Shown here in pieces: positions 1 to 64,000 of a DNA stretch of 64,000 bases. Within the stretch, counting starts at the first letter, position 1. The number at the start of each line of letters is the position of its first letter. The notes under the pieces are model-generated. The model did not search any database. It was not told where the DNA came from and saw only the letters and a list, made by a program, of their open reading frames with translations. The DNA comes from Saxidomus purpurata (lineage: Eukaryota > Mollusca > Bivalvia > Venerida > Veneridae), in contig JAFMSR010000008.1 in NCBI GenBank assembly GCA_022818135.1, positions 35,822,055 through 35,886,054 of the forward strand, given 5' to 3'. A program made the translations under genes and the position numbers.

Positions 1-120
1 TAGGACATGAAAGGCTTAACAGTGTATTTCATGTGCTCCATTTTCGACGGTGTGCGTACTTAAAAGTATTATTTAGTGGATACGCATACATGCGCATAAA
101 GTAAGTGTTTCTATCTTATC

Positions 121-657
121 TTTAAAGCTGCTCGCTCTCAGATGTTGGTAAAAACTTAAGTTCTTCAAACTGCATGTAAATAACGTATTATAGAACATAT
201 AGTCATATAAAAAGGCTCCAGTATAAATTCCTGTCACATATATCTCTCAATTTCAAAAAATACGCAACCAAATTCAAAAGCGTTGCAAAATTCAATATAA
301 ACATGTAGTGTAGCGGTGCCGTGTAACCGACATTTTCAATCGATTTCTGCAAATTCCTACTAAGATTTTTGCTTATACTTTTATTTTAGCCTTTAGTTTT
401 ATATTTATGTATAAAAATGTCAATTTTTAAAAAAAAATTTCAACGGTAACTGAGAGCGAGCAGCTTAAAGTGAAAATGTCGACATTGGACGCCAGACCAC
501 CCACCCGTACTTATATTCGGCTCAGATTTACTTATGAAATTATGAAGAATAAAAATGTATTTTGATTCTAGCCTTTAATTTTATATTTATGTATAATAAT
601 GTCAATTTTGTTTAAAAATAAAAATTTTCAACGGTATCTGAGAGCGAGCAGCTTTAA
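121..657. repeat. TIR element, GCTGCTCGCTCTCAG family, copy A with duplicated right end
   Basis: The left terminus at 121-142 (TTTAAAGCTGCTCGCTCTCAG) has its inverted partner at 445-470 and again at 632-657. The block before each right end (about 376-470 and 555-657) is a near repeat of itself, so the right end is tandemly duplicated. Related copies are at 3804-4852 and 39174-39448. It is non-coding, in the intron upstream of the CUB exon, and probably a MITE. Confidence 0.75.
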
Positions 658-871
658 GATGATATTTATAAACAATAGGTTAACTGATAATATTGTACAT
701 CTAAATCCGGTAATTTTACATGAAATTGTTTCCAACTAAAAAGAGATATGTTAAAATATGTTATAATTACACATTCAATATTTAGTTTCAAAACTCATCA
801 ATTTCACTTACGTGACAGTAGCATTACAGTAAACAACATGTGTACATGTAGATAATTAATAGCTGCCAGCT

Positions 872-985
872 TTCTTAGAAAGAGTTAAGTCGTCAGCGGG
901 GCTCGAACTTCCGACCTTCAATCAGAGAAAGGTTTAGTGATTACAAGTTAGCAATATTAACTCTACCAAGGAGGCGATTATTATG
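872..985 (-). repeat. tRNA-like fragment (SINE head or tRNA pseudogene)
   Basis: Read on the minus strand, 'TTGGTAGAGTTAA' resembles a tRNA box A/D-arm and 'AGTTCGAGCCCCG' a box B/T-arm, with a long, poorly paired middle. There is no convincing cloverleaf, so it is likely a degraded tRNA-derived SINE. Confidence 0.35.
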
Positions 986-1019
986 TTTGTGTAATGAAAA
1001 TGTTTAATATCTTTTGCAG

Positions 1020-1253
1020 ATAATATCGGCTCTGAATTCAAAATCTTTCAAGCAACATACGAAAGGACTTATTGCAGTCTGAATCGTCCACCGGATACAA
1101 TAGAATCCCAGTCTGATAATTTAAATATAACATTTTTTCGGGGTGAACGGCGTCCGTTCGAGGTTCCCTATACGGAAGGATTCAAACTAATTTACAATAT
1201 TATGAACACGTCGTATGAACACCTCACAGAATACGACACGCGGCAGACAAAAG
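1020..1253 (+). CDS. Exon 1 of window: C-terminal half of a CUB domain
   Basis: Acceptor 'cttttgcag' ends at 1019 and the donor is gtttga at 1254; phase 1-1, 77 codons. The peptide shows the second half of a CUB domain: a 'TYC' cysteine, an 'SDNLNITFF' strand equivalent to the usual 'S-x-L-x-I-x-F', then 'GFKLIYN' near the end, matching the CUB 'GF-x-A-x-Y' strand. The first half of the domain, with its first two cysteines, must be on an exon upstream of the window; nothing in 1-1019 looks like it. CUB domains are extracellular protein- or carbohydrate-binding modules. Confidence 0.75.
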
Positions 1254-4200
1254 GTTTGATTTATATTATATATTATATTTTGTAATTACCTTATTTATTC
1301 AACACAATAATTAATTATAAATCTAACAATCTGATTTGTTGAATCGGTTAACATCATAGTACAGTAAACTCTGTATATAACTAATTCCTTTGGACGGATT
1401 AAATTTGTTTCTTATATTCGGAGTATGTTATATCCATGTAAAATGTTTTTATTAAGTAAAGAAAGAATGAAATACAGCCCAAATAATGGGCCCTTTTTCC
1501 TTATATGCGGAATTTCGCTATATCCGGAGACGTTGTTTACGGAGTTTACTGTATCTCGTTGTTTGTTTATATTATTATAATTTGATGAACTGGTTCTCTA
1601 TTTATGTCTCTTCCAAGTCTAGGTCTCATTCTTATATCCCCCGAGTTGTTTGTAGAAACAGTACGTAACTTCTGCACGATAACATTTTCACTTAGTGAAG
1701 ATTTCACCAATGTCATGAATAGATTCAAATCCGCTTTACATATTTATAATTATATGTTTTAATAGTGTCGACCGACGTATGACAAAGCTCATAAAATTTA
1801 ACAAAAGTTCCCCTTTTACCACATTTGACTGGATCTGGATACTATTCAGAAGTTAGTGCATATCTGAAATGGATTTAATTGAAAATAATTATTTTATAAA
1901 AGGAACACTATGTCTAATGACAGCGCGTTCTAATATTCACAACGCTTTGATAGAGAAACTAGCAGCATGCATTTCTATCAAATAGATTTGTCAGTAGACA
2001 GGTAAATTGTTACAAGACAGGTAACGGTAATCAAATCTTTCCACAACTCCTTCGTTAATTATCCTACAGACATGAAAGTTTCTAACAGAGATAACAGGGA
2101 TTGATTTATTCCATGTTGAAATTGATAGTAATTAATCTTAGTTACAAGCCAGTATCCAATTAGGTATCTGCGATATAGGACTTTGTAAAGAAAAACACTT
2201 AAAATTCTGAGATAAAGGGGCATAATTCTGTTGAAATTCAAAAAAGAGATGTAGGGAATGCTTTCCAATGTGAAGCCTGATGTGGACAGTAAATATCTAT
2301 TTCAAGTTTTAAACCTTTACCTTTGAATGTGTCCGAGATATTTCACTTGATGAACATACCAACCTTACATTGTAAATTAAAAGGGGCATAATTTTGTCAA
2401 CGAGTTACTAATATATGAATTATTCCCCTTCTTTCCCAATTGTGTTTAGTTAATGTTATAGATAACATAGTTAAAATCTATCTTAAGTTTCAAGCCAGTA
2501 CCTTTGATATACGTTTAATATAGATATTGGACTTAAAAAGCATAAAACTTTGTTAAATGACTATGCCCGTGATGTGGACCTTAAAGTACCTACTCAGCGT
2601 ACCATTGTAAATAATTATTGAAAGCTTAGAGGCATAGCTGTAATAGTTGAGGAGAAAAGTTGCCCTAAACGTAACACTTAACCTAAATAAACTTCGAGAT
2701 GCTAAAATATGGAGCTTGAAGTACCTACATAGCTTATCATGGTGAACAATTGTTCCAACTTCGGAACAACATAGCGAAAATTCAATGTAGATGTAAAAAT
2801 TGACAGATTCTAACAGAGAGAAAGAGAGTTTTGTAACTTGCAGTGCCTTACCAGTTTACGGTGGTGAATAAATGTTTCAAATTAATAATAGTATTAGTTG
2901 AAAAGAAAAATTGACCTAAACGCAGCAGTTAAGTTTTAGTGGTTAATAAATGTTGTTAGGCCAAATGTGCATAACCATGGCGTTTGATACAAATCTGTGA
3001 TAGTTGAGGAGAAAGTTGACCTATACATGAAACCTAACGCAAGATAATATACTGTCTTCTTTATGCTCCCGCCATTTGAAGAATGGCGGAAGGATACAAA
3101 GTGTTACCTCTGTCCCTCCTTCCATGTGTGCATACGTCCGTGTAAAAATTTCGTTTCCGATCAAAAACTGTTGAAAGGTTGCACGCATTTGATTCAAATT
3201 TTAGCTGTATTTAGGTTAATGATAATGAAATACAATTCAAGTTCGATTTTCGTTAGAATGCACCAGTTCTTACAGGAGTAATGGCCCCTTTTGGACTTAA
3301 ATTTCAGTAAAATGGCGGTTTCCGCTAAATAACTTTTAAAAGGTTGCATGGATTTGATTCAGATTTTAAGTGTAGATTTATCGTCATATTAAACAGGTCA
3401 GTTCGATTTTGGTTAAAATGTATTATTTGTTACAGGAGCTACGACCCTTTACGACTTAAATTTCAGCAGAATGGCTTCCAATCAGTAACTTTTGAAAGGT
3501 TAAATGGATTTATTTAAGATGTTACCTGTAGGTTAAGAAACATAAAATACAGGTCAATGTTAAGTTATGTTACAATCAAGTAATTCTTACAGAAATTATG
3601 GCCCATTTCCAACTTAGATTTCTGTGAATTTGTTGTTTCCGATCATTATTTTATGAAAAGTTGGATGGATTTTAATCATATTTGCCATAAATGTTCACCT
3701 ATCAAAAAAATACAGGTCAAATTCATTTTTAGGGGGGTTAAATTTCACTAATTTAAGGGAAAGTTATACGGTAGTTGTAGCCCCTTGCTTACTTAAATTT
3801 TGTTTTAAAGCTGCTCGCTCTCAGATTTTGGTGAAACAATGAAGTTCCCCAAGCGTTTTGAAAATAACATATTTTTGAACAAAAAGTCATACTAAAAGTT
3901 CCCAGTAAAAATTCCTGTCGAGTCCTGTATATTTGAAATTATACGCTTCCAAATAATAAAGCGTAGCAAACTCTTTTGAAATTCCAATATAACCATAAAG
4001 CGTAGCTGTGCCGTTAACCAAACCAAACAACACCAACATTTTTAGAGATTTTTGCTACCTTGATTTTTAGAGATTTTCTAATGGATAATTGTCCGTCGTC
4101 CATCAACATTTTGATTCAAACAACATCTCTTCTGAAACCACTGGGCCAATGTTGATAAAACTCTGCAGGGATATTTCATGAATGAAGCTCTACCAAAATT

Positions 4201-7200
4201 GTTCAAAGAATTCCATTCCATGCAGAACTCTGGTTGACATGGCAAAAAAATAGGAAAAACTTAAAAAATCTTCTTCTCTGAATCCACAAGGCCTAGAGCT
4301 TAGATATTTGGCATGTAACATTGTCTAGTGGACCTCTACCAGGATTGTTCAAATTATGACACCCGGGTCAAAATTGACTCCGCCCGGTGGGTCACTTAGT
4401 TTTACATAGGCTTACATAGGAAAACTTCTATAATCTTCTTCTCTGAGAGCACAAGGCCTAGAACTTAGATATTTGACATGTATCATTGCCTAGTAGACCT
4501 CTATCAAGAATGTTCAAATTCAGACCCCCGGATCAAAATTGACACCGCCCCGGGGGGTCACTTAGTTTTACATAGGCTTATATAGAAAAAAATCTTCTTC
4601 TCTGAAACCACAAGGCCTAGATCTTATATAGTTAGCATGTAGCATTGCCTAATAGACCTCTTCAAAATTTGTTCAAATTATGGCCCTGGAGTCAATATTG
4701 GCCCGCCCGGGAGGTCTCTTGTTTTACAAAGACGTATATAGGAATTCGTAACCTAACATTGTCTAGTGGTCTTCCACCTACTTTGTTCAAATCATGCTTC
4801 TTGGGTCAAAATTGATTTTTTTTCACCTGAAATTGTGAGCGAGCTATTTTAATTATTGTTTTCCTGTTGCAGATTTATTTCATGCTGCTTGTACATATTG
4901 TGCATGATCAATTTAAGTTGATTGGCAGTTATTTACTAAAAATTATATGCGCACAGCTGAGATAACTGTATACACCTTGGCAATCATGATTGAAAGATTG
5001 TATGCTAAAGATAAATATTAGTATATGTGATTGACAAAATCCTGTTACAAGCAAACCACGTACATTCCTAGTTTAGTTTAGTACCACTTAGGATACCTTT
5101 GTAACATTTTAAACACATTTCATGTGAACCAATAACTAATTTCTAACTTGTATTTATAATAAATATCTATTATATTTTGGACCAGCAACCTGTTCTGTCT
5201 ACTGTTGTGCCTTCGCTCAGACCTGCAAGACTTGTAGGAAATATGAATAAATTTGTAAAATCCACCCAGTAATTTCTAGGCATTCTAGCTATAGTAACAA
5301 CAACAATTTATACAGTCAAAGTTATTTTGTTGATTTGCAGTCTTGGCAGTCTGCTTCGTGGTTTCTGGGTCGATCGGTATTGTAAACTGTCTAGTGATGG
5401 TGATTGTTTTGGATGCATACTGTAAATTGGGTTATTTTTCGTGATGAAAAGTTTACGATTTGTGAGCAGACAGACTTATTCGCGAATTTTATATACGCGA
5501 TAGGAGAATTCTCTTATGGTAAATCTTTGTGAAATGAATCTTTGGCAAAATTGTTAAATTAGCAAAGTTGGAAATTCGTGAAATAGTGAAAATTTAATCA
5601 TCGCAATTATTACCAAATTTACAGTAATATTAAAAAAGCGAGCTTGAATTTTTTAAGCTCCGAATCATTTACATTTTGCAGTAAAAAATGTTGCATTTGG
5701 AAAACCTGCAATAATAAAGGGAAGTCATGTGGCCACCAATAGATTTGACCCTGTAGAAAATGCGACTTCTCAGTTAAGGAATGATGGCATTATAGGGTGT
5801 TTTGACATAGGAATTCGAGAAATCTCTCCTGACTACTGGTGGATAGTTGATTTACAAGATACTTACATTCTAAAATATATAGCCATGTTCTATGACGAAC
5901 AAAAACGTAAGTAGTATGTGCGTTGCACTTTGGTTTTCGAAATTTCGAGTTAATATCAAATGTATAGCAAATCGATTATTTATACGTTCAGCTGTATGCA
6001 CGTTCAAGAAAGTTTAAAAGTTTACAAAAGCTTTTGTAAATTTTATGTCATACATGTTAAACAGCATCACAAATTACAATACTTACAGTAACGTGGTATA
6101 AGCTCTTACTACAGATCAGTGCAGATGTGTTGTTTGATCTTTTCATCCCGCGACATAGTCAGTACTGTAAGGATGTACCGAGACCTTTAAATACCGAAGA
6201 AAGAATCAATAAGTTTACACTATATTTATTTTTACAATCAACCGTGTGTGAATTTATATATAATAAACAATTTCTAAATATAAACTTTGTTCATGTACCT
6301 GCATCTTTGAAATCTGTGCAGATCTAATCATATTTATCTTTATCAATTTCTCTATCTTTCTATCAATAGTATTGTGGTACATCAATTTCTTAAGGTCAAC
6401 TGTTCGGACAAAACTTCGGAACTTTTAGAATGTTTAACCAAATACGTATTAATTTCGGATGAAAACATTATATAAATTGTTGAAGAACAGCATATCAATA
6501 CCTAAAAAATTTGTTCATTCTTTACGTTCATCCTTTTATTTATTTTACACAGGAACGAAGGTTTAACTTAAACTTTTCCGTCCAGTCTTTTTTCAGTGTT
6601 TACCTATATTTCGTAGTTTAAGTTATAAGTTAATAGGTACTAAAGGAAAATAGCTTACCACCGACACGCGGAAATGTTCCAAACAAACAAGTTTACAGTA
6701 ATTTTCAGGTGAAGAAGACGTTGTCAGAACCATCGAAATTTCAACCGGTATATATGCAGAAAACATACCCATGACATCTTTCCACTGTGGAAAGCCTAAA
6801 AGATGGGAGACCATTTATCAACATGACATCCATGCCAGATTTGTAAAGATTAAAGATGTGTTATCACTCGTAGACCAGTCACCTGATCCTTTTTCGACAG
6901 ATTATCTGATGCAGTTAATTTTATGTGAAGTTGAAATATATGGCATTTTAGGTAAGTAAACAGCTGTATACATGTATCTTTTGCAACAATGTGGTACACA
7001 TGTAGTAAGCGGTACTGTCTATATAAAACAACAAGACAATGATGCGGTATATCGCTCACTTACCGAAACAGAGTTGTTTTTTAGCTCACCTGGATATACC
7101 AGGTCAAACACAGCACTCATAAACAGGCAGACTATCCTCCAACTATATTAAAAGGCAAAATACAAGGTAAACACGTCAGTCTATATATTAACTATTTAGA

Positions 7201-10200
7201 AGCAAATACTGTAAGTATAACAATCAAATACAAAGCACCTAACAACAAACATACAACAAATAGTTTGTAATTGCTTAAGATATTGTGACTTTCACATTGT
7301 AAACAAGCTGAAATATAGTAGGTTTTTTCAAGGCGTGGCTCAAACGTTGGTCTGGTTAGGAAAACTGTACGCTAAAGATTGCCATGATATTGAAAAACAT
7401 GGTAGAAACGTTCTGATACATCAACTTAAAATATCATCAGTCCATCAATGTCAAAACAGTCACAAGAAATATATTTTATCCTCATTTCTAAATACCACAT
7501 CTGAGAACGCATGTCATACCACTGACCATATTTTTTGGAATATTCAGATTCTATTTCCGAATTACATAGCTTAATTTCTCTCTTGGCATTTATTCGCTGA
7601 ATCCGAATAATCAGTTAGCTTTTCGGATTAGAATGGCGGACGACAAAATGTAGCCTCGTTTGGTAAGTTGAACCGTTTGATTAACAAGTCTCCTGATATT
7701 ATTTCTTTTGTATAAAAATATATATTCTATGGAAACTGTTATATCTTGTTAGTTAATATTTAGGTTCTAAAAACTGTTTCCCACCTGTTGGTTGTCAAAT
7801 ATCACATACCGCCAGCATTGGTTCCCTTCGAGGTGAAATTTCAAGTTTTGACATGTGTCGTGTCAATAGCTCCCAGAACGACATAGTCACATGAGGACGC
7901 ACATCAACAACTTGTTTCGATTTAGCAGGGATAACATTATGTTTTCGCGGAGGCAAATCAAGTGGTTAGGGTTTCCTGCTTTCTGAACAGCTGATATACA
8001 TTCAAACTACCTCCAGCATAGGTTCCCTCACTCTATTTTGAAAAATCTGATATTCCTTTGAGTATTCACATTCAGCAGCAGATTTATGCTATAACACTTC
8101 ACTTATTTCCAGATCGTAAAGTTGACGAACATAGGAGAAAGTTTTACATAGACAGCACTAAAGGTAGTATGTTATTCAATTAATAAATATGTGGATCACA
8201 CTATGAAAAAGTTGATACTCTATCTGAAGATATGTCTGAATTTACGGTAATGATGATAGTAAAAATATTTGACAACAAGAAATTAAATTTAAAGTCCAAT
8301 AATGGAATTTTCACACCTCAAAACCTTCAACATTTGGGAAGTACATACATTTGTGTCTGAGGAATTCTTTTGAAGAGGCACTCCCTAAAACAGACGTCAT
8401 ATTGAATAACTTCAAAATCTCATAAATACTAGTAGTATTACTTTACTTAAACGTTTACGCTTTACATCCCAGTCATCATCGGTAAAGTCATCGTGTTGAA
8501 AATATGTTGAAGTATCGTAAGACATTCAATAATCTATGTAAAGTTGTAGCAAAATTAATGGGTGGATAGCGAATTATTACAGAAGATTCTATGCTGATTA
8601 TTTGTGCTAAAATGAGGCATGTTTAGATTTATCATTTTACGTTCATTGAATACATTAGTTATTTTTTGAAAATATAATCTGCTAGATCTAGGAAGTGCCC
8701 AATTAAAGTGCCTTAGCGTACAACTTAAAATTTCTCTGGCTTGTATACTTCAGACAAACATTCTATATGTGCAAAAAGTTCAACTTGTTTTATGATTTTT
8801 TTAAAATTGTGTTCATAATTTTGTTTTCCTCAGAGAAGATAGATCAACTTGAAATCGACCGTTTATACCGGCGTTTTAGAACTTATAAATGTCCTTCACA
8901 AAAGAATGGTAAGTCATATTTCTACTAATTTTCCATGAATTTACCTTAGTACATTGAGTACTTCAAAGTCAGATCTATTTAAATTAATTTGTAATCATGA
9001 ATACTTCCAGAATAAACTGCACGAAAGTTAACGATTGTGGTATGGAGAATAAATGTTGTGTAATTATTCATATGTTTTACGGAGGGTGAGGGTCTAGTTC
9101 TGGTTCTTGCTAGGAACGATGGTTACCGGTTTAAAATGACTGAAATATGGTTGAAATATACAACATTTATCTGTACTTGAAGGCGAGTTCGGCTCATGGT
9201 CTCTTTGGAGTGATTGCTCGGAAAAGTGTGGCCCTGGATCAAAACAAAGGACAAGAGTTTGTAAAAGACCACCTTGTTTACTAGAAGACACTGAATATCA
9301 AATTTGTGAAGGGAATACAAGTTGTCCAGGTAGGAAAATAGAAAAAAACACATCATAGTAAATAAGTATGACCTTTGTACATTCCATTATCGTGTAATAC
9401 TTTACACTTGTCGTGGTTTATATACTAGCAATGTTTCCTTGCAGTCTTGTCTGCACAAACATAGCTTAATATTTTTATAAACATGTTCTAGTTCATTACA
9501 TGATACAAACAATAAATCATTTTATAATTATGCCACAATTATAAACAATAAGGAACGCATTTGTTGAGCGTTAAACGCTCCAGAAGACAGGTTTTTTCGT
9601 CTATGAGATAAACTGTCTATTGGAATAAACATGAAGTGTCAACTTTAACAGACTTGATAAGATATATCGAAAATATTTACTTCCAACGTCATTGTTATTG
9701 GATTAGACGTAAACAACGACTAGTAAACAACGACTAAGACATAATAAAATTGTAAGTAAATAAACGTTTTATTAAAGATGAGACAAAAATTGCCGTACTT
9801 AGCCTTGGTGACAATTTCAGAAAATGTAAAAAAAAAAAGTATCAAATACTTTACGATGCCTTAATCAATGTTTCTCTTTAACGTGGTATCAGTTGCTAAA
9901 GTGACCATCTTTAAAGAGACACTCCAAAAAATTTGAATCAAATTAAATAACTCCAGAAGCATAAATAGTAGAATATTTGCAAGTATTATTACAGAAGGTT
10001 TCTATGTTGTTTTCGATATATGTCTATAAAATTGTATTTTTTCATTGAACACATTATTTATGTTTTGAGAATATAATCTGCTAGTTGTAGGGAGTACCCC
10101 TTTAAGTTTAGAAAGACATTTAGCACTAATATATTCTGTTAAATCACTGCAATCAGAGTTATAAGTAGATTGTATGAATCTGTAAAATATTTTAATTCTG

Positions 10201-13200
10201 TTGAATATGGAGGAGTGTGTTTGGAAATGTTAGACAAAAATGGTAATCATACGATTTTGTATGGTTTATTTTCAAAATTATCTGTTAAACTTCTATTACC
10301 CTTGTTGAATTATGGTCAAGAATGAACCTTTAAACACAGCTTCGAAAACATGCGAGATATGAGTTATAGCAGGGAAGGTAATCTGATAAATCCTGGTTAC
10401 ACTGATTTTTTATTGACAGGCGTAAATGAAACTATGCCTAACGCATAGGTTGGATTTTCAATTTTTGACTGGGATAGTCAAAATGATTTTTACATATTTT
10501 TTCTATATTCATTGGGAATGAAACGTTAGTACAGCTTCATAGTTTATGGTTATAGATATGGCACTGTTCCTTATTCTGTTAGTATAAGTCATTGATTAAT
10601 GTTTTTCTGAAAATTATATTTGTCACTTTGAAGGTTAATATCACTTTAATTAAAGAACTAATGTACAACATCATAGCAATTAAAGCACCGTTAAAGTTCG
10701 TAAACAATTGAAGTCCAAGCTATATAGAGCTTCGACGCATAAGCAAAGAAAGAAGTAAACTAGGGTCTTTATAACAATTTGACTATGTAGTATCCAGTTT
10801 ATCATACCCTTATCTTAATTTCAGTATGGCATTGCTCGGTTTCGTTTAAAAAATGTTACAGTATATTTTATCTCTTGTCAAACTGGAAACTGGCAAGGCA
10901 GGAATGTTCAAGACGAAACTTGTCGCTGGTGTCAATAAATTCGGTTGAAGAAATGCGGTTTATCAAATACTTATTTAGAGAGAAAAGATTCATCGGTGAT
11001 AGTCCTTCACTACAACCGATAAGTCAGAGATATGGCGCTAGATATTATTCTCACATAGGTAATGTTGTATTGCTTTCATTTTTAGTTTCTGTGTAGGTAT
11101 TTTGTGACTGAAATATCGACACGCAAGTAGATCTAGTTACAGTTCAAAATATATATTGATACCCGTAACCGGTAGTTTTGACCAGGATCACAATATATCC
11201 GGTATTTTGGTATTCTTTATTTCTTTTTCAGGTTTGCATTTGAAGTATACAAATTTTGGTACAAAAAATTATATTTGGGAAAAAGGTTTTCCAGCACTCT
11301 TCTCCGCTTGGTAAGTAATTTAGTTGAATTGCTTCCATCTATTATAAAAATACAAACACACTCACCCTGTGAATTTGACTTTAAATATACATAATATAGA
11401 AACAGAAAATTTTCGTATCACCATTTTTCTTCAAATCCTACATAGCTTCCTCAAAATTCGAAAGATTTGAGGTAACTGGCGTTTGTTTTTACATGTATGT
11501 TGGCGTGATGCTAATTGCTTTTCCTGATTATGTGTTCAAATGAAATCTATCGTCTTCATTTTGTGGGTTTAACTGCAGGCAATTTTTTTTGCTGTATGGA
11601 AATCAAACAATACATGAACTGACCTGTACTACAATGTAAAACTTTCAGAGTTAATACCGGTTATTAGCTCTACTGCAACCTGTAGATAATACGTATTGAA
11701 ACTGAGCCACGCTTTGGGAAAACCAAATTTGCTACAGCCAGTTCTTCTAAAATCTTGATAACAGGACTGGTCATATTTCCCAGTTGATTCTCACAAATCT
11801 TACTCAGGACAGTCAAGTCAGTCAAGTAGAACGATACTGACCGTTCTTGGCCTCTTGTCTTTACCCGTAGTCGATATGTTAGGGTTAATAGAAGGTTTAT
11901 TAAAGTCAAAAGGAAGTCCATTTATTTTTCGATAATACTTTGTATATTTGGTAATGATTTTTCGCAAAGAAACTTTACACGTCCATAGTCACTTGAATAA
12001 ATCAACTGTTCACGTTTTGTTTGCAAAGCCATTTGATTACAGCAGTGGCTCACATTTCTATTACCAAAGTCTCATAATTGAATACATTGTTGATGTCATA
12101 GCCACTTGAATATATCAATTGTTTACGTTTTCATTTGCATTTATGTTTCAAGGAAGGGTGGTGAACCTTCTATTGGCAGTTGTGTGCGTATGAACTACCA
12201 GTATTTTGATCCTGATAATACTTGGGAATCAGAGGACTGTAGCATTACATTGGCAGATAGTTTTGTTTGTGAGACTGACGTGATGGATCTTAAAATGTGT
12301 AAGTGAAGTCGCACTAAGGTAAAGGAAACATTTGAACCAAGCACACATAGAAATATTGTAAATAAACGAATATGTATTTACATAGACACTCGTGTAAAAT
12401 CTAAAATGGTTTACTCGGCATCGTAGAATCAAAAGCAAATTACAGTATCATTTTTTCTTTTGTCTTCGATGTTTTTTATTTTGATAAGGTCTGTTTATCT
12501 TATGTTTTCCAGTGAATTATAGAGTGTTCTCAGTGAAATAAAAGTGATAATCCACAGTTTTGAAACAGTGGATTACCATTTTTATTTTTCACTGTTTTTG
12601 CAATCTTTAACCCGGATTTACGTCAAAAAGTATACCGAGCGTTATTAATGCTGGAAACCATGCGACGATGACGTCGTTAAAATGACGTCATTTGCGCTAT
12701 TATTTTTGATGACGTTTCCCGCGATTTTCGATATTTTATAGAAACAAACTCAATAAAAGTAGATATTTAACCATAGAATAAACATTGTTAGTATCGGTGT
12801 AATATCACGTTAATTTCACTCGTGAACACCAAAAGTTGTTATTTTCACTCGTTGCGCCACTCGTGAAAATATCACTTTTGGTGCCCACTCGGTGAAATTA
12901 AAACGTGATCTTACACCGAAACCAACAATTATCCTCTATATTCGTGTATTTCAGGTACGCTAGTAAAGCGTAACAAACTTGCAATTTTAACAAAACAACA
13001 ATGTCACTAATATCAATGAAAAATGGCATGTCTTATCAAATTAATCGAATGGTGTCCAGTACTAACGGTATTAACGCTGTATTAAGTAAAGTTTCTGTAG
13101 TGATGTTTTCATTTCCGTATAACTATTTTTGAATGTTTGCACACCATCTTCAATATTAAATCTTGCATATATTTTGCCAGTGTCAGTAGCTACGGTTTTG

Positions 13201-16200
13201 CATTTGAAGTATCAAGAACATACCCGCTACTCGAGCAAGACAATTACTGGCAAGACGTGTCAGGCATGGAGAGTACAAACCCCGCATTTTCAGAGAAGTT
13301 ATGACGAGGACTTCCCCGAAGAAACATTATTGAGTGTACAGAACTATTGCAGAGACCCTTTCCGTGAGGGTTATCTATGGTGTTATACGATGGATGTGAA
13401 AACACGAACAGAACCATGTATAGTTGATGGTATATCATTTTACAACATGTTCGTGCATGGTAAAATCTATCTAACAGCTATACTATCTGCGTATAAAGCT
13501 CAAAGATGCTTACATTAGAAATATAAAGGATCAGGATATAGAACTTTAAGAAATCTCTAAATAGTTTTTATTCTTATATATTATTATATACCTAGCATTG
13601 ATACATACATATTTTCCGCAAAGTCATCGCCGACAAATCCGTCATTACAGATAAAGGACATTTAAAAAGCTGAATCAGTATCACCACACTACTAAATTTG
13701 GCAATTGTTTTGTAAGGACGTTACCCGTTGGGGTCTTGTTTATACAATGACGTCAAATAAATGACGTCGCATACAACACATTTTTCGTGCTAATTAGCGT
13801 TTATCCTCTATTTTATGTAAATACAATATTCATTCAAAATTAGTTCACAAAGGTATATAATAAAAGGGTCATTATTATAGAATTGTGATCCAGAAACCGG
13901 ATTAGCCCTATCCGATGTCGTATCGAGCAAATCCAGCATTATTGATCACATTATTATGCTAATAATCCTGTTAACATTTATGTACAAGTTCTGTTTTAAC
14001 TGATATATATTTTTTTCAGTTGGACCAAGTTCTGAGTGTTCTGACGTTCTTAGCAGATATAACGGGAAACAGAATACAACTGTCGGTGGAAAAGTATGTG
14101 AAAGATGGGAAAACTACAAACATGTTTTATCAGTCGACCACAGTTTTATTTCTAATGCTGAAAATTATTGTCGTGATCCTAACGAAAACGGCTTCGTCTG
14201 GTGTTTTATTCGAGAAAACGAATGGGAACCTTGCTCCATTGCTACAGAAGGTAAAATGTCACAACAGTGTAACGTGGTTCAATGCTTTGGGTATTGTATC
14301 TATTTTTTTCGTTTGTTTTATAAACGTCAAAATGTAGTTTCTCGACGTTGTTTTAGATTAACTTTACAACCATTCAATTATAATACGTCAAATAAACATA
14401 TTGCCGAGGCTGTGACTATAAATATTCATTTTCTAATAAGGAATTGTAAAATGTACATTTCAGTTCTGAGACAATTCTGCCCTATTCTGGGATACAAATA
14501 AACAAACATTTAATTAGCCCCAAATCTAGTTGTGTTTATTATTTATACTGATTTTTTAATCTCGATTGCGAACGAAGTTCTTACAACTTATATTAATTGC
14601 TCTCGAGACTCACACCAAATGGAGCCAACCTCAATAGAGATAGAGAGAGAAATGGGGAAAGAGAGAGAGGAGCAATGTGGAATTATCTGTCTTGCCTAAG
14701 GACACTATACCACTACTGTGAAGATCGAACCGGGACCCTCTCATTCCGAAGCTAACGCGCTTCTACTGCATCAAGGCGACTCCGCAACTAGCCAGGTCAT
14801 AGCATTTTAATTTGGTCAATGTCACATTAACAAAATATTGTTTTTTCTTGTCAGCTCTTCTGCTCTTAAACGATTGAAGAGATTTCAATGAAATTTGACA
14901 GAAGCTTAGTTGTGAACATTATCAGAAACATTTAGTTTATTCAAAGTCAACGTCGTCATAGCAAATATATATTTCTTCTTCTCATAAACGGCTGGAGGGA
15001 TTTTACTGTAATTAGACAGAAGTGATCAGTACCAATCCTATTTGCATGTTATTAAATAGAATTTTCTTTTTAGACATTTTCTCCTCATTAAATGTTGGAG
15101 TTTCAGTGAAATTTTGCAAAAGGCTGTTTTACTGCCTTTGAAGAAAACTTAAACAGGGAGATACTAGAAATTTTACACATTTTGTTCTTACTAATGTAAA
15201 ACGATGAAAAAAAAATCATCATAACTTTACTTATTATGCCCCTTTCGAAGAAGAGGGGTATATTGATTTGCAGATGTCGGTCGGTCGGTCGGTCGGTCCG
15301 TACATACCCAGTAGACATTACGGGGTTATGGTTTGAGTACAACTTAGCATTGTGAGGTTCTTTGAGTTCATTCCGACATTATGGGGTTAAAAATGGCATT
15401 GTGGGGTTAAAAAATTGTATTGTGGTTTTGAAAAAGATCAAAGAAAGATCAAAGGGATAACCTCACAAAGTCCGTCTGGTAAGTTCGTCCGTCCGTCCGT
15501 CCGTCCGTCCGTCCGTCCGTCTACCAACTGGTTTTCGGTTGATAACTCAAGAACGCTTGGGCCTAGGATCCTGAAACTTGATGTGGAGGTTGGTCATGAC
15601 CAGCAGAGGACTACTATTGTTTTAGATCAGTATGTCAAAGGTCAAGGTCACAGTGACAAGGAATAGTAAAACGGTTTCCGGATGATAACTTGAAAATGTT
15701 TGGGCCTAGCATCTTGAAACTTGATGTGGAGGTTTGTCATGACCAGCAGATGACCCCTATTGATTTTTGTTTAAACATATTTTATTCCCATATATACACA
15801 TGTATACACACAGTTTAACAATTACAAATATACATAATGGAAAAGGATAAGAATGAAAGACAAAATGTCTCCCAATTGATTTTGAGGTCAGTAGGTCAAA
15901 CTTCAAGGTCACGGTGACCGTAATCGTAAAACAGTTTCCGAAAGATTACTCGAGAACGCTCGGGCCTAACATCTTGAAACTTGATGTGGAGGTTGGTTAT
16001 AACCGGTAGAGGACCCGTAACGGTTTTGAGATTAGAAGGTCGAAGGTCAAGGTCACAGTGACCCGGAATTGTAGAATGGTTTCCGCTCAATAACTTAAGT
16101 TAGGAGTGACCAATTGCAATGAAATTTGGTTTGTAGGTAGTTTGCGGGGAGAGGAAGCTTGGGTTGCATTTGGGGTCACTAGGATCAAGGTCAAGGTCAC

Positions 16201-19200
16201 TGTTACTAAAAATAGAAAATGGTTTCCGCTTAATAACATGAGTTAGGAGTGACAAATTGCAATGAAACTTGGTGTGTAGGTAGCTTGCATGGAGAGGAAG
16301 ATATTTAAATATTTTTCTTTTAAATTTTATATGGTTTTAAGCAATAAAGGTCACTGTTACTTAAAATAGATTTTTTTCGATTTGTTTTATTTATAAAAAT
16401 GTTTTACGCCCAAAAAAATTTTTTAAGGTCACGGTCACCACTAAAAGGTCAAGGTCACTTCGTAAAAATGAATTTTTTTAGAATGTTTAATTTTCTTTTT
16501 TAAGTTTTTTTTTCTATTCTACATTTTCTACAGATGCCGTTTTCACGAATTTCACACTGACTTTTACTTTAAAAACTGTTCCTTACATCAAGGGGGTCAA
16601 ACGTGTTTTACAAACAGCTCTTGTTAAATATATTTGTTTGAAGAAACTATAAAGACATATTTTTGTAAATTTCTAATTAGCCAGCACTTTTTTATTTACA
16701 TTTTCTTATAAATTATTTTTCAGCATTGAACAATATTTAAAAAAGGAGATAATAGCAATTTAAGAGCTTTTGTTATTTACCTTTTAAGGTAGGTCGCGGG
16801 TTTCCCCCAGAAATCAGGTCATTTTTTTAAAAGGCAACGCAGATTTAAGATATTTTGCATGTCAACCCCGTGACTAATTGTCTTTTGTAGAAATAAAACG
16901 GTGAAGTGATATTTCCATGGAAACTGAGTTAAAAGCGCCACCTAGCGGGGAGGTGTATTTTCGTCAATTTTCCTGTTATTTTCGTTATATCTCTTTCTAT
17001 GTAGATAACGAAACGATCTAATTTTCATAAATGCAATGTCGAATCATTTATCCATCTGAACAAATAAAAATATCTAATATATTTTGCCAAAAATATGAAA
17101 AAGTGTGGATCGAACCCTGTAGGGGCGACAATTTTCGAGGCAAAAATAACTGCAAACTTGACCCATTGAGCGTCAATTGCGAAAAAAACGGAGAGAGAAT
17201 TTTTTTTAAAAGCGCTATGGATTCTTAAACCAATTTAAAGCAATTTTATCAAATAAAAAAGGGGGGTCACCGTCCTTCTTTTTGTGCCACCGAAACTATT
17301 TTGAAGTGCGAAAAACATGAGAAATGTTGCCGTAAAATACTAGATTGACGTGACGTAACTAGCTGATACTGGCGTTTTTCAGATGTTTCTTGTTAAAATT
17401 AATTACTAGCGTTGTTGTTTATTATGCAGAAGTCACTTTAGATCGATCCTTCAATGATTCATATATATGTAGTCGACAATTTAAATTTGAATGGACACCG
17501 TATTTTAATAAAATGGTAAAAATTGACCTGTGTTATAAACTAGTTCGACACCATTTTATTTACTTGTAACACGGATCTGTTGTGGTATAATGTTACATTT
17601 ATAAGCACAATACAGAAAGCATTCAACGTAAAACTGAAGAAGAAATATCATCTTACTTGCCGCATTTAGCCCATCGTAAATACAATATCTTCAATATAAG
17701 AATGGGCGCGGATATGCACATGACAACAGTGTGCATAGCGGGATTTCGGTCTAGTGATGCTTGTCAGTATGAACGTTTTATATAGAGTATTTTTCTAAAC
17801 TTTGATACAGTGTTTTATATCCTAAAAAATCGACTCAGTTAAATGCTGACAGAAAATACCTAGTTGTTTTCCGGAGAGATATAAATTGAACAACAACAAT
17901 CTTCCTGATACAGTAGCACGCAAGAAAAGATTATATTAATATGATGAAACGCGAACAATATTATCAATACATGTACCAGACAAGCGATTCAATCGGGTTA
18001 CATACGATATAACGGTTTGAATATCTTTATCATACATGTACTTAGAGACAAACCGTGTATCACAACAACATTTAAGCCGTCACTTTTATCCATCGTCGGA
18101 ACCCACGGTCTATCACGGAATTTAGTATGAATAACCTGGGTACCGAGGATGCTTTTATCATAATGAAATGCTGTCTCAGTTTTAAGAATTTTCTTTTTAT
18201 ACGGAACAGTCCAGAAAATTTCTCATTATACTCGGATATAAAACTACATTCTTCTTTGTTTTCGACAAAAACAAATAGAAAACAGCGGTATGTGCTATAA
18301 AGTAAAGAAGAACTTTTTAAAAATTGTCTTCGCCCGTCCATTGATTCGATGTGTCTGTAGTTTCCTTTCACTGGAGACGTAGTGCCACAGGTGGGCGCGT
18401 TCGCCTCAGGATCGGAAGATCCTGGTTCGATCCCCACCAGTGCCATGGCGGTTGTGTCCATACTGGCAAGACAAAACTATTTACACATGTATCTCTCTCT
18501 ATTCGTGATTGATTTCATTTGGAATGAGTCTCCAGAGCGATTATCTAAGTTGTAAGAACTTGTTTTGCAATCGAGAAAAAATAAATTAATATAAATTAAT
18601 AGTTTCCCTTCAGTTTCCATAGAGACTGTATTTTAAATATCCAAATGCCAGTAGTTGCGTTTGCTGTCAAGAAATGAAAAAACATTATACGCCTCTTCTT
18701 AAGAACCTAACCCAAAAATAAAGGGAAATAAATGAATGAACTAGTGTGGTTGGGCAAAGTCGAACCAGCTTTATTCAATAAAACATCGCTTTTACCGCAC
18801 GTTTCCCTGGCATCAAAATACGGGTATGAATTAAAAGATATTGAGCCGACTGGAGTGGTCTTTATTAAGAACAAGACATGTATGATCCAATAAATGGACT
18901 GCAATGCGAATAGAATTACCAAGGAAAAAAGATCTGATGTAAATAGTTGAGGCTACTGCTGAATACACCCTGAAACCGCATGTCCGCTTGATAACTCTTT
19001 TGTATATAAAGTGTCGTATCTATGCCCTCTCCATGCAGATATATAAAGCATATTTAACTTGCATGTATCTGATTATCTCAGCAAGTGAAGTACATGTACA
19101 GTGCACTCATATTTGCGAAAAACTATCATCTTTATATTACTAATATAAATGTTTTGAAACAAATTTATTATTGCAAATACGCGTTATCTTCAAAATTCAT

Positions 19201-22200
19201 GCCTTGAAGTTGATGCGATGGCCGCCGAGCGGTTTGAGGTGTTCGAAATTTGCATTGCTAGCCGATGACGCCGAGTCCTGACTTCTACTTTCTTATGTTT
19301 TTATATGTAAGCGCTCCATGAAGCCCACACTACTGTACAGCTCCTGGCCAGTATTACCGTAAATCGTACACTTTTTGCGGCACTCGCAAATATTATTATA
19401 CTGTTCTAAACACTATAACATAGAGTAGTTTTTTCGTCTTTTAAAAATCCATTTAATCTTCCTAAGAATGAATTGGTTTGCTTCTTCAAGTATAATGTTA
19501 AAACATTGTGTTCATTAATGAAACGAAGACGTTTAAATTGTGTTTCAAACTGAAGCCTTTTAATTCTTAATTTGATATTTTTATATCGATACGCAATTTA
19601 CTTTTTTGGACACGATATTAAGCAATATTGGCAGAGAGAAGACAACTTGAAGTCTGTGAAGCTTCTTTGATATGAAGAAAACGTTGGGGTTTTTTTAAAT
19701 GCATGTTTGTATGGCAGTAAATTGTTACTTTGATCACTTCGAATAATCGATCTAAAATGAATTCATAAAGCAACAACGCTAGTATATTTTTTTACAAGAA
19801 ACGTCTGAAAACGTCAGTATCAGCTCGTTACGTCACGTCAATTTTGTATTTTACGTCAACGTTTCTCATGTTTTTCCCACTTCAAAATAGTTTCGGTGGC
19901 ACGAAAAGAAGGACGGTGACCCCCCTTTTTTATTTGATAAAATTGCTTTAAATTGGTTTAAGAATCCATAGCGCTTTTTAAAAGAAAATCTCTCGGGCCG
20001 TTTTTTCGCAATTGACGCTAAATGCGTCAATTTTGCAGTTATTTTTGCCTCGAAAATTGTCGCCCCTACAGGGTTCGATCCACACTTTTTCATATTTTTG
20101 GCAAAATATATTAGATATTTTTATTTTTTCAGATGGATAAATGATTCGACATTGCATTTATGAAAATTAGATCGTTTCGTTATCTACATAGAAAGAGATA
20201 TGTCGAAAATAACACGAAAATTGACGAAAATGCACCTCCCCGCTAGGTGGCGCTTTTAACTCAGTTTCCATGGAAATATCACTTCACCGTATTATTTCTT
20301 CAAAAGTCAATTAGTCACGGGGTTGTCATGCAAAATATCTTAAATCTACGTTGCCTTTTAAAACAATGGCCCGACTTCTGGGGGAAACCGGCGACCTACC
20401 TTAAAAAAGGGTAAAAACAATTTCTCATAACTTCATTTATTAAATATATTTGCTTGAAAAAAAACTATTAAAGTATATATTTCTATTAACTTTAAACAGT
20501 TTTGTATTCCAGACACACAAGGTAAAGACATCTCAATAAATATAACAAATGGCATAAAAAATGGTGAAATTATTCCCTTTGAGAGCAAGTGTAATCGCCT
20601 TGTTGACTACGAGGATTTGTCAGATGAAACTAACTGCTCGAGAAGTTATACATGTAAATTGACATTTTAGTAAAATATTGATTTTCTTTTACCTTTTCGA
20701 ATAAGTGAACTATAACGTACACTGTTCAAACAGTTTATTCCAGTACTCATTGTCAAATATACATTGTCTTTGTATTGGTAAATTGTTGTTTTGTATTTAA
20801 ATATAAGTTCTGCATCCACGTATTCATCGAGCTATTTTAGTCATTAATAATATTGAAAGCTCGTTTTATTTTTGGTGTTACAAAATATACCAACATGTAC
20901 ATTTTTTCTCACCTTTTATATTTCAGCGACAAAGACATACTGTACGCAATTTTGGAACAATTTTAGTCTGCTATATAAAGCTAGCATATCAGGAATAATC
21001 TGGCCTTCATAGAGTTTTAAAGATACCATTTTTGCATTTCAGTTAACGAACTTATACCTCTACCAACTACGGAATCACATTTACCAGCAACAGTAGAAGA
21101 AACTTCATACTTTCTGTGTGGCACTAAGGAATATGTATCAATTATTGCTGTCTGTGACAGAGTTGTAGACTGTATTGATGCGTCGGATGAAATGCACTGT
21201 ACGTAAAAAAACAATCAGTGTGTCAGTGTTACTTACCTTCACAGGAACATATTTTTTCTATATTTAGAAAAATAAGTACTTTAATTTAATGCAAGCTAGA
21301 AAAATAAGAATATATTAAAGTAATTGTTATGATAGAGGTAGGATTGTTCATGCTTATTCCTTACATAACATGACATAGTCGTATGTGCGAAAATGTAGCT
21401 TCAAGAGTGTTCGAAAATGTAGCTTCAAGAGTGTTCAAAAATTTTATGACCTGTAAAAATAAATCATTTTAATATTATTAAAAGGAAAGTCTGACTTCAA
21501 ATTAATTAAATAGTATATTCAGTTCACGTACACATGTGTGGTATTTTATACATACTTTAGAATGTATAGTTAAATAGGCATTCTCTACTTCTAGCAGATT
21601 ATTTTCTCAAACCTTAAATGTGTTATAAATGTTCGTAAAACAATAAATAAAAGAAATTTCAACAAGAGCATATACATGTATACATGTAGCTAAATGCCTC
21701 GTTTACATATGGCGACATTTTGTAATAAATTGCTATCCATCCAAAATTATGAAATAAGCGTTTATGAATAACTACAACAAGTAAAAGTATGCTTATTAAG
21801 GCGTGTTTAGTTGAAACATACGCTCCTAATATATCATCATATTAGACTGCTGGAATATAACATCTTTAATTATTTGATGTTCTCAGTTGCTTCATTGTAA
21901 ATGTTTAAAACATTTACAATAAAAGAGATTGGTTAAACTAACTGTGACACCTTTCAAAGATTACTGACAAATCCCTAGTAATAATTCAAGATGATCAACA
22001 CTAGGTACAAAGAAGTTTATGTTGCTTTTCATTTATCAAAACACAGAGAAGTGGTATTATTTCAGGTCCGTCAAGATGCTCACCGAACGAATTTCGTTGT
22101 GATGATGGGGACTGTATACATATAAGTCAAGTTTGTGATTTTACAGTTGATTGTATAGATGAATCGGACGAATTTTGCAGTAAGTTTTAAATATCAAGAA

Positions 22201-25200
22201 CTTATTTAAACGTCTAGATAAAAAAAAACTAAATATGTTGGGTATAAAAATCAAAGTCTGCTTCACAAATGATGCAAACATTCAGATTTATTGAAGAAAT
22301 GTAACATATACTTTCGATGACAATGAACATTGCTGTGTTTAAATGTGTATTATCTATCTGTAATTGTAGCTTTAAGTACTACGGATCAGTATGTTTTATG
22401 TGATTTTAAAAATCCATGTGATTTTTCAGGACGCAAAGCATGTTTGAGAACAAAGTTTGAGTGCAGTAATGGACAGTGTATTGACACAGAGAACAGATGT
22501 GACGGTCTCGTTAATTGTTTTGATGGAACAGATGAACAAAACTGTGGTAATTTCTTTTTGTGAAAGAAAACTACTTTGAATTCAATGGCTTAAAATAAGA
22601 CTGCATACACCGTATTAAGCAAAGACTAGCATCATTAACTTAGGTGTAAAATTACAATATATAATTGTTTTAATTTCATCTTGCCTGTTTAAATGAGTAA
22701 AGGACCCCCAAATATGAAAACGGCCGCAGTGGTGAAAATAGTCACTCTTACCATAACCCTTAAATGTAAAATATGTAAAAAAAATATTTAAAAAAATCAA
22801 CAAAATGTTAAAAACAGTTATAAAGAGTTTACATATACGGTAAGAGTTTTACAATTATTGTTGAAAGTTTTTACTTATGTGGTAAAATTATTTCACGTTT
22901 TCAACAGTTTACCTTTGTAACCATTTTCACATTTGCGGGTCCTACTGTGAGTAATTTACAGGCCGTGCATATATATGTATGTCATCCACACTTTCAGTAA
23001 ACAGCAGTTGGCTTGAAATTTAGGCAATGTATAAATGTTTAACATGTTTTCAAAAAGAGGGTCTGTCTTTTATATACCAATACTATATATTTATGTCCGC
23101 TCGATTTGTATTAAAGTAAAGAGGAGGAGTTTTACAGATCTTAAGAACAACTGTATATTTCCTTTCTTCATTTGTCCTGGTAACTCTTTGTGAAATTTTA
23201 ACACACTTTTATCCTAACACATTTTTAACTCAGATGTTTGCAATCATGAAGATCTTTTCAACTGTGACAGTGTAAAATGCATACCTCGGCGGCTTCTCTG
23301 TGATGGTCTTGCTGACTGTGACGACAAAACGGACGAAAGCTCGTGCGTTCCCCCCTCATTCCAAACCTGCGAACAGTGGTTGGACGCTGGATACAGAAAA
23401 TCAGGAGCATACAACATCGGTCAGACATATATTTTTGTTAACTTGAAACTTGTTATAAAATATATGGCATATTATTTGAGATCTTCAAAAGGTTTGTGGA
23501 TTTGCTAAAACAATATTGTTCTGCTTTAAACATGCAAAATGACGTGATGCCTTTATAGTATTCATCTAAAACAAGTCATTGCTTATTTCCTTGGGGATTC
23601 ATGCAATAAGAAAGCAGCGAGCAAAATAAATGTAATATTAATTAGCTGTGGGACTTATGTTTACTTTTCTCATTAAACTTATATATCACGTAATTCATAA
23701 TAAAATCAGTTTAGCGATAAGTTTTGGCTAGTGTAATAAATCTTCGTAAAATCCTAAAAGAGTCACAACTTGCCTTGTTTATTGAATTTCTCATATCTAA
23801 TATTAAAATAAAATTCTAGCTCCACTTTGTTTTATTTTTTATTGTTTTCCTTTGCTTAATGTTCTGATGTGGGGTTTAGAAGCTGTCAAATATCCTGTGG
23901 AGATAGAGGGTATTAAAAGAATTCTTGTGCAAGATTCATAATTCCAGTTTGCCTCATTGTTAACTATCAGTTATAATACTATGAATTATAACTTTCTTCT
24001 TTTATTTTTATTTTCATTTCTTTTATCACGTTCCTGATATCTATGTATTTGTTTTTCTTCTCTCCAAGTGAAATGCAAAGATCGCACAGAGCATATCCTT
24101 AACATTGTTTGAGAATAATTGCCAATTGACTTGAATTTTTAAGGATAACGTAAGGCGGTACAGTGCCCAAAAACAAACGTGTACTTTCAAGCTTAAGATC
24201 AACTTTCATACCATAGTTTTCATCAAGCTTTATACCATATCAATTGTTATAAAATCGTACTCGTGCATATTATTTTTTGATTCATTTCTACAGATTATAA
24301 TAAGCATAATCAAATTAAGAGAATGTTATAGTGAAAGGGAGTAAACATTTTGCTTTGTGATTATTCCAGGCGTAATCATATGTATTAGAGATTTTGGTTT
24401 ACTTTTCAAAGATGGATTAGACATTGCTTGCAATTTTGATTTGCAAAGTGGAACTGTTACAACTGTCTTCAAAAACAGAGACTATTTGTATGATAAATTC
24501 GTGCTTTACTATGGAAATGAGAACGGCTTGGTGGATTCCTTTACTGTCCAAACAGCGCAAAACAAACTTACGAATATGATCCTCGACAATAAGTACAGAT
24601 GCTCAATGTGGGTAAATATATTCATTTTATGTGTCCCATTGAATTATAGAGTTTTTCAGTGAAATAAAAGTGAAAATCTACCATTTTTTATGTTTACTAT
24701 TTTTACTGATTGTGTATTACTCCGCGATTCATGGAGTGACGACTTGTTATTTCAATTCATATCTAATAAATTGATGTTTCAGTTTCATTGGATGATAGAG
24801 ATAGATACGACTTCTTAAATACTTTTATCTGAAATAAACTTTAGAACTATTTTGAGTTGTTTTATTAGTAATGATGGTAATAATGCGGTTGTTATTATTA
24901 TGGAGTTCTCCACGTGAAATACATGTACTATGATTCCAATTTTTTTTTATCAAAAAAACATAAAAAAGAAAAAGAAAAATGTGTTTCTTTCAGTGAAATA
25001 TCAATCTATTTCAATTATAAACACCAAAATACTGACTCACTCGACCAGCTCCCGTCCGTTCTTTATGTTGCATTGAATCGAAGAATATTTTACAGAAATC
25101 ATTTTCAAACGTATTTTTTCTTAAAAAGCATTATACAGGTGATTTTATCATACTATTTTCATTTTGAAACACTGTTTTACTGCAGCGGTCAAGACCCAAA

Positions 25201-28039
25201 TATTTTTGTTACATTCTTATCACACCTGAAATGCATTTACAAAATGACATTAATTAACTATAGCAAAAAGTATGTTTCAAAACATTAGACATTTTCATCG
25301 GTGTGGATTTTGCATAACAGCTGTTCTATTTTATTAGGATTAAACTTGTGGGTATGAGAGTGGGGAGCTGCGGTACTATTTGTTACCTGACATGAAAAAC
25401 TAATTAGGATATGTATGCTAAAGTCGTCGATTACTATGTTTTCACTTTCATTGCTAGGCATTGGCGCCGTACGTTGCAGGTTAGAATCCTTGATAATGCC
25501 TGGATTAAAAAGAAATTTCTCAAAAGGCAATGAATGTGAATAATTACATCACCATTACATACAATAATTGTTGGAAAGTTGACAATGCTTGCGTGCACGC
25601 TGTCCTTTCTAAAACAATTTTTAAGGGATTCGTTACTTTTAAGGAAATACTTAAGATTCGACATTTTAGATGCTAATGGAATATGGCCCCAGAATTTATC
25701 TTTATTTTACAATAATAACCACCTAATGACTATCTGCTGACATGTGTTAACTAAAGGTGATCACTATAAAAATAGGAACCCCGGTATAATCATGCTGTTT
25801 CCTACATATTTATGCCCCCTTCGAAGAAGAGGGGGGTGTCGGTCGGTCGGTATGTTGGTCGGTCCGTCCGTCTACAAACTGGTTTCCGGATGATGACTCG
25901 AGAACGCTTGGGCCTAGGATCTTGAAACTTGGCGTCAAGATTAGTCATGAACAGCAGAGCACCCCTATCGTTTTTAGGTCAGTATGTAAGGGAAGGTCAC
26001 AGAAAGGAATAGTAAACGGTCCGGCATTTTGAGAACCTTAGCCTACTCTGAAACTTGATGTGATTGTTGGCCATGACAAGCAGAAGCCCCTCTTGTTTTG
26101 AGGTATCATGTATGTCAATGTCAGGCACGGTGGCCCGGAGGTGACGGTTGCCTGACGACCGAACCTGGGCCTTCATTAAACTTCATGTGAATGTTGGTCA
26201 TAACCGGTAGAGGACACCTAATGATTTTAAGGTCAGTAGGTCAAAGGTCTATGTCACAGTGACCCGGTATAGTAAAACGATTTCCGGACGATAACTCGAG
26301 AACGCTCGGGCCTGTGATCTTGAAACTTGATGTAGATGTTGGTCATGACTAGTAAATGACCCCTATTGATTTTGAGGTCAAAAGAGGACAAGAAGTCTAG
26401 GTCATGGTGACCCAAATTTGTAGAATGGTTTCCGGAGCGTCAAACATTTGGTTTCCGATCAATAACTTTAGTTATAGGAATGAAACTTTGTGTGTAGGTA
26501 GCGTGCTTGCGGAGAGGGGAGTTATGAGTGATCATTTGTGGCACTAGGTAGATCACTGTAATAAAATGACAAATGGTTTCGCTCAAACTGAGTTGGGGAC
26601 TTGAAACAACTTGTGGGTAAGGTAGCTTGCATTTAGAGGAAGCTTCGGATTGCATTTAGGGTCAGTCAAGGCCAATGTCACTGTAACTTATAATAGAAAA
26701 ATGGTTTCACTCAATAACTTGAATTAGGAATGACCAATTGAAATGGAACTTGGTTTGTAGTAGCTTGCGTAAATGGGAAGCTTGGGATTGCATTGCAGGT
26801 CACTAGGGTCAAGGTCACTGTTTCTTAAACTATCTTTATATTTTTTTACATTTAGTTAATTGAGAGATGTGTGGTCAAGGTCCCTGTTAATGAAAAGTTA
26901 TTTGTTTATTTGAGGGGGGTGGGGGGTCAAGGTCCAGGTCACTGTTACTAAAAATAGATTTTTTAAATTTTAAATCTTATTAAGCAAAGAAAATCTCTTC
27001 TTTCGGGGGTGGGGGTCAAGGGCAAGATTACTGTTACTAAAAAAAATATTTATTTCTATTTTTTGTTTATTTTTAAATTGTTTCAAGCAAAAGAAAATAT
27101 TTTTTTCGGGAGGGGGGGGGGGGGGGTCAAGGTGACCGTTTTGTTTTTTGGTTGTTTTTTTCACTAGGGTCAAGGTTACTGTTACTTAAAATAGATTTTC
27201 TTCATAAATTCTAAAACTAGATTTGTCATTACCAGTGAATGACCCCTATTCATTTTCAGGTTATTAGATCTTATGCGAATTTCACAGTGACTTTTGCTTT
27301 AAAAACTGTTCATAGCATAATTCGACTTTTGCATCAATGGGGAGGAGGGGGGCATACGTGTTTTACAAACAGCTCTTGTCTATATAGAAACATTAAAGTT
27401 CATTTTCTGAAATTTATGGTCAGAATTAAAGTTTATTTGAGTAACAAACTTATGTCTATCTAGCTACATAATTATTTGAAACTAAAGTAATTAATTAAAA
27501 CAGCAGGGCTTCTGTAGGGTTGGCTTCCTTCTATAAAATGATCATAGAAAAGCTTATAAAAAGCCATAATTATATAAACATGAGTTGGAGTATGTGAACA
27601 ATTTTTTTTATAAATGGCCAGCCATTAAATTTTAAATAAAAATTGTCCCTTAAAAAATTGCATTTGGCTCTTTTCACGATATAATAGATATAAAAATTGA
27701 CAAAACATTTTTCATTGAAACCAGCAGTAACTATTCCATTTTAATTAATGACAAATAAAAAAGACTCGTTGCTCCCTTCCATAATAAGGTCTCAAGGATT
27801 TGAGGTTGTTCTTTTTTGTATTCCCCTTAATTTGATTACTAGTTACAGAATTTGTTTTAAGAGGGGACACTCTCTACAATTAACAGATTATAAAATTCTA
27901 CAATAATGCGTTCAATGAACATAAAATGATACATAAAAACAATTTCAAAGACCTTCATATATCAAAATACTTCATTTTAGCACAAAATTAAAAAAAAAAC
28001 CCTTTTTTTAAAATTCCCTTCCCCCCCTTTTTTTTTAAA

Positions 28040-28110
<71 letters not shown>

Positions 28111-31100
28111 TAGCTTTAACTTTAAGGTGAGTATTGCAAATTCTATATTACTCTAAAGTTATTAAACTTGACACCCGTTTTAGTGTATCTTTAAACATGT
28201 TACAGTTTGAGTATTCATATTTGAGCTAATTCATCGGTCATTAATTTCTTATTATTCTCAGTTCACAGAGACATGTGCACCGGTCCATGCAGCACTACTA
28301 GATTTTGATGTGTCATACTACAGCAGGTCGTTTAATATTTGTTTATGTAATACAGCATACATGGATTATGACGATTTTACTTTCCCCTGCAAGTAAGTAA
28401 AGACTTTCCTTGAAGATTATCTCTACATTTCTATGTATGTATTTATTTCAGTACCAAGTACCAAGGATAACACAATAAAGAGCAAGCTCTTATTTCCATT
28501 GTGGTCCTTTATTTTAGAGACAGAAGCAGATACAAGGGAATCCGGGTACCAGACCCTAGCTCTTTCACGAATAGACCCCTTGGTTCTTTTCTACGTGCCC
28601 GGCGTATAGCACCGATACACGCGAGACTACCTCTGGGTTTCTTACCAGTTCATCTCAGATAGGTGGGAAACACTGAAAAGCGTTTCTGAAATATCCAGTG
28701 CCCCGGCCGAGAATCGAACCGGGGACCTCCGGATTGGTAGTCCAGAGCGTTAACCACTCGGCCACCACACCACTATTTAAGGTAGAAAACCGGTATAATA
28801 TTTTTAAGGCTTCCTATACGGGAAGCTAAAGGTTTATTGACAGCTATGAATTGTTTTTCTTTGTACTTGTTTTATCTACACTACTTACAGAAACTCTGTG
28901 TGAAAAATCATTGAGTTGATTATATATTAAACTCATAGTTTCACAAGTATATACCATAACAAAAGTATGTGCATTATAAGGAATAAATGTATCAAAGAAC
29001 AATAAAAACGTAACAAGTAAATTACAAGTGTGATAACCAACTGATAAACGAAATTACAGGCAAAATCGATGTATGAATCCGTATACGAGTATGCTAACTT
29101 GTGATGCAGGGTTTGTTGAGACTTTGTTTGTAGACCTGTTTTGGATATCTTGGTCGAGTGAATTTTATTCCGACAGCAAGTACTGGCAAGCTATTCAGAT
29201 TAATATGGGTCCATTTGAATGCACAAGAGGTTAGTACTAGCTGACAATCTTGTATTGGAGTTTGCAATTCATTCAAATATATGTTAGTGTTCATTTTTAT
29301 GCGTTTACGTACATTAGTTGGTCAGGTGTCTGTTAAAAATTGCTATCATTCCAGTAATTGTAAAACAACAACTGTGTATGGCTTATTAAATGTTTAACGG
29401 TACAGCAACGTATTTAAAACGCTGATTTTACCGATGATGAAAGAAATGGATAGCTTAAACTCTAAGGTTAGGTTTAATACTTGCAAAGATTTTATTATTT
29501 ATGCTTTTGAAGGGACTGTATTTGACACCAGTTTTAGGGAGTGTGTCTTTAATCCTTGCTGATAGCTGATCTTTACATACCTATTAATTTTTAAACACTT
29601 CGAATGGTAATACAGGTTACAGCTCTTTACCACTTTCATTTTTATTTTTTGAAGATTATACTCCACACAATGACGATCTGGCATGTGACGGTGATGTCAA
29701 ATTAATTGGCAATACTTTAAAATGCTTCTACAATGTCGATGCCTTGGGTTATGCTCTTGGATGTAGATCCAAAAGCCATCTACAAAACTGTGGTTAGCAT
29801 GTTGAAATAAATAATTGATAGCAGATAGTCTTTGAATAGAAAGTGTTCTCTCGTATATCAAGTTATTAAGGTGAAATAAGTCACATTGTTGAGACCAATT
29901 TACCTATTTTAATACGAAGAAACGTCATACAGAATGGCCAGTATGTTTTTAGACAAGAACAGTTTTGTAAACGTATTTTTGAACCGTTTAGGCAAAGTTA
30001 ATGTTTATTGAATAGAGTCAGTAGACATAATGTCTTATGTTGAAGTTTCTTGTTTATTCTATCCATTCAAATAGAGTCGTTTAAATGTGCTGAAGGACTA
30101 GTGAAATGCCCTAGAAGCTATTGTATTCCTATAAGATTTGTTTGCGATGGAGACATTCAGTGCCCAGGTGGGGAGGACGAAACGAATTGTGGTAAATTAT
30201 ATGTTTCTATATGTTACAAGCCACATCAGTTCTTGTCCGAAAATGATTTAAATGTAAGACTCAAACATGAAAATTACATAACCGTAGATGATTCAGAGTT
30301 ATTTCGTAATTCTCATCAAAATGCCGTCAGGGCAAAATGGTTCTGCGACGAAGTCAAATGCAAAAGAGACGTTCCGCAAACCGTTTCTGCCAGTATTATC
30401 ACAATAAACTCGTACTTACTGTCGCAATTAATTAGGTTTAAAATAATACTCTGAAACAGCATAGTTTGTCTTAACATTATTGGTGTTTTATGAAACAAAA
30501 TACACGATAGCCTGGACTTACGAATACGGCACTATAGTTTTAACATTAATATTGGGGTATTTTATTTTGATTTTCTTGATACTGTGTTTTTGAGTGAAGT
30601 GTGCGTCTGGTTATTTGAACTATTATCATCCTATAGAATAGTTTGTATAATTTGAAAAGGCAGTAAGGAACTGAGTTTAATACACAAACTTTATCATGCT
30701 AATATTGAATAACAGCTACTTAAATTCATATAAGTAAGTATGTAAGTAAGTAAATGGTTTATTGTTGTGACATGTGCTTATCTTATCAAAGATACAACAC
30801 ATGCAAGTCATATAAAATTATTCAATTACATTTGTATAATATATTTATTTTTAATCCAAACTCGACAGATAAAAGAGAAAATTGTTTATAGCAGACATTT
30901 AATACTTAATACCTATTTATACTTCTGTCGTTGTTTATAAAACGTTTTTGTTTCTCAAAACTAGGTTGCAAAGGGAATGATAGTGAGATAATTATTCTCG
31001 TCGACTACACATTTCTCAACGAAGGTGATGTATCTTTTGAAAGATTTGCAAGACAATTTGCTAGCAATAGAAGTATTGTAAGGGTTTTGAACTACGATGT

Positions 31101-34100
31101 CGATCATCCTTTACAGAGCTTCAAAATTGAAATCCCCAGACTTCACATAGAAGATATCGTTCATGAGTTTAAAACGGTTGAAGGCAATAGAAATAACGAA
31201 TGCAGGTATAAAATATTGGCCGATAGACTTCTTGAGCATCTTAAATTTACTGACAAAGAAGTCAAAGCTGTCATCTTTCTACAAACTGGTTCACATGCCC
31301 GCCTTGTGGCTGATGCATTGTTCGGCAATAGTAGCGTAACGCTTAAGTCGTTCCAAGCAGGTATATATCTATATAGGTTAATAGAAGATCCATTTGGAAA
31401 GTTACAACGACCCAACGAGTATCAGTTTGTGACAGATATTTACATACCTAGATGGAAAACATTGACCGACATCGGAGCGGAATTCTTCCCGAAACTGTGT
31501 AGAGGTACGTAGCAAGCATTCATTTAAAATTATGTAGATTGTAATGAAATTAGTACATGACATAGATAAACAATATCTTCATTTCGTCATCAGACTATGT
31601 GGGATTACTATATACATGTATATATATACAGGTGCTTTTTTATTTAAATAGATGTAAACTAAAATATTACGCAAGCTACTTATCTTAAATAAGCGGTCAT
31701 ATTGTTGATTATTTTTCAGTTTCGTCCAAAGTTCATTGCCCGGGAATGTATAAATGTACCTCGAGTAAAATGTGTATTTCCTTTGACAACTTGTGTGACG
31801 GAGTTATAAATTGTATCCATGGTGATGATGAACGTCTGTGTAATTTCAAGTGCCCGGATATTTGTATATGCGCAGCGTACTCGGTTAACTGTCATAACAC
31901 AGAATTTAGCATAGACAGAGTTGATCAATTACCTGTAAATGTTCGACAACTAGATCTGAGTATGAACATCGCTTTGAAGACAGTTTTGCAAAATCCATAC
32001 CTTGATCTGAAATCCCTCGTGAGACTTAATTTATCAAATTGCGATATTGACACTATTTCGACTAATGTTTTTCGTACAATTAACAACTTAAGAACATTAG
32101 ATCTTAGATTCAACATGATACAGAAGATTTCCTCTGGCACATTTTCTAGCCTGACTTTAGAATTCTTATATTTGTCACACAACTACATAGAAGTCATCGA
32201 AGATTTTACTTTCAACGATTTATCCGTTAAGACGATAAACATAGAATTTAATAGAATTTCAACATTCAGTGAAAACTTATTCACTGGCATAAGAGACCTA
32301 GAAGAATTACGGACTCCTGCATTTAAATTCTGCTGCATTCGGCCGAATTATCTCCGAGAAAACAACTGCTACCCATCAAAAGATGAATTCTCCTCCTGTG
32401 AAGATTTAATGCGCCTATCTGCATTGCAAACCATGCTTTGGTTGGTCGGACTTTCAGCATTTTTCGGAAACATCCTTTCACTTGTATACAGATTAAAATA
32501 CAATACGGAGAAACTGAAGCTGGGGTTTGGAATATTTGTTACTCATTTAGCTGTATCTGATTTACTTATGGGTGTATACCTCATGATAATTGCTGTGGCA
32601 GATGCTGTGTACAGAAAAAGGTGAGATAGCCAGTACATTGAAACCGTAGGGGTTAAACTAAAGAAAGAGTCACATTAAACATTAAGTAATTCATTGGAAC
32701 AATACACAATTAGGAATACAATTCTCTTAAACGGCTCACACTGTTAGTTTACAAGCTTTATAAATGTCGAACAAAACCATGTGTTTGTGCAAAAACAGAA
32801 AAAGAGCCAATATTTATTCAGGTTTGCTTTTCAAATATTAGCTGGTAATTTAAATTTTTGCTGAACATTATTGACCAAAATGGTCAGAATGCTGAAAGTT
32901 GAGTTATTTATCTATATTTGACAGGTACATTTTCAATGACGATTACTGGAGAAACAGCGGTTGGTGCAACCTAGCTGGAGTTCTTTCAACGTTGTCTTCT
33001 GAGGCCAGCGTGCTGTTTCTTTGTCTAATTACTCTTGATCGCCTTTTCGTCATAAAATACCCGTTTGGTAAAGTCAGGTTCGACCAGAAGACGGCCAATC
33101 TTTCTGCATGTGTAGTGTGGAGTCTTTCTCTGGTCTTTGCTGTTTTACCCGTTGTTTATGAAAGCTACTTCCAGAGCAGGTTCTACTCAAGGTCTGGCGT
33201 TTGTATTGCATTGCCATTGACTAGAGACCGCCCACCTGGATGGATGTATTCCGTAACCATATTTGTTGGGTTGAATTTTTTATCGTTTCTAATGATTACT
33301 TTCGGACAATGGTCAATTTTTATGGAGGTTAAGAAGTCCAGCAGTCGTGTAAACAAAATGAAGTCTGCCAGAAAGAAAGATTTGATAGTTGCAAGAAATT
33401 TATTACTAATTGTCACTACCGATTTTCTTTGTTGGTTTCCTATTGGAGTTATGGGTGAGTACGAGGTGTGTCCGTAACTGTGTAGTATGTCCTAATGCAG
33501 TAACATTTCACGACTCTAAATGTTTGTATCTATATACAACGCGTTGCAGTTGGCTTTGCCCGCTGGCTATTTTAGCAATCAATAAAATTACAATCTTACG
33601 TCACACAAAGGCGAATCTGAAACTATTAATAGAGCATGTAGATATCGGTTAACTCCTCCCCTCCGTTCTTTCATTGAAAAGGTCAAATAGGGGTGCATAC
33701 GATCAGTCTTTATTATATTCCGACGTTACGTTCCGAACGCGGAAAGAAAAATTTAAAGTCGTAACAGAAGCAGTATCGGATAAAGTATATATTTAAGTGC
33801 CATTTGGTAAATCGGCGGAGCCAGGTGTACACTAATTGTTGAAACTTTCCCAAAACTTTATGAAACAAAACTATGGAAGTTTTATTGCGTACCTCAACGA
33901 ATAGCCCAACTAATTGCACGCAAGTGCTTTTTGCTACATACGATGGCCGCCCTTCGCAAAGGCAGACTAGATGTAATATCAGTTTGTAAAATGGTTCTGT
34001 CTTGCAGTCGAAATATTGAGGCTACTCCACGAGGTAATACATGTGCATAAAAATAAAAATAAAACACATTAACCTCACTTTTAAAGTAAGCAAGATTAAA

Positions 34101-37100
34101 ATATTATCCCAATACTGCAAATAGATCTAAAATGTCTGGGCTAGGTAAAACAGGACTTTCGTACAATATTTATTCGTTTTAATTTTTTGCCCTCGACATT
34201 TCGGCTAGCCTGCGGACAACCGGGACCCGGGACAGAAAAGCCGCTTGTCTAACAGCAGAAAGTCCTGTGCCAGACATGTCGGACCCCCTCTGTACTATGG
34301 GTTGGACATATACAGCAGCGTCCAATAGTCTAATTAATTTGGTGTTTCAGTGAGACCCCTTTCACAGATCTGTTATTTATAACTAGAAGGTGAACAACTT
34401 GAAAATATCAGCCTATAAAATCGGTTTGCCTTCGAAGTCGAAATGCAGTATCCAACACTCATCTACAGATTTTTATATTGGTTGGAATAAAAAAGAATTG
34501 AAATACATGTAAATATACATATCGTTATTAATCTACTGGTCTGACTGTCATGTTTGCAGTTTCATTTTTATGGCCGGAGTAACTACGCCCCTGTTCATTG
34601 ATTTGTAATTTTTTCTTAAATTCAACGCCCCGACCGCACGGCTTTTAAAGTAAAAACACTGTTCACAAGGGAAACTTGTCGAATTCACTGTCGGCAGTAG
34701 AGAGGGAACTTGGAGTATGATAATACAACGTCCGTACAAGTAAAGATTTTGGCAGATGCACTGATTATGTCAGTACGTACAGTACGGCAGTAGATACTTA
34801 GTATGTCAGCAGACTTCCTTACCTTTTGTGGCGACGCTCTGTGAAATAAAGAAGTTCCAGTACCGCCGGAGACAAAAATATTTTTCACGCATCGGTGTAC
34901 TCAATTATTGATAATTTCGTCAATTTAATTACTTTCGTTGACATTTTGTTCCACTTTGGCAAACAAAATTGACAAGGCGAGTTGAGAAACAGACTGAAAA
35001 ACGCATTTTATGAAAAATGCATCACAATATATTTTTTCAAGAAACGTCATTATGAATTGTGTTGGATAACATGTTACTGCAATGGAATTCCGATGTGTAA
35101 AGTTCCGCGAATATAATTTACATGTAAACTAATTCATAAACTTACGGTCTACACTTATAAATGCAATGATACCGTAGCTGAAGGAGATCTCTTTTAAAAG
35201 AGTATATATTAATCAACATTTTAAATAAAACAGAAGATCTATATAATTTATCTCGCAGTCACTACAAAATACGCGAAGAAACCTATATTTAACATTATTA
35301 AATACTGTTTGTCACTTGCATTAAAATTATCATGCGGGTTTTTGGGCGGAGCAAATTGACGACCTGAGAAAGAAGCTGGACGCTCGCACCTAAATTCCCT
35401 TGAATGGGGAGGAATTAACCTATAAACTAGCTCTAATAATAGTTTCAAAATTGCGCTATGAGTGACGTAAGATTATAACTGTATCGATTGCCAAGATAGC
35501 GATCGGGCAAACCCAACTGCAACGCGTTGTATGTTTGTGTGCTAATAATAGAATATTACAAATTTATGCATATTATGTTACAATATAGGTCCAGTTGCGT
35601 CATTAAAAAACAATATATATTTATGATGCAAATTAATGGCCTCACAGTTTATTGGATTAAATTGCTAGTTTACAACTACAAAGTTTACCATGTTAGATCT
35701 TTTTAGAACACAAAATGTACAGGCTATGCACAGATGTTTGTCATGAAAGTCATTAGTAGATAAAGACCTCTTATTTTGAAATATTTGAATATTTCAAGTG
35801 TATTCTATTATTGAAATATTTAAAGAAAAAATTGTATTCTAATGTTGAAATAGTTGAAGAAAGACTCAGTGTACATGTTTTATAAATACTGATTCATAGC
35901 AGATAGTAATTTTTAAGGTATGATGGCGTTAAATGGTTTTGTGATTTCCGGTGACATATATGCCTGGACTGCGGTGTTTATACTGCCGATTAATTCTGCT
36001 CTGAATCCTGTTTTATACACACTGACTGCCATTCTTGGCAAAACGGTTTGTATTAAATATTGTCTTTTTAACTACTGTCATAAGTGACGTTGCTTCTTTA
36101 CACTGTCATAAGTGACGTTGCTTCTTCATAAATACTAAACATGTAACTAACAACACATGTTGTTTTTTTTAATTGCACGATTTATTGCGATAGTAGTCTC
36201 AGCAATAATTTGCAAAATGTAAAGGTTATCGAAAAATTAGTGACCTTTTTGCTTTTACTTTTAAAAAGACATTGTTTAAACAAAAAAGGATCAGTAATAA
36301 GACATACAAAAAGTTGAGAAAAAAAACAAAGTTATATTATATGTTATTTGGTTTTTGACGTCGTATATGGGGATATATTACTCGCCTAAATTAATATTAC
36401 CCGAGCCGTTAGGTTTAACGTAAGCAGACCTTCAAATACCCTTATGACACCCCATGTCACTTCATGACGTCACTTAATAACTTCACGCACCAACACGTAC
36501 TAAAACATTGACGTACTGTTGGCGAACATTCTCATGCTTAGCGTGGGGTACAATGACGGAAAGTGTATATTACCGGCTTGCCATTTAATATCAATATCTA
36601 TTTGCGGGTCATTGACAAATTAAACGGCTGGAAATTTCTTGGAAGGGTAATAAATATTCCCAGTCTTTTTATATTCAATTTTCAGTTTATAATATTTTTA
36701 TTTCGTTTTCAGAAATTTAATCCAGATACTGACGAACAAAATCGTACTCAGCTTACCGAAGGTATATGATAAAAACCTCCTTTAAATTATTTTTGATTTT
36801 ACATTGAATACTTACTTTTCTATCGAGAACGAGGCTTCTTCAATCGCCAACAACAAAGGAAAGTAGAACAGGAACGGAAGTTTGGCTAACTTAACTATTC
36901 TATAATTCAGTCTTACATGTATTTCGGTTTGACAGTGCAGTCGTCGGAAAGTTCCAAAAATAGCCTTTGTCAATATATTGAATTAGTGATACATATATTA
37001 TAGGGACTGATAATAATGCATTTTATTTAACTACGTAAATATTTGTTTTTAATCTGAGTTTTACGGCACACGGCTTTTTATAGAAAGGTTCATACATTGT

Positions 37101-40100
37101 AGTCACTTTTGCAATCAAGACATTGCTGATCTTTCGACATTTGAAATATGACACGAAAACAAAAAATTCTCATTTATTACTGCAGTATTCTGAATTATTT
37201 TCGCAGATTTATCTTGATACATCGTCTTTAAAATGATATTGAAAACATTTGCTTGTAAACGACATTTTTAACATATCAAGAATGGAAAATAACTTATCAA
37301 TAACGACGGTTGAATTTGCAGTCTGTTGCTAGATCGGCAGTTACAACTTTTATCAAAGAAGCGATCACGTGATCAAGACGTTTGTTGAACGATTTTGCAA
37401 CTGGCAATTTTTGAAGTCATTCTCACAATCACGTTTTATAATATCGCAGATAAATTTGATAGATTCTGATTGGTCAAGATCCCCTGTATATGAGCCTGTA
37501 TACACCGTGAGGAATCCCGTATATACCGTCTCCCATTGAGGCCTCATCGTTTTTGCTCTTTCTGATTGGCTAGAGAAGCTTTGTAAACTTTGTTTACATT
37601 CAAAACAAAATTGCCGCCGTCCCACCGATTCAATTTTTTCAGCGTCGTTTGTAAGCACTGCACACGTCGTTTGGAAAAGTAATTCAAATTGAAAGGCATT
37701 AAAACTAACATTGATGCTATCTTTACCTTCGTTTCTCCCCAGACAGAACGGGTTACGGACATAAGATATCATCTCGTTCGATCAAGTTCCTTTTCCATGA
37801 ATCTCAGTGAGTGGCAATGGAATGTTGTTTTTTTCTTTAAATAAAAACACTGTCATTGACACTAATAAGTACTCTTCTTCAAATTAATGGTATTCCTTTC
37901 TGCATATTATATTTTCGTTATATAGATCCTTGACGGGGTATACCTGACGGCTCGGGTTATAACAATTCGAACAGGCTATACGAGGCCGTATACCCCGTCA
38001 ATAATCTATATAACTAATTATATATCTACTAATTACAAAATACCTGTTTTTGAAGAAATGCTTCCGATCCTAATTATAAGATTCGTGTAGTGTTAAAATA
38101 TACATATAACATATTTGTAAAATTATTTCATAATGGACTGCATAACGAAGGACTTTAAAAGAGCACATTAGTGTGTAATAAAAGTATATACTAGTCGAAT
38201 GCGGCAAATAAACACATGCACCATCATGTGTGATCTGAATATTTGGACGATTGCATAACAGAAAACATTAACAGATCATATTCACTATTCAAACCTACAT
38301 TGAGTATACTTCTGTCAGCTCTTCAAATATAATTGCTCTTTCTAGATCGAAAGATGTCTTATGATACCATTTTGAAACGAAACAACCTTCAACTGTTCCT
38401 GTTCCTGTATATTTATCTTCCAAAGAACAAATCGAAAATTCACCCGAGGAGGTTTAAATCTCACCCGAAGACAAAACTTCCAATCAAAATAATTTATTTC
38501 ATTCACCGCGCTTTCCCTCGTAACTTTTGATTGGTCCAAAATATAGGTCAAAATCCAACTTATTAAGGTACCGCCGAAAAAAAGATAATGTAGATTGAAA
38601 TGATTTAGTTCCGCAATCTACCAGTGGTGTAGGCAATGAGTGCAGAGTACAAATCAGAACAACAACAAACCGCAACGTACCGGCCGTCCTTCTAGATCAG
38701 CAAAATTCTAGGCCTAAAAGCCAAAATACGAAACATATAATAAACCATAAACAGTTCATCAAACCATTAACGTTAACAGTACAAAAAGAGGAAAACAAAG
38801 CGAAAACGATGTACAAGAGAGGACTGCCGTAGAAAATAAACTTGTCTATTTGCGATTGATTTTCCTGCGTTAAAAGTTTCTTTATTTCTTCGCTATATTT
38901 CTGATGACAAACGATCCCAATGCTAATAACGTTAACCAGAAAGATGATATAGTTTAGCATTTACATTTTATTGATGTTGTTGCTTTATCTTTGAATGTCA
39001 TATAAAACAGGACACAAAAGAGTGGGTGTGCCAAAACGTTTGTGTATGATTTTACGTGACATACAGTAAAATTGTGTATTGTGTTGGATTAATAGGTGAC
39101 TGTAATGTACATGATCACATTACAGCCAGCATAAACTCCGAAGATATGACTCGTCCATTTGTATGTGCTATATTAAAGATGCTCGCTCTCAGATTCTGTT
39201 GTGAAAACAAGGTTCTTCGAACTGTCTGAAATATTTAAGAACAAATCATCAAATAAAATAGTTCTAGTATACATTCCTGTGAAGTATGTTTTATATTTTT
39301 GAAAAAAATAAAGTAAAATATAAACAGTTCCATATAAAATACATTGTGGCGGTGCCCCTATATGTTGAACATATTTTCTCAAATTCTATATTTGTTTTTT
39401 GGGAAATTTAATTTTTTGACCGGACTGTGAACGAGCAGCATTTAAAGAGTAAACGGACCATTTCTGAATATAACTAAATATATCAAAATCTTCTTACATA
39501 TTAAAATCCCTGTTTATATTATTGCGGATTTTTAACGACCCTAAAAGTGAAAGAACAGTTTAAAAGCAACGATTATGTTTTGCTTCAGATTTTGGAAACT
39601 ATTTCAAAGATTGTCGACAGGTAAACAAATACATCTACTCCTGGGCTGAACCAAAACCAAAGTACAAAAGTGTAGGTTTCGTTTTGGAAAATGAAATTCT
39701 TATTCCCGTACCAGCACTTCTTAAATTATCTGCTAGGTTAGCCAAGGTTCTCGACGTAATTCACAGAGGTTCGTTAGTCATGGGAAACCTTAGCAAGAAT
39801 ACAGTGTATTTGAGACTGTCTGACAACCAGGTATGAAAAATGTATTTAAGGTGTTTCAATATAGTTTACATCAGCAGAATATATTTATATAACTATTATT
39901 TGAGAGGTGATCTCTAAACTGAAGGGTAAAAGCAGTTAGGACAGTTTTGCGGTCAGAACGCGTCATCCTCGTTTACCTCGAATTCTTACGTGCGTTTTAT
40001 ATATGGGAATAGAAGGTAAACCGATTTTACTGCATTGACATTGTAGAGTTGTCCGCCCTCTATGTCTCACTTTAATGTACGACTGGCCGTGTACACATCC

Positions 40101-40943
40101 CCAACATAATTATTTGGGCACTTACGAACGCAAATTAATCCAATATTTAAATGTATTTAAATATATTTATGATTTTACACGGAAGGTCAGTTTTAGTAAC
40201 CGAGTACCTGTTGATATACGGCCTGCATGCAAAAATGCATGTTTAACTTTATACATCTACATTTTTATTAAGAGTTGAGATTTTTAATAAACTTTTAAAT
40301 TATCAGGTAAAATGATAATTAATTCTTCATAGTTGTGATTTGAACGAAACAAATGTGTATTATGTTGTACACGATACTGAAAGTCAACTTTCCACTAATT
40401 ATGGAACGCATCAAAATTAGGCGTAAAGGTGTGACAGTTAAAAATTGTCAGACTATGAAAGGGCCAAATTAATCGTTGTCCAGAAATATCTTTTAACGGT
40501 TAACTACGCCACGTATATATCCTATGTGATAATAAATGGCGAGTATAGCAATCGGAGAAAGCTATATACATTTATTTATCGTATAACTATCATAAATACA
40601 TAAATCCTGATTGGCTGATAGAAATAAATCGTCGTCCATAAATATCGTTTGACAGTTTATTTACACCTCGTCTATATCTGATGATAAATGAGGCTTCGGT
40701 AGTTGATAAAACTATATTCATTTACATTGATCATGTTTCGTGTGTTATGTTTAAAATAGAAAAACTTGTAAGTGATTTAAATTTTGATTATTTTTTCAGA
40801 TAACAGGAGAAATGATACTAACGTGCGAGCCACATACATCAAAGAGGTCAGCCAACTTATCAAACGATATGCTAGCAACTGGAATACTTATAAATTGTTT
40901 GCTTAGAAAAGTTATTGCTAAGGACCCAAAGCAAATACATTGA
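1020..40943 (+). CDS. Giant multidomain leucine-rich-repeat GPCR (GRL101 / relaxin-receptor-like), 5'-partial, 28 exons
   Basis: Gene model assembled by eye: join of 1020-1253, 5682-5906, 6709-6951, 8113-8163, 8834-8908, 9183-9329, 10825-11058, 11232-11310, 12153-12298, 13181-13429, 14020-14250, 20513-20653, 21043-21198, 22066-22179, 22370-22546, 23234-23419, 24370-24611, 28262-28392, 29060-29229, 29655-29792, 30075-30191, 30965-31504, 31720-32620, 32925-33454, 35918-36045, 36713-36761, 39589-39830, 40800-40943. Every junction has GT/AG ends and matching phase, giving one open frame of 2,005 residues. Residues are numbered from the window's first codon. Order: CUB (1-77), fucolectin-like (78-233), linkers, TSP1 (276-324), C-type lectin (325-477), two kringles (478-637), LDLa modules (638-870), Cys-rich region (871-1122), LDLa (1123-1161), vWFA-like (1162-1341), LDLa, LRRs, 7TM (about 1342-1861), kinase-like tail (about 1878-2005). 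It is a plasma-membrane receptor with a long ectodomain; the ligand is unknown. The start codon and signal peptide lie upstream. Whether every exon is in one transcript needs RNA. Confidence 0.85.
1360..1553. repeat. Short MITE with TACAGTAAACTC termini
   Basis: The left end TACAGTAAACTCTGTATATA (1360) mirrors the right end ending GGAGTTTACTGTA (1553). The interior repeats 'tatatccg/cggag' blocks. Termini of this CAGTA-type with TA flanks are typical of pogo/Tc1-mariner-related MITEs. A degenerate relative lies at 46396-46577. It is inside intron 1. Confidence 0.65.
2050..3780. repeat. Degenerate dispersed repeat with internal tandem units (intron 1)
   Basis: No coding signal. From 3062 to about 3780 the sequence is built of diverged units of about 165 bp, each with a phrase like 'ggtttccg(a)tc/gct...aacttt(tgaaa)aggttg(c)atggatttgattcagatttta' and 'cagg(a)gtaatggcccctt'. 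From about 2300 to 3060 shorter repeating phrases occur ('agttgaggagaaa.gttgaccta'). It looks like old non-autonomous repeats. Confidence 0.5.
3804..4852. repeat. TIR element, GCTGCTCGCTCTCAG family, copy B with nested repeat
   Basis: The left end at 3804-3824 matches copy A and is followed by the same interior ('aaataacat.tttgaac...agtcata', 'attcctgt'). The right end is degenerate at 4826-4852 (ctgaaattgtgagcgagct). Between about 4095 and 4815 lies a second family with about 170-bp repeated units ('cttcttctctga..ccacaaggcctagagcttagata', 'caaaattgactccgcccgg'), also seen at 40981-41510. Confidence 0.65.
5682..5906 (+). CDS. Exon 2: first half of fucolectin/F5-8C-like domain
   Basis: Acceptor 'cattttgcag' ends at 5681 and the donor is gtaagt at 5907; phase 1-1. 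The peptide begins KNVAFGKPA, continues with TNRFDPVENAT, a cysteine at IIGCFD, and then 'YWWIVDLQDTYIL'. This is the classic N-terminal layout of eel-fucolectin/tachylectin-type and F5/8 type C galactose-binding-like domains (N-x-A-x-GKP-A ... WW-x-VDL ... I). The family folds as a jelly-roll and often binds fucose or other glycans. I do not see the canonical His/Arg-x-Asp fucose-binding signature, so sugar binding is uncertain. Confidence 0.85.
6709..6951 (+). CDS. Exon 3: second half of fucolectin/F5-8C-like domain
   Basis: Acceptor 'attttcag' ends at 6708 and the donor is gtaagt at 6952; phase 1-1, 80 codons. The peptide includes a 'SFHCG' cysteine, then 'IHARFVKIKD' and the terminal 'LILCEVEIYG', the conserved closing strands of fucolectin/F5-8C domains (A-R-Y-V-R-I ... 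L-x-L-C-E-V-E-V-Y-G). It completes the domain begun in exon 2. Confidence 0.85.
8113..8163 (+). CDS. Exon 4: short charged linker
   Basis: Acceptor 'ttatttccag' ends at 8112 and the donor is gtagta at 8164; phase 1-1, 51 nt. It encodes a basic 16-residue stretch (RKVDEHRRKFYIDSTK) with no recognisable domain. The support is splice-site quality, phase match and position between the lectin-like and TSP1 domains. It is one of the weakest exons in the model and could be a cassette exon or absent. Confidence 0.45.
8370..8708. repeat. MITE, GAGGCACTCCCTA family, copy 1
   Basis: It starts 'gaagaggcactcccta' and ends with the inverse 'ctaggaagtgccc'. Just inside the right end is 'gaaaatataatctgctag'. 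Other copies are at 9911-10105 and, truncated, at 27857-28042. It lies in intron 4. Confidence 0.6.
8834..8908 (+). CDS. Exon 5: short linker before TSP1
   Basis: Acceptor 'ttttcctcag' ends at 8833 and the donor is gtaagt at 8909; phase 1-1, 75 nt. It encodes a short charged peptide ending 'TYKCPSQKN' with one cysteine. There is no known domain. Good polypyrimidine tract, consensus donor and in-phase junctions support it. Confidence 0.5.
9183..9329 (+). CDS. Exon 6: thrombospondin type 1 repeat
   Basis: The exon starts after 'tgtacttgaag' (a weak acceptor without a long pyrimidine run) and ends at donor gtagga at 9330; phase 1-1, so the TSP1 module sits on one symmetric exon. The peptide begins GEFGSWSLWSDCSEKCGPG, with the tryptophan ladder W-x-x-W and CS-x-x-CG. 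It continues with KQRTRVC, CLLED, YQICEGNTSCP, giving the six TSP1 cysteines. TSP1 repeats are often C-mannosylated and O-fucosylated and bind extracellular matrix or receptors. Confidence 0.9.
9911..10105. repeat. MITE, GAGGCACTCCCTA family, copy 2
   Basis: It starts 'ttaaagagacactcc' and ends 'gtagggagtaccccttt', with the shared interior 'attgaacacattattta.gttttgagaatataatctgctag'. It is shorter than copy 1 and lies in intron 6. The rest of intron 6 (9330-10824) shows nothing else I can name. Confidence 0.6.
10825..11058 (+). CDS. Exon 7: N-terminal part of C-type lectin domain
   Basis: Acceptor 'cttaatttcag' ends at 10824 and the donor is gtaatg at 11059; phase 1-1. The peptide opens WHCSVSFKKCYSIF and continues with 'SNWKLARQECSRRNLSLVSINSVEE', the standard CTLD pattern (W-x-x-A-x-x-x-C-x-x-x-x-x-x-L-x-S-I-x-S-x-x-E). 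The cysteine spacing is that of a long-form CTLD. The domain is completed by the next two exons. Confidence 0.88.
11232..11310 (+). CDS. Exon 8: middle of C-type lectin domain
   Basis: Acceptor 'tctttttcag' ends at 11231 and the donor is gtaagt at 11311; phase 1-2, 79 nt. The peptide is GLHLKYTNFGTKNYIWEKG..., matching the CTLD 'IGL ... F-x-W-x-x-G' core. It ends inside a tryptophan codon (TG|G) completed by the next exon. The asymmetric phase is confirmed because exon 9 begins with the single G needed. Confidence 0.8.
12153..12298 (+). CDS. Exon 9: C-terminal part of C-type lectin domain
   Basis: The acceptor is 'tttcaag' ending at 12152 and the donor is gtaagt at 12299; phase 2-1. After the completed Trp the peptide reads KGGEPSIGSCVRMNY, then TWESEDC, then DSFVCE. 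This is the closing block of a C-type lectin (EPN-like 'EPS', C-V-x-M, W-x-x-x-x-C, F-x-C-E). The calcium-site motif is EPS rather than EPN, and the usual WND triplet is replaced by WES, so mannose-type calcium-dependent sugar binding is doubtful. Confidence 0.85.
12519..12945. repeat. Foldback MITE with TGACGTCA and a long hairpin
   Basis: It begins 'attatagagtgttctcagtg' and ends 'attatcctctata'. Inside, 12794-12836 and 12876-12920 are inverted copies (tcggtgtaatatcacgtt ... aacgtgatcttacaccga). A smaller hairpin surrounds 'ataatccac..gtggatta' near 12550. A partial relative starts at about 24640 and an inverted relative at 53318-53440. It lies in intron 9. Confidence 0.65.
13181..13429 (+). 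CDS. Exon 10: kringle-like domain 1 (1-6 disulfide missing)
   Basis: Acceptor 'tattttgccag' ends at 13180 and the donor is gtatat at 13430; phase 1-1, one exon per kringle. Kringle signatures are clear: 'TITGKTCQAW' (T-x-SG-x-x-C-Q-x-W), 'TPHFQ' (PH), 'VQNYCRDPF' (NYCRNP) and 'LWCYTMD' (PWCYT). Four of six canonical cysteines are present (Cys2-Cys5). The first and the last, which pair with each other in kringles, are both gone, so the loss is of a complete disulfide rather than a random decay. Confidence 0.85.
14020..14250 (+). CDS. Exon 11: kringle-like domain 2
   Basis: Acceptor 'tttttttcag' ends at 14019 and the donor is gtaaaa at 14251; phase 1-1. The peptide shows 'SECSDVLSRYNGK' (Cys1 and the Y-x-G loop), 'TVGGKVCERW', 'AENYCRDPNENG', 'VWCFI' and 'WEPCS'. 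Cys1-Cys5 are present and Cys6 is absent, so Cys1 is predicted to be unpaired within the domain. It is a tandem relative of exon 10, sharing the exon boundaries. Confidence 0.85.
14561..14787 (-). mobile_element. tRNA-derived SINE, family 1, minus-strand copy
   Basis: On the minus strand it runs from a tRNA-like head with box B 'GGTTCGATCTTCAC', through 'ggcaagac', a CT-rich part and 'catttggtgtgagtctcgagagc', to 'taagttgtaagaacttcgtt'. The same order is found on the plus strand at 18375-18600. Both are in intron 11. Confidence 0.75.
15233..16625 (+). repeat. 1.4-kb microsatellite-headed dispersed repeat, copy 1
   Basis: It starts 'tatgcccctttcgaagaagagggg', carries (GGTC)n and (GTCC)n runs at 15278-15300 and 15487-15522, and is then built of roughly 160-bp units with 'aactcgagaacgctcgggcct', 'cttgaaacttgatgtggagg' and 'aaggtcacagtgaccc'. 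It ends 'gttttacaaacagctcttgtt'. Copy 2 at 25810-27380 has the same ends. A small insertion at about 15770-15878 is flanked by a repeated 'attgattttt', like a target-site duplication. No ORF of note. Confidence 0.75.
16772..20417. mobile_element. 3.6-kb element with inverted arms of about 0.65 kb (foldback transposon)
   Basis: The left arm, about 16772-17450, is the reverse complement of the right arm, about 19740-20417. Matches include 'ttaaggtaggtcgc' at the left and 'gcgacctacctta' at the right end, 'cacctagcgggga'/'tccccgctaggtg', 'ctgtaggggcgacaatttt'/'aaaattgtcgcccctacag', and 'tgacgtgacgtaac'/'gttacgtcacgtca'. The middle (17450-19740) has no transposase ORF that I recognise and hosts a SINE. 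The short ORFs in each arm mirror each other and are not genes. It sits in intron 11 between kringle 2 and the LDLa exons. Confidence 0.8.
18375..18600 (+). mobile_element. tRNA-derived SINE, family 1, plus-strand copy nested in the 3.6-kb element
   Basis: The tRNA-like head has box B 'GGTTCGATCCCCACC' (18423), then 'ggcaagacaaaac', 'tctctctctat', 'catttggaatgagtctccag' and 'taagttgtaagaacttgtt'. An A/T-rich tail (aaaaaataaattaat) closes at about 18600. It matches 14561-14787 in the opposite orientation. Confidence 0.75.
20513..20653 (+). CDS. Exon 12: degenerate LDLa-like module
   Basis: Acceptor 'gtattccag' ends at 20512 and the donor is gtaaat at 20654; phase 1-1. Only the C-terminal half of an LDL-receptor class A module is recognisable: 'IPFESKCNRLVDYEDLSDE' followed by 'TNC'. 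It keeps the acidic DxSDE calcium motif and two cysteines; the cysteine normally in 'DC' is Tyr here. The first half (TQGKDISINITNG) has no cysteines and one possible N-glycosylation site. Confidence 0.7.
21043..21198 (+). CDS. Exon 13: degenerate LDLa module
   Basis: Acceptor 'gcatttcag' ends at 21042; phase 1-1. 'YFLCGTKEYVSIIAVCDRV' is followed by 'VDCIDASDEMHC', an LDLa module with four of six cysteines and an intact calcium-binding D-x-SDE motif. A donor is available either at gtacgt (21199) or gtaaaa (21203). I chose the first because only that one keeps phase 1 and completes the last Cys codon (T|GT) with exon 14. The N-terminal 20 residues are a Pro/Thr/Ser linker. Confidence 0.75.
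22066..22179 (+). CDS. Exon 14: canonical LDLa module
   Basis: Acceptor 'ttatttcag' ends at 22065 and the donor is gtaagt at 22180; phase 1-1, one module per exon. The peptide CSPNEFRCDDGDCIHISQVC followed by DFTVDCIDESDEFC has all six cysteines and the full calcium-binding acidic set. LDLa modules bind ligands through calcium-organised acidic pockets. In relaxin receptors the single LDLa is required for signalling. Confidence 0.92.
22370..22546 (+). CDS. Exon 15: canonical LDLa module with extra N-terminal Cys pair
   Basis: The donor is gtaatt at 22547. The LDLa reads ACLRTKFECSNGQCIDTENR, then CDGLVNCFDGTDEQNC, with six cysteines. The acceptor is ambiguous: 'aattgtag' ending at 22369 or 'atttttcag' ending at 22429 both give phase 1 and keep the frame. 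They differ by 20 residues carrying the short motif 'LCDFKNPCDFSG'. This is a candidate alternative 3' splice site. Confidence 0.85.
23234..23419 (+). CDS. Exon 16: canonical LDLa module plus start of Cys-rich region
   Basis: Acceptor 'ttaactcag' ends at 23233 and the donor is gtcaga at 23420 (weak); phase 1-1. LDLa: VCNHEDLFNCDSVKCIPRR, then LLCDGLADCDDKTDESSC. After it comes 'TCEQWLDAGYRKSGAYNI', which resembles the opening of fibrinogen-related domains (C-x-x-W-L-x-x-G-x-x-x-SG-x-Y-x-I). The rest of that region is on exons 17-20. Confidence 0.85.
24370..24611 (+). CDS. Exon 17: Cys-rich extracellular region, fibrinogen-like start
   Basis: Acceptor 'ttattccag' ends at 24369 and the donor is gtaaat at 24612; phase 1-0. 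The peptide contains 'IACNFDLQSGTVTTVFKNRD', which resembles the 'V-x-C-D-F-x-x-x-G-W-T-V' strand of fibrinogen-like domains, then a non-matching segment with 'DKFVLYYGNENG' and 'NKYRCSMW'. I cannot assign the full domain to a family. The phase 0 exit is confirmed by exon 18 being open only in that phase. Confidence 0.75.
25810..27380 (+). repeat. 1.6-kb microsatellite-headed dispersed repeat, copy 2
   Basis: It has the same start ('tatgcccccttcgaagaaga'), the same GGTC/GTCC microsatellites (25839-25873), diverged 160-bp units ('aactcgagaacgcttgggcc', 'ggtcaaggtcactgtt') and the same end ('gttttacaaacagctcttgt') as 15233-16625, in the same orientation. It is more degraded and has G-runs (27107-27126). 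It lies in intron 17. Confidence 0.75.
27857..28109. repeat. Truncated MITE ending in a 67-nt poly-T run
   Basis: 'aagaggggacactctctaca' and 'taacagattataaaattcta' mark a third copy of the GAGGCACTCCCTA family. It is lost in homopolymer: A9, T8, C7 and T9 runs, then about 67 consecutive T at 28043-28109. Exon 18 begins 153 nt downstream, so the tract might act as an extended pyrimidine tract or be an assembly artefact. Confidence 0.6.
28262..28392 (+). CDS. Exon 18: Cys-rich extracellular region
   Basis: Acceptor 'ttattctcag' ends at 28261 and the donor is gtaagt at 28393; phase 0-2. The peptide starts FTETCAPVHAALLDFDVSYY and ends 'FPCK', with four cysteines. It has no domain name that I recognise. 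The other two frames hit stops, and only phase 0 in and phase 2 out connects exon 17 to exon 19. Confidence 0.7.
28465..28775 (-). mobile_element. tRNA-derived SINE, family 2, minus-strand copy
   Basis: On the minus strand it has an excellent box A (TGGCCGAGTGGTTAACG, 28748-28764) and box B (GGTTCGATTCTC, near 28710-28721). A conserved core 'tgtatcggtgctatacgcc' follows, then 'aaaagaacca'. It shares that core with 50941-51190. The tRNA part resembles a Ser/Gly-type tRNA, but the long body shows it is a SINE. It lies in intron 18. Confidence 0.75.
29060..29229 (+). CDS. Exon 19: Cys-rich extracellular region
   Basis: Acceptor 'aaattacag' ends at 29059 and the donor is gttagt at 29230; phase 2-1. 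The peptide QNRCMNPYTSMLTCDAGFVE is followed by an aromatic-rich stretch ('FWISWSSEFY', 'KYWQAIQINMGPFECTR'). It is part of the same unassigned domain as exons 17, 18 and 20. Confidence 0.7.
29655..29792 (+). CDS. Exon 20: end of Cys-rich region
   Basis: The acceptor is 'tttttttgaag' ending at 29654 and the donor is gttagc at 29793 (weak); phase 1-1. It encodes 'DLACDGDVKLIGNTLKC', then 'NVDALGYALGCR' and 'SHLQNC'. I believe this C-x-x-D ... GCR ... HLxNC block also precedes an LDLa module in molluscan GRL101-like receptors, but that is from memory and unverified here. Confidence 0.72.
30075..30191 (+). CDS. Exon 21: canonical LDLa module
   Basis: The acceptor is 'cattcaaatag' ending at 30074 and the donor is gtaaat at 30192; phase 1-1. 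FKCAEGLVKCPRSYCIPIRF followed by VCDGDIQCPGGEDETNC has six cysteines and an intact calcium site. It sits directly before the vWFA-like exon. Confidence 0.9.
30965..31504 (+). CDS. Exon 22: vWFA-like domain lacking a canonical MIDAS
   Basis: The acceptor is 'ctcaaaactag' ending at 30964 and the donor is gtacgt at 31505; phase 1-1, 179 codons, about one vWFA domain on one exon. The layout is Rossmann-like: a hydrophobic strand 'EIIILVDYTF', a helix, a second strand 'SIVRVLNYDVD', a helix ending 'ILADRLLEHL', then 'KAVIFLQTGSHARLVADALF' and 'FQAGIYLYRL'. A vWFA MIDAS needs D-x-S-x-S; here the equivalent is D-Y-T-F-L, so metal-dependent ligand binding is probably lost. The family call rests on fold-like pattern and length only. 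Confidence 0.65.
31720..32620 (+). CDS. Exon 23: LDLa, LRRNT, leucine-rich repeats, LGR hinge, TM1-TM2
   Basis: Acceptor 'atttttcag' ends at 31719 and the donor is gtgaga at 32621; phase 1-2. LDLa: HCPGMYKCTSSKMCISFDNL, then CDGVINCIHGDDERLC. The LRRNT cap is 'CPDICICAAYSVNC'. About five LRRs follow, with L-x-x-L-x-L-x-x-N cores such as 'VRQLDLSMN', 'LVRLNLSNC', 'LRTLDLRFN' and 'LEFLYLSHN'. The hinge 'FKFCCIRP' ... 'FSSCEDLM' is diagnostic of LGR receptors. TM1 is around 'LWLVGLSAFFGNILSLVY'; TM2 holds 'LAVSDLLMGVYL', which matches relaxin-receptor/GRL101 type C LGRs. This exon fixes the family. Confidence 0.95.
32925..33454 (+). CDS. Exon 24: 7TM core, TM3 to TM6
   Basis: Acceptor 'atatttgacag' ends at 32924 and the donor is gtgagt at 33455; phase 2-1. 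TM3 ends 'LFLCLITLDRLFVIKYP', with the DRY motif as DRL. The ECL1 cysteine is in 'SGWCNLAG'. TM4 is 'ACVVWSLSLVFAVLPVVYE', the ECL2 cysteine is 'SGVCIALPL', and TM5 is 'SVTIFVGLNFLSFLMITF'. The third intracellular loop is short and basic (RVNKMKSARKKD). TM6 has the conserved 'DFLCWFPIGVM' (C-W-x-P). Confidence 0.95.
33530..35540. mobile_element. 2-kb element with 135-bp terminal inverted repeats
   Basis: 33530-33665 is the reverse complement of 35400-35540. Examples are 'acaacgcgttgcagttgg' at 33537 against 'ccaactgcaacgcgttgt' at the right, and 'aatcttacgtcac' against 'gtgacgtaagatt'. The interior has no transposase-like ORF; the small ORFs there look like chance. It lies in intron 24, between the exons for TM6 and TM7. 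Confidence 0.7.
35918..36045 (+). CDS. Exon 25: end of TM6 and TM7 with NPxxY
   Basis: The acceptor is 'aatttttaag' ending at 35917 (AAG, weaker pyrimidine tract) and the donor is gtttgt at 36046; phase 1-0. The peptide starts GMMALNGFVISGDIYAWTAV and includes 'LPINSALNPVLYTL', the TM7 NPxxY motif. It directly continues the TM6 of exon 24. The donor is chosen at phase 0 so as to join exon 26. Confidence 0.9.
36713..36761 (+). CDS. Exon 26: proximal cytoplasmic tail
   Basis: Acceptor 'tcgttttcag' ends at 36712 and the donor is gtatat at 36762; phase 0-1, 49 nt encoding KFNPDTDEQNRTQLTE, a polar post-TM7 segment. If the donor is not used, the frame stops two codons later (at tga, 36768-36770), which would give a receptor isoform with a very short tail. 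Confidence 0.7.
37921..38010. repeat. Near-perfect 23-bp hairpin
   Basis: 'tatagatccttgacggggta' and three more bases at 37921-37943 pair with 37988-38010 (gtataccccgtcaataatct...), around a loop holding 'ctcgggttataacaattcga'. It lies in intron 26 in an AT-rich setting. It could be the terminus of a palindromic repeat. Confidence 0.6.
38697..38960 (-). CDS. Hypothetical 87-residue hydrophobic ORF antisense to intron 26
   Basis: ATG to stop. It has an N-terminal hydrophobic stretch (MLNYIIFLVNVISIGIVC), a polar segment with 'YSEEIKKLLTQENQSQIDKF', then two more hydrophobic stretches (SPLLYIVFALFSSFCTV and CLWFIICFVFWLLGLEFC). This would be a three-helix membrane peptide. I recognise no family. 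It might be a single exon of an antisense gene or a chance ORF. Confidence 0.22.
   Translation of the reverse strand: MLNYIIFLVNVISIGIVCHQKYSEEIKKLLTQENQSQIDKFIFYGSPLLYIVFALFSSFCTVNVNGLMNCLWFIICFVFWLLGLEFC
39174..39448. repeat. TIR element, GCTGCTCGCTCTCAG family, copy C
   Basis: 'taaagatgctcgctctcaga' (39174) and the inverted 'ctgtgaacgagcagcattta' (right end to 39448) bound 275 bp with interior phrases 'tacattcctgtgaag' and 'gtggcggtgccc' shared with copy A. It lies about 140 nt upstream of the exon 27 acceptor. Confidence 0.75.
39589..39830 (+). CDS. Exon 27: cytoplasmic pseudokinase-like segment, helix E and catalytic-loop region
   Basis: Acceptor 'tttgcttcag' ends at 39588 and the donor is gtatga at 39831; phase 1-0. 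After 'YKSVGFVLENEILIPVPALL' (a possible hinge strand and helix D) comes an amphipathic 'KLSARLAKVLDVIHRGSLV', then 'MGNLSKNTVYLRL'. This parallels kinase helix E and the catalytic loop (L-A-x-x-L-x-x-L-H ... H-G-N-L-x-x-x-N-V-x-L). The HRD His-Arg-Asp is replaced (M-G-N), so it could not be an active kinase. There is no VAIK lysine or Gly-loop exon between here and TM7. Confidence 0.72.
40800..40943 (+). CDS. Exon 28: terminal exon, pseudokinase helix F-like region and stop
   Basis: Acceptor 'attttttcag' ends at 40799 and the TGA stop is at 40941-40943; 47 codons plus stop, entering in phase 0. The peptide has 'ANLSNDMLATGILINCLL', which matches kinase helix F (S-D-x-x-A-x-G-I-L-L-x-E-L-L). 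It carries no DFG and no APE in the preceding stretch (ITGEMILTCEPHTSKR). The protein ends shortly after, so the lower C-lobe helices are missing. No AATAAA is seen soon after the stop, and a dispersed repeat begins about 40 nt downstream. Confidence 0.72.
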   Translation: MTGEMILTCEPHTSKRSANLSNDMLATGILINCLLRKVIAKDPKQIH

Positions 40944-40980
40944 TATTTTAGTATAATGTAAACATTTGATATAGTCTTTT

Positions 40981-41510
40981 TTAACTCACCTGGCACATTA
41001 ATACCACTCACCCGGCGTCAGTCCGCCGTTTTTCGTTCAAACAGCTTCTTCTCTAAAACTACTTGGTCAATGTTGATGAAATTTAGCAGGGATGTTCCTT
41101 GCATTGAATTCAGATAATTCCATTCCATGCAGAACTCTGCTTGCTTTTGCAACAAATGGGAAGAACTTTTAAAACCTTCTTCTCCGAAACCACAAGGCAT
41201 AGAGCTTAGATATTATTGGATTGTTGAAATCATGACCCTCTGGTCAAAACTGACTCCGCTCAAGGGGTCACTTGATTTACATAGACTTATAAAGTGAAAA
41301 CTTCAAAAGTTTTCTTGTCTAAAACCACAACGTCCAGAGCTTAGATATTTGGTATATAGAATTGTGTAGTAGACCTCTCGGAAACGTGTTAAAATCATGA
41401 CCCTACAGTAGGTCAAAATCGATCCTCCCTGTGAAGCGATTGTTGAGGTTGTATTATAGTCAATGGTAGCCAGGTGAGCGATGTAGGCCATCTTGGCCCT
41501 CTTTTGTATA
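40981..41510. repeat. Dispersed repeat with CTCACCTGGC / GCCAGGTGAG termini
   Basis: It begins 'actcacctggca' and ends 'agccaggtgagcgatgtagg'. The interior has 'cttcttctctaaaactacttg' and 'ccattccatgcagaactctg', shared with 4095-4815. It starts only about 40 nt after the receptor stop codon, so the 3' UTR may run into it. Confidence 0.65.
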
Positions 41511-44365
41511 TGTTTTCCCCCATTTGATTTTATTAGTATATGAGTTTTGTATCGGTTAACTTTTATTTACGTGTTTTATAGATAATGTGTGTGATATTTC
41601 AAAGTGTACCTCAAACAGAAAAAACATATTCTTCATGAAAACAACAATCCCACGATATGTATAACAACTGTTAACAGGTCCATACATATAATACTCATAT
41701 AAGTACCTATTGTCAAACAATCCTGAGCACGTCGATAAAAGTCGTGGTCACTGTAAAATAGACACGGATCATACAGTAACGATCACACCGGTACCAACAC
41801 CAACAAAAACAGTCATGGTCATGGTAAAGCCGACACGCACCAAATTGACATACAAACATCGATACAGACATTTATCAAAAAGTGAACGAAAACTTGAAAG
41901 AAGATCATAGGCATGTTGATATTGAACTTTACCAAACAATCAAAATCACTCATTGAACAGTCGCGACGCGCATTTAAACAATTACGAGACAATATCAACG
42001 ACCAGGAACTCTGCAGACACCTTTGCATTAGAAACAAGAGCCATGTTAGACATGGCCATCCCCCGCCGAGTGCTCATTTCATGACCAAGAAATTTGAGGT
42101 GAGAGGAATGGATATGGTATAGGTTCTTATTCAATAAAATGTTAGTAATTATAACGTGTTGAGGGTTATTCACCTGCACTTTCTCTGTGTTAATGTTGCA
42201 CTTCTACTCTAAAAATCTGAAACTGTATGCTTTGCACAAACGTTTTATGCGAAAAATCAATAAAGGGTGATAACTCAAAACCAGGGTAAGTTTTAGATAT
42301 GGTTCTTGGACACTGCACTGCATCTTAATATCCTCTATGACTGTATGCATTTTGAATCAATTCAGTTCAGTACTTGAGGAGTTATGGCCCTGACAAGAAA
42401 AATGAATAAAGGGAAATAACTCAAAAATCGGAAAAGCTGGAGTTTAGGTCCTAGACTGCACTTCCTCTCAATGTTCTGTGTCTGTTTAAATAAATTCCCT
42501 CGAATTACTTTCATAGTTGTGCTCCGGACAAAAGTTTGACGGATGGAGGCACGGATGAACGCATGGACGGAGGTAGTCCATTACCATATAATAAAACAAT
42601 CATAAAGATTGATATTTGTAAGCCTTACCTAGTTTCTACGAATAAGCACCGCACATTTGAGAATGATAAAATGAGGTTATCTTACTCAGTTGTCTGAAAT
42701 GGCTTTCTCCATTTTACATCTCCCTTCCATTTAAGTTTGACTACATATTTCAATTTTGTGTTGTTTGAATTAAAAATATTATCTTTGACGCTGCTTTGTT
42801 GTTACTTTGAATCCTAATTTAAACATGAGATATCCGTTAGTTGTACCCATTCTTGGGATGCTATACTGCTTAAGAAGGGCAAGATGACTTACTGCTTATA
42901 AGAGCTAGTTATGCGATGACTAGTTTAGCTTTTGCAAGTAATTTTCGCAAACCTCATTCCAGAGACACCGAGTGTGATGTTTGATTAATTATAATAGATA
43001 CCGATATTATATTTCATCATTGGAAAGGGTGTGAACTACGGGCAAATAAATTCACAGGATTTGTATATTTTCATTTGGTGTTGTGTTGAAGAGCAGAACG
43101 ACATGCCACCATGTCTACATTGGCAGCGTGCTCTGTAAAACAGTCTTTGATATACGAGGATTTACAATGAACATTTATGAAAATGTGCAGATTGTGTACA
43201 GTGACAGCACTGGTATTTTTTGACTCTATTATAATCTCTTAAACTTCAATATGTTAAGTGTAATTAAAACAGGTACAAATGAAAATGATCGATTCAAAGA
43301 TTGGACAGTGCCTTTATTTCATATTATGTTACTTGTTTCTAATATGCAATCACTGTCTTCATATACAACGTGACATTTCGGGCTCGTTCATCCCTAAATT
43401 GGATGTCAGTTGCTGTGAAAATATGAGATATCGGTCTGTTTTTGTTGCAGTAGTTTCACGCTCGTTCAAACCTTATTGATCCCAATACTAGATTACTATC
43501 CTCCGTAAGAAACTGCCATCTTTCTCACATGAAAAGGCATGGTCTGTATCAGGGCTCTAACCCTTGACCCTTTTATCTTAGTTTAATAATATTTTATTGT
43601 ACAAGATGCATATACAGTACATGTGTAGAAAGGCATTACTGCAAAATAAGTATAACTCAAACAAATGGATCGGGCCACGAGTTATCACATCATAAACGGC
43701 CCTCACTAAAAGACGTCAGATTATAAGTAAACGCCAAGACAGCTGTATCGCTTATACATATTTAGCAAACAAAACTGAATATCAGAATATTCGACTGAAA
43801 ACAAAAACTACAAAAAATAGAAAAAAAATCAACTGAACTTGAGAGTATTCGAATGAAAATCTTTTAGAAAAAAAAAGAGAAGAAAAGTTATACAAACAAG
43901 TTGAAGAAAACAAAACGCTTTAAGTATCTGACTGCCTACTGTGATCGAACAAGCACCCCGCCCAGCAAGAACCCCGCAACTGATCCTCCAGACCTATGTA
44001 CATTTAATATGTTGCAGGGACGATAACATCTTTTTTAAATATCCTTAAAGCGTCTAGTATACTTTTTAAATGTATGTACGTATAGCTTCCGTAAAAGAAA
44101 AATATTACAAATGTAATTGGTTGGGTACAGCTCGATTCGACGAAAATAGTTGCCAATAATTAGGCCTCAGTCATTTTTCAGACTGATACCTAAATCAGTC
44201 TCCGTAGTCGAGTGGTCACATACTGAGATTGATACAGCTCAACATTTTCACGATTCAAAGGTACTTTTCAATACTGTGCAGCACACTGGTGGAACAGTAT
44301 ACCATTTGAAGTACGTGGTGTTGATAAATTGACACAATTAACACAATTTCGTTTTTAAATTTAAA
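41511..44365. other. No supported gene; one dispersed repeat at 42037-42600
   Basis: At 42037-42600 a repeat starts 'acaagagccatgttagacatggc' and ends in a 'ggatggaggcacggatgaac' tract before the AT-rich 3' flank. It has internal phrases 'aaagggaaataactcaaaaa'. Short ORFs (for example 41710-41910) have no family and no flanking splice signals that I trust. 42600-44365 is AT-rich with nothing recognisable. Confidence 0.5.
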
Positions 44366-45135
44366 ACAAGAGGGTCAAGATGGTCCTTTATCGCTCACCT
44401 GAGACCTACTTATGACCATTTCTTTTTATTTGTGAAAAGGTTTTTAACCGGATGACCTAGTTTTTAACCTCACATGATCCATATTCAACGTCGATCTAGA
44501 TTTCAGCAAGATAATCATTTGACCAAATTTTATGAAAATTCATTGAAAAATGCAACCTCTATTGCATACACAAGAATTTTCTATGATTTGACCCAATGAA
44601 CTAGTTTTTCACCCTAGATGACCTACTTAACTCGCTAGATTTCAAGGCTGTCTCGACCTTAGTGATTTTCCAATGAAAAATGCAACGGCTGTTCAGCATA
44701 ATCATTTGACCAAATTAGCTGATAATCCAATGAAAACTGCAACCTCTATTGTACACAAGAGTTTTCTATGATTTAACCCAATGACCTAGTTTTTCACCCT
44801 AGATGACCTACATTTGTACTCGATCTATATTTTATCAAGGTTGTCATTCTGACTAAGTTACATGAAGATCCAATGAAAAATGCAACCTCTAATGCATACA
44901 CAAGATTTTCTATGATTTGACTCTGTCACCTAAATTTTGACTCCAGATAACCCATATTCGAACTCAACCTAAATTTTATGAAGGCAGTCATTCTGACCAA
45001 GTTTCATGAACATCTAATGAAAAGCGCAACCTTAATTGCATACACAAGGCTAAGTGTGGACGGACGACAGACAGAAAGACAAACGACGAACACAAAGCGA
45101 TAACAATAGCTCACCTTGAGCACTCCGTGCTCAGG
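44366..45135. repeat. Dispersed repeat with about 150-bp internal units
   Basis: It starts 'aacaagagggtcaagatggt', then 'atcgctcacctgag'. Units contain 'atgaaaaatgcaacctctat', 'gcatacacaaga.tttctatg' and 'aatgacctagtttttcaccc' at three positions. It ends 'gctcaccttgagcactccgt', then 'gctcaggtga'. It is a typical non-coding bivalve-style dispersed repeat. Confidence 0.65.
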
Positions 45136-46395
45136 TGATTTAAAACATATCTCATTAGTAGCTGCCCTTAACAGAATTTGCGAAAATTTGCCGTCTGCCA
45201 CGTTAAGGTCAGTATAACAGATTGTTGTTTTTGTAATGTCAATACCGCGTCACGGATACCGCATAAACTATTTCATAAACGAACGTACTAGGCAAAACAA
45301 AGCAAATATAATGGCGTCATCAGAAAGTGCTGTAACACGGCCAATAAACCAATTTTATCCGAATCTTGGAATGCCGCCTACACAGGAAATGGATTCGATA
45401 GCTAAAGCCAGTATTAACAAGTTGCATGCTGTGCACTAGTTTTCAAGCGGCACAAACGATTGAGAGAGAGGCGAAAAGCCATCGCAGACAATAAGCGTGT
45501 AATTATTTTTCAACTTAACATTTTAAACGAGACAACAACAATAAATAAACTTACACGCTTTAAAACAGATTCACAAAATACTTTATTAGCCGCCCTGTAG
45601 TAATATATAATCAATGAAACAGTTTTAAGCACGTTATCATCATGAATCATCACACGTCACATGCAATGCTGCTTGCAAAAATGCACAATTTTATACAGAA
45701 GTTCAAAAAACATCCACTGGTCTTTACGTAAATATGAGGTATTTCTCAAATTTGACCATAAATACAACAGACATGCTTCTACCCTCCCCTAATGCTAGCT
45801 GGAATCAATAAGACTGCATATTAAACAGAACTGCTAGTGGTAAGTTTCATAAATATATTTGATCACTATTACTATACAAAGTACATTTAATTAGCAAACG
45901 ACATTAAATCATATCATTTGTTGGTGTAACAACTTTACCCAGCTAATGCAAGTTTATAAGAAAACAACAACATTGAATCTTGCCAAAAGATGTACACCAT
46001 GCACTCAATAGTTTTTGCAAGTACATACATTAATTGAACGCACTGTCGGCAATATTTATTAAGAGCATTATTAGCCTATTTTTTCAACATTATTACCAGT
46101 AATGTAAACATTTATACTTTATTCTTAGATTAGAAAGCTTAGTCTTTAGCTTTTCGCTTTTCACGTCTTTCGCTTTTTACGCGCATCATCTTGATGTGTT
46201 TTCTTTCTTTTATTTCGTACATATTTTACTGCCCATTTATACTTCAATGACGTATTTACGATGTCACGGTGAATTTGTTAATGCATTTGCTTTTAGCCAG
46301 ATATTACATGTATACATTACAATAAATAAACTTTGAATCTTCTTGTAGTATTTGATGTTTTCGCATTCTGAAAATTTAGAATGAAAACTCGCACA

Positions 46396-46577
46396 CAGTA
46401 AACAACGTATACAACGACTCCGGATATAGCGAAATCCCGGATATAACAAACAATTGTTTTGGGCATGATTTTTTTTATAACATAATATAAAATTGTAATA
46501 TATGGATATAACATACTCCGAAAATAATGAACTCATTTAAATGGTCCCAATGAGTTCGTTATAAACGGAGTTGTATA
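46396..46577. repeat. Degenerate MITE related to 1360-1553
   Basis: It starts 'cagtaaacaacgtatacaac' and ends 'cgttataaacggagttgtat'. Internal 'gactccggatatagcgaaat' is shared, in inverse, with the element at 1360-1553 ('aatttcgctatatccggaga'). It lies inside the left duplicated segment. Confidence 0.5.
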
Positions 46578-47067
46578 TAATGAAATCTGGTAAAATTTCT
46601 AATAACGAACGACCGTTTGGAAAATAAAAGAAAGGTACAGTACAGCGGATTCCAGAAAGTTCCAGCCGGTGCTTTGCTTGAACGAACAACTCGATATATC
46701 CGAATATATGGTTTATAAGATTTTGAGTTTTTGCACTTAAAACAATAATAAAATTTAGAATATCTAAATACAATAATACAATTTACAATAATACCATTTA
46801 GCACATCATCTCTCAAAATTGTCAACTTTAGACAGGCTCTCTTTTTTTAGCGCAAAAGCGCATTCACATCAAGAACTTAATCATCATCTGTATGTAAAGA
46901 CATATGTAGATATTCCTGTGAATACTCGATATGAACAGACGAAATAAAGGCACTGTTTTTTCTGGAGATCGAATAGTCCATTTGTACTTGTTTGAATTTC
47001 TTTCTACATGTATCGTGATACAGATTTATGCTGTATTTCCAAAAGTATAAATTTACGTGAGTATTTA

Positions 47068-48060
47068 ACAAGAGGGCTATGATGGCCCTTAATCGATCAC
47101 TTGAGAACCATTGCTCTACAGGACAAAAAGTCAAAAGGTCAAAAAAGTCATTCAAAATAAATACTGTAATTGATTTGCAAAACTGCATATGCATGGTCCA
47201 TGTTTCATCTCTGTAGTTTCAAAAGAAGAAAGTAAGTCAAAATGTCAGGATCAGGGTCACAGTCATCCAAGGTTTGCTGTAGCTTCAAATACATCAGAAT
47301 AGGCCGAAAGGTCATGGCCAAGATCACTGGGCGTGGCTAGGTGTGGCCAACTTCAACCACAGGGACATGGTCTGAATAAAGTTGGTAGTTGACCATTATA
47401 CACTGTATAGTATACTATGTAAGTCTAAGTTAAAGAACGTACCACCTGGCCGTGACCAATTTCAACCCCGGTATATGATCTGAACAGACTTGGAAAAGAG
47501 CCACTACACAATACCATAAACCAAAGATCAAAGCCGTTACAAGATTTTAACGTTTTTCCTAAATAAATCATTGTAAAACAAGTGACCACTGGGTCAGGGT
47601 CAATTTTGACCCTGGAGTCATGATTTGAACAATCTTGATAGAGGCTAGACAATGCTGCACACCAAATATCTAAGATTTAGACCTTGTGGTTTTAGACAAG
47701 ATTTGTTTTGAACATTCCCTATATGAGTCTATGCAAAACAAGTGATCCAACGGGCGGGGTCTATTTTGACTCCAGTGGCATAATTTTAACAGTATTGAAA
47801 GAGGTTTACTAGACAATGCTATACACCAAACATCTAAGAGATGTGCCTTGCCGTCATGGAGATGCAGATTTTTAAAACGTTTCCTAGTTGTAGCCATAGC
47901 AACCAAATGTCTGCACGGAATATAATTCTTTGAACAACTTTGATGGAGGACTACCCAATGTGTATTCTTTGAAGTTTGGTTGAATTTAGCCAAGTGGTTT
48001 ATGAGAAGATTTCATTTGAAAAAATTGTTGAATTTCAAGGGAAGTACTCCTGTTTGTCCT
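47068..48060. repeat. Dispersed repeat, 'caagagggctatgatggccc' family
   Basis: The start 'caagagggctatgatggccc', then 'aatcgatcacttgag', is the same head type as 44366. It continues with 'tgaccctggagtcatgattt' and 'ctaagatttagaccttgtgg' units that are the inverse of those at 4095-4815. It inserts between the duplicated flank and the GPCR gene at 48795. Confidence 0.6.
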
Positions 48061-48794
48061 GTTCACGTCTATGTTGCATACAAACATATAAATTAAAACA
48101 AAGCCGAAGTAAACATATTATCTGCATGGTGACATGGTTTTAATGCGAAAAGTCTTTACATCTTTGCCTTCTGAGACAGCTGTACAATTTGAAGAAGAAG
48201 AAAAAACGATTACATTTTCATTTATGAACAAAACATTTCAGATTATTACCCGTAACGGGTAGATGCAATCAATAGATTAATTCTGAATTAATTGAAAGCA
48301 CCACTATATCCATCTCTGAGAATGAATGATGATTCTTGGTATCAGGGTTGCCGCAGCGGTTTGTCATGAACTTTGACGTTATAATCGTCGTTTCTATATG
48401 GAAGTGTAGATTATAAAGCAATATCCCTTCGCAAGTTCAATTTAGTTCCTAATGTTTTTGCGTCAGTTAATTTCCACTTATCTGTAAACGTACCGTCTGT
48501 AGTAAGCTACACCCGAAGAAAACTCGCGCAATACGGTGCATGATGAGTACAAGAAACAAACAGAGGAAATGACCCTCTGTCTGTTGGGGGACAGACCGGA
48601 AATACTTAAAGTTTATCCCAAGAAAATTTCGAAAGGTTTTAAGTGACAATCTCATTAACATACATAATATTAGTACAGCAGACTTCTCAGGTACGTGCAT
48701 GATGACAACATAGCCGAACATGCTGTATCTGACACATTACTTGTTCATGGCAGAAGATGTTTGACATTTAGCATTCATTCCACAAAGTAAAGCA

Positions 48795-49730
48795 TCAAAC
48801 ATTGGTTTCACGTGTCCTTGGTGTACAAACATTGAATAAGTTTGCTGTCATCTCTACAGCTTGATCTCTGTCGTTCCTTTTCCAGAAGAAAAATATTAGT
48901 TTAAAAATGCCACGAAATTCTTGCAGCTTCCACAAGCACAATCTGATTTTAGCTGCCGAACATGCAATATAACCTATAAACACGGAGAAATGTAACAACG
49001 AAAGCCAGGAACTGCCATAATACTCCGGGAAACAGTATACAATAACCTCGTGGGTAACAAAACCAGACTGAAAGACGAAATATGCAAATGTTATTTTCAC
49101 TAAGTCTCGTCCTAATTCAGAATACTGCAACGTGTTTGCACGTGTTGCGGTAATTCTATTTCTTATACCGAGCTGTATTATTGTCATGGCATTCGATACC
49201 AGGAAAACGACTCCGTATAGTAAACACAAAACAAGTAGCGTAACACGAAGAGTTTGTGTACAGGTAAAGAAATGTTGCTCATTGCTGCACGGAGATGGAT
49301 CAAGAAACTCCGTATACATCGTGGAGAAACCTGCAGCAACTGAAGGTATCATAAAGTCAATCGCTGTCCAGATCTTGAGAACTCTTGTTGTCAGAATAGA
49401 GTTGTATCGATGAGGAACCATCACCGACACCATACGATCAACAGAAATATGTGATGTAATAGCAACTGATATCGTGTAAGGAATTCGAACGACAGTGATA
49501 CGGATTCGATCTAGGGAAAGACTGTCATCTGTTCTCGCAAGTCTTAAAATCAGACATATAGTTATTGACAATGCAAACATTATGTCGCATACAAGAAAGT
49601 TCATACTTACAAACTTCAATTTGAACGATATTCGCTTACATTTGTATAATATCCACAAAGCTAACGATTGATATCCAACTTCAAAAATACACGTTGTTAT
49701 AACTACATATGAAAGTATCTCTGAAATCAT
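48795..49730 (-). CDS. Intronless seven-helix receptor, copy A (rhodopsin-like, divergent)
   Basis: 311 codons, ATG at 49728-49730, TAA-type stop at 48795. Seven hydrophobic segments are clear: TM1 around 'FEVGYQSLALWILY', TM2 'NFLVCDIMFALSITICLIL', TM3 ending 'TSHISVDRMVSVMVPHRYNS', TM4 'IWTAIDFMIPSVAAGFS', TM5 'VTLLVLCLLYGVVFLVSNA', TM6 'ITFAYFVFQSGF', TM7 'LHFSVFIGYIACSAAKIRLC'. DRY appears as DRM; the class A 'NPxxY' of TM7 is replaced by 'SAAKI'. The ECL2 loop has 'PCSNEQHFFTC'. A single-exon, tandemly duplicated layout is common in mollusc chemosensory-type GPCR expansions; function and ligand are unknown. It lies 6 kb from copy B in the same orientation. Confidence 0.85.
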   Translation of the reverse strand: MISEILSYVVITTCIFEVGYQSLALWILYKCKRISFKLKFVSMNFLVCDIMFALSITICLILRLARTDDSLSLDRIRITVVRIPYTISVAITSHISVDRMVSVMVPHRYNSILTTRVLKIWTAIDFMIPSVAAGFSTMYTEFLDPSPCSNEQHFFTCTQTLRVTLLVLCLLYGVVFLVSNAMTIIQLGIRNRITATRANTLQYSELGRDLVKITFAYFVFQSGFVTHEVIVYCFPEYYGSSWLSLLHFSVFIGYIACSAAKIRLCLWKLQEFRGIFKLIFFFWKRNDRDQAVEMTANLFNVCTPRTRETNV

Positions 49731-50940
49731 TGTTATAAACGTTTAGTTTCTATTACTGTGGAAATGTAGCAGCTTTGGTTTTACACATTAGATAAAGCAT
49801 ATGTGTAACTTAGGTAAATACATTTTCAAACGAAAACACTTTCGAACGTCAGAGAGAAATGCCTTAAATGAAGTAACTAGATATAGTCAAACAATCTGAG
49901 TTTACGTGTCAAATAAATAAGTAAGCCTGACCTTACACTTAGCGGGGTGGACCTTCAAGAATGTCAGTACCACACATTATCAAAACATAATTATGTAGTG
50001 TAGTCGACAGATTTACAAGGGATGATCAGAGAGTTTAAAGACACACGCTTTTACGAGGTAATTCTCATAAAAGGATCACATCTTTTATATAGACCTTTTA
50101 CCAGACGTGGGATCAATTTCTTAGAAAATTTAATATACTTGTACGTACGACACAGCATTTAGTTAAAATATATTACTACGCTTATTCTATTCTCACACAG
50201 TTATGTGCAATCGGAATATCACAACTCAAGTGTAATGGTTTCATATGTTTCTGTCGCTTTTTTGTAAATATTATATTAACATTTTTTAGTATATATAATA
50301 TGCTAAACCGTCGAGGTGTATCGCAGCGAAGAGTATGTAAGTTAATACCAAATTTTAAGACTTAATATTTCAATATATACATGTATCTTGTTTCAATATA
50401 TATACTTAACAACTTTAAAAACGTAACCAGGAATTTGGCTGGTACTCTGTCGTGACTGCAACACCGTGCATTTTACCATTTCTTGGTTTTATTCTTTTGA
50501 CAAGTTCATTACAAAATTAAAACATAATGTCATTCGTAAACGTCAACAATTTTGAAAAGAGAACAATTTTACTCACGGCTCCAAATCTATAACATATTAA
50601 AAGGATGCGTTTTTAAAGTTGTGAAGTCTATAATACATATATAATTCCCAATTATTCCCAAAATCTATGTTTCCATATGAGAACTTTCTCAACTGAAAAC
50701 ATATGTTCTCACTGAAAACCTACGTTCTCACTTTGAATCATAAGTTGTTGTTTTTTCAGCGCAGACGTATTAAGCTCGCTTTTGATCGGAAGTTTGGAAC
50801 TGTTCAACCGCCAATGAAATGACAAGTAGAATGTATAACAATTTTTGAAATGAGAAATTTACGCTGTAAGGCACCTTCTAATTGAATGATACCGAATGAG
50901 AATAGACAATAAAATACTCTTGCGTTTTCAGTCTTTCTTG

Positions 50941-51190
50941 GGAGCGGATCAGTGGTCCAGTGGTAACGCGCTGGACTTGTAATCCAGGGATCGCAGGTTC
51001 CAACCCCCGCTATCTCCTCCACTAACATAACTAGAGGCCGAAAAACCGAGGTCCGATGTATCGGTGCTGCACACCGGGCATGATAAAGAACCAGGCTCTG
51101 GAACACGACGCATTCTGTATCTTGCACTATCCCCCGAAACCTAAAATAACTAATCTCTTCTGAGGGCGTTGGTCATATGGATTATCCGGT
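50941..51190 (+). mobile_element. tRNA-derived SINE, family 2, plus-strand copy
   Basis: The head 'ggagcggatcagtggtccag' with anticodon-arm 'ctggacttgtaatccag' looks like a threonine-type tRNA (loop cTTGTaa), but acceptor pairing is poor beyond GGAG/CTCC. The body has 'tgtatcggtgctgcacaccg', 'ggca' and 'aaagaacca', the same core as 28465-28775. Hence a SINE and not a functional tRNA gene. Confidence 0.65.
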
Positions 51191-52120
51191 ATCAACGATA
51201 AAAAACAACTTTAAATTCTTTCTTGAATGGGTTAATAATTTAAGTTCGTAAATAATTCATATGCTTTCGGAGATACTTTAACATGTAGTTACAAGACAAA
51301 TTTTGATGCAAAGCATCAAAGGCGCTGCGCATGTTTTTGAAACATGATTTAAAGGAATCAGTGTCATTTTAGAATATCAGTAAACAACCTATCAACGGGA
51401 AAAACCAAATACATTATGTTATATGTAACTGTTATCATAATAAGTAAAAACCACTTTACTACAGTTTAACCAAAAAATAAACGAATCATAAAACACCTTC
51501 CGTATAATGGTACGATAACGCCCATTAAACAAGGCTACAGCTCGTGATCAGTAGACGCTTTTCGACGCAGACGAAACCCACGTGATTTATTTTGTCTTAC
51601 TATTGGTCAGTTGTTAGCGATGCTTTACAACTTTCATTGAGACCCCATGTATCGCATAGTTAGGTGAACGGTCTTTTTATAATGCCTACATTTTACTTTT
51701 AGTATGTAGTATTAAAATGGGTTTTCATTAATTTTCACGTTGACAACATATGTATTTAAACTTCAAAATGTTTGAGAAAGCAAAACACTATCGAGACGTT
51801 TTTTCTGAACTTTGATGAATCTGGCCGTAGGGTCCGTAAACAAAGCAATAAAAACCCCGTAACCTTCAAGTTTGTGGAAAAGTTATTAAATATCCTATGA
51901 ATATGTCAAAAGTTTTGAATTAACGATCGAAGACGTATGCATCTGGTATAGTATTGTTTGTAATCAGTTAATACTTTTATTTATTCATATAGGAGTTTGT
52001 TCAAACATAATACGTAGTTTTTAATTACAATAATGTTGGCTGCTCCCTATTCGATTATGCACCCCATGGTACAAAATTAAAACCTATTCAATACTGGCAC
52101 TGTGCTTCCGCACAGCGCCA

Positions 52121-52344
52121 ATAACAACGTGTATTTTTGAAGTTGGATATCAATCGTTAGCTTTGTTGACATTATACAAATGTAAGAGAATAACGTTCAA
52201 ATTGAAGTTTGTATGTATGAACTTTCTTGTATGCGGCATAATGTTTGCATTGTCAATAACTATGGGTCTTTATTCATAATTCCTTTATGATATCAGTTGC
52301 TTTTACATCACATATTGCCCTCACACAATCGTTTGCGGTCAAAA
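52121..52344 (+). pseudogene. Broken third copy of the seven-helix receptor
   Basis: On the plus strand it reads 'ITTCIFEVGYQSLALLTLYK', 'CKRITFKLKFVCMNFLVCGI' and 'MFALSITMGLYS', then a stop. It is the TM1-TM2 part of copies A and B with D-to-G in 'CGIM'. After a deletion of roughly 25 codons it resumes as 'ISVAFTSHIA' (start of TM3), where 'SVDRM' has become 'LTQSF'. There is no start codon, a premature stop, and no later helices. It ends exactly where the foldback element begins. Confidence 0.8.
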
Positions 52345-53045
52345 TGTTTGTAAACAAACCAACGCACATTTTCAAGACTACTGACAAGTCTCGTTATTTA
52401 AAAGTGCATCCCGGCCATTTAGTTAAGTTTGGCTACCTGTCAGTTTATTTCTGTAAACCAGTCAGATAACATGAAATATAAACCGGTCTGATAAAAAATA
52501 GACTGTGTCTTGAGATTTCATTTCTGAATTATGTTAATTAGACGAGAAAAAGAGAATCAAACAAGTCTTACGTAACTCCATACGCCTTTTCCGAAGCCGT
52601 ATACTAAATATTGCGGGCCGCCTCAGCAAATGTATCAAAAACTACCCAATCACTTCGGAGTGCTGTTAAAATGGAACAAATCTTTGCCGGCGTATTTTAT
52701 GTCTGAATTACTGTTTCGTCTTGTTGGTAAACTGTATATTTTCAGAACATCACGCATGTTATCGTAGAGAGTATCTGGGGATTGTTCCGTGATATATTTG
52801 GTAGTTAACTACTGTAAATTATGTCATATTTACCTATGTAAACATCAGTCTAATTACAGTCTAATAAAGATATTATATATATTATATACTTCGAGACACA
52901 GTCTATTTTAAACAGACCGGTTTACATTTCATTTTATTTGACTGGTTTACAACAATAAACTGGCAGGTAGCCAAAGTTAACCATATGGTCGGGATGCACT
53001 TTTAAATAACGAGAGTAGTCAGTAGTCTGGTTTGTTTATACAAAC
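52345..53045. mobile_element. 0.7-kb foldback element at the end of the receptor pseudogene
   Basis: 52345-52515 is the reverse complement of 52890-53045: 'tgtttgtaaacaaacc' against 'ggtttgtttatacaaaca', 'taaaagtgcatcccgg' against a 'gggatgcactttta' type match, and 'tagactgtgtct' against 'agacacagtcta'. The middle 370 bp is unique and non-coding. No transposase. Confidence 0.75.
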
Positions 53046-53317
53046 ACTCTAGTAACAAAAAATTAAATATTTCAACTGGGCAACGCTTTAAATTATAGGA
53101 TCGCAATAAGACCGTAGTGTGTGCCGCGTTTTAAACATGTCTGACGCATGTGTTGCTTCGCAACCGATATTTACAGAATGCAATTCTATTATTAGATACT
53201 TTATTTTCAGACAAAATGGATTATTTTTAACGAAAATATTTCTATTTTTTTATTAGAACGATAAATGAAAGCACGAATTTCATTCAATATTAATATTACT
53301 TATATGAATTAAATAAA

Positions 53318-53440
53318 AAGAGGATAATTGTTGGTTATGGTGTAATATCACGTAATAATTTCAGCGAGTGGGCACCAAAAGTAATATTTCACGAGTGGCG
53401 CGACCACGAGTGATTATAACTAATTTTGGAGTTCACGAGC
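53318..53440. repeat. Relative of the foldback MITE at 12519-12945, inverse orientation
   Basis: 'agaggataattgttggttat', then 'ggtgtaatatcacgt', 'gagtgggcaccaaaagt' and 'cacgagtggcgcgaccacg' mirror 12840-12945. Only the hairpin half is present. Confidence 0.6.
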
Positions 53441-54240
53441 TTTCATAAACTGGATGCATTCAAACATGTACAGTAATTCGTGTTTTTTTAACTTTTACAC
53501 CGGTCGTACAAAACTATTCACTGCTCTGAACACAGTCAAGTATTTGTCCTACCTTATGATAAATTCAACATACACGTTTCTACTCTACCTCTATGCTTGT
53601 AGGAATCAGTAAGGCCGTTTCTAATCAGAGCTGCTGGTGGTATGTCTCTGAAATATAGCTTACTATCTAATTTGCAGACGAGTGTATGGTATTTGAGGTT
53701 TTTTTATTTCCAAGAAGAAAAATAAATTAAAACGGTGTTTGTTAGTTTCACATATGTATCAGAATCTGAAAACGTTTCCCCTAACGAACGACCGTTTGGA
53801 GAATAAAAGAAAGGTGCAGTGGATTCCAGTTAGAAAAGTATGTTCCAAACAGTGCGTTCCTTGAACGAACAACTTAGTATCTCTGAGTATGTTTTATAGA
53901 GTTTTTGCTCTTAAAGAATTGAGGGATGATACTCATATGCGTAAGCACATTATCTCGCACATACTATCACTGTATGCGATAGATGCAATAGCTAAAGGGG
54001 TAATAGCTCCTGTCCATGTTGTGCCCGTCTATGTACGAACGAAAAGTTTGGAAATATTTAAAGTTCATACAAAGAAATTGTTGCTGGTGTCTCACGTGAC
54101 AACCTCATTAACTTAGATAATTAGTCAAACAGGCTTCCCAAATACGTGCACAACGACAACATAGCGTAACATGCTGTATCTGACACATTACGAGTTAATG
54201 GCAGAAGCTATAATGAATGTTCATTACATCTAGTAGATAA

Positions 54241-55185
54241 TCAAACATTGGTGGTTTCACGTGTCCTTGAAGTCCGAACATTGAATGGGTTTGCTGTCAT
54301 CTCCACAGCCTGATCTCTGTCGTTCCTTTTCCAGAAGAAATATGTTAGTTCAAAAATGCTACGAAATTCTTGCAACTTCCACAAGCACAATCTCATTTTA
54401 GCTGCCGAACATGCAATATAACCTATAAACACGGAGAAATGTAACAGCAAACGCCAGGAACTGCCATAGTACTCCGGGAAACAGTACACAATAACCTCGT
54501 GAGAGAAGAAAACAGACTGAAAGACGAAATATGCAAATGTTATTTTCACCAATTGTCGTCTAAAGGCAGAAAACTGCAACGTGCTTGCACGTATTATTCT
54601 TGGGGCGATTCTGTTTCTTCTACCAACAAGTACTATTGTAACGAAATTCGATACCAGGAAAACGACTCCGTATAGTAAACACAAAACAAGTAGCGTGAAA
54701 CGAAGCGTTTGTGTACAGGTAAGGGAATGCTGCTCATTGCTGCACGGAGATGGATCAAGAAACGCCGTATACATCGTGGAGAAACCTGCAACAACTGAAG
54801 GTATCATAAAGTCAATCGCTGTCCAGATCTTGAGAACTCTTGTTGTCAGAATAGAGTTGTATCGATGAGGAACCATCACCGACACCATACGATCAACGGC
54901 AATATGTGATGTACTAGCAACTGATACCGTGACAGGAATTCGAACGACGGTGATACGGATCCGATCTAGGAAAAGACTTTCGCCTATCATTGCAAGTCTT
55001 AAAATCAGACTCAGCGTTATTGACAATGCAAACATTATGTCGCATACAAGAAAGCACATATTTGAACACTTCAATTTGAACGATATTCGCTTACATTTGT
55101 ATAATGTCCACAAAGCTAACGACTGACATCCAACTTCAAAAACGCAAGTTGTTACAACTAAATAGCTGATAATCTCCACAATCAT
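54241..55185 (-). CDS. Intronless seven-helix receptor, copy B
   Basis: The start is ATG at 55183-55185; this aligns with the start of copy A, and the open frame upstream to 55194 has only TTG. 314 codons. Most helices are identical to copy A: 'MVSVMVPHRYNSILTTRVLK' and 'PCSNEQHSLTC'. Differences cluster in the TM5-TM6 loop ('VLVGRRNRIAPRIIRASTLQ' in B is longer by a few residues) and TM2. It shares DRM and the TM7 'SAAKM' in place of NPxxY. Open reading without stops in both copies argues that both are under coding constraint. Confidence 0.85.
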   Translation of the reverse strand: MIVEIISYLVVTTCVFEVGCQSLALWTLYKCKRISFKLKCSNMCFLVCDIMFALSITLSLILRLAMIGESLFLDRIRITVVRIPVTVSVASTSHIAVDRMVSVMVPHRYNSILTTRVLKIWTAIDFMIPSVVAGFSTMYTAFLDPSPCSNEQHSLTCTQTLRFTLLVLCLLYGVVFLVSNFVTIVLVGRRNRIAPRIIRASTLQFSAFRRQLVKITFAYFVFQSVFFSHEVIVYCFPEYYGSSWRLLLHFSVFIGYIACSAAKMRLCLWKLQEFRSIFELTYFFWKRNDRDQAVEMTANPFNVRTSRTRETTNV

Positions 55186-55699
55186 TGTAAACAATGTTTA
55201 ATTTTCAGTACTATGAAAATATAGCAGCTTATGGTATCATATATTAATTCAATTTAAAATTGTAACAGACTTGATAACGTCAAAGTAATGTTCCGACGAA
55301 TGCACTTTCGAATTTCAGTCTATAAACACAAAGCGAAGTGCACGAAAGTTTCTATTGTCATTTAGAAATAGAACAGCTAATCCAACAATACTATATTGTA
55401 AAATTGCATTCATAAAATTAACAGCATCTTTTACATTGAGAAATACATACTATGTTATCCCAGTTTGTGCAAAAGGCATAACCTTAGAAACACCAAGAAG
55501 AACTGATCTTTGACATGTTGTCAGAACATAATTATGTGCTGCGCGTGGTCAGACTTTACAAAGGATGGTCAGAAAGTTTAAAACGCTAAAACACTGCAGA
55601 ACATTTAAAAGGGTGTTCCCGTAGCAAAATAGACTTTAAGACTTGGGATCAATTTCTAAGAAATGGAACTGATTTAATAAGAATACCACTGAAAGCGTC

Positions 55700-57830
55700 G
55701 ATTAGATGTCAGTTGCAATTATATTATTGTTCGAAATGAAATGAAATCAAACTACGAGTACTTTACAATTGTAAGTAATAACATATCAATAGCATGATAA
55801 GACAGGAAAAAGAACTATTTCAAACTTAGATCCAATGCAAAGGCATATATGTTTACTCATGTTTACTCATAAATTGCAACCGGAAATGTAAAAATTACTG
55901 CTAAAATAGGTAAGATGTGTGCTATAGACGCTGCCTCAAATGTTAAATGAAGAGACTCAATCAAGCGAAGCGCATACCAATCAGGCCCGTGCAATGATTT
56001 CCGCCAAGTTGGGGAGGTGGAAGACAAGGCACCCTGTTCAACGCTTTTGTCAAATACTAAAAATCAGGAGCATCACATACAGTAGACTGGCATTCAGTCC
56101 TTACATTTTCTATTTCATTTTATATGACCGAGCCCTGTTAGAATAAAAGGCTTAAAGTATTTTGTTTGGAGTTTTATTGAAATATATAATCATCTAGCAT
56201 GGTGGCGGGGCTACAAATTCACGAGCAATTACGCGAATAATCACAAAGTATAGAAAAAAACACGTCATCGGGTAGAATCAGATGTTACCGGTTACCCGAA
56301 ATTACGGTAAATTTGGGTTTAAAACTTTCTGATCAACCCTCCTACATTAACTATATAATAAACTTATTTTCTTTCCTGTTAAATTACTTCCTATACAGGA
56401 GATGTCATTATCATGAGTCTTTTGATCTTTTTTGGTTAAATAAATGGTTTTATTCTCCGCAGCTCTAATAAGTAAATTATTTCTCTGGAAAGCTTCTTAA
56501 ACACATGAATGGAATGTGATATTCATATCTATTATCCTCAGGTAGGAGGCAATTAATAAGATAGGTCACAGATGCATGCCCATTACCGCCTGTTTTTCAT
56601 AATAAGGTAATGTATTGCCACTTAACATTGAATGAATAAAGTGATGTAGAACTCGTAATTTAATCGGAAAAAATCTAAGTATGTTTATATTTCAATTAAC
56701 TAGCTATCTAAACAATGTAAGTTCTCGGTCACTTCGAATAATGAAATCATTACTAAAATAAATTATCTTGCTACAAACATGTATCGCTATAGTAATATGC
56801 AAACTAAGTGAAAATGCTTACTTTAAAATTAGATACACAGATTTACTTTTTTGATTATATATTTTAATTTTGACTTCATTCAGATTATTTTTTGAGATTA
56901 CAGTATAAAATAGCATTAGATTATATCAAAAACTGAAAAGGCTTCCGAATGCATTTTAGTATATACAGAAATAGATACAATCAGAAGAAGTCTTGAAATA
57001 TTGAAAAAAAAACATACAGGCCACACCATAGAAAAACGCTTTTTATCATGGTCCGCAGTATTGTTTCGTTTGGTTCGTAATTTTTTGTTTTGTCTAGGGT
57101 TTTTCTTTTCTTTCCATTTTTTTCATTTGTTTGTTCAAACCAATATTCTCACGCCATACTATTTATGTAGTTCCTGGTGTTATTATTTTGCTCATGGAAA
57201 GCCATTTTGCCGCGCCTTTGATGCTTTGCATCAATACTTTTCCTGTAATGATTTGAACTCTATAATCATAAGTACAATGATTATTTTACATCTACTAGGC
57301 TCATCTACCGGTGGAGCTTAAGACTTTATTTTCTGATACTGTACCTCTATTTTGTAAATTTTGTATACTATATACTATCATAAAAAAGTTTAAAATAAAA
57401 ATTATATTGGTTACTAAATATTGATAAAATGTTCTTTCCAGTATACTGCTCGGTAAATCTGAACTCTCGAAATGAGATTAGGATAAAAAAATGGCCTATA
57501 TCTTATTTATTCAACGATTTGTTAGAATATTTATTTGAATATTAAAGTGAATAAATATAGTAAATATTCCATTCTTAGGGCCTTTTAAATATTTACCATA
57601 ATTTATATAGTCACAGCATCTGTCATCAATTTCTTAGAAATCGAATTAATATTTTTACAATTACATTTAAACAATTACATTGAAAAAGCCTCAATTTGAT
57701 GTCAGTTACAATTATAATGTTGTTCGAAAGGAAATGAAATTCTTACATGAGTGGCAGTGTTTCCTATATAAACATTTAGGGAAAAGGTTGTATTTTATTT
57801 AAGAAATAATAAATGTGTCTTCAACAGTAA
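55700..57830. other. Gene-poor AT-rich interval
   Basis: I see no coding exon, RNA gene or clear repeat boundaries. The 106-codon ORF at 57001-57321 is Phe/Leu-rich low-complexity translation of T-rich DNA, without an ATG (it opens with TTG). Confidence 0.5.
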
Positions 57831-58496
57831 AGGAGTTCGGATGCGTAGGAATTAAATCACGAGTGAGAAGCACGAGTGATTTAATATTTCGCATCCAAAC
57901 GACTGACTGTATTTTATTCAACGATAAATTACTCGGAGACATTGATTATTTCGATTCTAACACGTCATTTTCTTTGAAAACTACCCCGAACTTTATTGAA
58001 CGCGTAGCAGTAAACATTGTAACTTTATAACGCGAAATGCGATTGGATGCAGTTTGCTTACGCACGTCACATCCTTACGTCATTTACAGAACGTCGTCCT
58101 TGGAGAAACGTGCTTTATTTTATCGTAAAATATAATACAGCTTTTTCTCTGTATGTTTATATAGGAAATGCAGCTACTCGTGTTAGAATTTACGATAAAA
58201 TACAGCACGTTTGTCCAAGTACGACGTGCCGCGAAATGACGTAATGACGTGACGTATGTAAACAAGCGCGTCCAATCGCATTTCGCGTTTTTAAGTTACA
58301 ATGATGTACTGCTACGAGTTGAATATAGTTCGGGATAGTTTTAGAAAGAAAATGACGTGTTAGAATCGAAATAATAATATATGCCAATATTTCATCTTTA
58401 CATAAAATACACAGTCAGTCGATCAAATGCGATAAATTAAATCGTGTTTCGCACTGAGTCTTGTGATTTAATAACACTGTACGCATCCGAACCCCT
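57831..58496. mobile_element. Palindromic element with arms of about 330 bp and almost no spacer
   Basis: The left 'aggagttcggatgcgta' (57831) mirrors the right 'tacgcatccgaacccct' (to 58496). The match runs inward through 'gactgactgtattttatt', 'tctaacacgtcatttt', 'acgcgaaatgcgattgga' and 'aaacgtgctttattttatcg', meeting near 58165. Short ORFs on both strands are mirror images of each other and so not genes. Confidence 0.8.
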
Positions 58497-58578
58497 GACT
58501 GTATTTTATTCTACGACAAAATACAGGGACGCTTTTATTATTTCTTAATTAAACTACAACTACTTTACATTACGCTTT

Positions 58579-59349
58579 ATTCTAACACGACCAGCGAATA
58601 ACCTACATACATGTAGAACAAAATTTATTTGGGTTATTCTGCAATAAACCGACCTTGAACGACGCTGCACGCGCATAGTGTTTCGGCTGTTCAATTTACC
58701 CGACGTATAGAGAATCTTACATGGCATACTGTGGACTTGGGGCAAAGCGGGGGGATCCGATGGATGACACACGTCCAGTTATTAACTTGATTAATGTTAC
58801 GATATCATTTACACTGACTTTATTTACTGTTGTGTTGTTATTGTTTTTTGTTTACACAGTGACGTCATCAATCAAAAGAAACTGTGACGTCATTTATCTA
58901 TACCCGTTACTAATATTTTTCGTAACTTGAACCGTTATTGCGTACCCTGAAAATTCGAACCATTTCTATAAAGGAAATTCCTGTTATATTTACTCGAAAA
59001 TTATTAAAGTTTTTCTTTCTTATGAGACTGTAGTTTACATTGATGAAAAATCTGAAACACCGCGGATACATCTTTCATGAATGAAAGTCACTTGAAATAG
59101 CGTTTTACAGTGTTCGCGGGAGGAAACTTCAACGGCCAGCCGCAAGTGAAAATTCGTTCGATGAAAATAGTACTCTCATTTTCTTCAAATGTTGTTTCAA
59201 ATAAGTCGTGTTAGAATCGAAATAAGATCCAAGTTTGGTTTATGGTAGAATACCCTCGTTTGTCGTTCTTATGCAAAAATATTCCTCAGGCCTTCGGCCT
59301 TCGTGATATATTCTCCAAACTCCCAACTCGGGTTATTCTACGATAAACC
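58579..59349. repeat. 0.77-kb dispersed repeat, copy 1
   Basis: It starts 'ttctaacacgaccagcgaat', contains 'gggttattctgcaataaacc', two TGACGTCA-type sites near 58860-58895, a 'gtcgtgttagaatcga' near 59207, and ends 'gggttattctacgataaacc'. The terminal phrases are inverted within it. Copy 2 is at 60199-60940. Confidence 0.75.
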
Positions 59350-60198
59350 AAACGGATACATATTATTTCTTAAATAACACCATAAGACAGAGAAAAGAAC
59401 ATTTTGTTGGCTAAATACCATATAGCTTTTTGGTAAACATAATTATACAAACAACAACATAGTATTATTTACAATGTAAATATTGCTTTAACATTACAAC
59501 AATCATTCAAACACTTAATATGCACATCAATAATCAACATATCACTACTCATACCGTATATTTGTTCATGCTTTTCTGTAAAGTAAATTAAGTCTTTTAA
59601 TATAGTGTCTTGTGTACTAGTATATTCAAATCAAGATTATCGCAAATATTAAAAAAAAGTAAACATCCGACCAGACGAGTCTATAAAGTCGTATACATCT
59701 TGCAAATCATCAACGTGATAACAAATGTTACAATGATAGAAAATCTGTATATACATGAACTAACTATAACAGATATTCGTGTAGTTCCAACCTGTCAAAC
59801 ACGAATTTTTTTCACAGATATAGCATATGCATTACAAAACCATTTAGAATAATTTAATTTTGTTTATCTTATTTGCACATCTGTAACTAGTTGTGCGTCT
59901 ATGTGTATTATTCAAATGTTCCTTAAAGAAGCATACCCTAAATCTGGGATCAATTTTAATAACCCCAAAACAATTTTTATTCAAATACAATAGTAAAAGC
60001 TAAAAATTCCAGCAAACATCGCTAAAATATTTGTTCGGAGCGGAAAGGGGACGGATCAATAATTTCGGTCTGAATTTAGTCATTCAAAACTTGAATGGGG
60101 AGACAGTGAGGTGCCTGTTATCTAAAAAAACTAAGATCTTCCTGTCGATAATCACTGATCAATGAAATAATTCATAATTTTTATTATGTTAACAAGAA

Positions 60199-60940
60199 TT
60201 CTAACACGACCAGCGAATAACTTACATACATGTAGAATAAAATCTATTTGGGTTATTCTGCAATAAACCGACCTTGAACGACGCTGCACGCGCATCGTGT
60301 TTTGGCTGTTCAATTTACCGACGTATAGAGGATCGTACATGGAATACTGTGGATGACTTGGGGCAAAACGGTGGGATCCGATGGATGACACGTCCAGATC
60401 TTGATTAATGTTACGATACCATTTACACTGACTTTATTTATTGTTTTGTTTTTGTTATTGTTTTTGTTTACACAGTGACGTCATTAGTCAAGAGAAACTG
60501 TGACGTCATTTATCTGTACCCGTAACTAATATTTTTCGTAACTTGAATCGTTATTGCGTACCCTGAAAATTCGAACCACTTCTATAAATGAAATTCCTGT
60601 TACTTAACTTGAAAATTAGATTATTAAAGTTTTTGATGAAAGAACTGAAACACCGCGTATACATCTTTCTGCATGATAGTCACTTGAAATAGAATCTTTA
60701 CAGTGTTCGGGAGGTAACTTCAACGGCAAAATCTAGGTGCGTAGCAGATAGTGTAAATACGTTCATGAAAAAGTTCTATCTTTTTTTCAAATTTTGTTTT
60801 AAATAAGTCGTTAGAATCGAAAATAATATCCAAGTTTGTTTATGGTGAATCCCTCGTTTGTCGTTCTTATGCGGATAATAATCACCAGGCCTGCGGCCTT
60901 CGTGATATTTCTTGCCAAAACCAAACCGGGTTATTCTACG
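60199..60940. repeat. 0.74-kb dispersed repeat, copy 2
   Basis: The same order and orientation as 58579-59349, with scattered small deletions: 'ttctaacacgaccagcgaat' at the start and 'accgggttattctacga' at the end. The two are 0.85 kb apart; the spacer (59350-60198) is not shared and holds nothing recognisable. Confidence 0.75.
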
Positions 60941-63900
60941 AAAAAAAAGAAAAAATAATAGTGCACTAAAATGTTTACGCTGCAGTTGTCTCATACCTTC
61001 GCCGTTGAATAACGATGCTTAGAGAACTAAAATACTGTTAAAACGGGCGTGACATGTGACCCCCCCCCCCCCCACCTAAAAGAGAGATTATCGGCTACAA
61101 TTATAACTTTACAGTTTACAATTAACTCTTGTAATATAGAACAGAACTTTTATTTCGCACAGGTATACAAGATGCAACATAGAGGAATTAACATGTAAAC
61201 AATATACAGAATTTTATTTCTGGTCATTTAGATCCAGAAATGCTGTGTGTGTGGGGAGAGGGGGGGGGGGGGGGTTTACAGTAACCGTTAATAACTTCTG
61301 TCAATCACATGTGCACACACACGCTCACGCATCATACACGCGCACGCAGCCATGCACGTATGGCATTACATCGCAAGCCAGATCAAAATTACAAATTGGC
61401 ATGCATGAGCCATGATGTTCATGCAAACACAAGTCATCCGCTCTGTACTCTATCTGAGAACAGCTCGCTCTTGCCCACTTTATTTTTTCAAGCTTACTGA
61501 AGCACAATTTACTTCAATTTCTGTTATAGTTAAACAGCTGATAGTTTTACGTGTGATACAAGAAACACATACAGTCGCCTGCTTCAGTTGTACTAAGATG
61601 CCATGGTAGAGTAATTGTTATATCAATAAATTATCACGTATTTGACAAACATGTCAACAGCAGTGTCTCAGTTAAGTGTACTAATCAATTTCTGATATAC
61701 GTCAGTGTGTTTTGATTGGCCAGCCTACTCGCTCAAAGCGACCATTAAAAATCACGGTTTTCGAACAAGTTTCTAGATGAAAATGACTTTCAAATTTTAA
61801 TAAATGCTTAAAAATGTTGTCTTGCGTATTATCGACCAATCGTGTAAACAATAACTTTACACTTCTGGATACACGTTATAGTTGAGCGACTGAAACTATC
61901 TCAAAAGTTAATATTTTTACAGTCTGTTTTGGCCAGCGATCTCCATTATGATTAGTATCTGTTTCTGGTGATTTTCTGTTTGATTAGAATTGAGTTGATT
62001 TGTATACAAATATGTCTTCTCATAAATAAAACATTACATAAGTATTATTGCACAGAAACTACTGCAATCATTGCTACCGCTCGGGTTAATGTCTGTTTCC
62101 ACAGTGTTTAGACTAGTTTCTGTTTTCCAAAATTAGCTACTGAACAGTTACTGTTATAGTGAAAATTGTTGCTGACGACATTCGACATGAAAGGGTTTTA
62201 AACTACAAATAGAACTACGCTCATTCTATTGTATGTTGTCAATATTTTTTTTAATCTGCTGAGTATCACTTGTGTTATGTTGTCCAATTTTGCAGCAAAT
62301 TTACTCGCGAAATACTCTATCATGTCTAGCAAAATTATTCGGAACAAAACTATTTGCAACACATCTACATTTATTTGCTATTGCCGTTTCTATCTTACTC
62401 TTATTAGATTATACTTCCGACTGAACCTGGGATTTCTCCCATGGGTGAATCTGCCAAGACCACAAGTCGCTTCTTTACGAAAAGCGTTTCAAATTTTCTG
62501 CAATATCTTTTTGAAAAAATAGCGATGTATTTATAACAGAAACTTCGTTTGGACTGTTTCTAAACAAATAATTATCCATTTCGCCGGTAAAAATAGAAGT
62601 GCCACGAGTAATCATAACTTCCTAACTCAGGGGCGTTGAAATGAACATTTCTTTCGACGGTTTATCTTCTAAACATGTTGCTTTAATTTCAGTAAATGTT
62701 ATTTACGTATGATAGTTTATAAAAATACATAAAAATGACTTCTGAAGATTCCGTCATTAAGACTGATGTTTTTTCATGTGAATGATAAAAAATAGATATA
62801 GAGCTAAAGGAATAATGAAAGTTATTACACGAATTAACGAAAGAAGTCTGGTGTTAGTCTCTTATCCCGTTAAATGTCAACAATGAACGGGTCCGTCTTT
62901 AAATTTGGACGGTACCATAAATTAATGAAAACCAGTCAAATGGTACTGGGACTTGTAATTTACAAAGCAAAGCCTATATACATGTATATTACAATGCCTT
63001 CCCTGTCGGCATACCCGCTGTTCTTCTTTTTCCTCGGTGATAAATAAATATGTTAGGTACACTTTAAATTTGTTAGGTACACATCTTTTTCAAATACATT
63101 TATCTAAGATGATCAATTAAGCGAATGACAGCCTAGGTGATATATTGGTAACAACTTTACAATAACGCATACTGTTGCTAACGGAGAATGTCAAAAAAGA
63201 CAAACTGTGAAATATGATCGTCTTGTCGCAAGCCCGAAATTAGCAGAGTTAGCACCCACTGTACCCGTTTATTGAGCGAGGTGAGACATTCAGCTTTGGT
63301 CATGTATATAAGAATGCGCACGGATGTAATTATTTTAGAGACAGTCTGTAAGTTGTACATTAATGTAACGTCTAGCTAACAGTAGGATAAGATTTGAATA
63401 TAAATTTGTTCTTTAATATGTGCATAATAAATGTATAAAATCTTATAAAAAAAATCAATCTTTCATTGCATTTCGTGGCTTCGAAAGAGCAACGACTTTT
63501 TGCCTGAAATGAAAATAAGAATCAGAGGATAATTGAATCAATTTAAAATTGAAACAAAAGCGACAGGAAAGCACTCGTAGGATTTCAAACGGGGATGCTG
63601 AATGGCCGGAGATGCTGAATGAATACACGACATTTGAGATCGGAGTTGTGTCCGCATTGGTTTTGTAAGATGGTCATTGGTGTAATAAGTCCCAATGACT
63701 ACCTATCAATCCTATGTGTGCATATTTAGTCAACAACTTTAACCTGGTGGACACACGTTGTGGTGAGTGGAAGACTATTATATACAATGAACGTTGCGAC
63801 TCAGCGGAGTACTTCTCGACAATTTGTCATGTTGCGTCAGAATCGTTAGTTTACACATATAATAACAGTTGTCTGTAGCAACCTTGGAGTTGGAGCACCA

Positions 63901-64000
63901 CCTTGCTTGGTTAATGTTCAGGCTATAACCTGTTTGGTGTAACTCTGATGTCTGAGTTTAGTATATGAGAACTTGGCGTCTTTTACACCAGTCAGATTGT
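60941..64000. other. Non-coding tail with homopolymers and a CA-type microsatellite
   Basis: A run of 15 C lies at about 61062-61076, a run of G at about 61258-61275, and a degenerate 'cacacacgctcacgca' tract near 61315-61350. No exon, RNA gene or repeat boundary beyond these can be supported; the remaining ORFs are short and without family features. Confidence 0.5.

What the first reader, a model, noticed from the sequence alone, without database searches (positions are those of the whole stretch)
1020..40943. A single receptor gene combining CUB, fucolectin, TSP1, C-type lectin, kringle, LDLa, vWFA-like, LRR and 7TM
The sequence directly shows these modules in order on one strand, with 27 phase-matched junctions. 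Known GRL101-type LGRs have LDLa and LRR modules before the 7TM. I know of no described GPCR that also carries kringle, C-type lectin, TSP1 and fucolectin domains. It would be a glycan- and matrix-sensing LGR. The joining of all exons into one transcript is inference.
Basis: partly seen in the sequence, partly recalled or inferred. Interest (0 to 1): 0.9.

Follow-up and report, generated by a model that had tools for sequence, protein, structure and literature searches.

The report
Mosaic clam receptor with kinase-like tail
This stretch of clam-like DNA holds most of one very large cell-surface receptor gene that strings together lectin-like, kringle and other binding modules in front of a hormone-receptor-type core and ends inside the cell in a decayed kinase, and it belongs to an old animal receptor family whose trigger is unknown.

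Summary
The finding holds: 1020-40943 (+) is best read as one gene, open at its 5' end. A 3212-aa Mercenaria protein (P0002) matches all 14 parts in the same order. Of 120 listed relatives, 13 carry C-type lectin, kringle and 7TM matches, 13 of 13 in this order; 9 carry the CUB half, 9 of 9 upstream in order. The receptor is a type C2 (GRL101-type) LGR, but outside the classic GRL101 lineage: a rooted tree gives two bilaterian lineages, classic (99/95) and 'giant' (100/96), and this gene is in the second. Arthropod relatives share that tail; hemichordate and octocoral relatives have longer kinase-like tails. The vWFA domain is real by fold. 'Glycan-sensing' is not supported at residue level. 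Ten searches of an open-licence library found neither this lineage nor its tail described.

The parts
1020..1253 (+). exon 1: C-terminal half of a CUB-like domain; gene continues upstream of the window
   Evidence: 43% to P0002 at 911, E 1e-13; no Pfam hit in the window piece; P0002 counterpart CUB E 0.022; found in order in 9 of 120 relatives
5682..5906 (+). exon 2: F5/8C / F-type-lectin-like domain, first half
   Evidence: 36% to P0002 at 985, E 7e-20; Pfam F5_F8_type_C_2 E 0.11, P0002 counterpart 2.8e-10
6709..6951 (+). exon 3: F5/8C / F-type-lectin-like domain, second half
   Evidence: tblastn P0002 1064-1127, E 5e-7
9183..9329 (+). exon 4: thrombospondin type 1 repeat
   Evidence: PF00090 3.9e-10 on the ORF
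10825..11058 (+). exon 5: C-type lectin domain, part 1
   Evidence: tblastn P0001 51%, 4e-16, fixes the 3' end
11232..11310 (+). exon 6: C-type lectin domain, part 2
   Evidence: joined CTLD PF00059 2.8e-9; acceptor and donor
12153..12298 (+). exon 7: C-type lectin domain, part 3 (EPS ... WES)
   Evidence: tblastn P0001 67%, 5e-14
13181..13429 (+). exon 8: kringle 1 (first and last Cys of the usual six absent)
   Evidence: PF00051 1.2e-13; 55% to P0001
14020..14250 (+). exon 9: kringle 2
   Evidence: PF00051 1.8e-8
20513..20653 (+). exon 10: degenerate LDLa 1 (2 Cys)
   Evidence: PF00057 0.003, below cutoff; tblastn P0001 48%
21043..21198 (+). exon 11: LDLa 2 (4 Cys)
   Evidence: tblastn P0001 56%, 9e-13
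22066..22179 (+). exon 12: LDLa 3
   Evidence: PF00057 2.4e-10
22430..22546 (+). exon 13: LDLa 4
   Evidence: PF00057 5.2e-10
23234..23419 (+). exon 14: LDLa 5 and first residues of the fibrinogen-like domain
   Evidence: PF00057 5.5e-9
24412..24611 (+). exon 15: fibrinogen-like (MID) domain (alternative acceptor 24370)
   Evidence: alignment to P0002 spacing; profile A4 hits fibrinogen-domain chains
28262..28392 (+). exon 16: fibrinogen-like (MID) domain
   Evidence: alignment with relatives
29060..29229 (+). exon 17: fibrinogen-like (MID) domain
   Evidence: alignment with relatives; weak acceptor score
29655..29792 (+). exon 18: end of MID, conserved GCR..SHLQNC box
   Evidence: tblastn P0002 49%, 1.5e-13
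30075..30191 (+). exon 19: LDLa 6
   Evidence: PF00057 1.1e-7; 70% to P0002
30965..31504 (+). exon 20: von Willebrand A-type domain, one exon, ends marked by two invariant Cys, no DxSxS
31720..32620 (+). exon 21: LDLa 7, leucine-rich repeats, LGR hinge (FKFCCIRP..SSCEDLM), TM1-2
   Evidence: LRR_8 5e-18; hinge columns nearly invariant
32925..33454 (+). exon 22: TM3-TM6 (DRL, CWFP)
   Evidence: 7tm_1 7.6e-22
35918..36045 (+). exon 23: TM7 with NPVLY
   Evidence: tblastn P0001 88%, 8e-17
36713..36761 (+). exon 24: start of the cytoplasmic tail
   Evidence: tblastn P0002 67% over 15 aa, E 0.25; phase
39589..39830 (+). exon 25: tail, kinase C-lobe-like (LH...G.L...V.L)
   Evidence: profile A3 vs PDB, best VRK3 1.9e-8 over this part
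40800..40943 (+). exon 26: tail end (DM..G.L...LL), stop TGA
   Evidence: alignment A3; stop

Best explanation
What it is (shown by sequence): one gene for a very large type C2 (GRL101-type) LGR of the 'giant' C2 lineage. Its order is [upstream part outside the window]-CUB-F5/8C-TSP1-CTLD-2 kringles-5 LDLa-fibrinogen-like-LDLa-vWA-LDLa-LRR-hinge-7TM-kinase-like tail. How it works (inferred): the outer modules catch a partner, more likely a protein, matrix or microbial surface than a sugar in the classic lectin way. This repositions the LDLa7-LRR-hinge block next to the membrane, which switches the rhodopsin-type 7TM as in relaxin and glycoprotein-hormone receptors. The tail is not an enzyme; it is a pseudokinase remnant acting as a docking platform. 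The shuffled ectodomains of the clam paralogues, and the CTL-bearing snail receptors in the same lineage, point to surveillance of foreign or altered surfaces. Steps shown: gene structure, family, domain kinships, loss of catalytic motifs. Steps inferred: ligand class, activation, tail function. My odds: one gene from kringle to 7TM about 0.95; CUB and F5/8C on the same transcript about 0.88; the functional story about 0.5.
For: Single gene: 25/25 GT-AG, open frame; P0002 14/14 parts in order; 13/13 CTLD+kringle relatives collinear to the 7TM in three genera; 9/9 CUB relatives collinear. The N-half alone found 3 proteins among 3478 candidates: two match in kringles only, the third (P0121, 438 aa) begins inside a CTLD and runs through kringles into an LDLa, so it looks like a fragment that itself crosses the supposed border. 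No signal-peptide-like first exon in 14250-20513 in a crude scan. Family: top hits GRL101-type, Pfam, Foldseek of relative P0047 finds TSHR, FSHR, LGR4, LHCGR, RXFP1. Lineage. vWA. Fibrinogen-like: (50 of 52 chains at E<=10 are fibrinogen-domain proteins, 4 below 1e-3, best 3.6e-4). Tail: (646 sequences at E<=1, the 60 shown are kinases); a mollusc-only tail profile finds 13 of 16 arthropod/priapulid tails, 3 of 3 hemichordate classic ones, 0 of 36 other classic ones, 0 of 217 shuffled. Immune hint: PMC12297450 (passages) and the tree position of snail CTL receptors.
Against: No transcript of this gene was available. The 6.3 kb intron 14250-20513 and weak splice scores at exons 1 (donor), 8, 17 and 23 rest on homology. 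The relatives are themselves mostly predicted models. CUB and F5/8C are weak in the window alone; only 2 of 120 relatives match F5/8C and 2 of 120 TSP1. P0001, the nearest by TM, begins just before TSP1, and a possible first exon lies at 8767-8908. Immune role: only association in a snail; a hormone role is proposed for GRL101 (PMC8286064, passages). Tail: the mollusc profile finds it in only 2 of 10 deuterostome giants and 0 of 3 cnidarians, and 27 rows outside the classic clade lack it. Single-sequence evidence is weak for a hemichordate tail (P0141: 22 PDB sequences at E<=1, best 0.038), and the window's own tail has no Pfam match.
Confidence: 0.55

Rival explanations
1. Two adjacent genes: a secreted or membrane lectin/kringle protein (exons 1-9) and a GRL101-like LGR (exons 10-26) on the same strand.
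For: 6.3 kb intron at the supposed border; several clam relatives are annotated without the lectin/kringle part, e.g. P0003, P0004, P0013, which could be fragments or real short forms; P0121 is annotated as a short CTLD-kringle protein.
Against: 13 of 13 CTLD+kringle relatives run on into the 7TM; P0121 starts inside the CTLD and reaches an LDLa, and its contig has the same length as that of P0005, P0017 and P0019, so it is probably a fragment; phase 1 matches; no first exon with a hydrophobic start found in the intron (crude).
Confidence: 0.04
2. Exons 1-3 (CUB, F5/8C) belong to an upstream gene or a longer isoform, and a main transcript starts near 8767 before TSP1.
For: A possible first exon 8767-8908 (ATG, hydrophobic stretch, phase-1 donor score 5.8); P0001 begins shortly before its TSP1.
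Against: P0002 has CUB, F5/8C, TSP1 and CTLD in one protein; the CUB half precedes the CTLD in order in 9 of 9 relatives that have it; P0001's start does not read like a signal peptide (by eye).
Confidence: 0.08
3. Orphan hormone receptor: an insulin/IGF-related peptide binds the LRRs and the LDLa cluster (the Veenstra hypothesis for GRL101), while the outer modules only hold the receptor in the matrix.
For: Type C LGRs of the C1 branch are relaxin-type receptors (PMC11863921, passages); PMC8286064 (passages) proposes IGF for GRL101; the TM part is the best conserved (74-76% to P0002 and P0001).
Against: The hypothesis was built on GRL101 with an ectodomain of LDLa and LRR, as in the classic lineage here; this gene is in the other lineage. 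Ectodomains vary between paralogues of one clam, unlike a hormone receptor.
Confidence: 0.25
4. Adhesion or matrix receptor that couples attachment (shell, byssus, hemocyte spreading) to G-protein signalling through TSP1, kringle, vWA and fibrinogen-like modules.
For: vWA resembles VWF A1 and mussel byssus PTMP1 among others; fibrinogen-like domain; sugar motifs lost.
Against: No expression or binding data; no MIDAS in the vWA, so no integrin-like metal-dependent binding.
Confidence: 0.2
5. Pseudogene or decaying copy.
For: Degenerate LDLa 1, kringle 1 lacking two Cys, modules present in P0002 missing here (a second TSP1+F5/8C pair and a third kringle).
Against: 1929 codons without a stop or frameshift and GT-AG at all introns; P0001's matching kringle also lacks the first Cys, so that loss is shared.
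Confidence: 0.04

Closest known systems
P0002 / LOC123558066 of Mercenaria mercenaria ('uncharacterized protein', 3212 aa)
   Same: all 14 parts in the same order, 29-74% identity per part
   Different: has more upstream sequence (ApeC label, another CUB), one more TSP1+F5/8C pair and one more kringle
Classic GRL101 / arthropod LGR5, type C2 LGR
   Same: LDLa cluster, LRR, LGR hinge, 7tm_1; three hemichordate members also have a kinase-like tail
   Different: sister lineage; no CUB, F5/8C, CTL, kringle or TSP1 label in 26 of 26 listed; kinase-like tail not found at 1e-3 in 36 of 36 non-hemichordate members tested
SudRes2 GRL101-like receptors of Biomphalaria sudanica (PMC12297450, passages seen)
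   Same: LRR, LDLa and an N-terminal C-type lectin on a GRL101-type 7TM; other snail CTL receptors (Bulinus, Elysia) fall in the same lineage as the window gene
   Different: no kringle, fucolectin, thrombospondin or CUB in the text (word counts 0); the B. sudanica sequences themselves were not in my tree
Amphioxus Adhesion GPCRs with kringle, lectin C, CUB, LDLa (PMC2246102, passages seen)
   Same: similar module set on a GPCR
   Different: Adhesion class; the window gene has 7tm_1 and no 7tm_2 or GPS hit
RXFP1/2 (type C1 LGR)
   Same: LDLa-LRR-7TM; RXFP1 is among Foldseek matches of relative P0047
   Different: one LDLa (recalled), none of the outer modules (recalled)

Membership tests
Type C2 (GRL101-type) LGR | rhodopsin-type 7TM with LRR ectodomain and LGR hinge | tested here: met
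   7tm_1 2e-28, LRR_8 2e-15; hinge Cys columns conserved
Type C2 (GRL101-type) LGR | several LDLa modules before the LRRs | tested here: met
   7 stretches, PF00057 5e-38; 5 of 7 with six Cys
Type C2 (GRL101-type) LGR | groups with C2 rather than C1, A or B receptors in a tree | tested here: inconclusive
   nearest relatives with an informative name are GRL101-named, but no C1, A or B rows were knowingly put in the trees
Classic GRL101/LGR5 orthologue | falls in the classic clade | tested here: not met
   window gene in the sister clade, 100/96 against 99/95; root on three cnidarian rows, 97/75
Classic GRL101/LGR5 orthologue | ectodomain of LDLa and LRR only | tested here: not met
Adhesion GPCR | 7tm_2 and GAIN/GPS | tested here: not met
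   neither among the Pfam matches at E<=1
vWA domain | alpha/beta vWA fold | tested here: met
vWA domain | MIDAS DxSxS metal site (recalled motif) | tested here: not met
   VDYTFL in the window, variable in relatives; VWF A1 also lacks a metal site (recalled)
F-type lectin (fucolectin) | F5/8C-like fold | tested here: inconclusive
   Pfam E 0.11 in the window, 2.8e-10 in the P0002 counterpart; only PDB match FBP32, E 0.94
F-type lectin (fucolectin) | fucose motif H..RxDxG..R/K (recalled) | tested here: not met
   alignment: CFDI and YDEQKREEDVVR in place of CFHT and RxD..R
C-type lectin | CTLD fold family | tested here: met
   PF00059 2.8e-9, above cutoff
C-type lectin | EPN/QPD and WND sugar site (recalled) | tested here: not met
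   EPS and WES
Fibrinogen-like domain | sequence kinship to the FBG family | tested here: inconclusive
   profile A4 hits angiopoietin-1 at 3.6e-4, mostly over the first third; Pfam only COLFI 0.03 in 2 of 8 members
Protein kinase-like (pseudokinase) | kinase C-lobe sequence signature | tested here: met
   profile A3: VRK3 1.9e-8, the 60 shown of 646 are kinases; PK_Tyr_Ser-Thr in 4 of 21 members, not in the window member
Protein kinase-like (pseudokinase) | HRD and DFG catalytic motifs | tested here: not met
   VMGNL and no DFG in the window tail
Protein kinase-like (pseudokinase) | N-lobe | tested here: not met
   tail of 144 aa, only the C-lobe part aligned; longer tails of 300-394 aa in hemichordate relatives

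The most novel reading that the evidence does not exclude
Type C2 LGRs began, before cnidarians and bilaterians parted, as a fusion of an LRR-type 7TM receptor with a cytoplasmic kinase-fold domain. In Bilateria they split into two lineages. The classic GRL101 lost the kinase part, as far as tested, outside hemichordates. The 'giant' lineage kept its C-lobe as a pseudokinase and gathered CUB, F5/8C, CTLD, kringle and fibrinogen-like modules and, in clams, vWA and TSP1. That is an unrecognised class of rhodopsin-type GPCR with mosaic outer domains and a built-in pseudokinase scaffold, used in invertebrates as surface-recognition receptors and amplified in clams.
Probability: 0.5. Interest if true: 0.87.

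Novelty: new variant of a known kind. Interest (0 to 1): 0.72.

Why it matters
GRL101, first described in 1994, is still called an orphan receptor (PMC11863921, passages). If C2 LGRs are two ancient lineages, ligand hunts and models built on the classic LDLa-LRR form miss half of the family: PMC8286064 (passages) reports a single GRL101 in each ambulacrarian species studied, Patiria among them, yet Patiria, Diadema and Lytechinus each have one protein of each lineage here (trees 49, 82). A pseudokinase-type tail on a rhodopsin-class receptor would be a new kind of signalling link, testable at once. Snail CTL receptors of this lineage resemble those in a schistosome-resistance locus, so the lineage is a candidate set of innate recognition receptors that signal through G proteins.

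Tried and rejected
Counterparts of P0002's second TSP1+F5/8C pair and first kringle: no match in 6951-9183 or 12298-13181. A separate tail model from exon 25: alignment A5 seems to put its first residues on TM7, so it was not folded. Instead I folded a whole relative, P0047 (pLDDT 77.1, pTM 0.46). Its tail 1071-1180 has block means 61-91 and the order helix-helix-strand-strand-helix, which fits a kinase C-lobe by my reading. The 50 Foldseek matches shown for that model are LGRs and LRR proteins, so the tail fold is not tested by structure. Own genome: not reached.

P0121 also matches the CTLD (47%, 5e-27) and an LDLa; the text now says so. The candidate first exon at 8767-8908 was added as a rival.

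Limits of the counts: one search scored the 7984 candidates sharing most words and listed 120 of 168; all counts 'of 120' use that list. Searches used model versions that differ from the final one in exon 5 (before) and exon 15 (before). Domain labels were typed by hand from the Pfam column. One search left 12 of the 121 TM rows out before the tree (109 used: 58 with the tail label, 51 without, 24 of these in the classic clade). One search used 80 rows chosen by hand. The 26 'classic' rows are 24 tree rows plus P0080 and P0118, placed by hand. Strict order with kringle 1 before kringle 2 held in 4 of 13; with the two kringles pooled, in 13 of 13. Tail profile A3 contains the window tail itself; cross-clade results use the mollusc-only profile, which contains it too.

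PMC12297450, PMC8286064, PMC2246102, PMC6267866, PMC11863921, PMC4079206: passages only. The library holds open-licence papers only, so absence in print is weak evidence.

Full report
1. The gene. I rebuilt the exon chain from splice signals and open frames and corrected it with relatives. The final model has 26 exons between 1020 and 40943, all 25 introns GT-AG, one stop at the end and 1929 aa. It has no start in the window. Most ectodomain exons begin and end in phase 1.

2. Is it one gene? P0002, an annotated Mercenaria protein of 3212 aa, matches every one of 14 parts of the model at E<=1e-3 in the same order: CUB 911, F5/8C 985, TSP1 1355, CTLD 1412, kringles 1684 and 1751, LDLa 1852 and 1947, MID 2064, LDLa 2291, vWA 2331, LDLa-LRR 2507, TM 2755, tail 3075. 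One shuffle of each part gave 0 hits. P0001 (1875 aa) matches 12 parts, from TSP1 on. Of 120 listed relatives, 13 carry CTLD, kringle and TM matches, and all 13 have them in order through LDLa, MID, LDLa, vWA and LRR to the TM. They come from Mercenaria (10), Mactra (2) and Ruditapes (1). The CUB half is matched in 9 of 120 and lies in order before the CTLD in 9 of 9; F5/8C is matched in 2 of 120 (P0002, P0007) and TSP1 in 2 of 120 (P0001, P0002). A search with the N-terminal half alone, which admits proteins of about 330 to 1040 aa, found 3 proteins among 3478 candidates. Two match only in kringles. The third, P0121 (438 aa, Mercenaria), begins at residue 32 of the CTLD, runs through kringles into an LDLa and stops; it looks like a fragment of a family member and crosses the border itself. 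A crude scan found no signal-peptide-like first exon in 14250-20513, but one at 8767-8908 before TSP1.

4. Residues. LDLa 3-7 have six Cys; LDLa 1 has two and LDLa 2 has four. Kringle 1 lacks the first and last Cys; P0001's matching kringle lacks the first as well. The F5/8C domain has lost the fucose motif and the CTLD reads EPS/WES (motifs recalled). So classic sugar binding is not supported. The 7TM keeps CWFP and NPVLY, with DRL for DRY.

5. The tail. After TM7 the protein runs on for 144 aa. A profile of 21 tails (A3) matches 646 distinct PDB sequences at E<=1. The 60 shown are kinases, best VRK3 at 1.9e-8, with the match over the part that in kinases holds alphaE and the catalytic loop (element names recalled). 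Pfam PK_Tyr_Ser-Thr matches 4 of 21 members, best 8.5e-5; the window's own tail has no Pfam match. A profile from mollusc tails only finds 13 of 16 arthropod or priapulid tails, 2 of 10 deuterostome giants, 3 of 3 hemichordate classic GRL101s, 0 of 36 other classic tails, 0 of 3 cnidarians and 0 of 217 shuffled proteins at 1e-3. The hemichordate classic proteins have 300-394 aa tails with Pfam Pkinase at 2.1e-5, 2.3e-6 and 5.2e-5, all below Pfam's cutoff; one of these tails alone finds 22 PDB sequences at E<=1, kinases by name, best only 0.038. An octocoral relative (P0217) has a 283-aa tail whose best PDB match is IKK-beta at 6.6e-4, and the 60 shown of 217 are kinases. HRD and DFG are not kept in the window tail. 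So the tail most likely descends from a kinase-type domain, of which this gene keeps the C-lobe part without catalytic residues.

6. Family. Two trees of the hinge-7TM region were made (109 rows, quick; 80 rows, careful, cnidarian outgroup). The second gives a classic GRL101 clade (26 rows, 99/95) and a second clade (51 rows, 100/96); the root branch has 97/75. Both hold protostomes and deuterostomes, which puts their split before the bilaterian ancestor if the root is right. The window gene lies in the second, in a set of 11 rows (100/97), itself and ten clam proteins. Of the 94 listed proteins outside the classic set, 62 have CUB, F5/8C, CTL, kringle or TSP1 labels; of 26 classic ones none has. 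Of the 18 kringle labels, 12 are in Mercenaria and Mactra, one in the freshwater mussel Sinanodonta and five in echinoderms. Snail receptors with CTL (Bulinus, Elysia) are in the second clade. The tail label needs 8 changes on the first tree, and 27 rows outside the classic clade lack it, so losses or incomplete models are frequent. The founding Lymnaea GRL101 was not identified by accession; a Lymnaea protein (P0124) is in the classic clade.

7. Function. Nothing here shows a ligand. GRL101 has been proposed as an IGF receptor (PMC8286064). CTL-bearing snail relatives lie in a locus associated with schistosome resistance, and the authors discuss recognition (PMC12297450). A starfish GRL101 is expressed in sensory tentacles (PMC6267866, passages). 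I favour surface recognition because ectodomain labels differ strongly between paralogues of one clam (19 Mercenaria proteins among the 120) while the TM part is 74-76% identical to P0002 and P0001. My confidence in the mechanism is moderate; in the gene and family it is high.

8. Novelty. The class (C2 LGR) is known and CTL-bearing members are in print. The full mosaic, the two-lineage split and the kinase-type tail were not found in ten searches of an open-licence library, which is weak evidence of absence. I rate it a new variant of a known kind.

Noticed in passing
48798-49742 (-) and 54244-55197 (-): two single-exon ORFs of 315 and 318 aa, 81% identical over 316 aa, with several hydrophobic stretches and no real Pfam match: a tandem orphan family that looks like 7TM receptors; a 48-aa fragment (87.5%) lies inverted at 52121-52264
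   Followed up: partly
15391-15663 (+), 25790-26029 (+), 47428-47676 (-): ORF fragments that share peptide pieces (RPSTNWF..DSRTLGPRILKL in the first two, a related look in the third, by eye), probably an interspersed repeat (ORF list)
   Followed up: no
17028-17234 (-) and 19869-20160: a repeated stretch encoding RWINDSTLHL on opposite strands inside the large intron
   Followed up: no
28700-28775: a tRNA-like stretch on the minus strand by eye; ARAGORN reports no tRNA in the window
   Followed up: partly
8767-8908 (+): possible alternative first exon (ATG, hydrophobic start, phase-1 donor) just before the TSP1 exon
   Followed up: partly
P0140, P0141, P0143 (hemichordate classic GRL101) and P0217 (octocoral): long cytoplasmic tails with kinase-like sequence and altered catalytic residues
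   Followed up: yes
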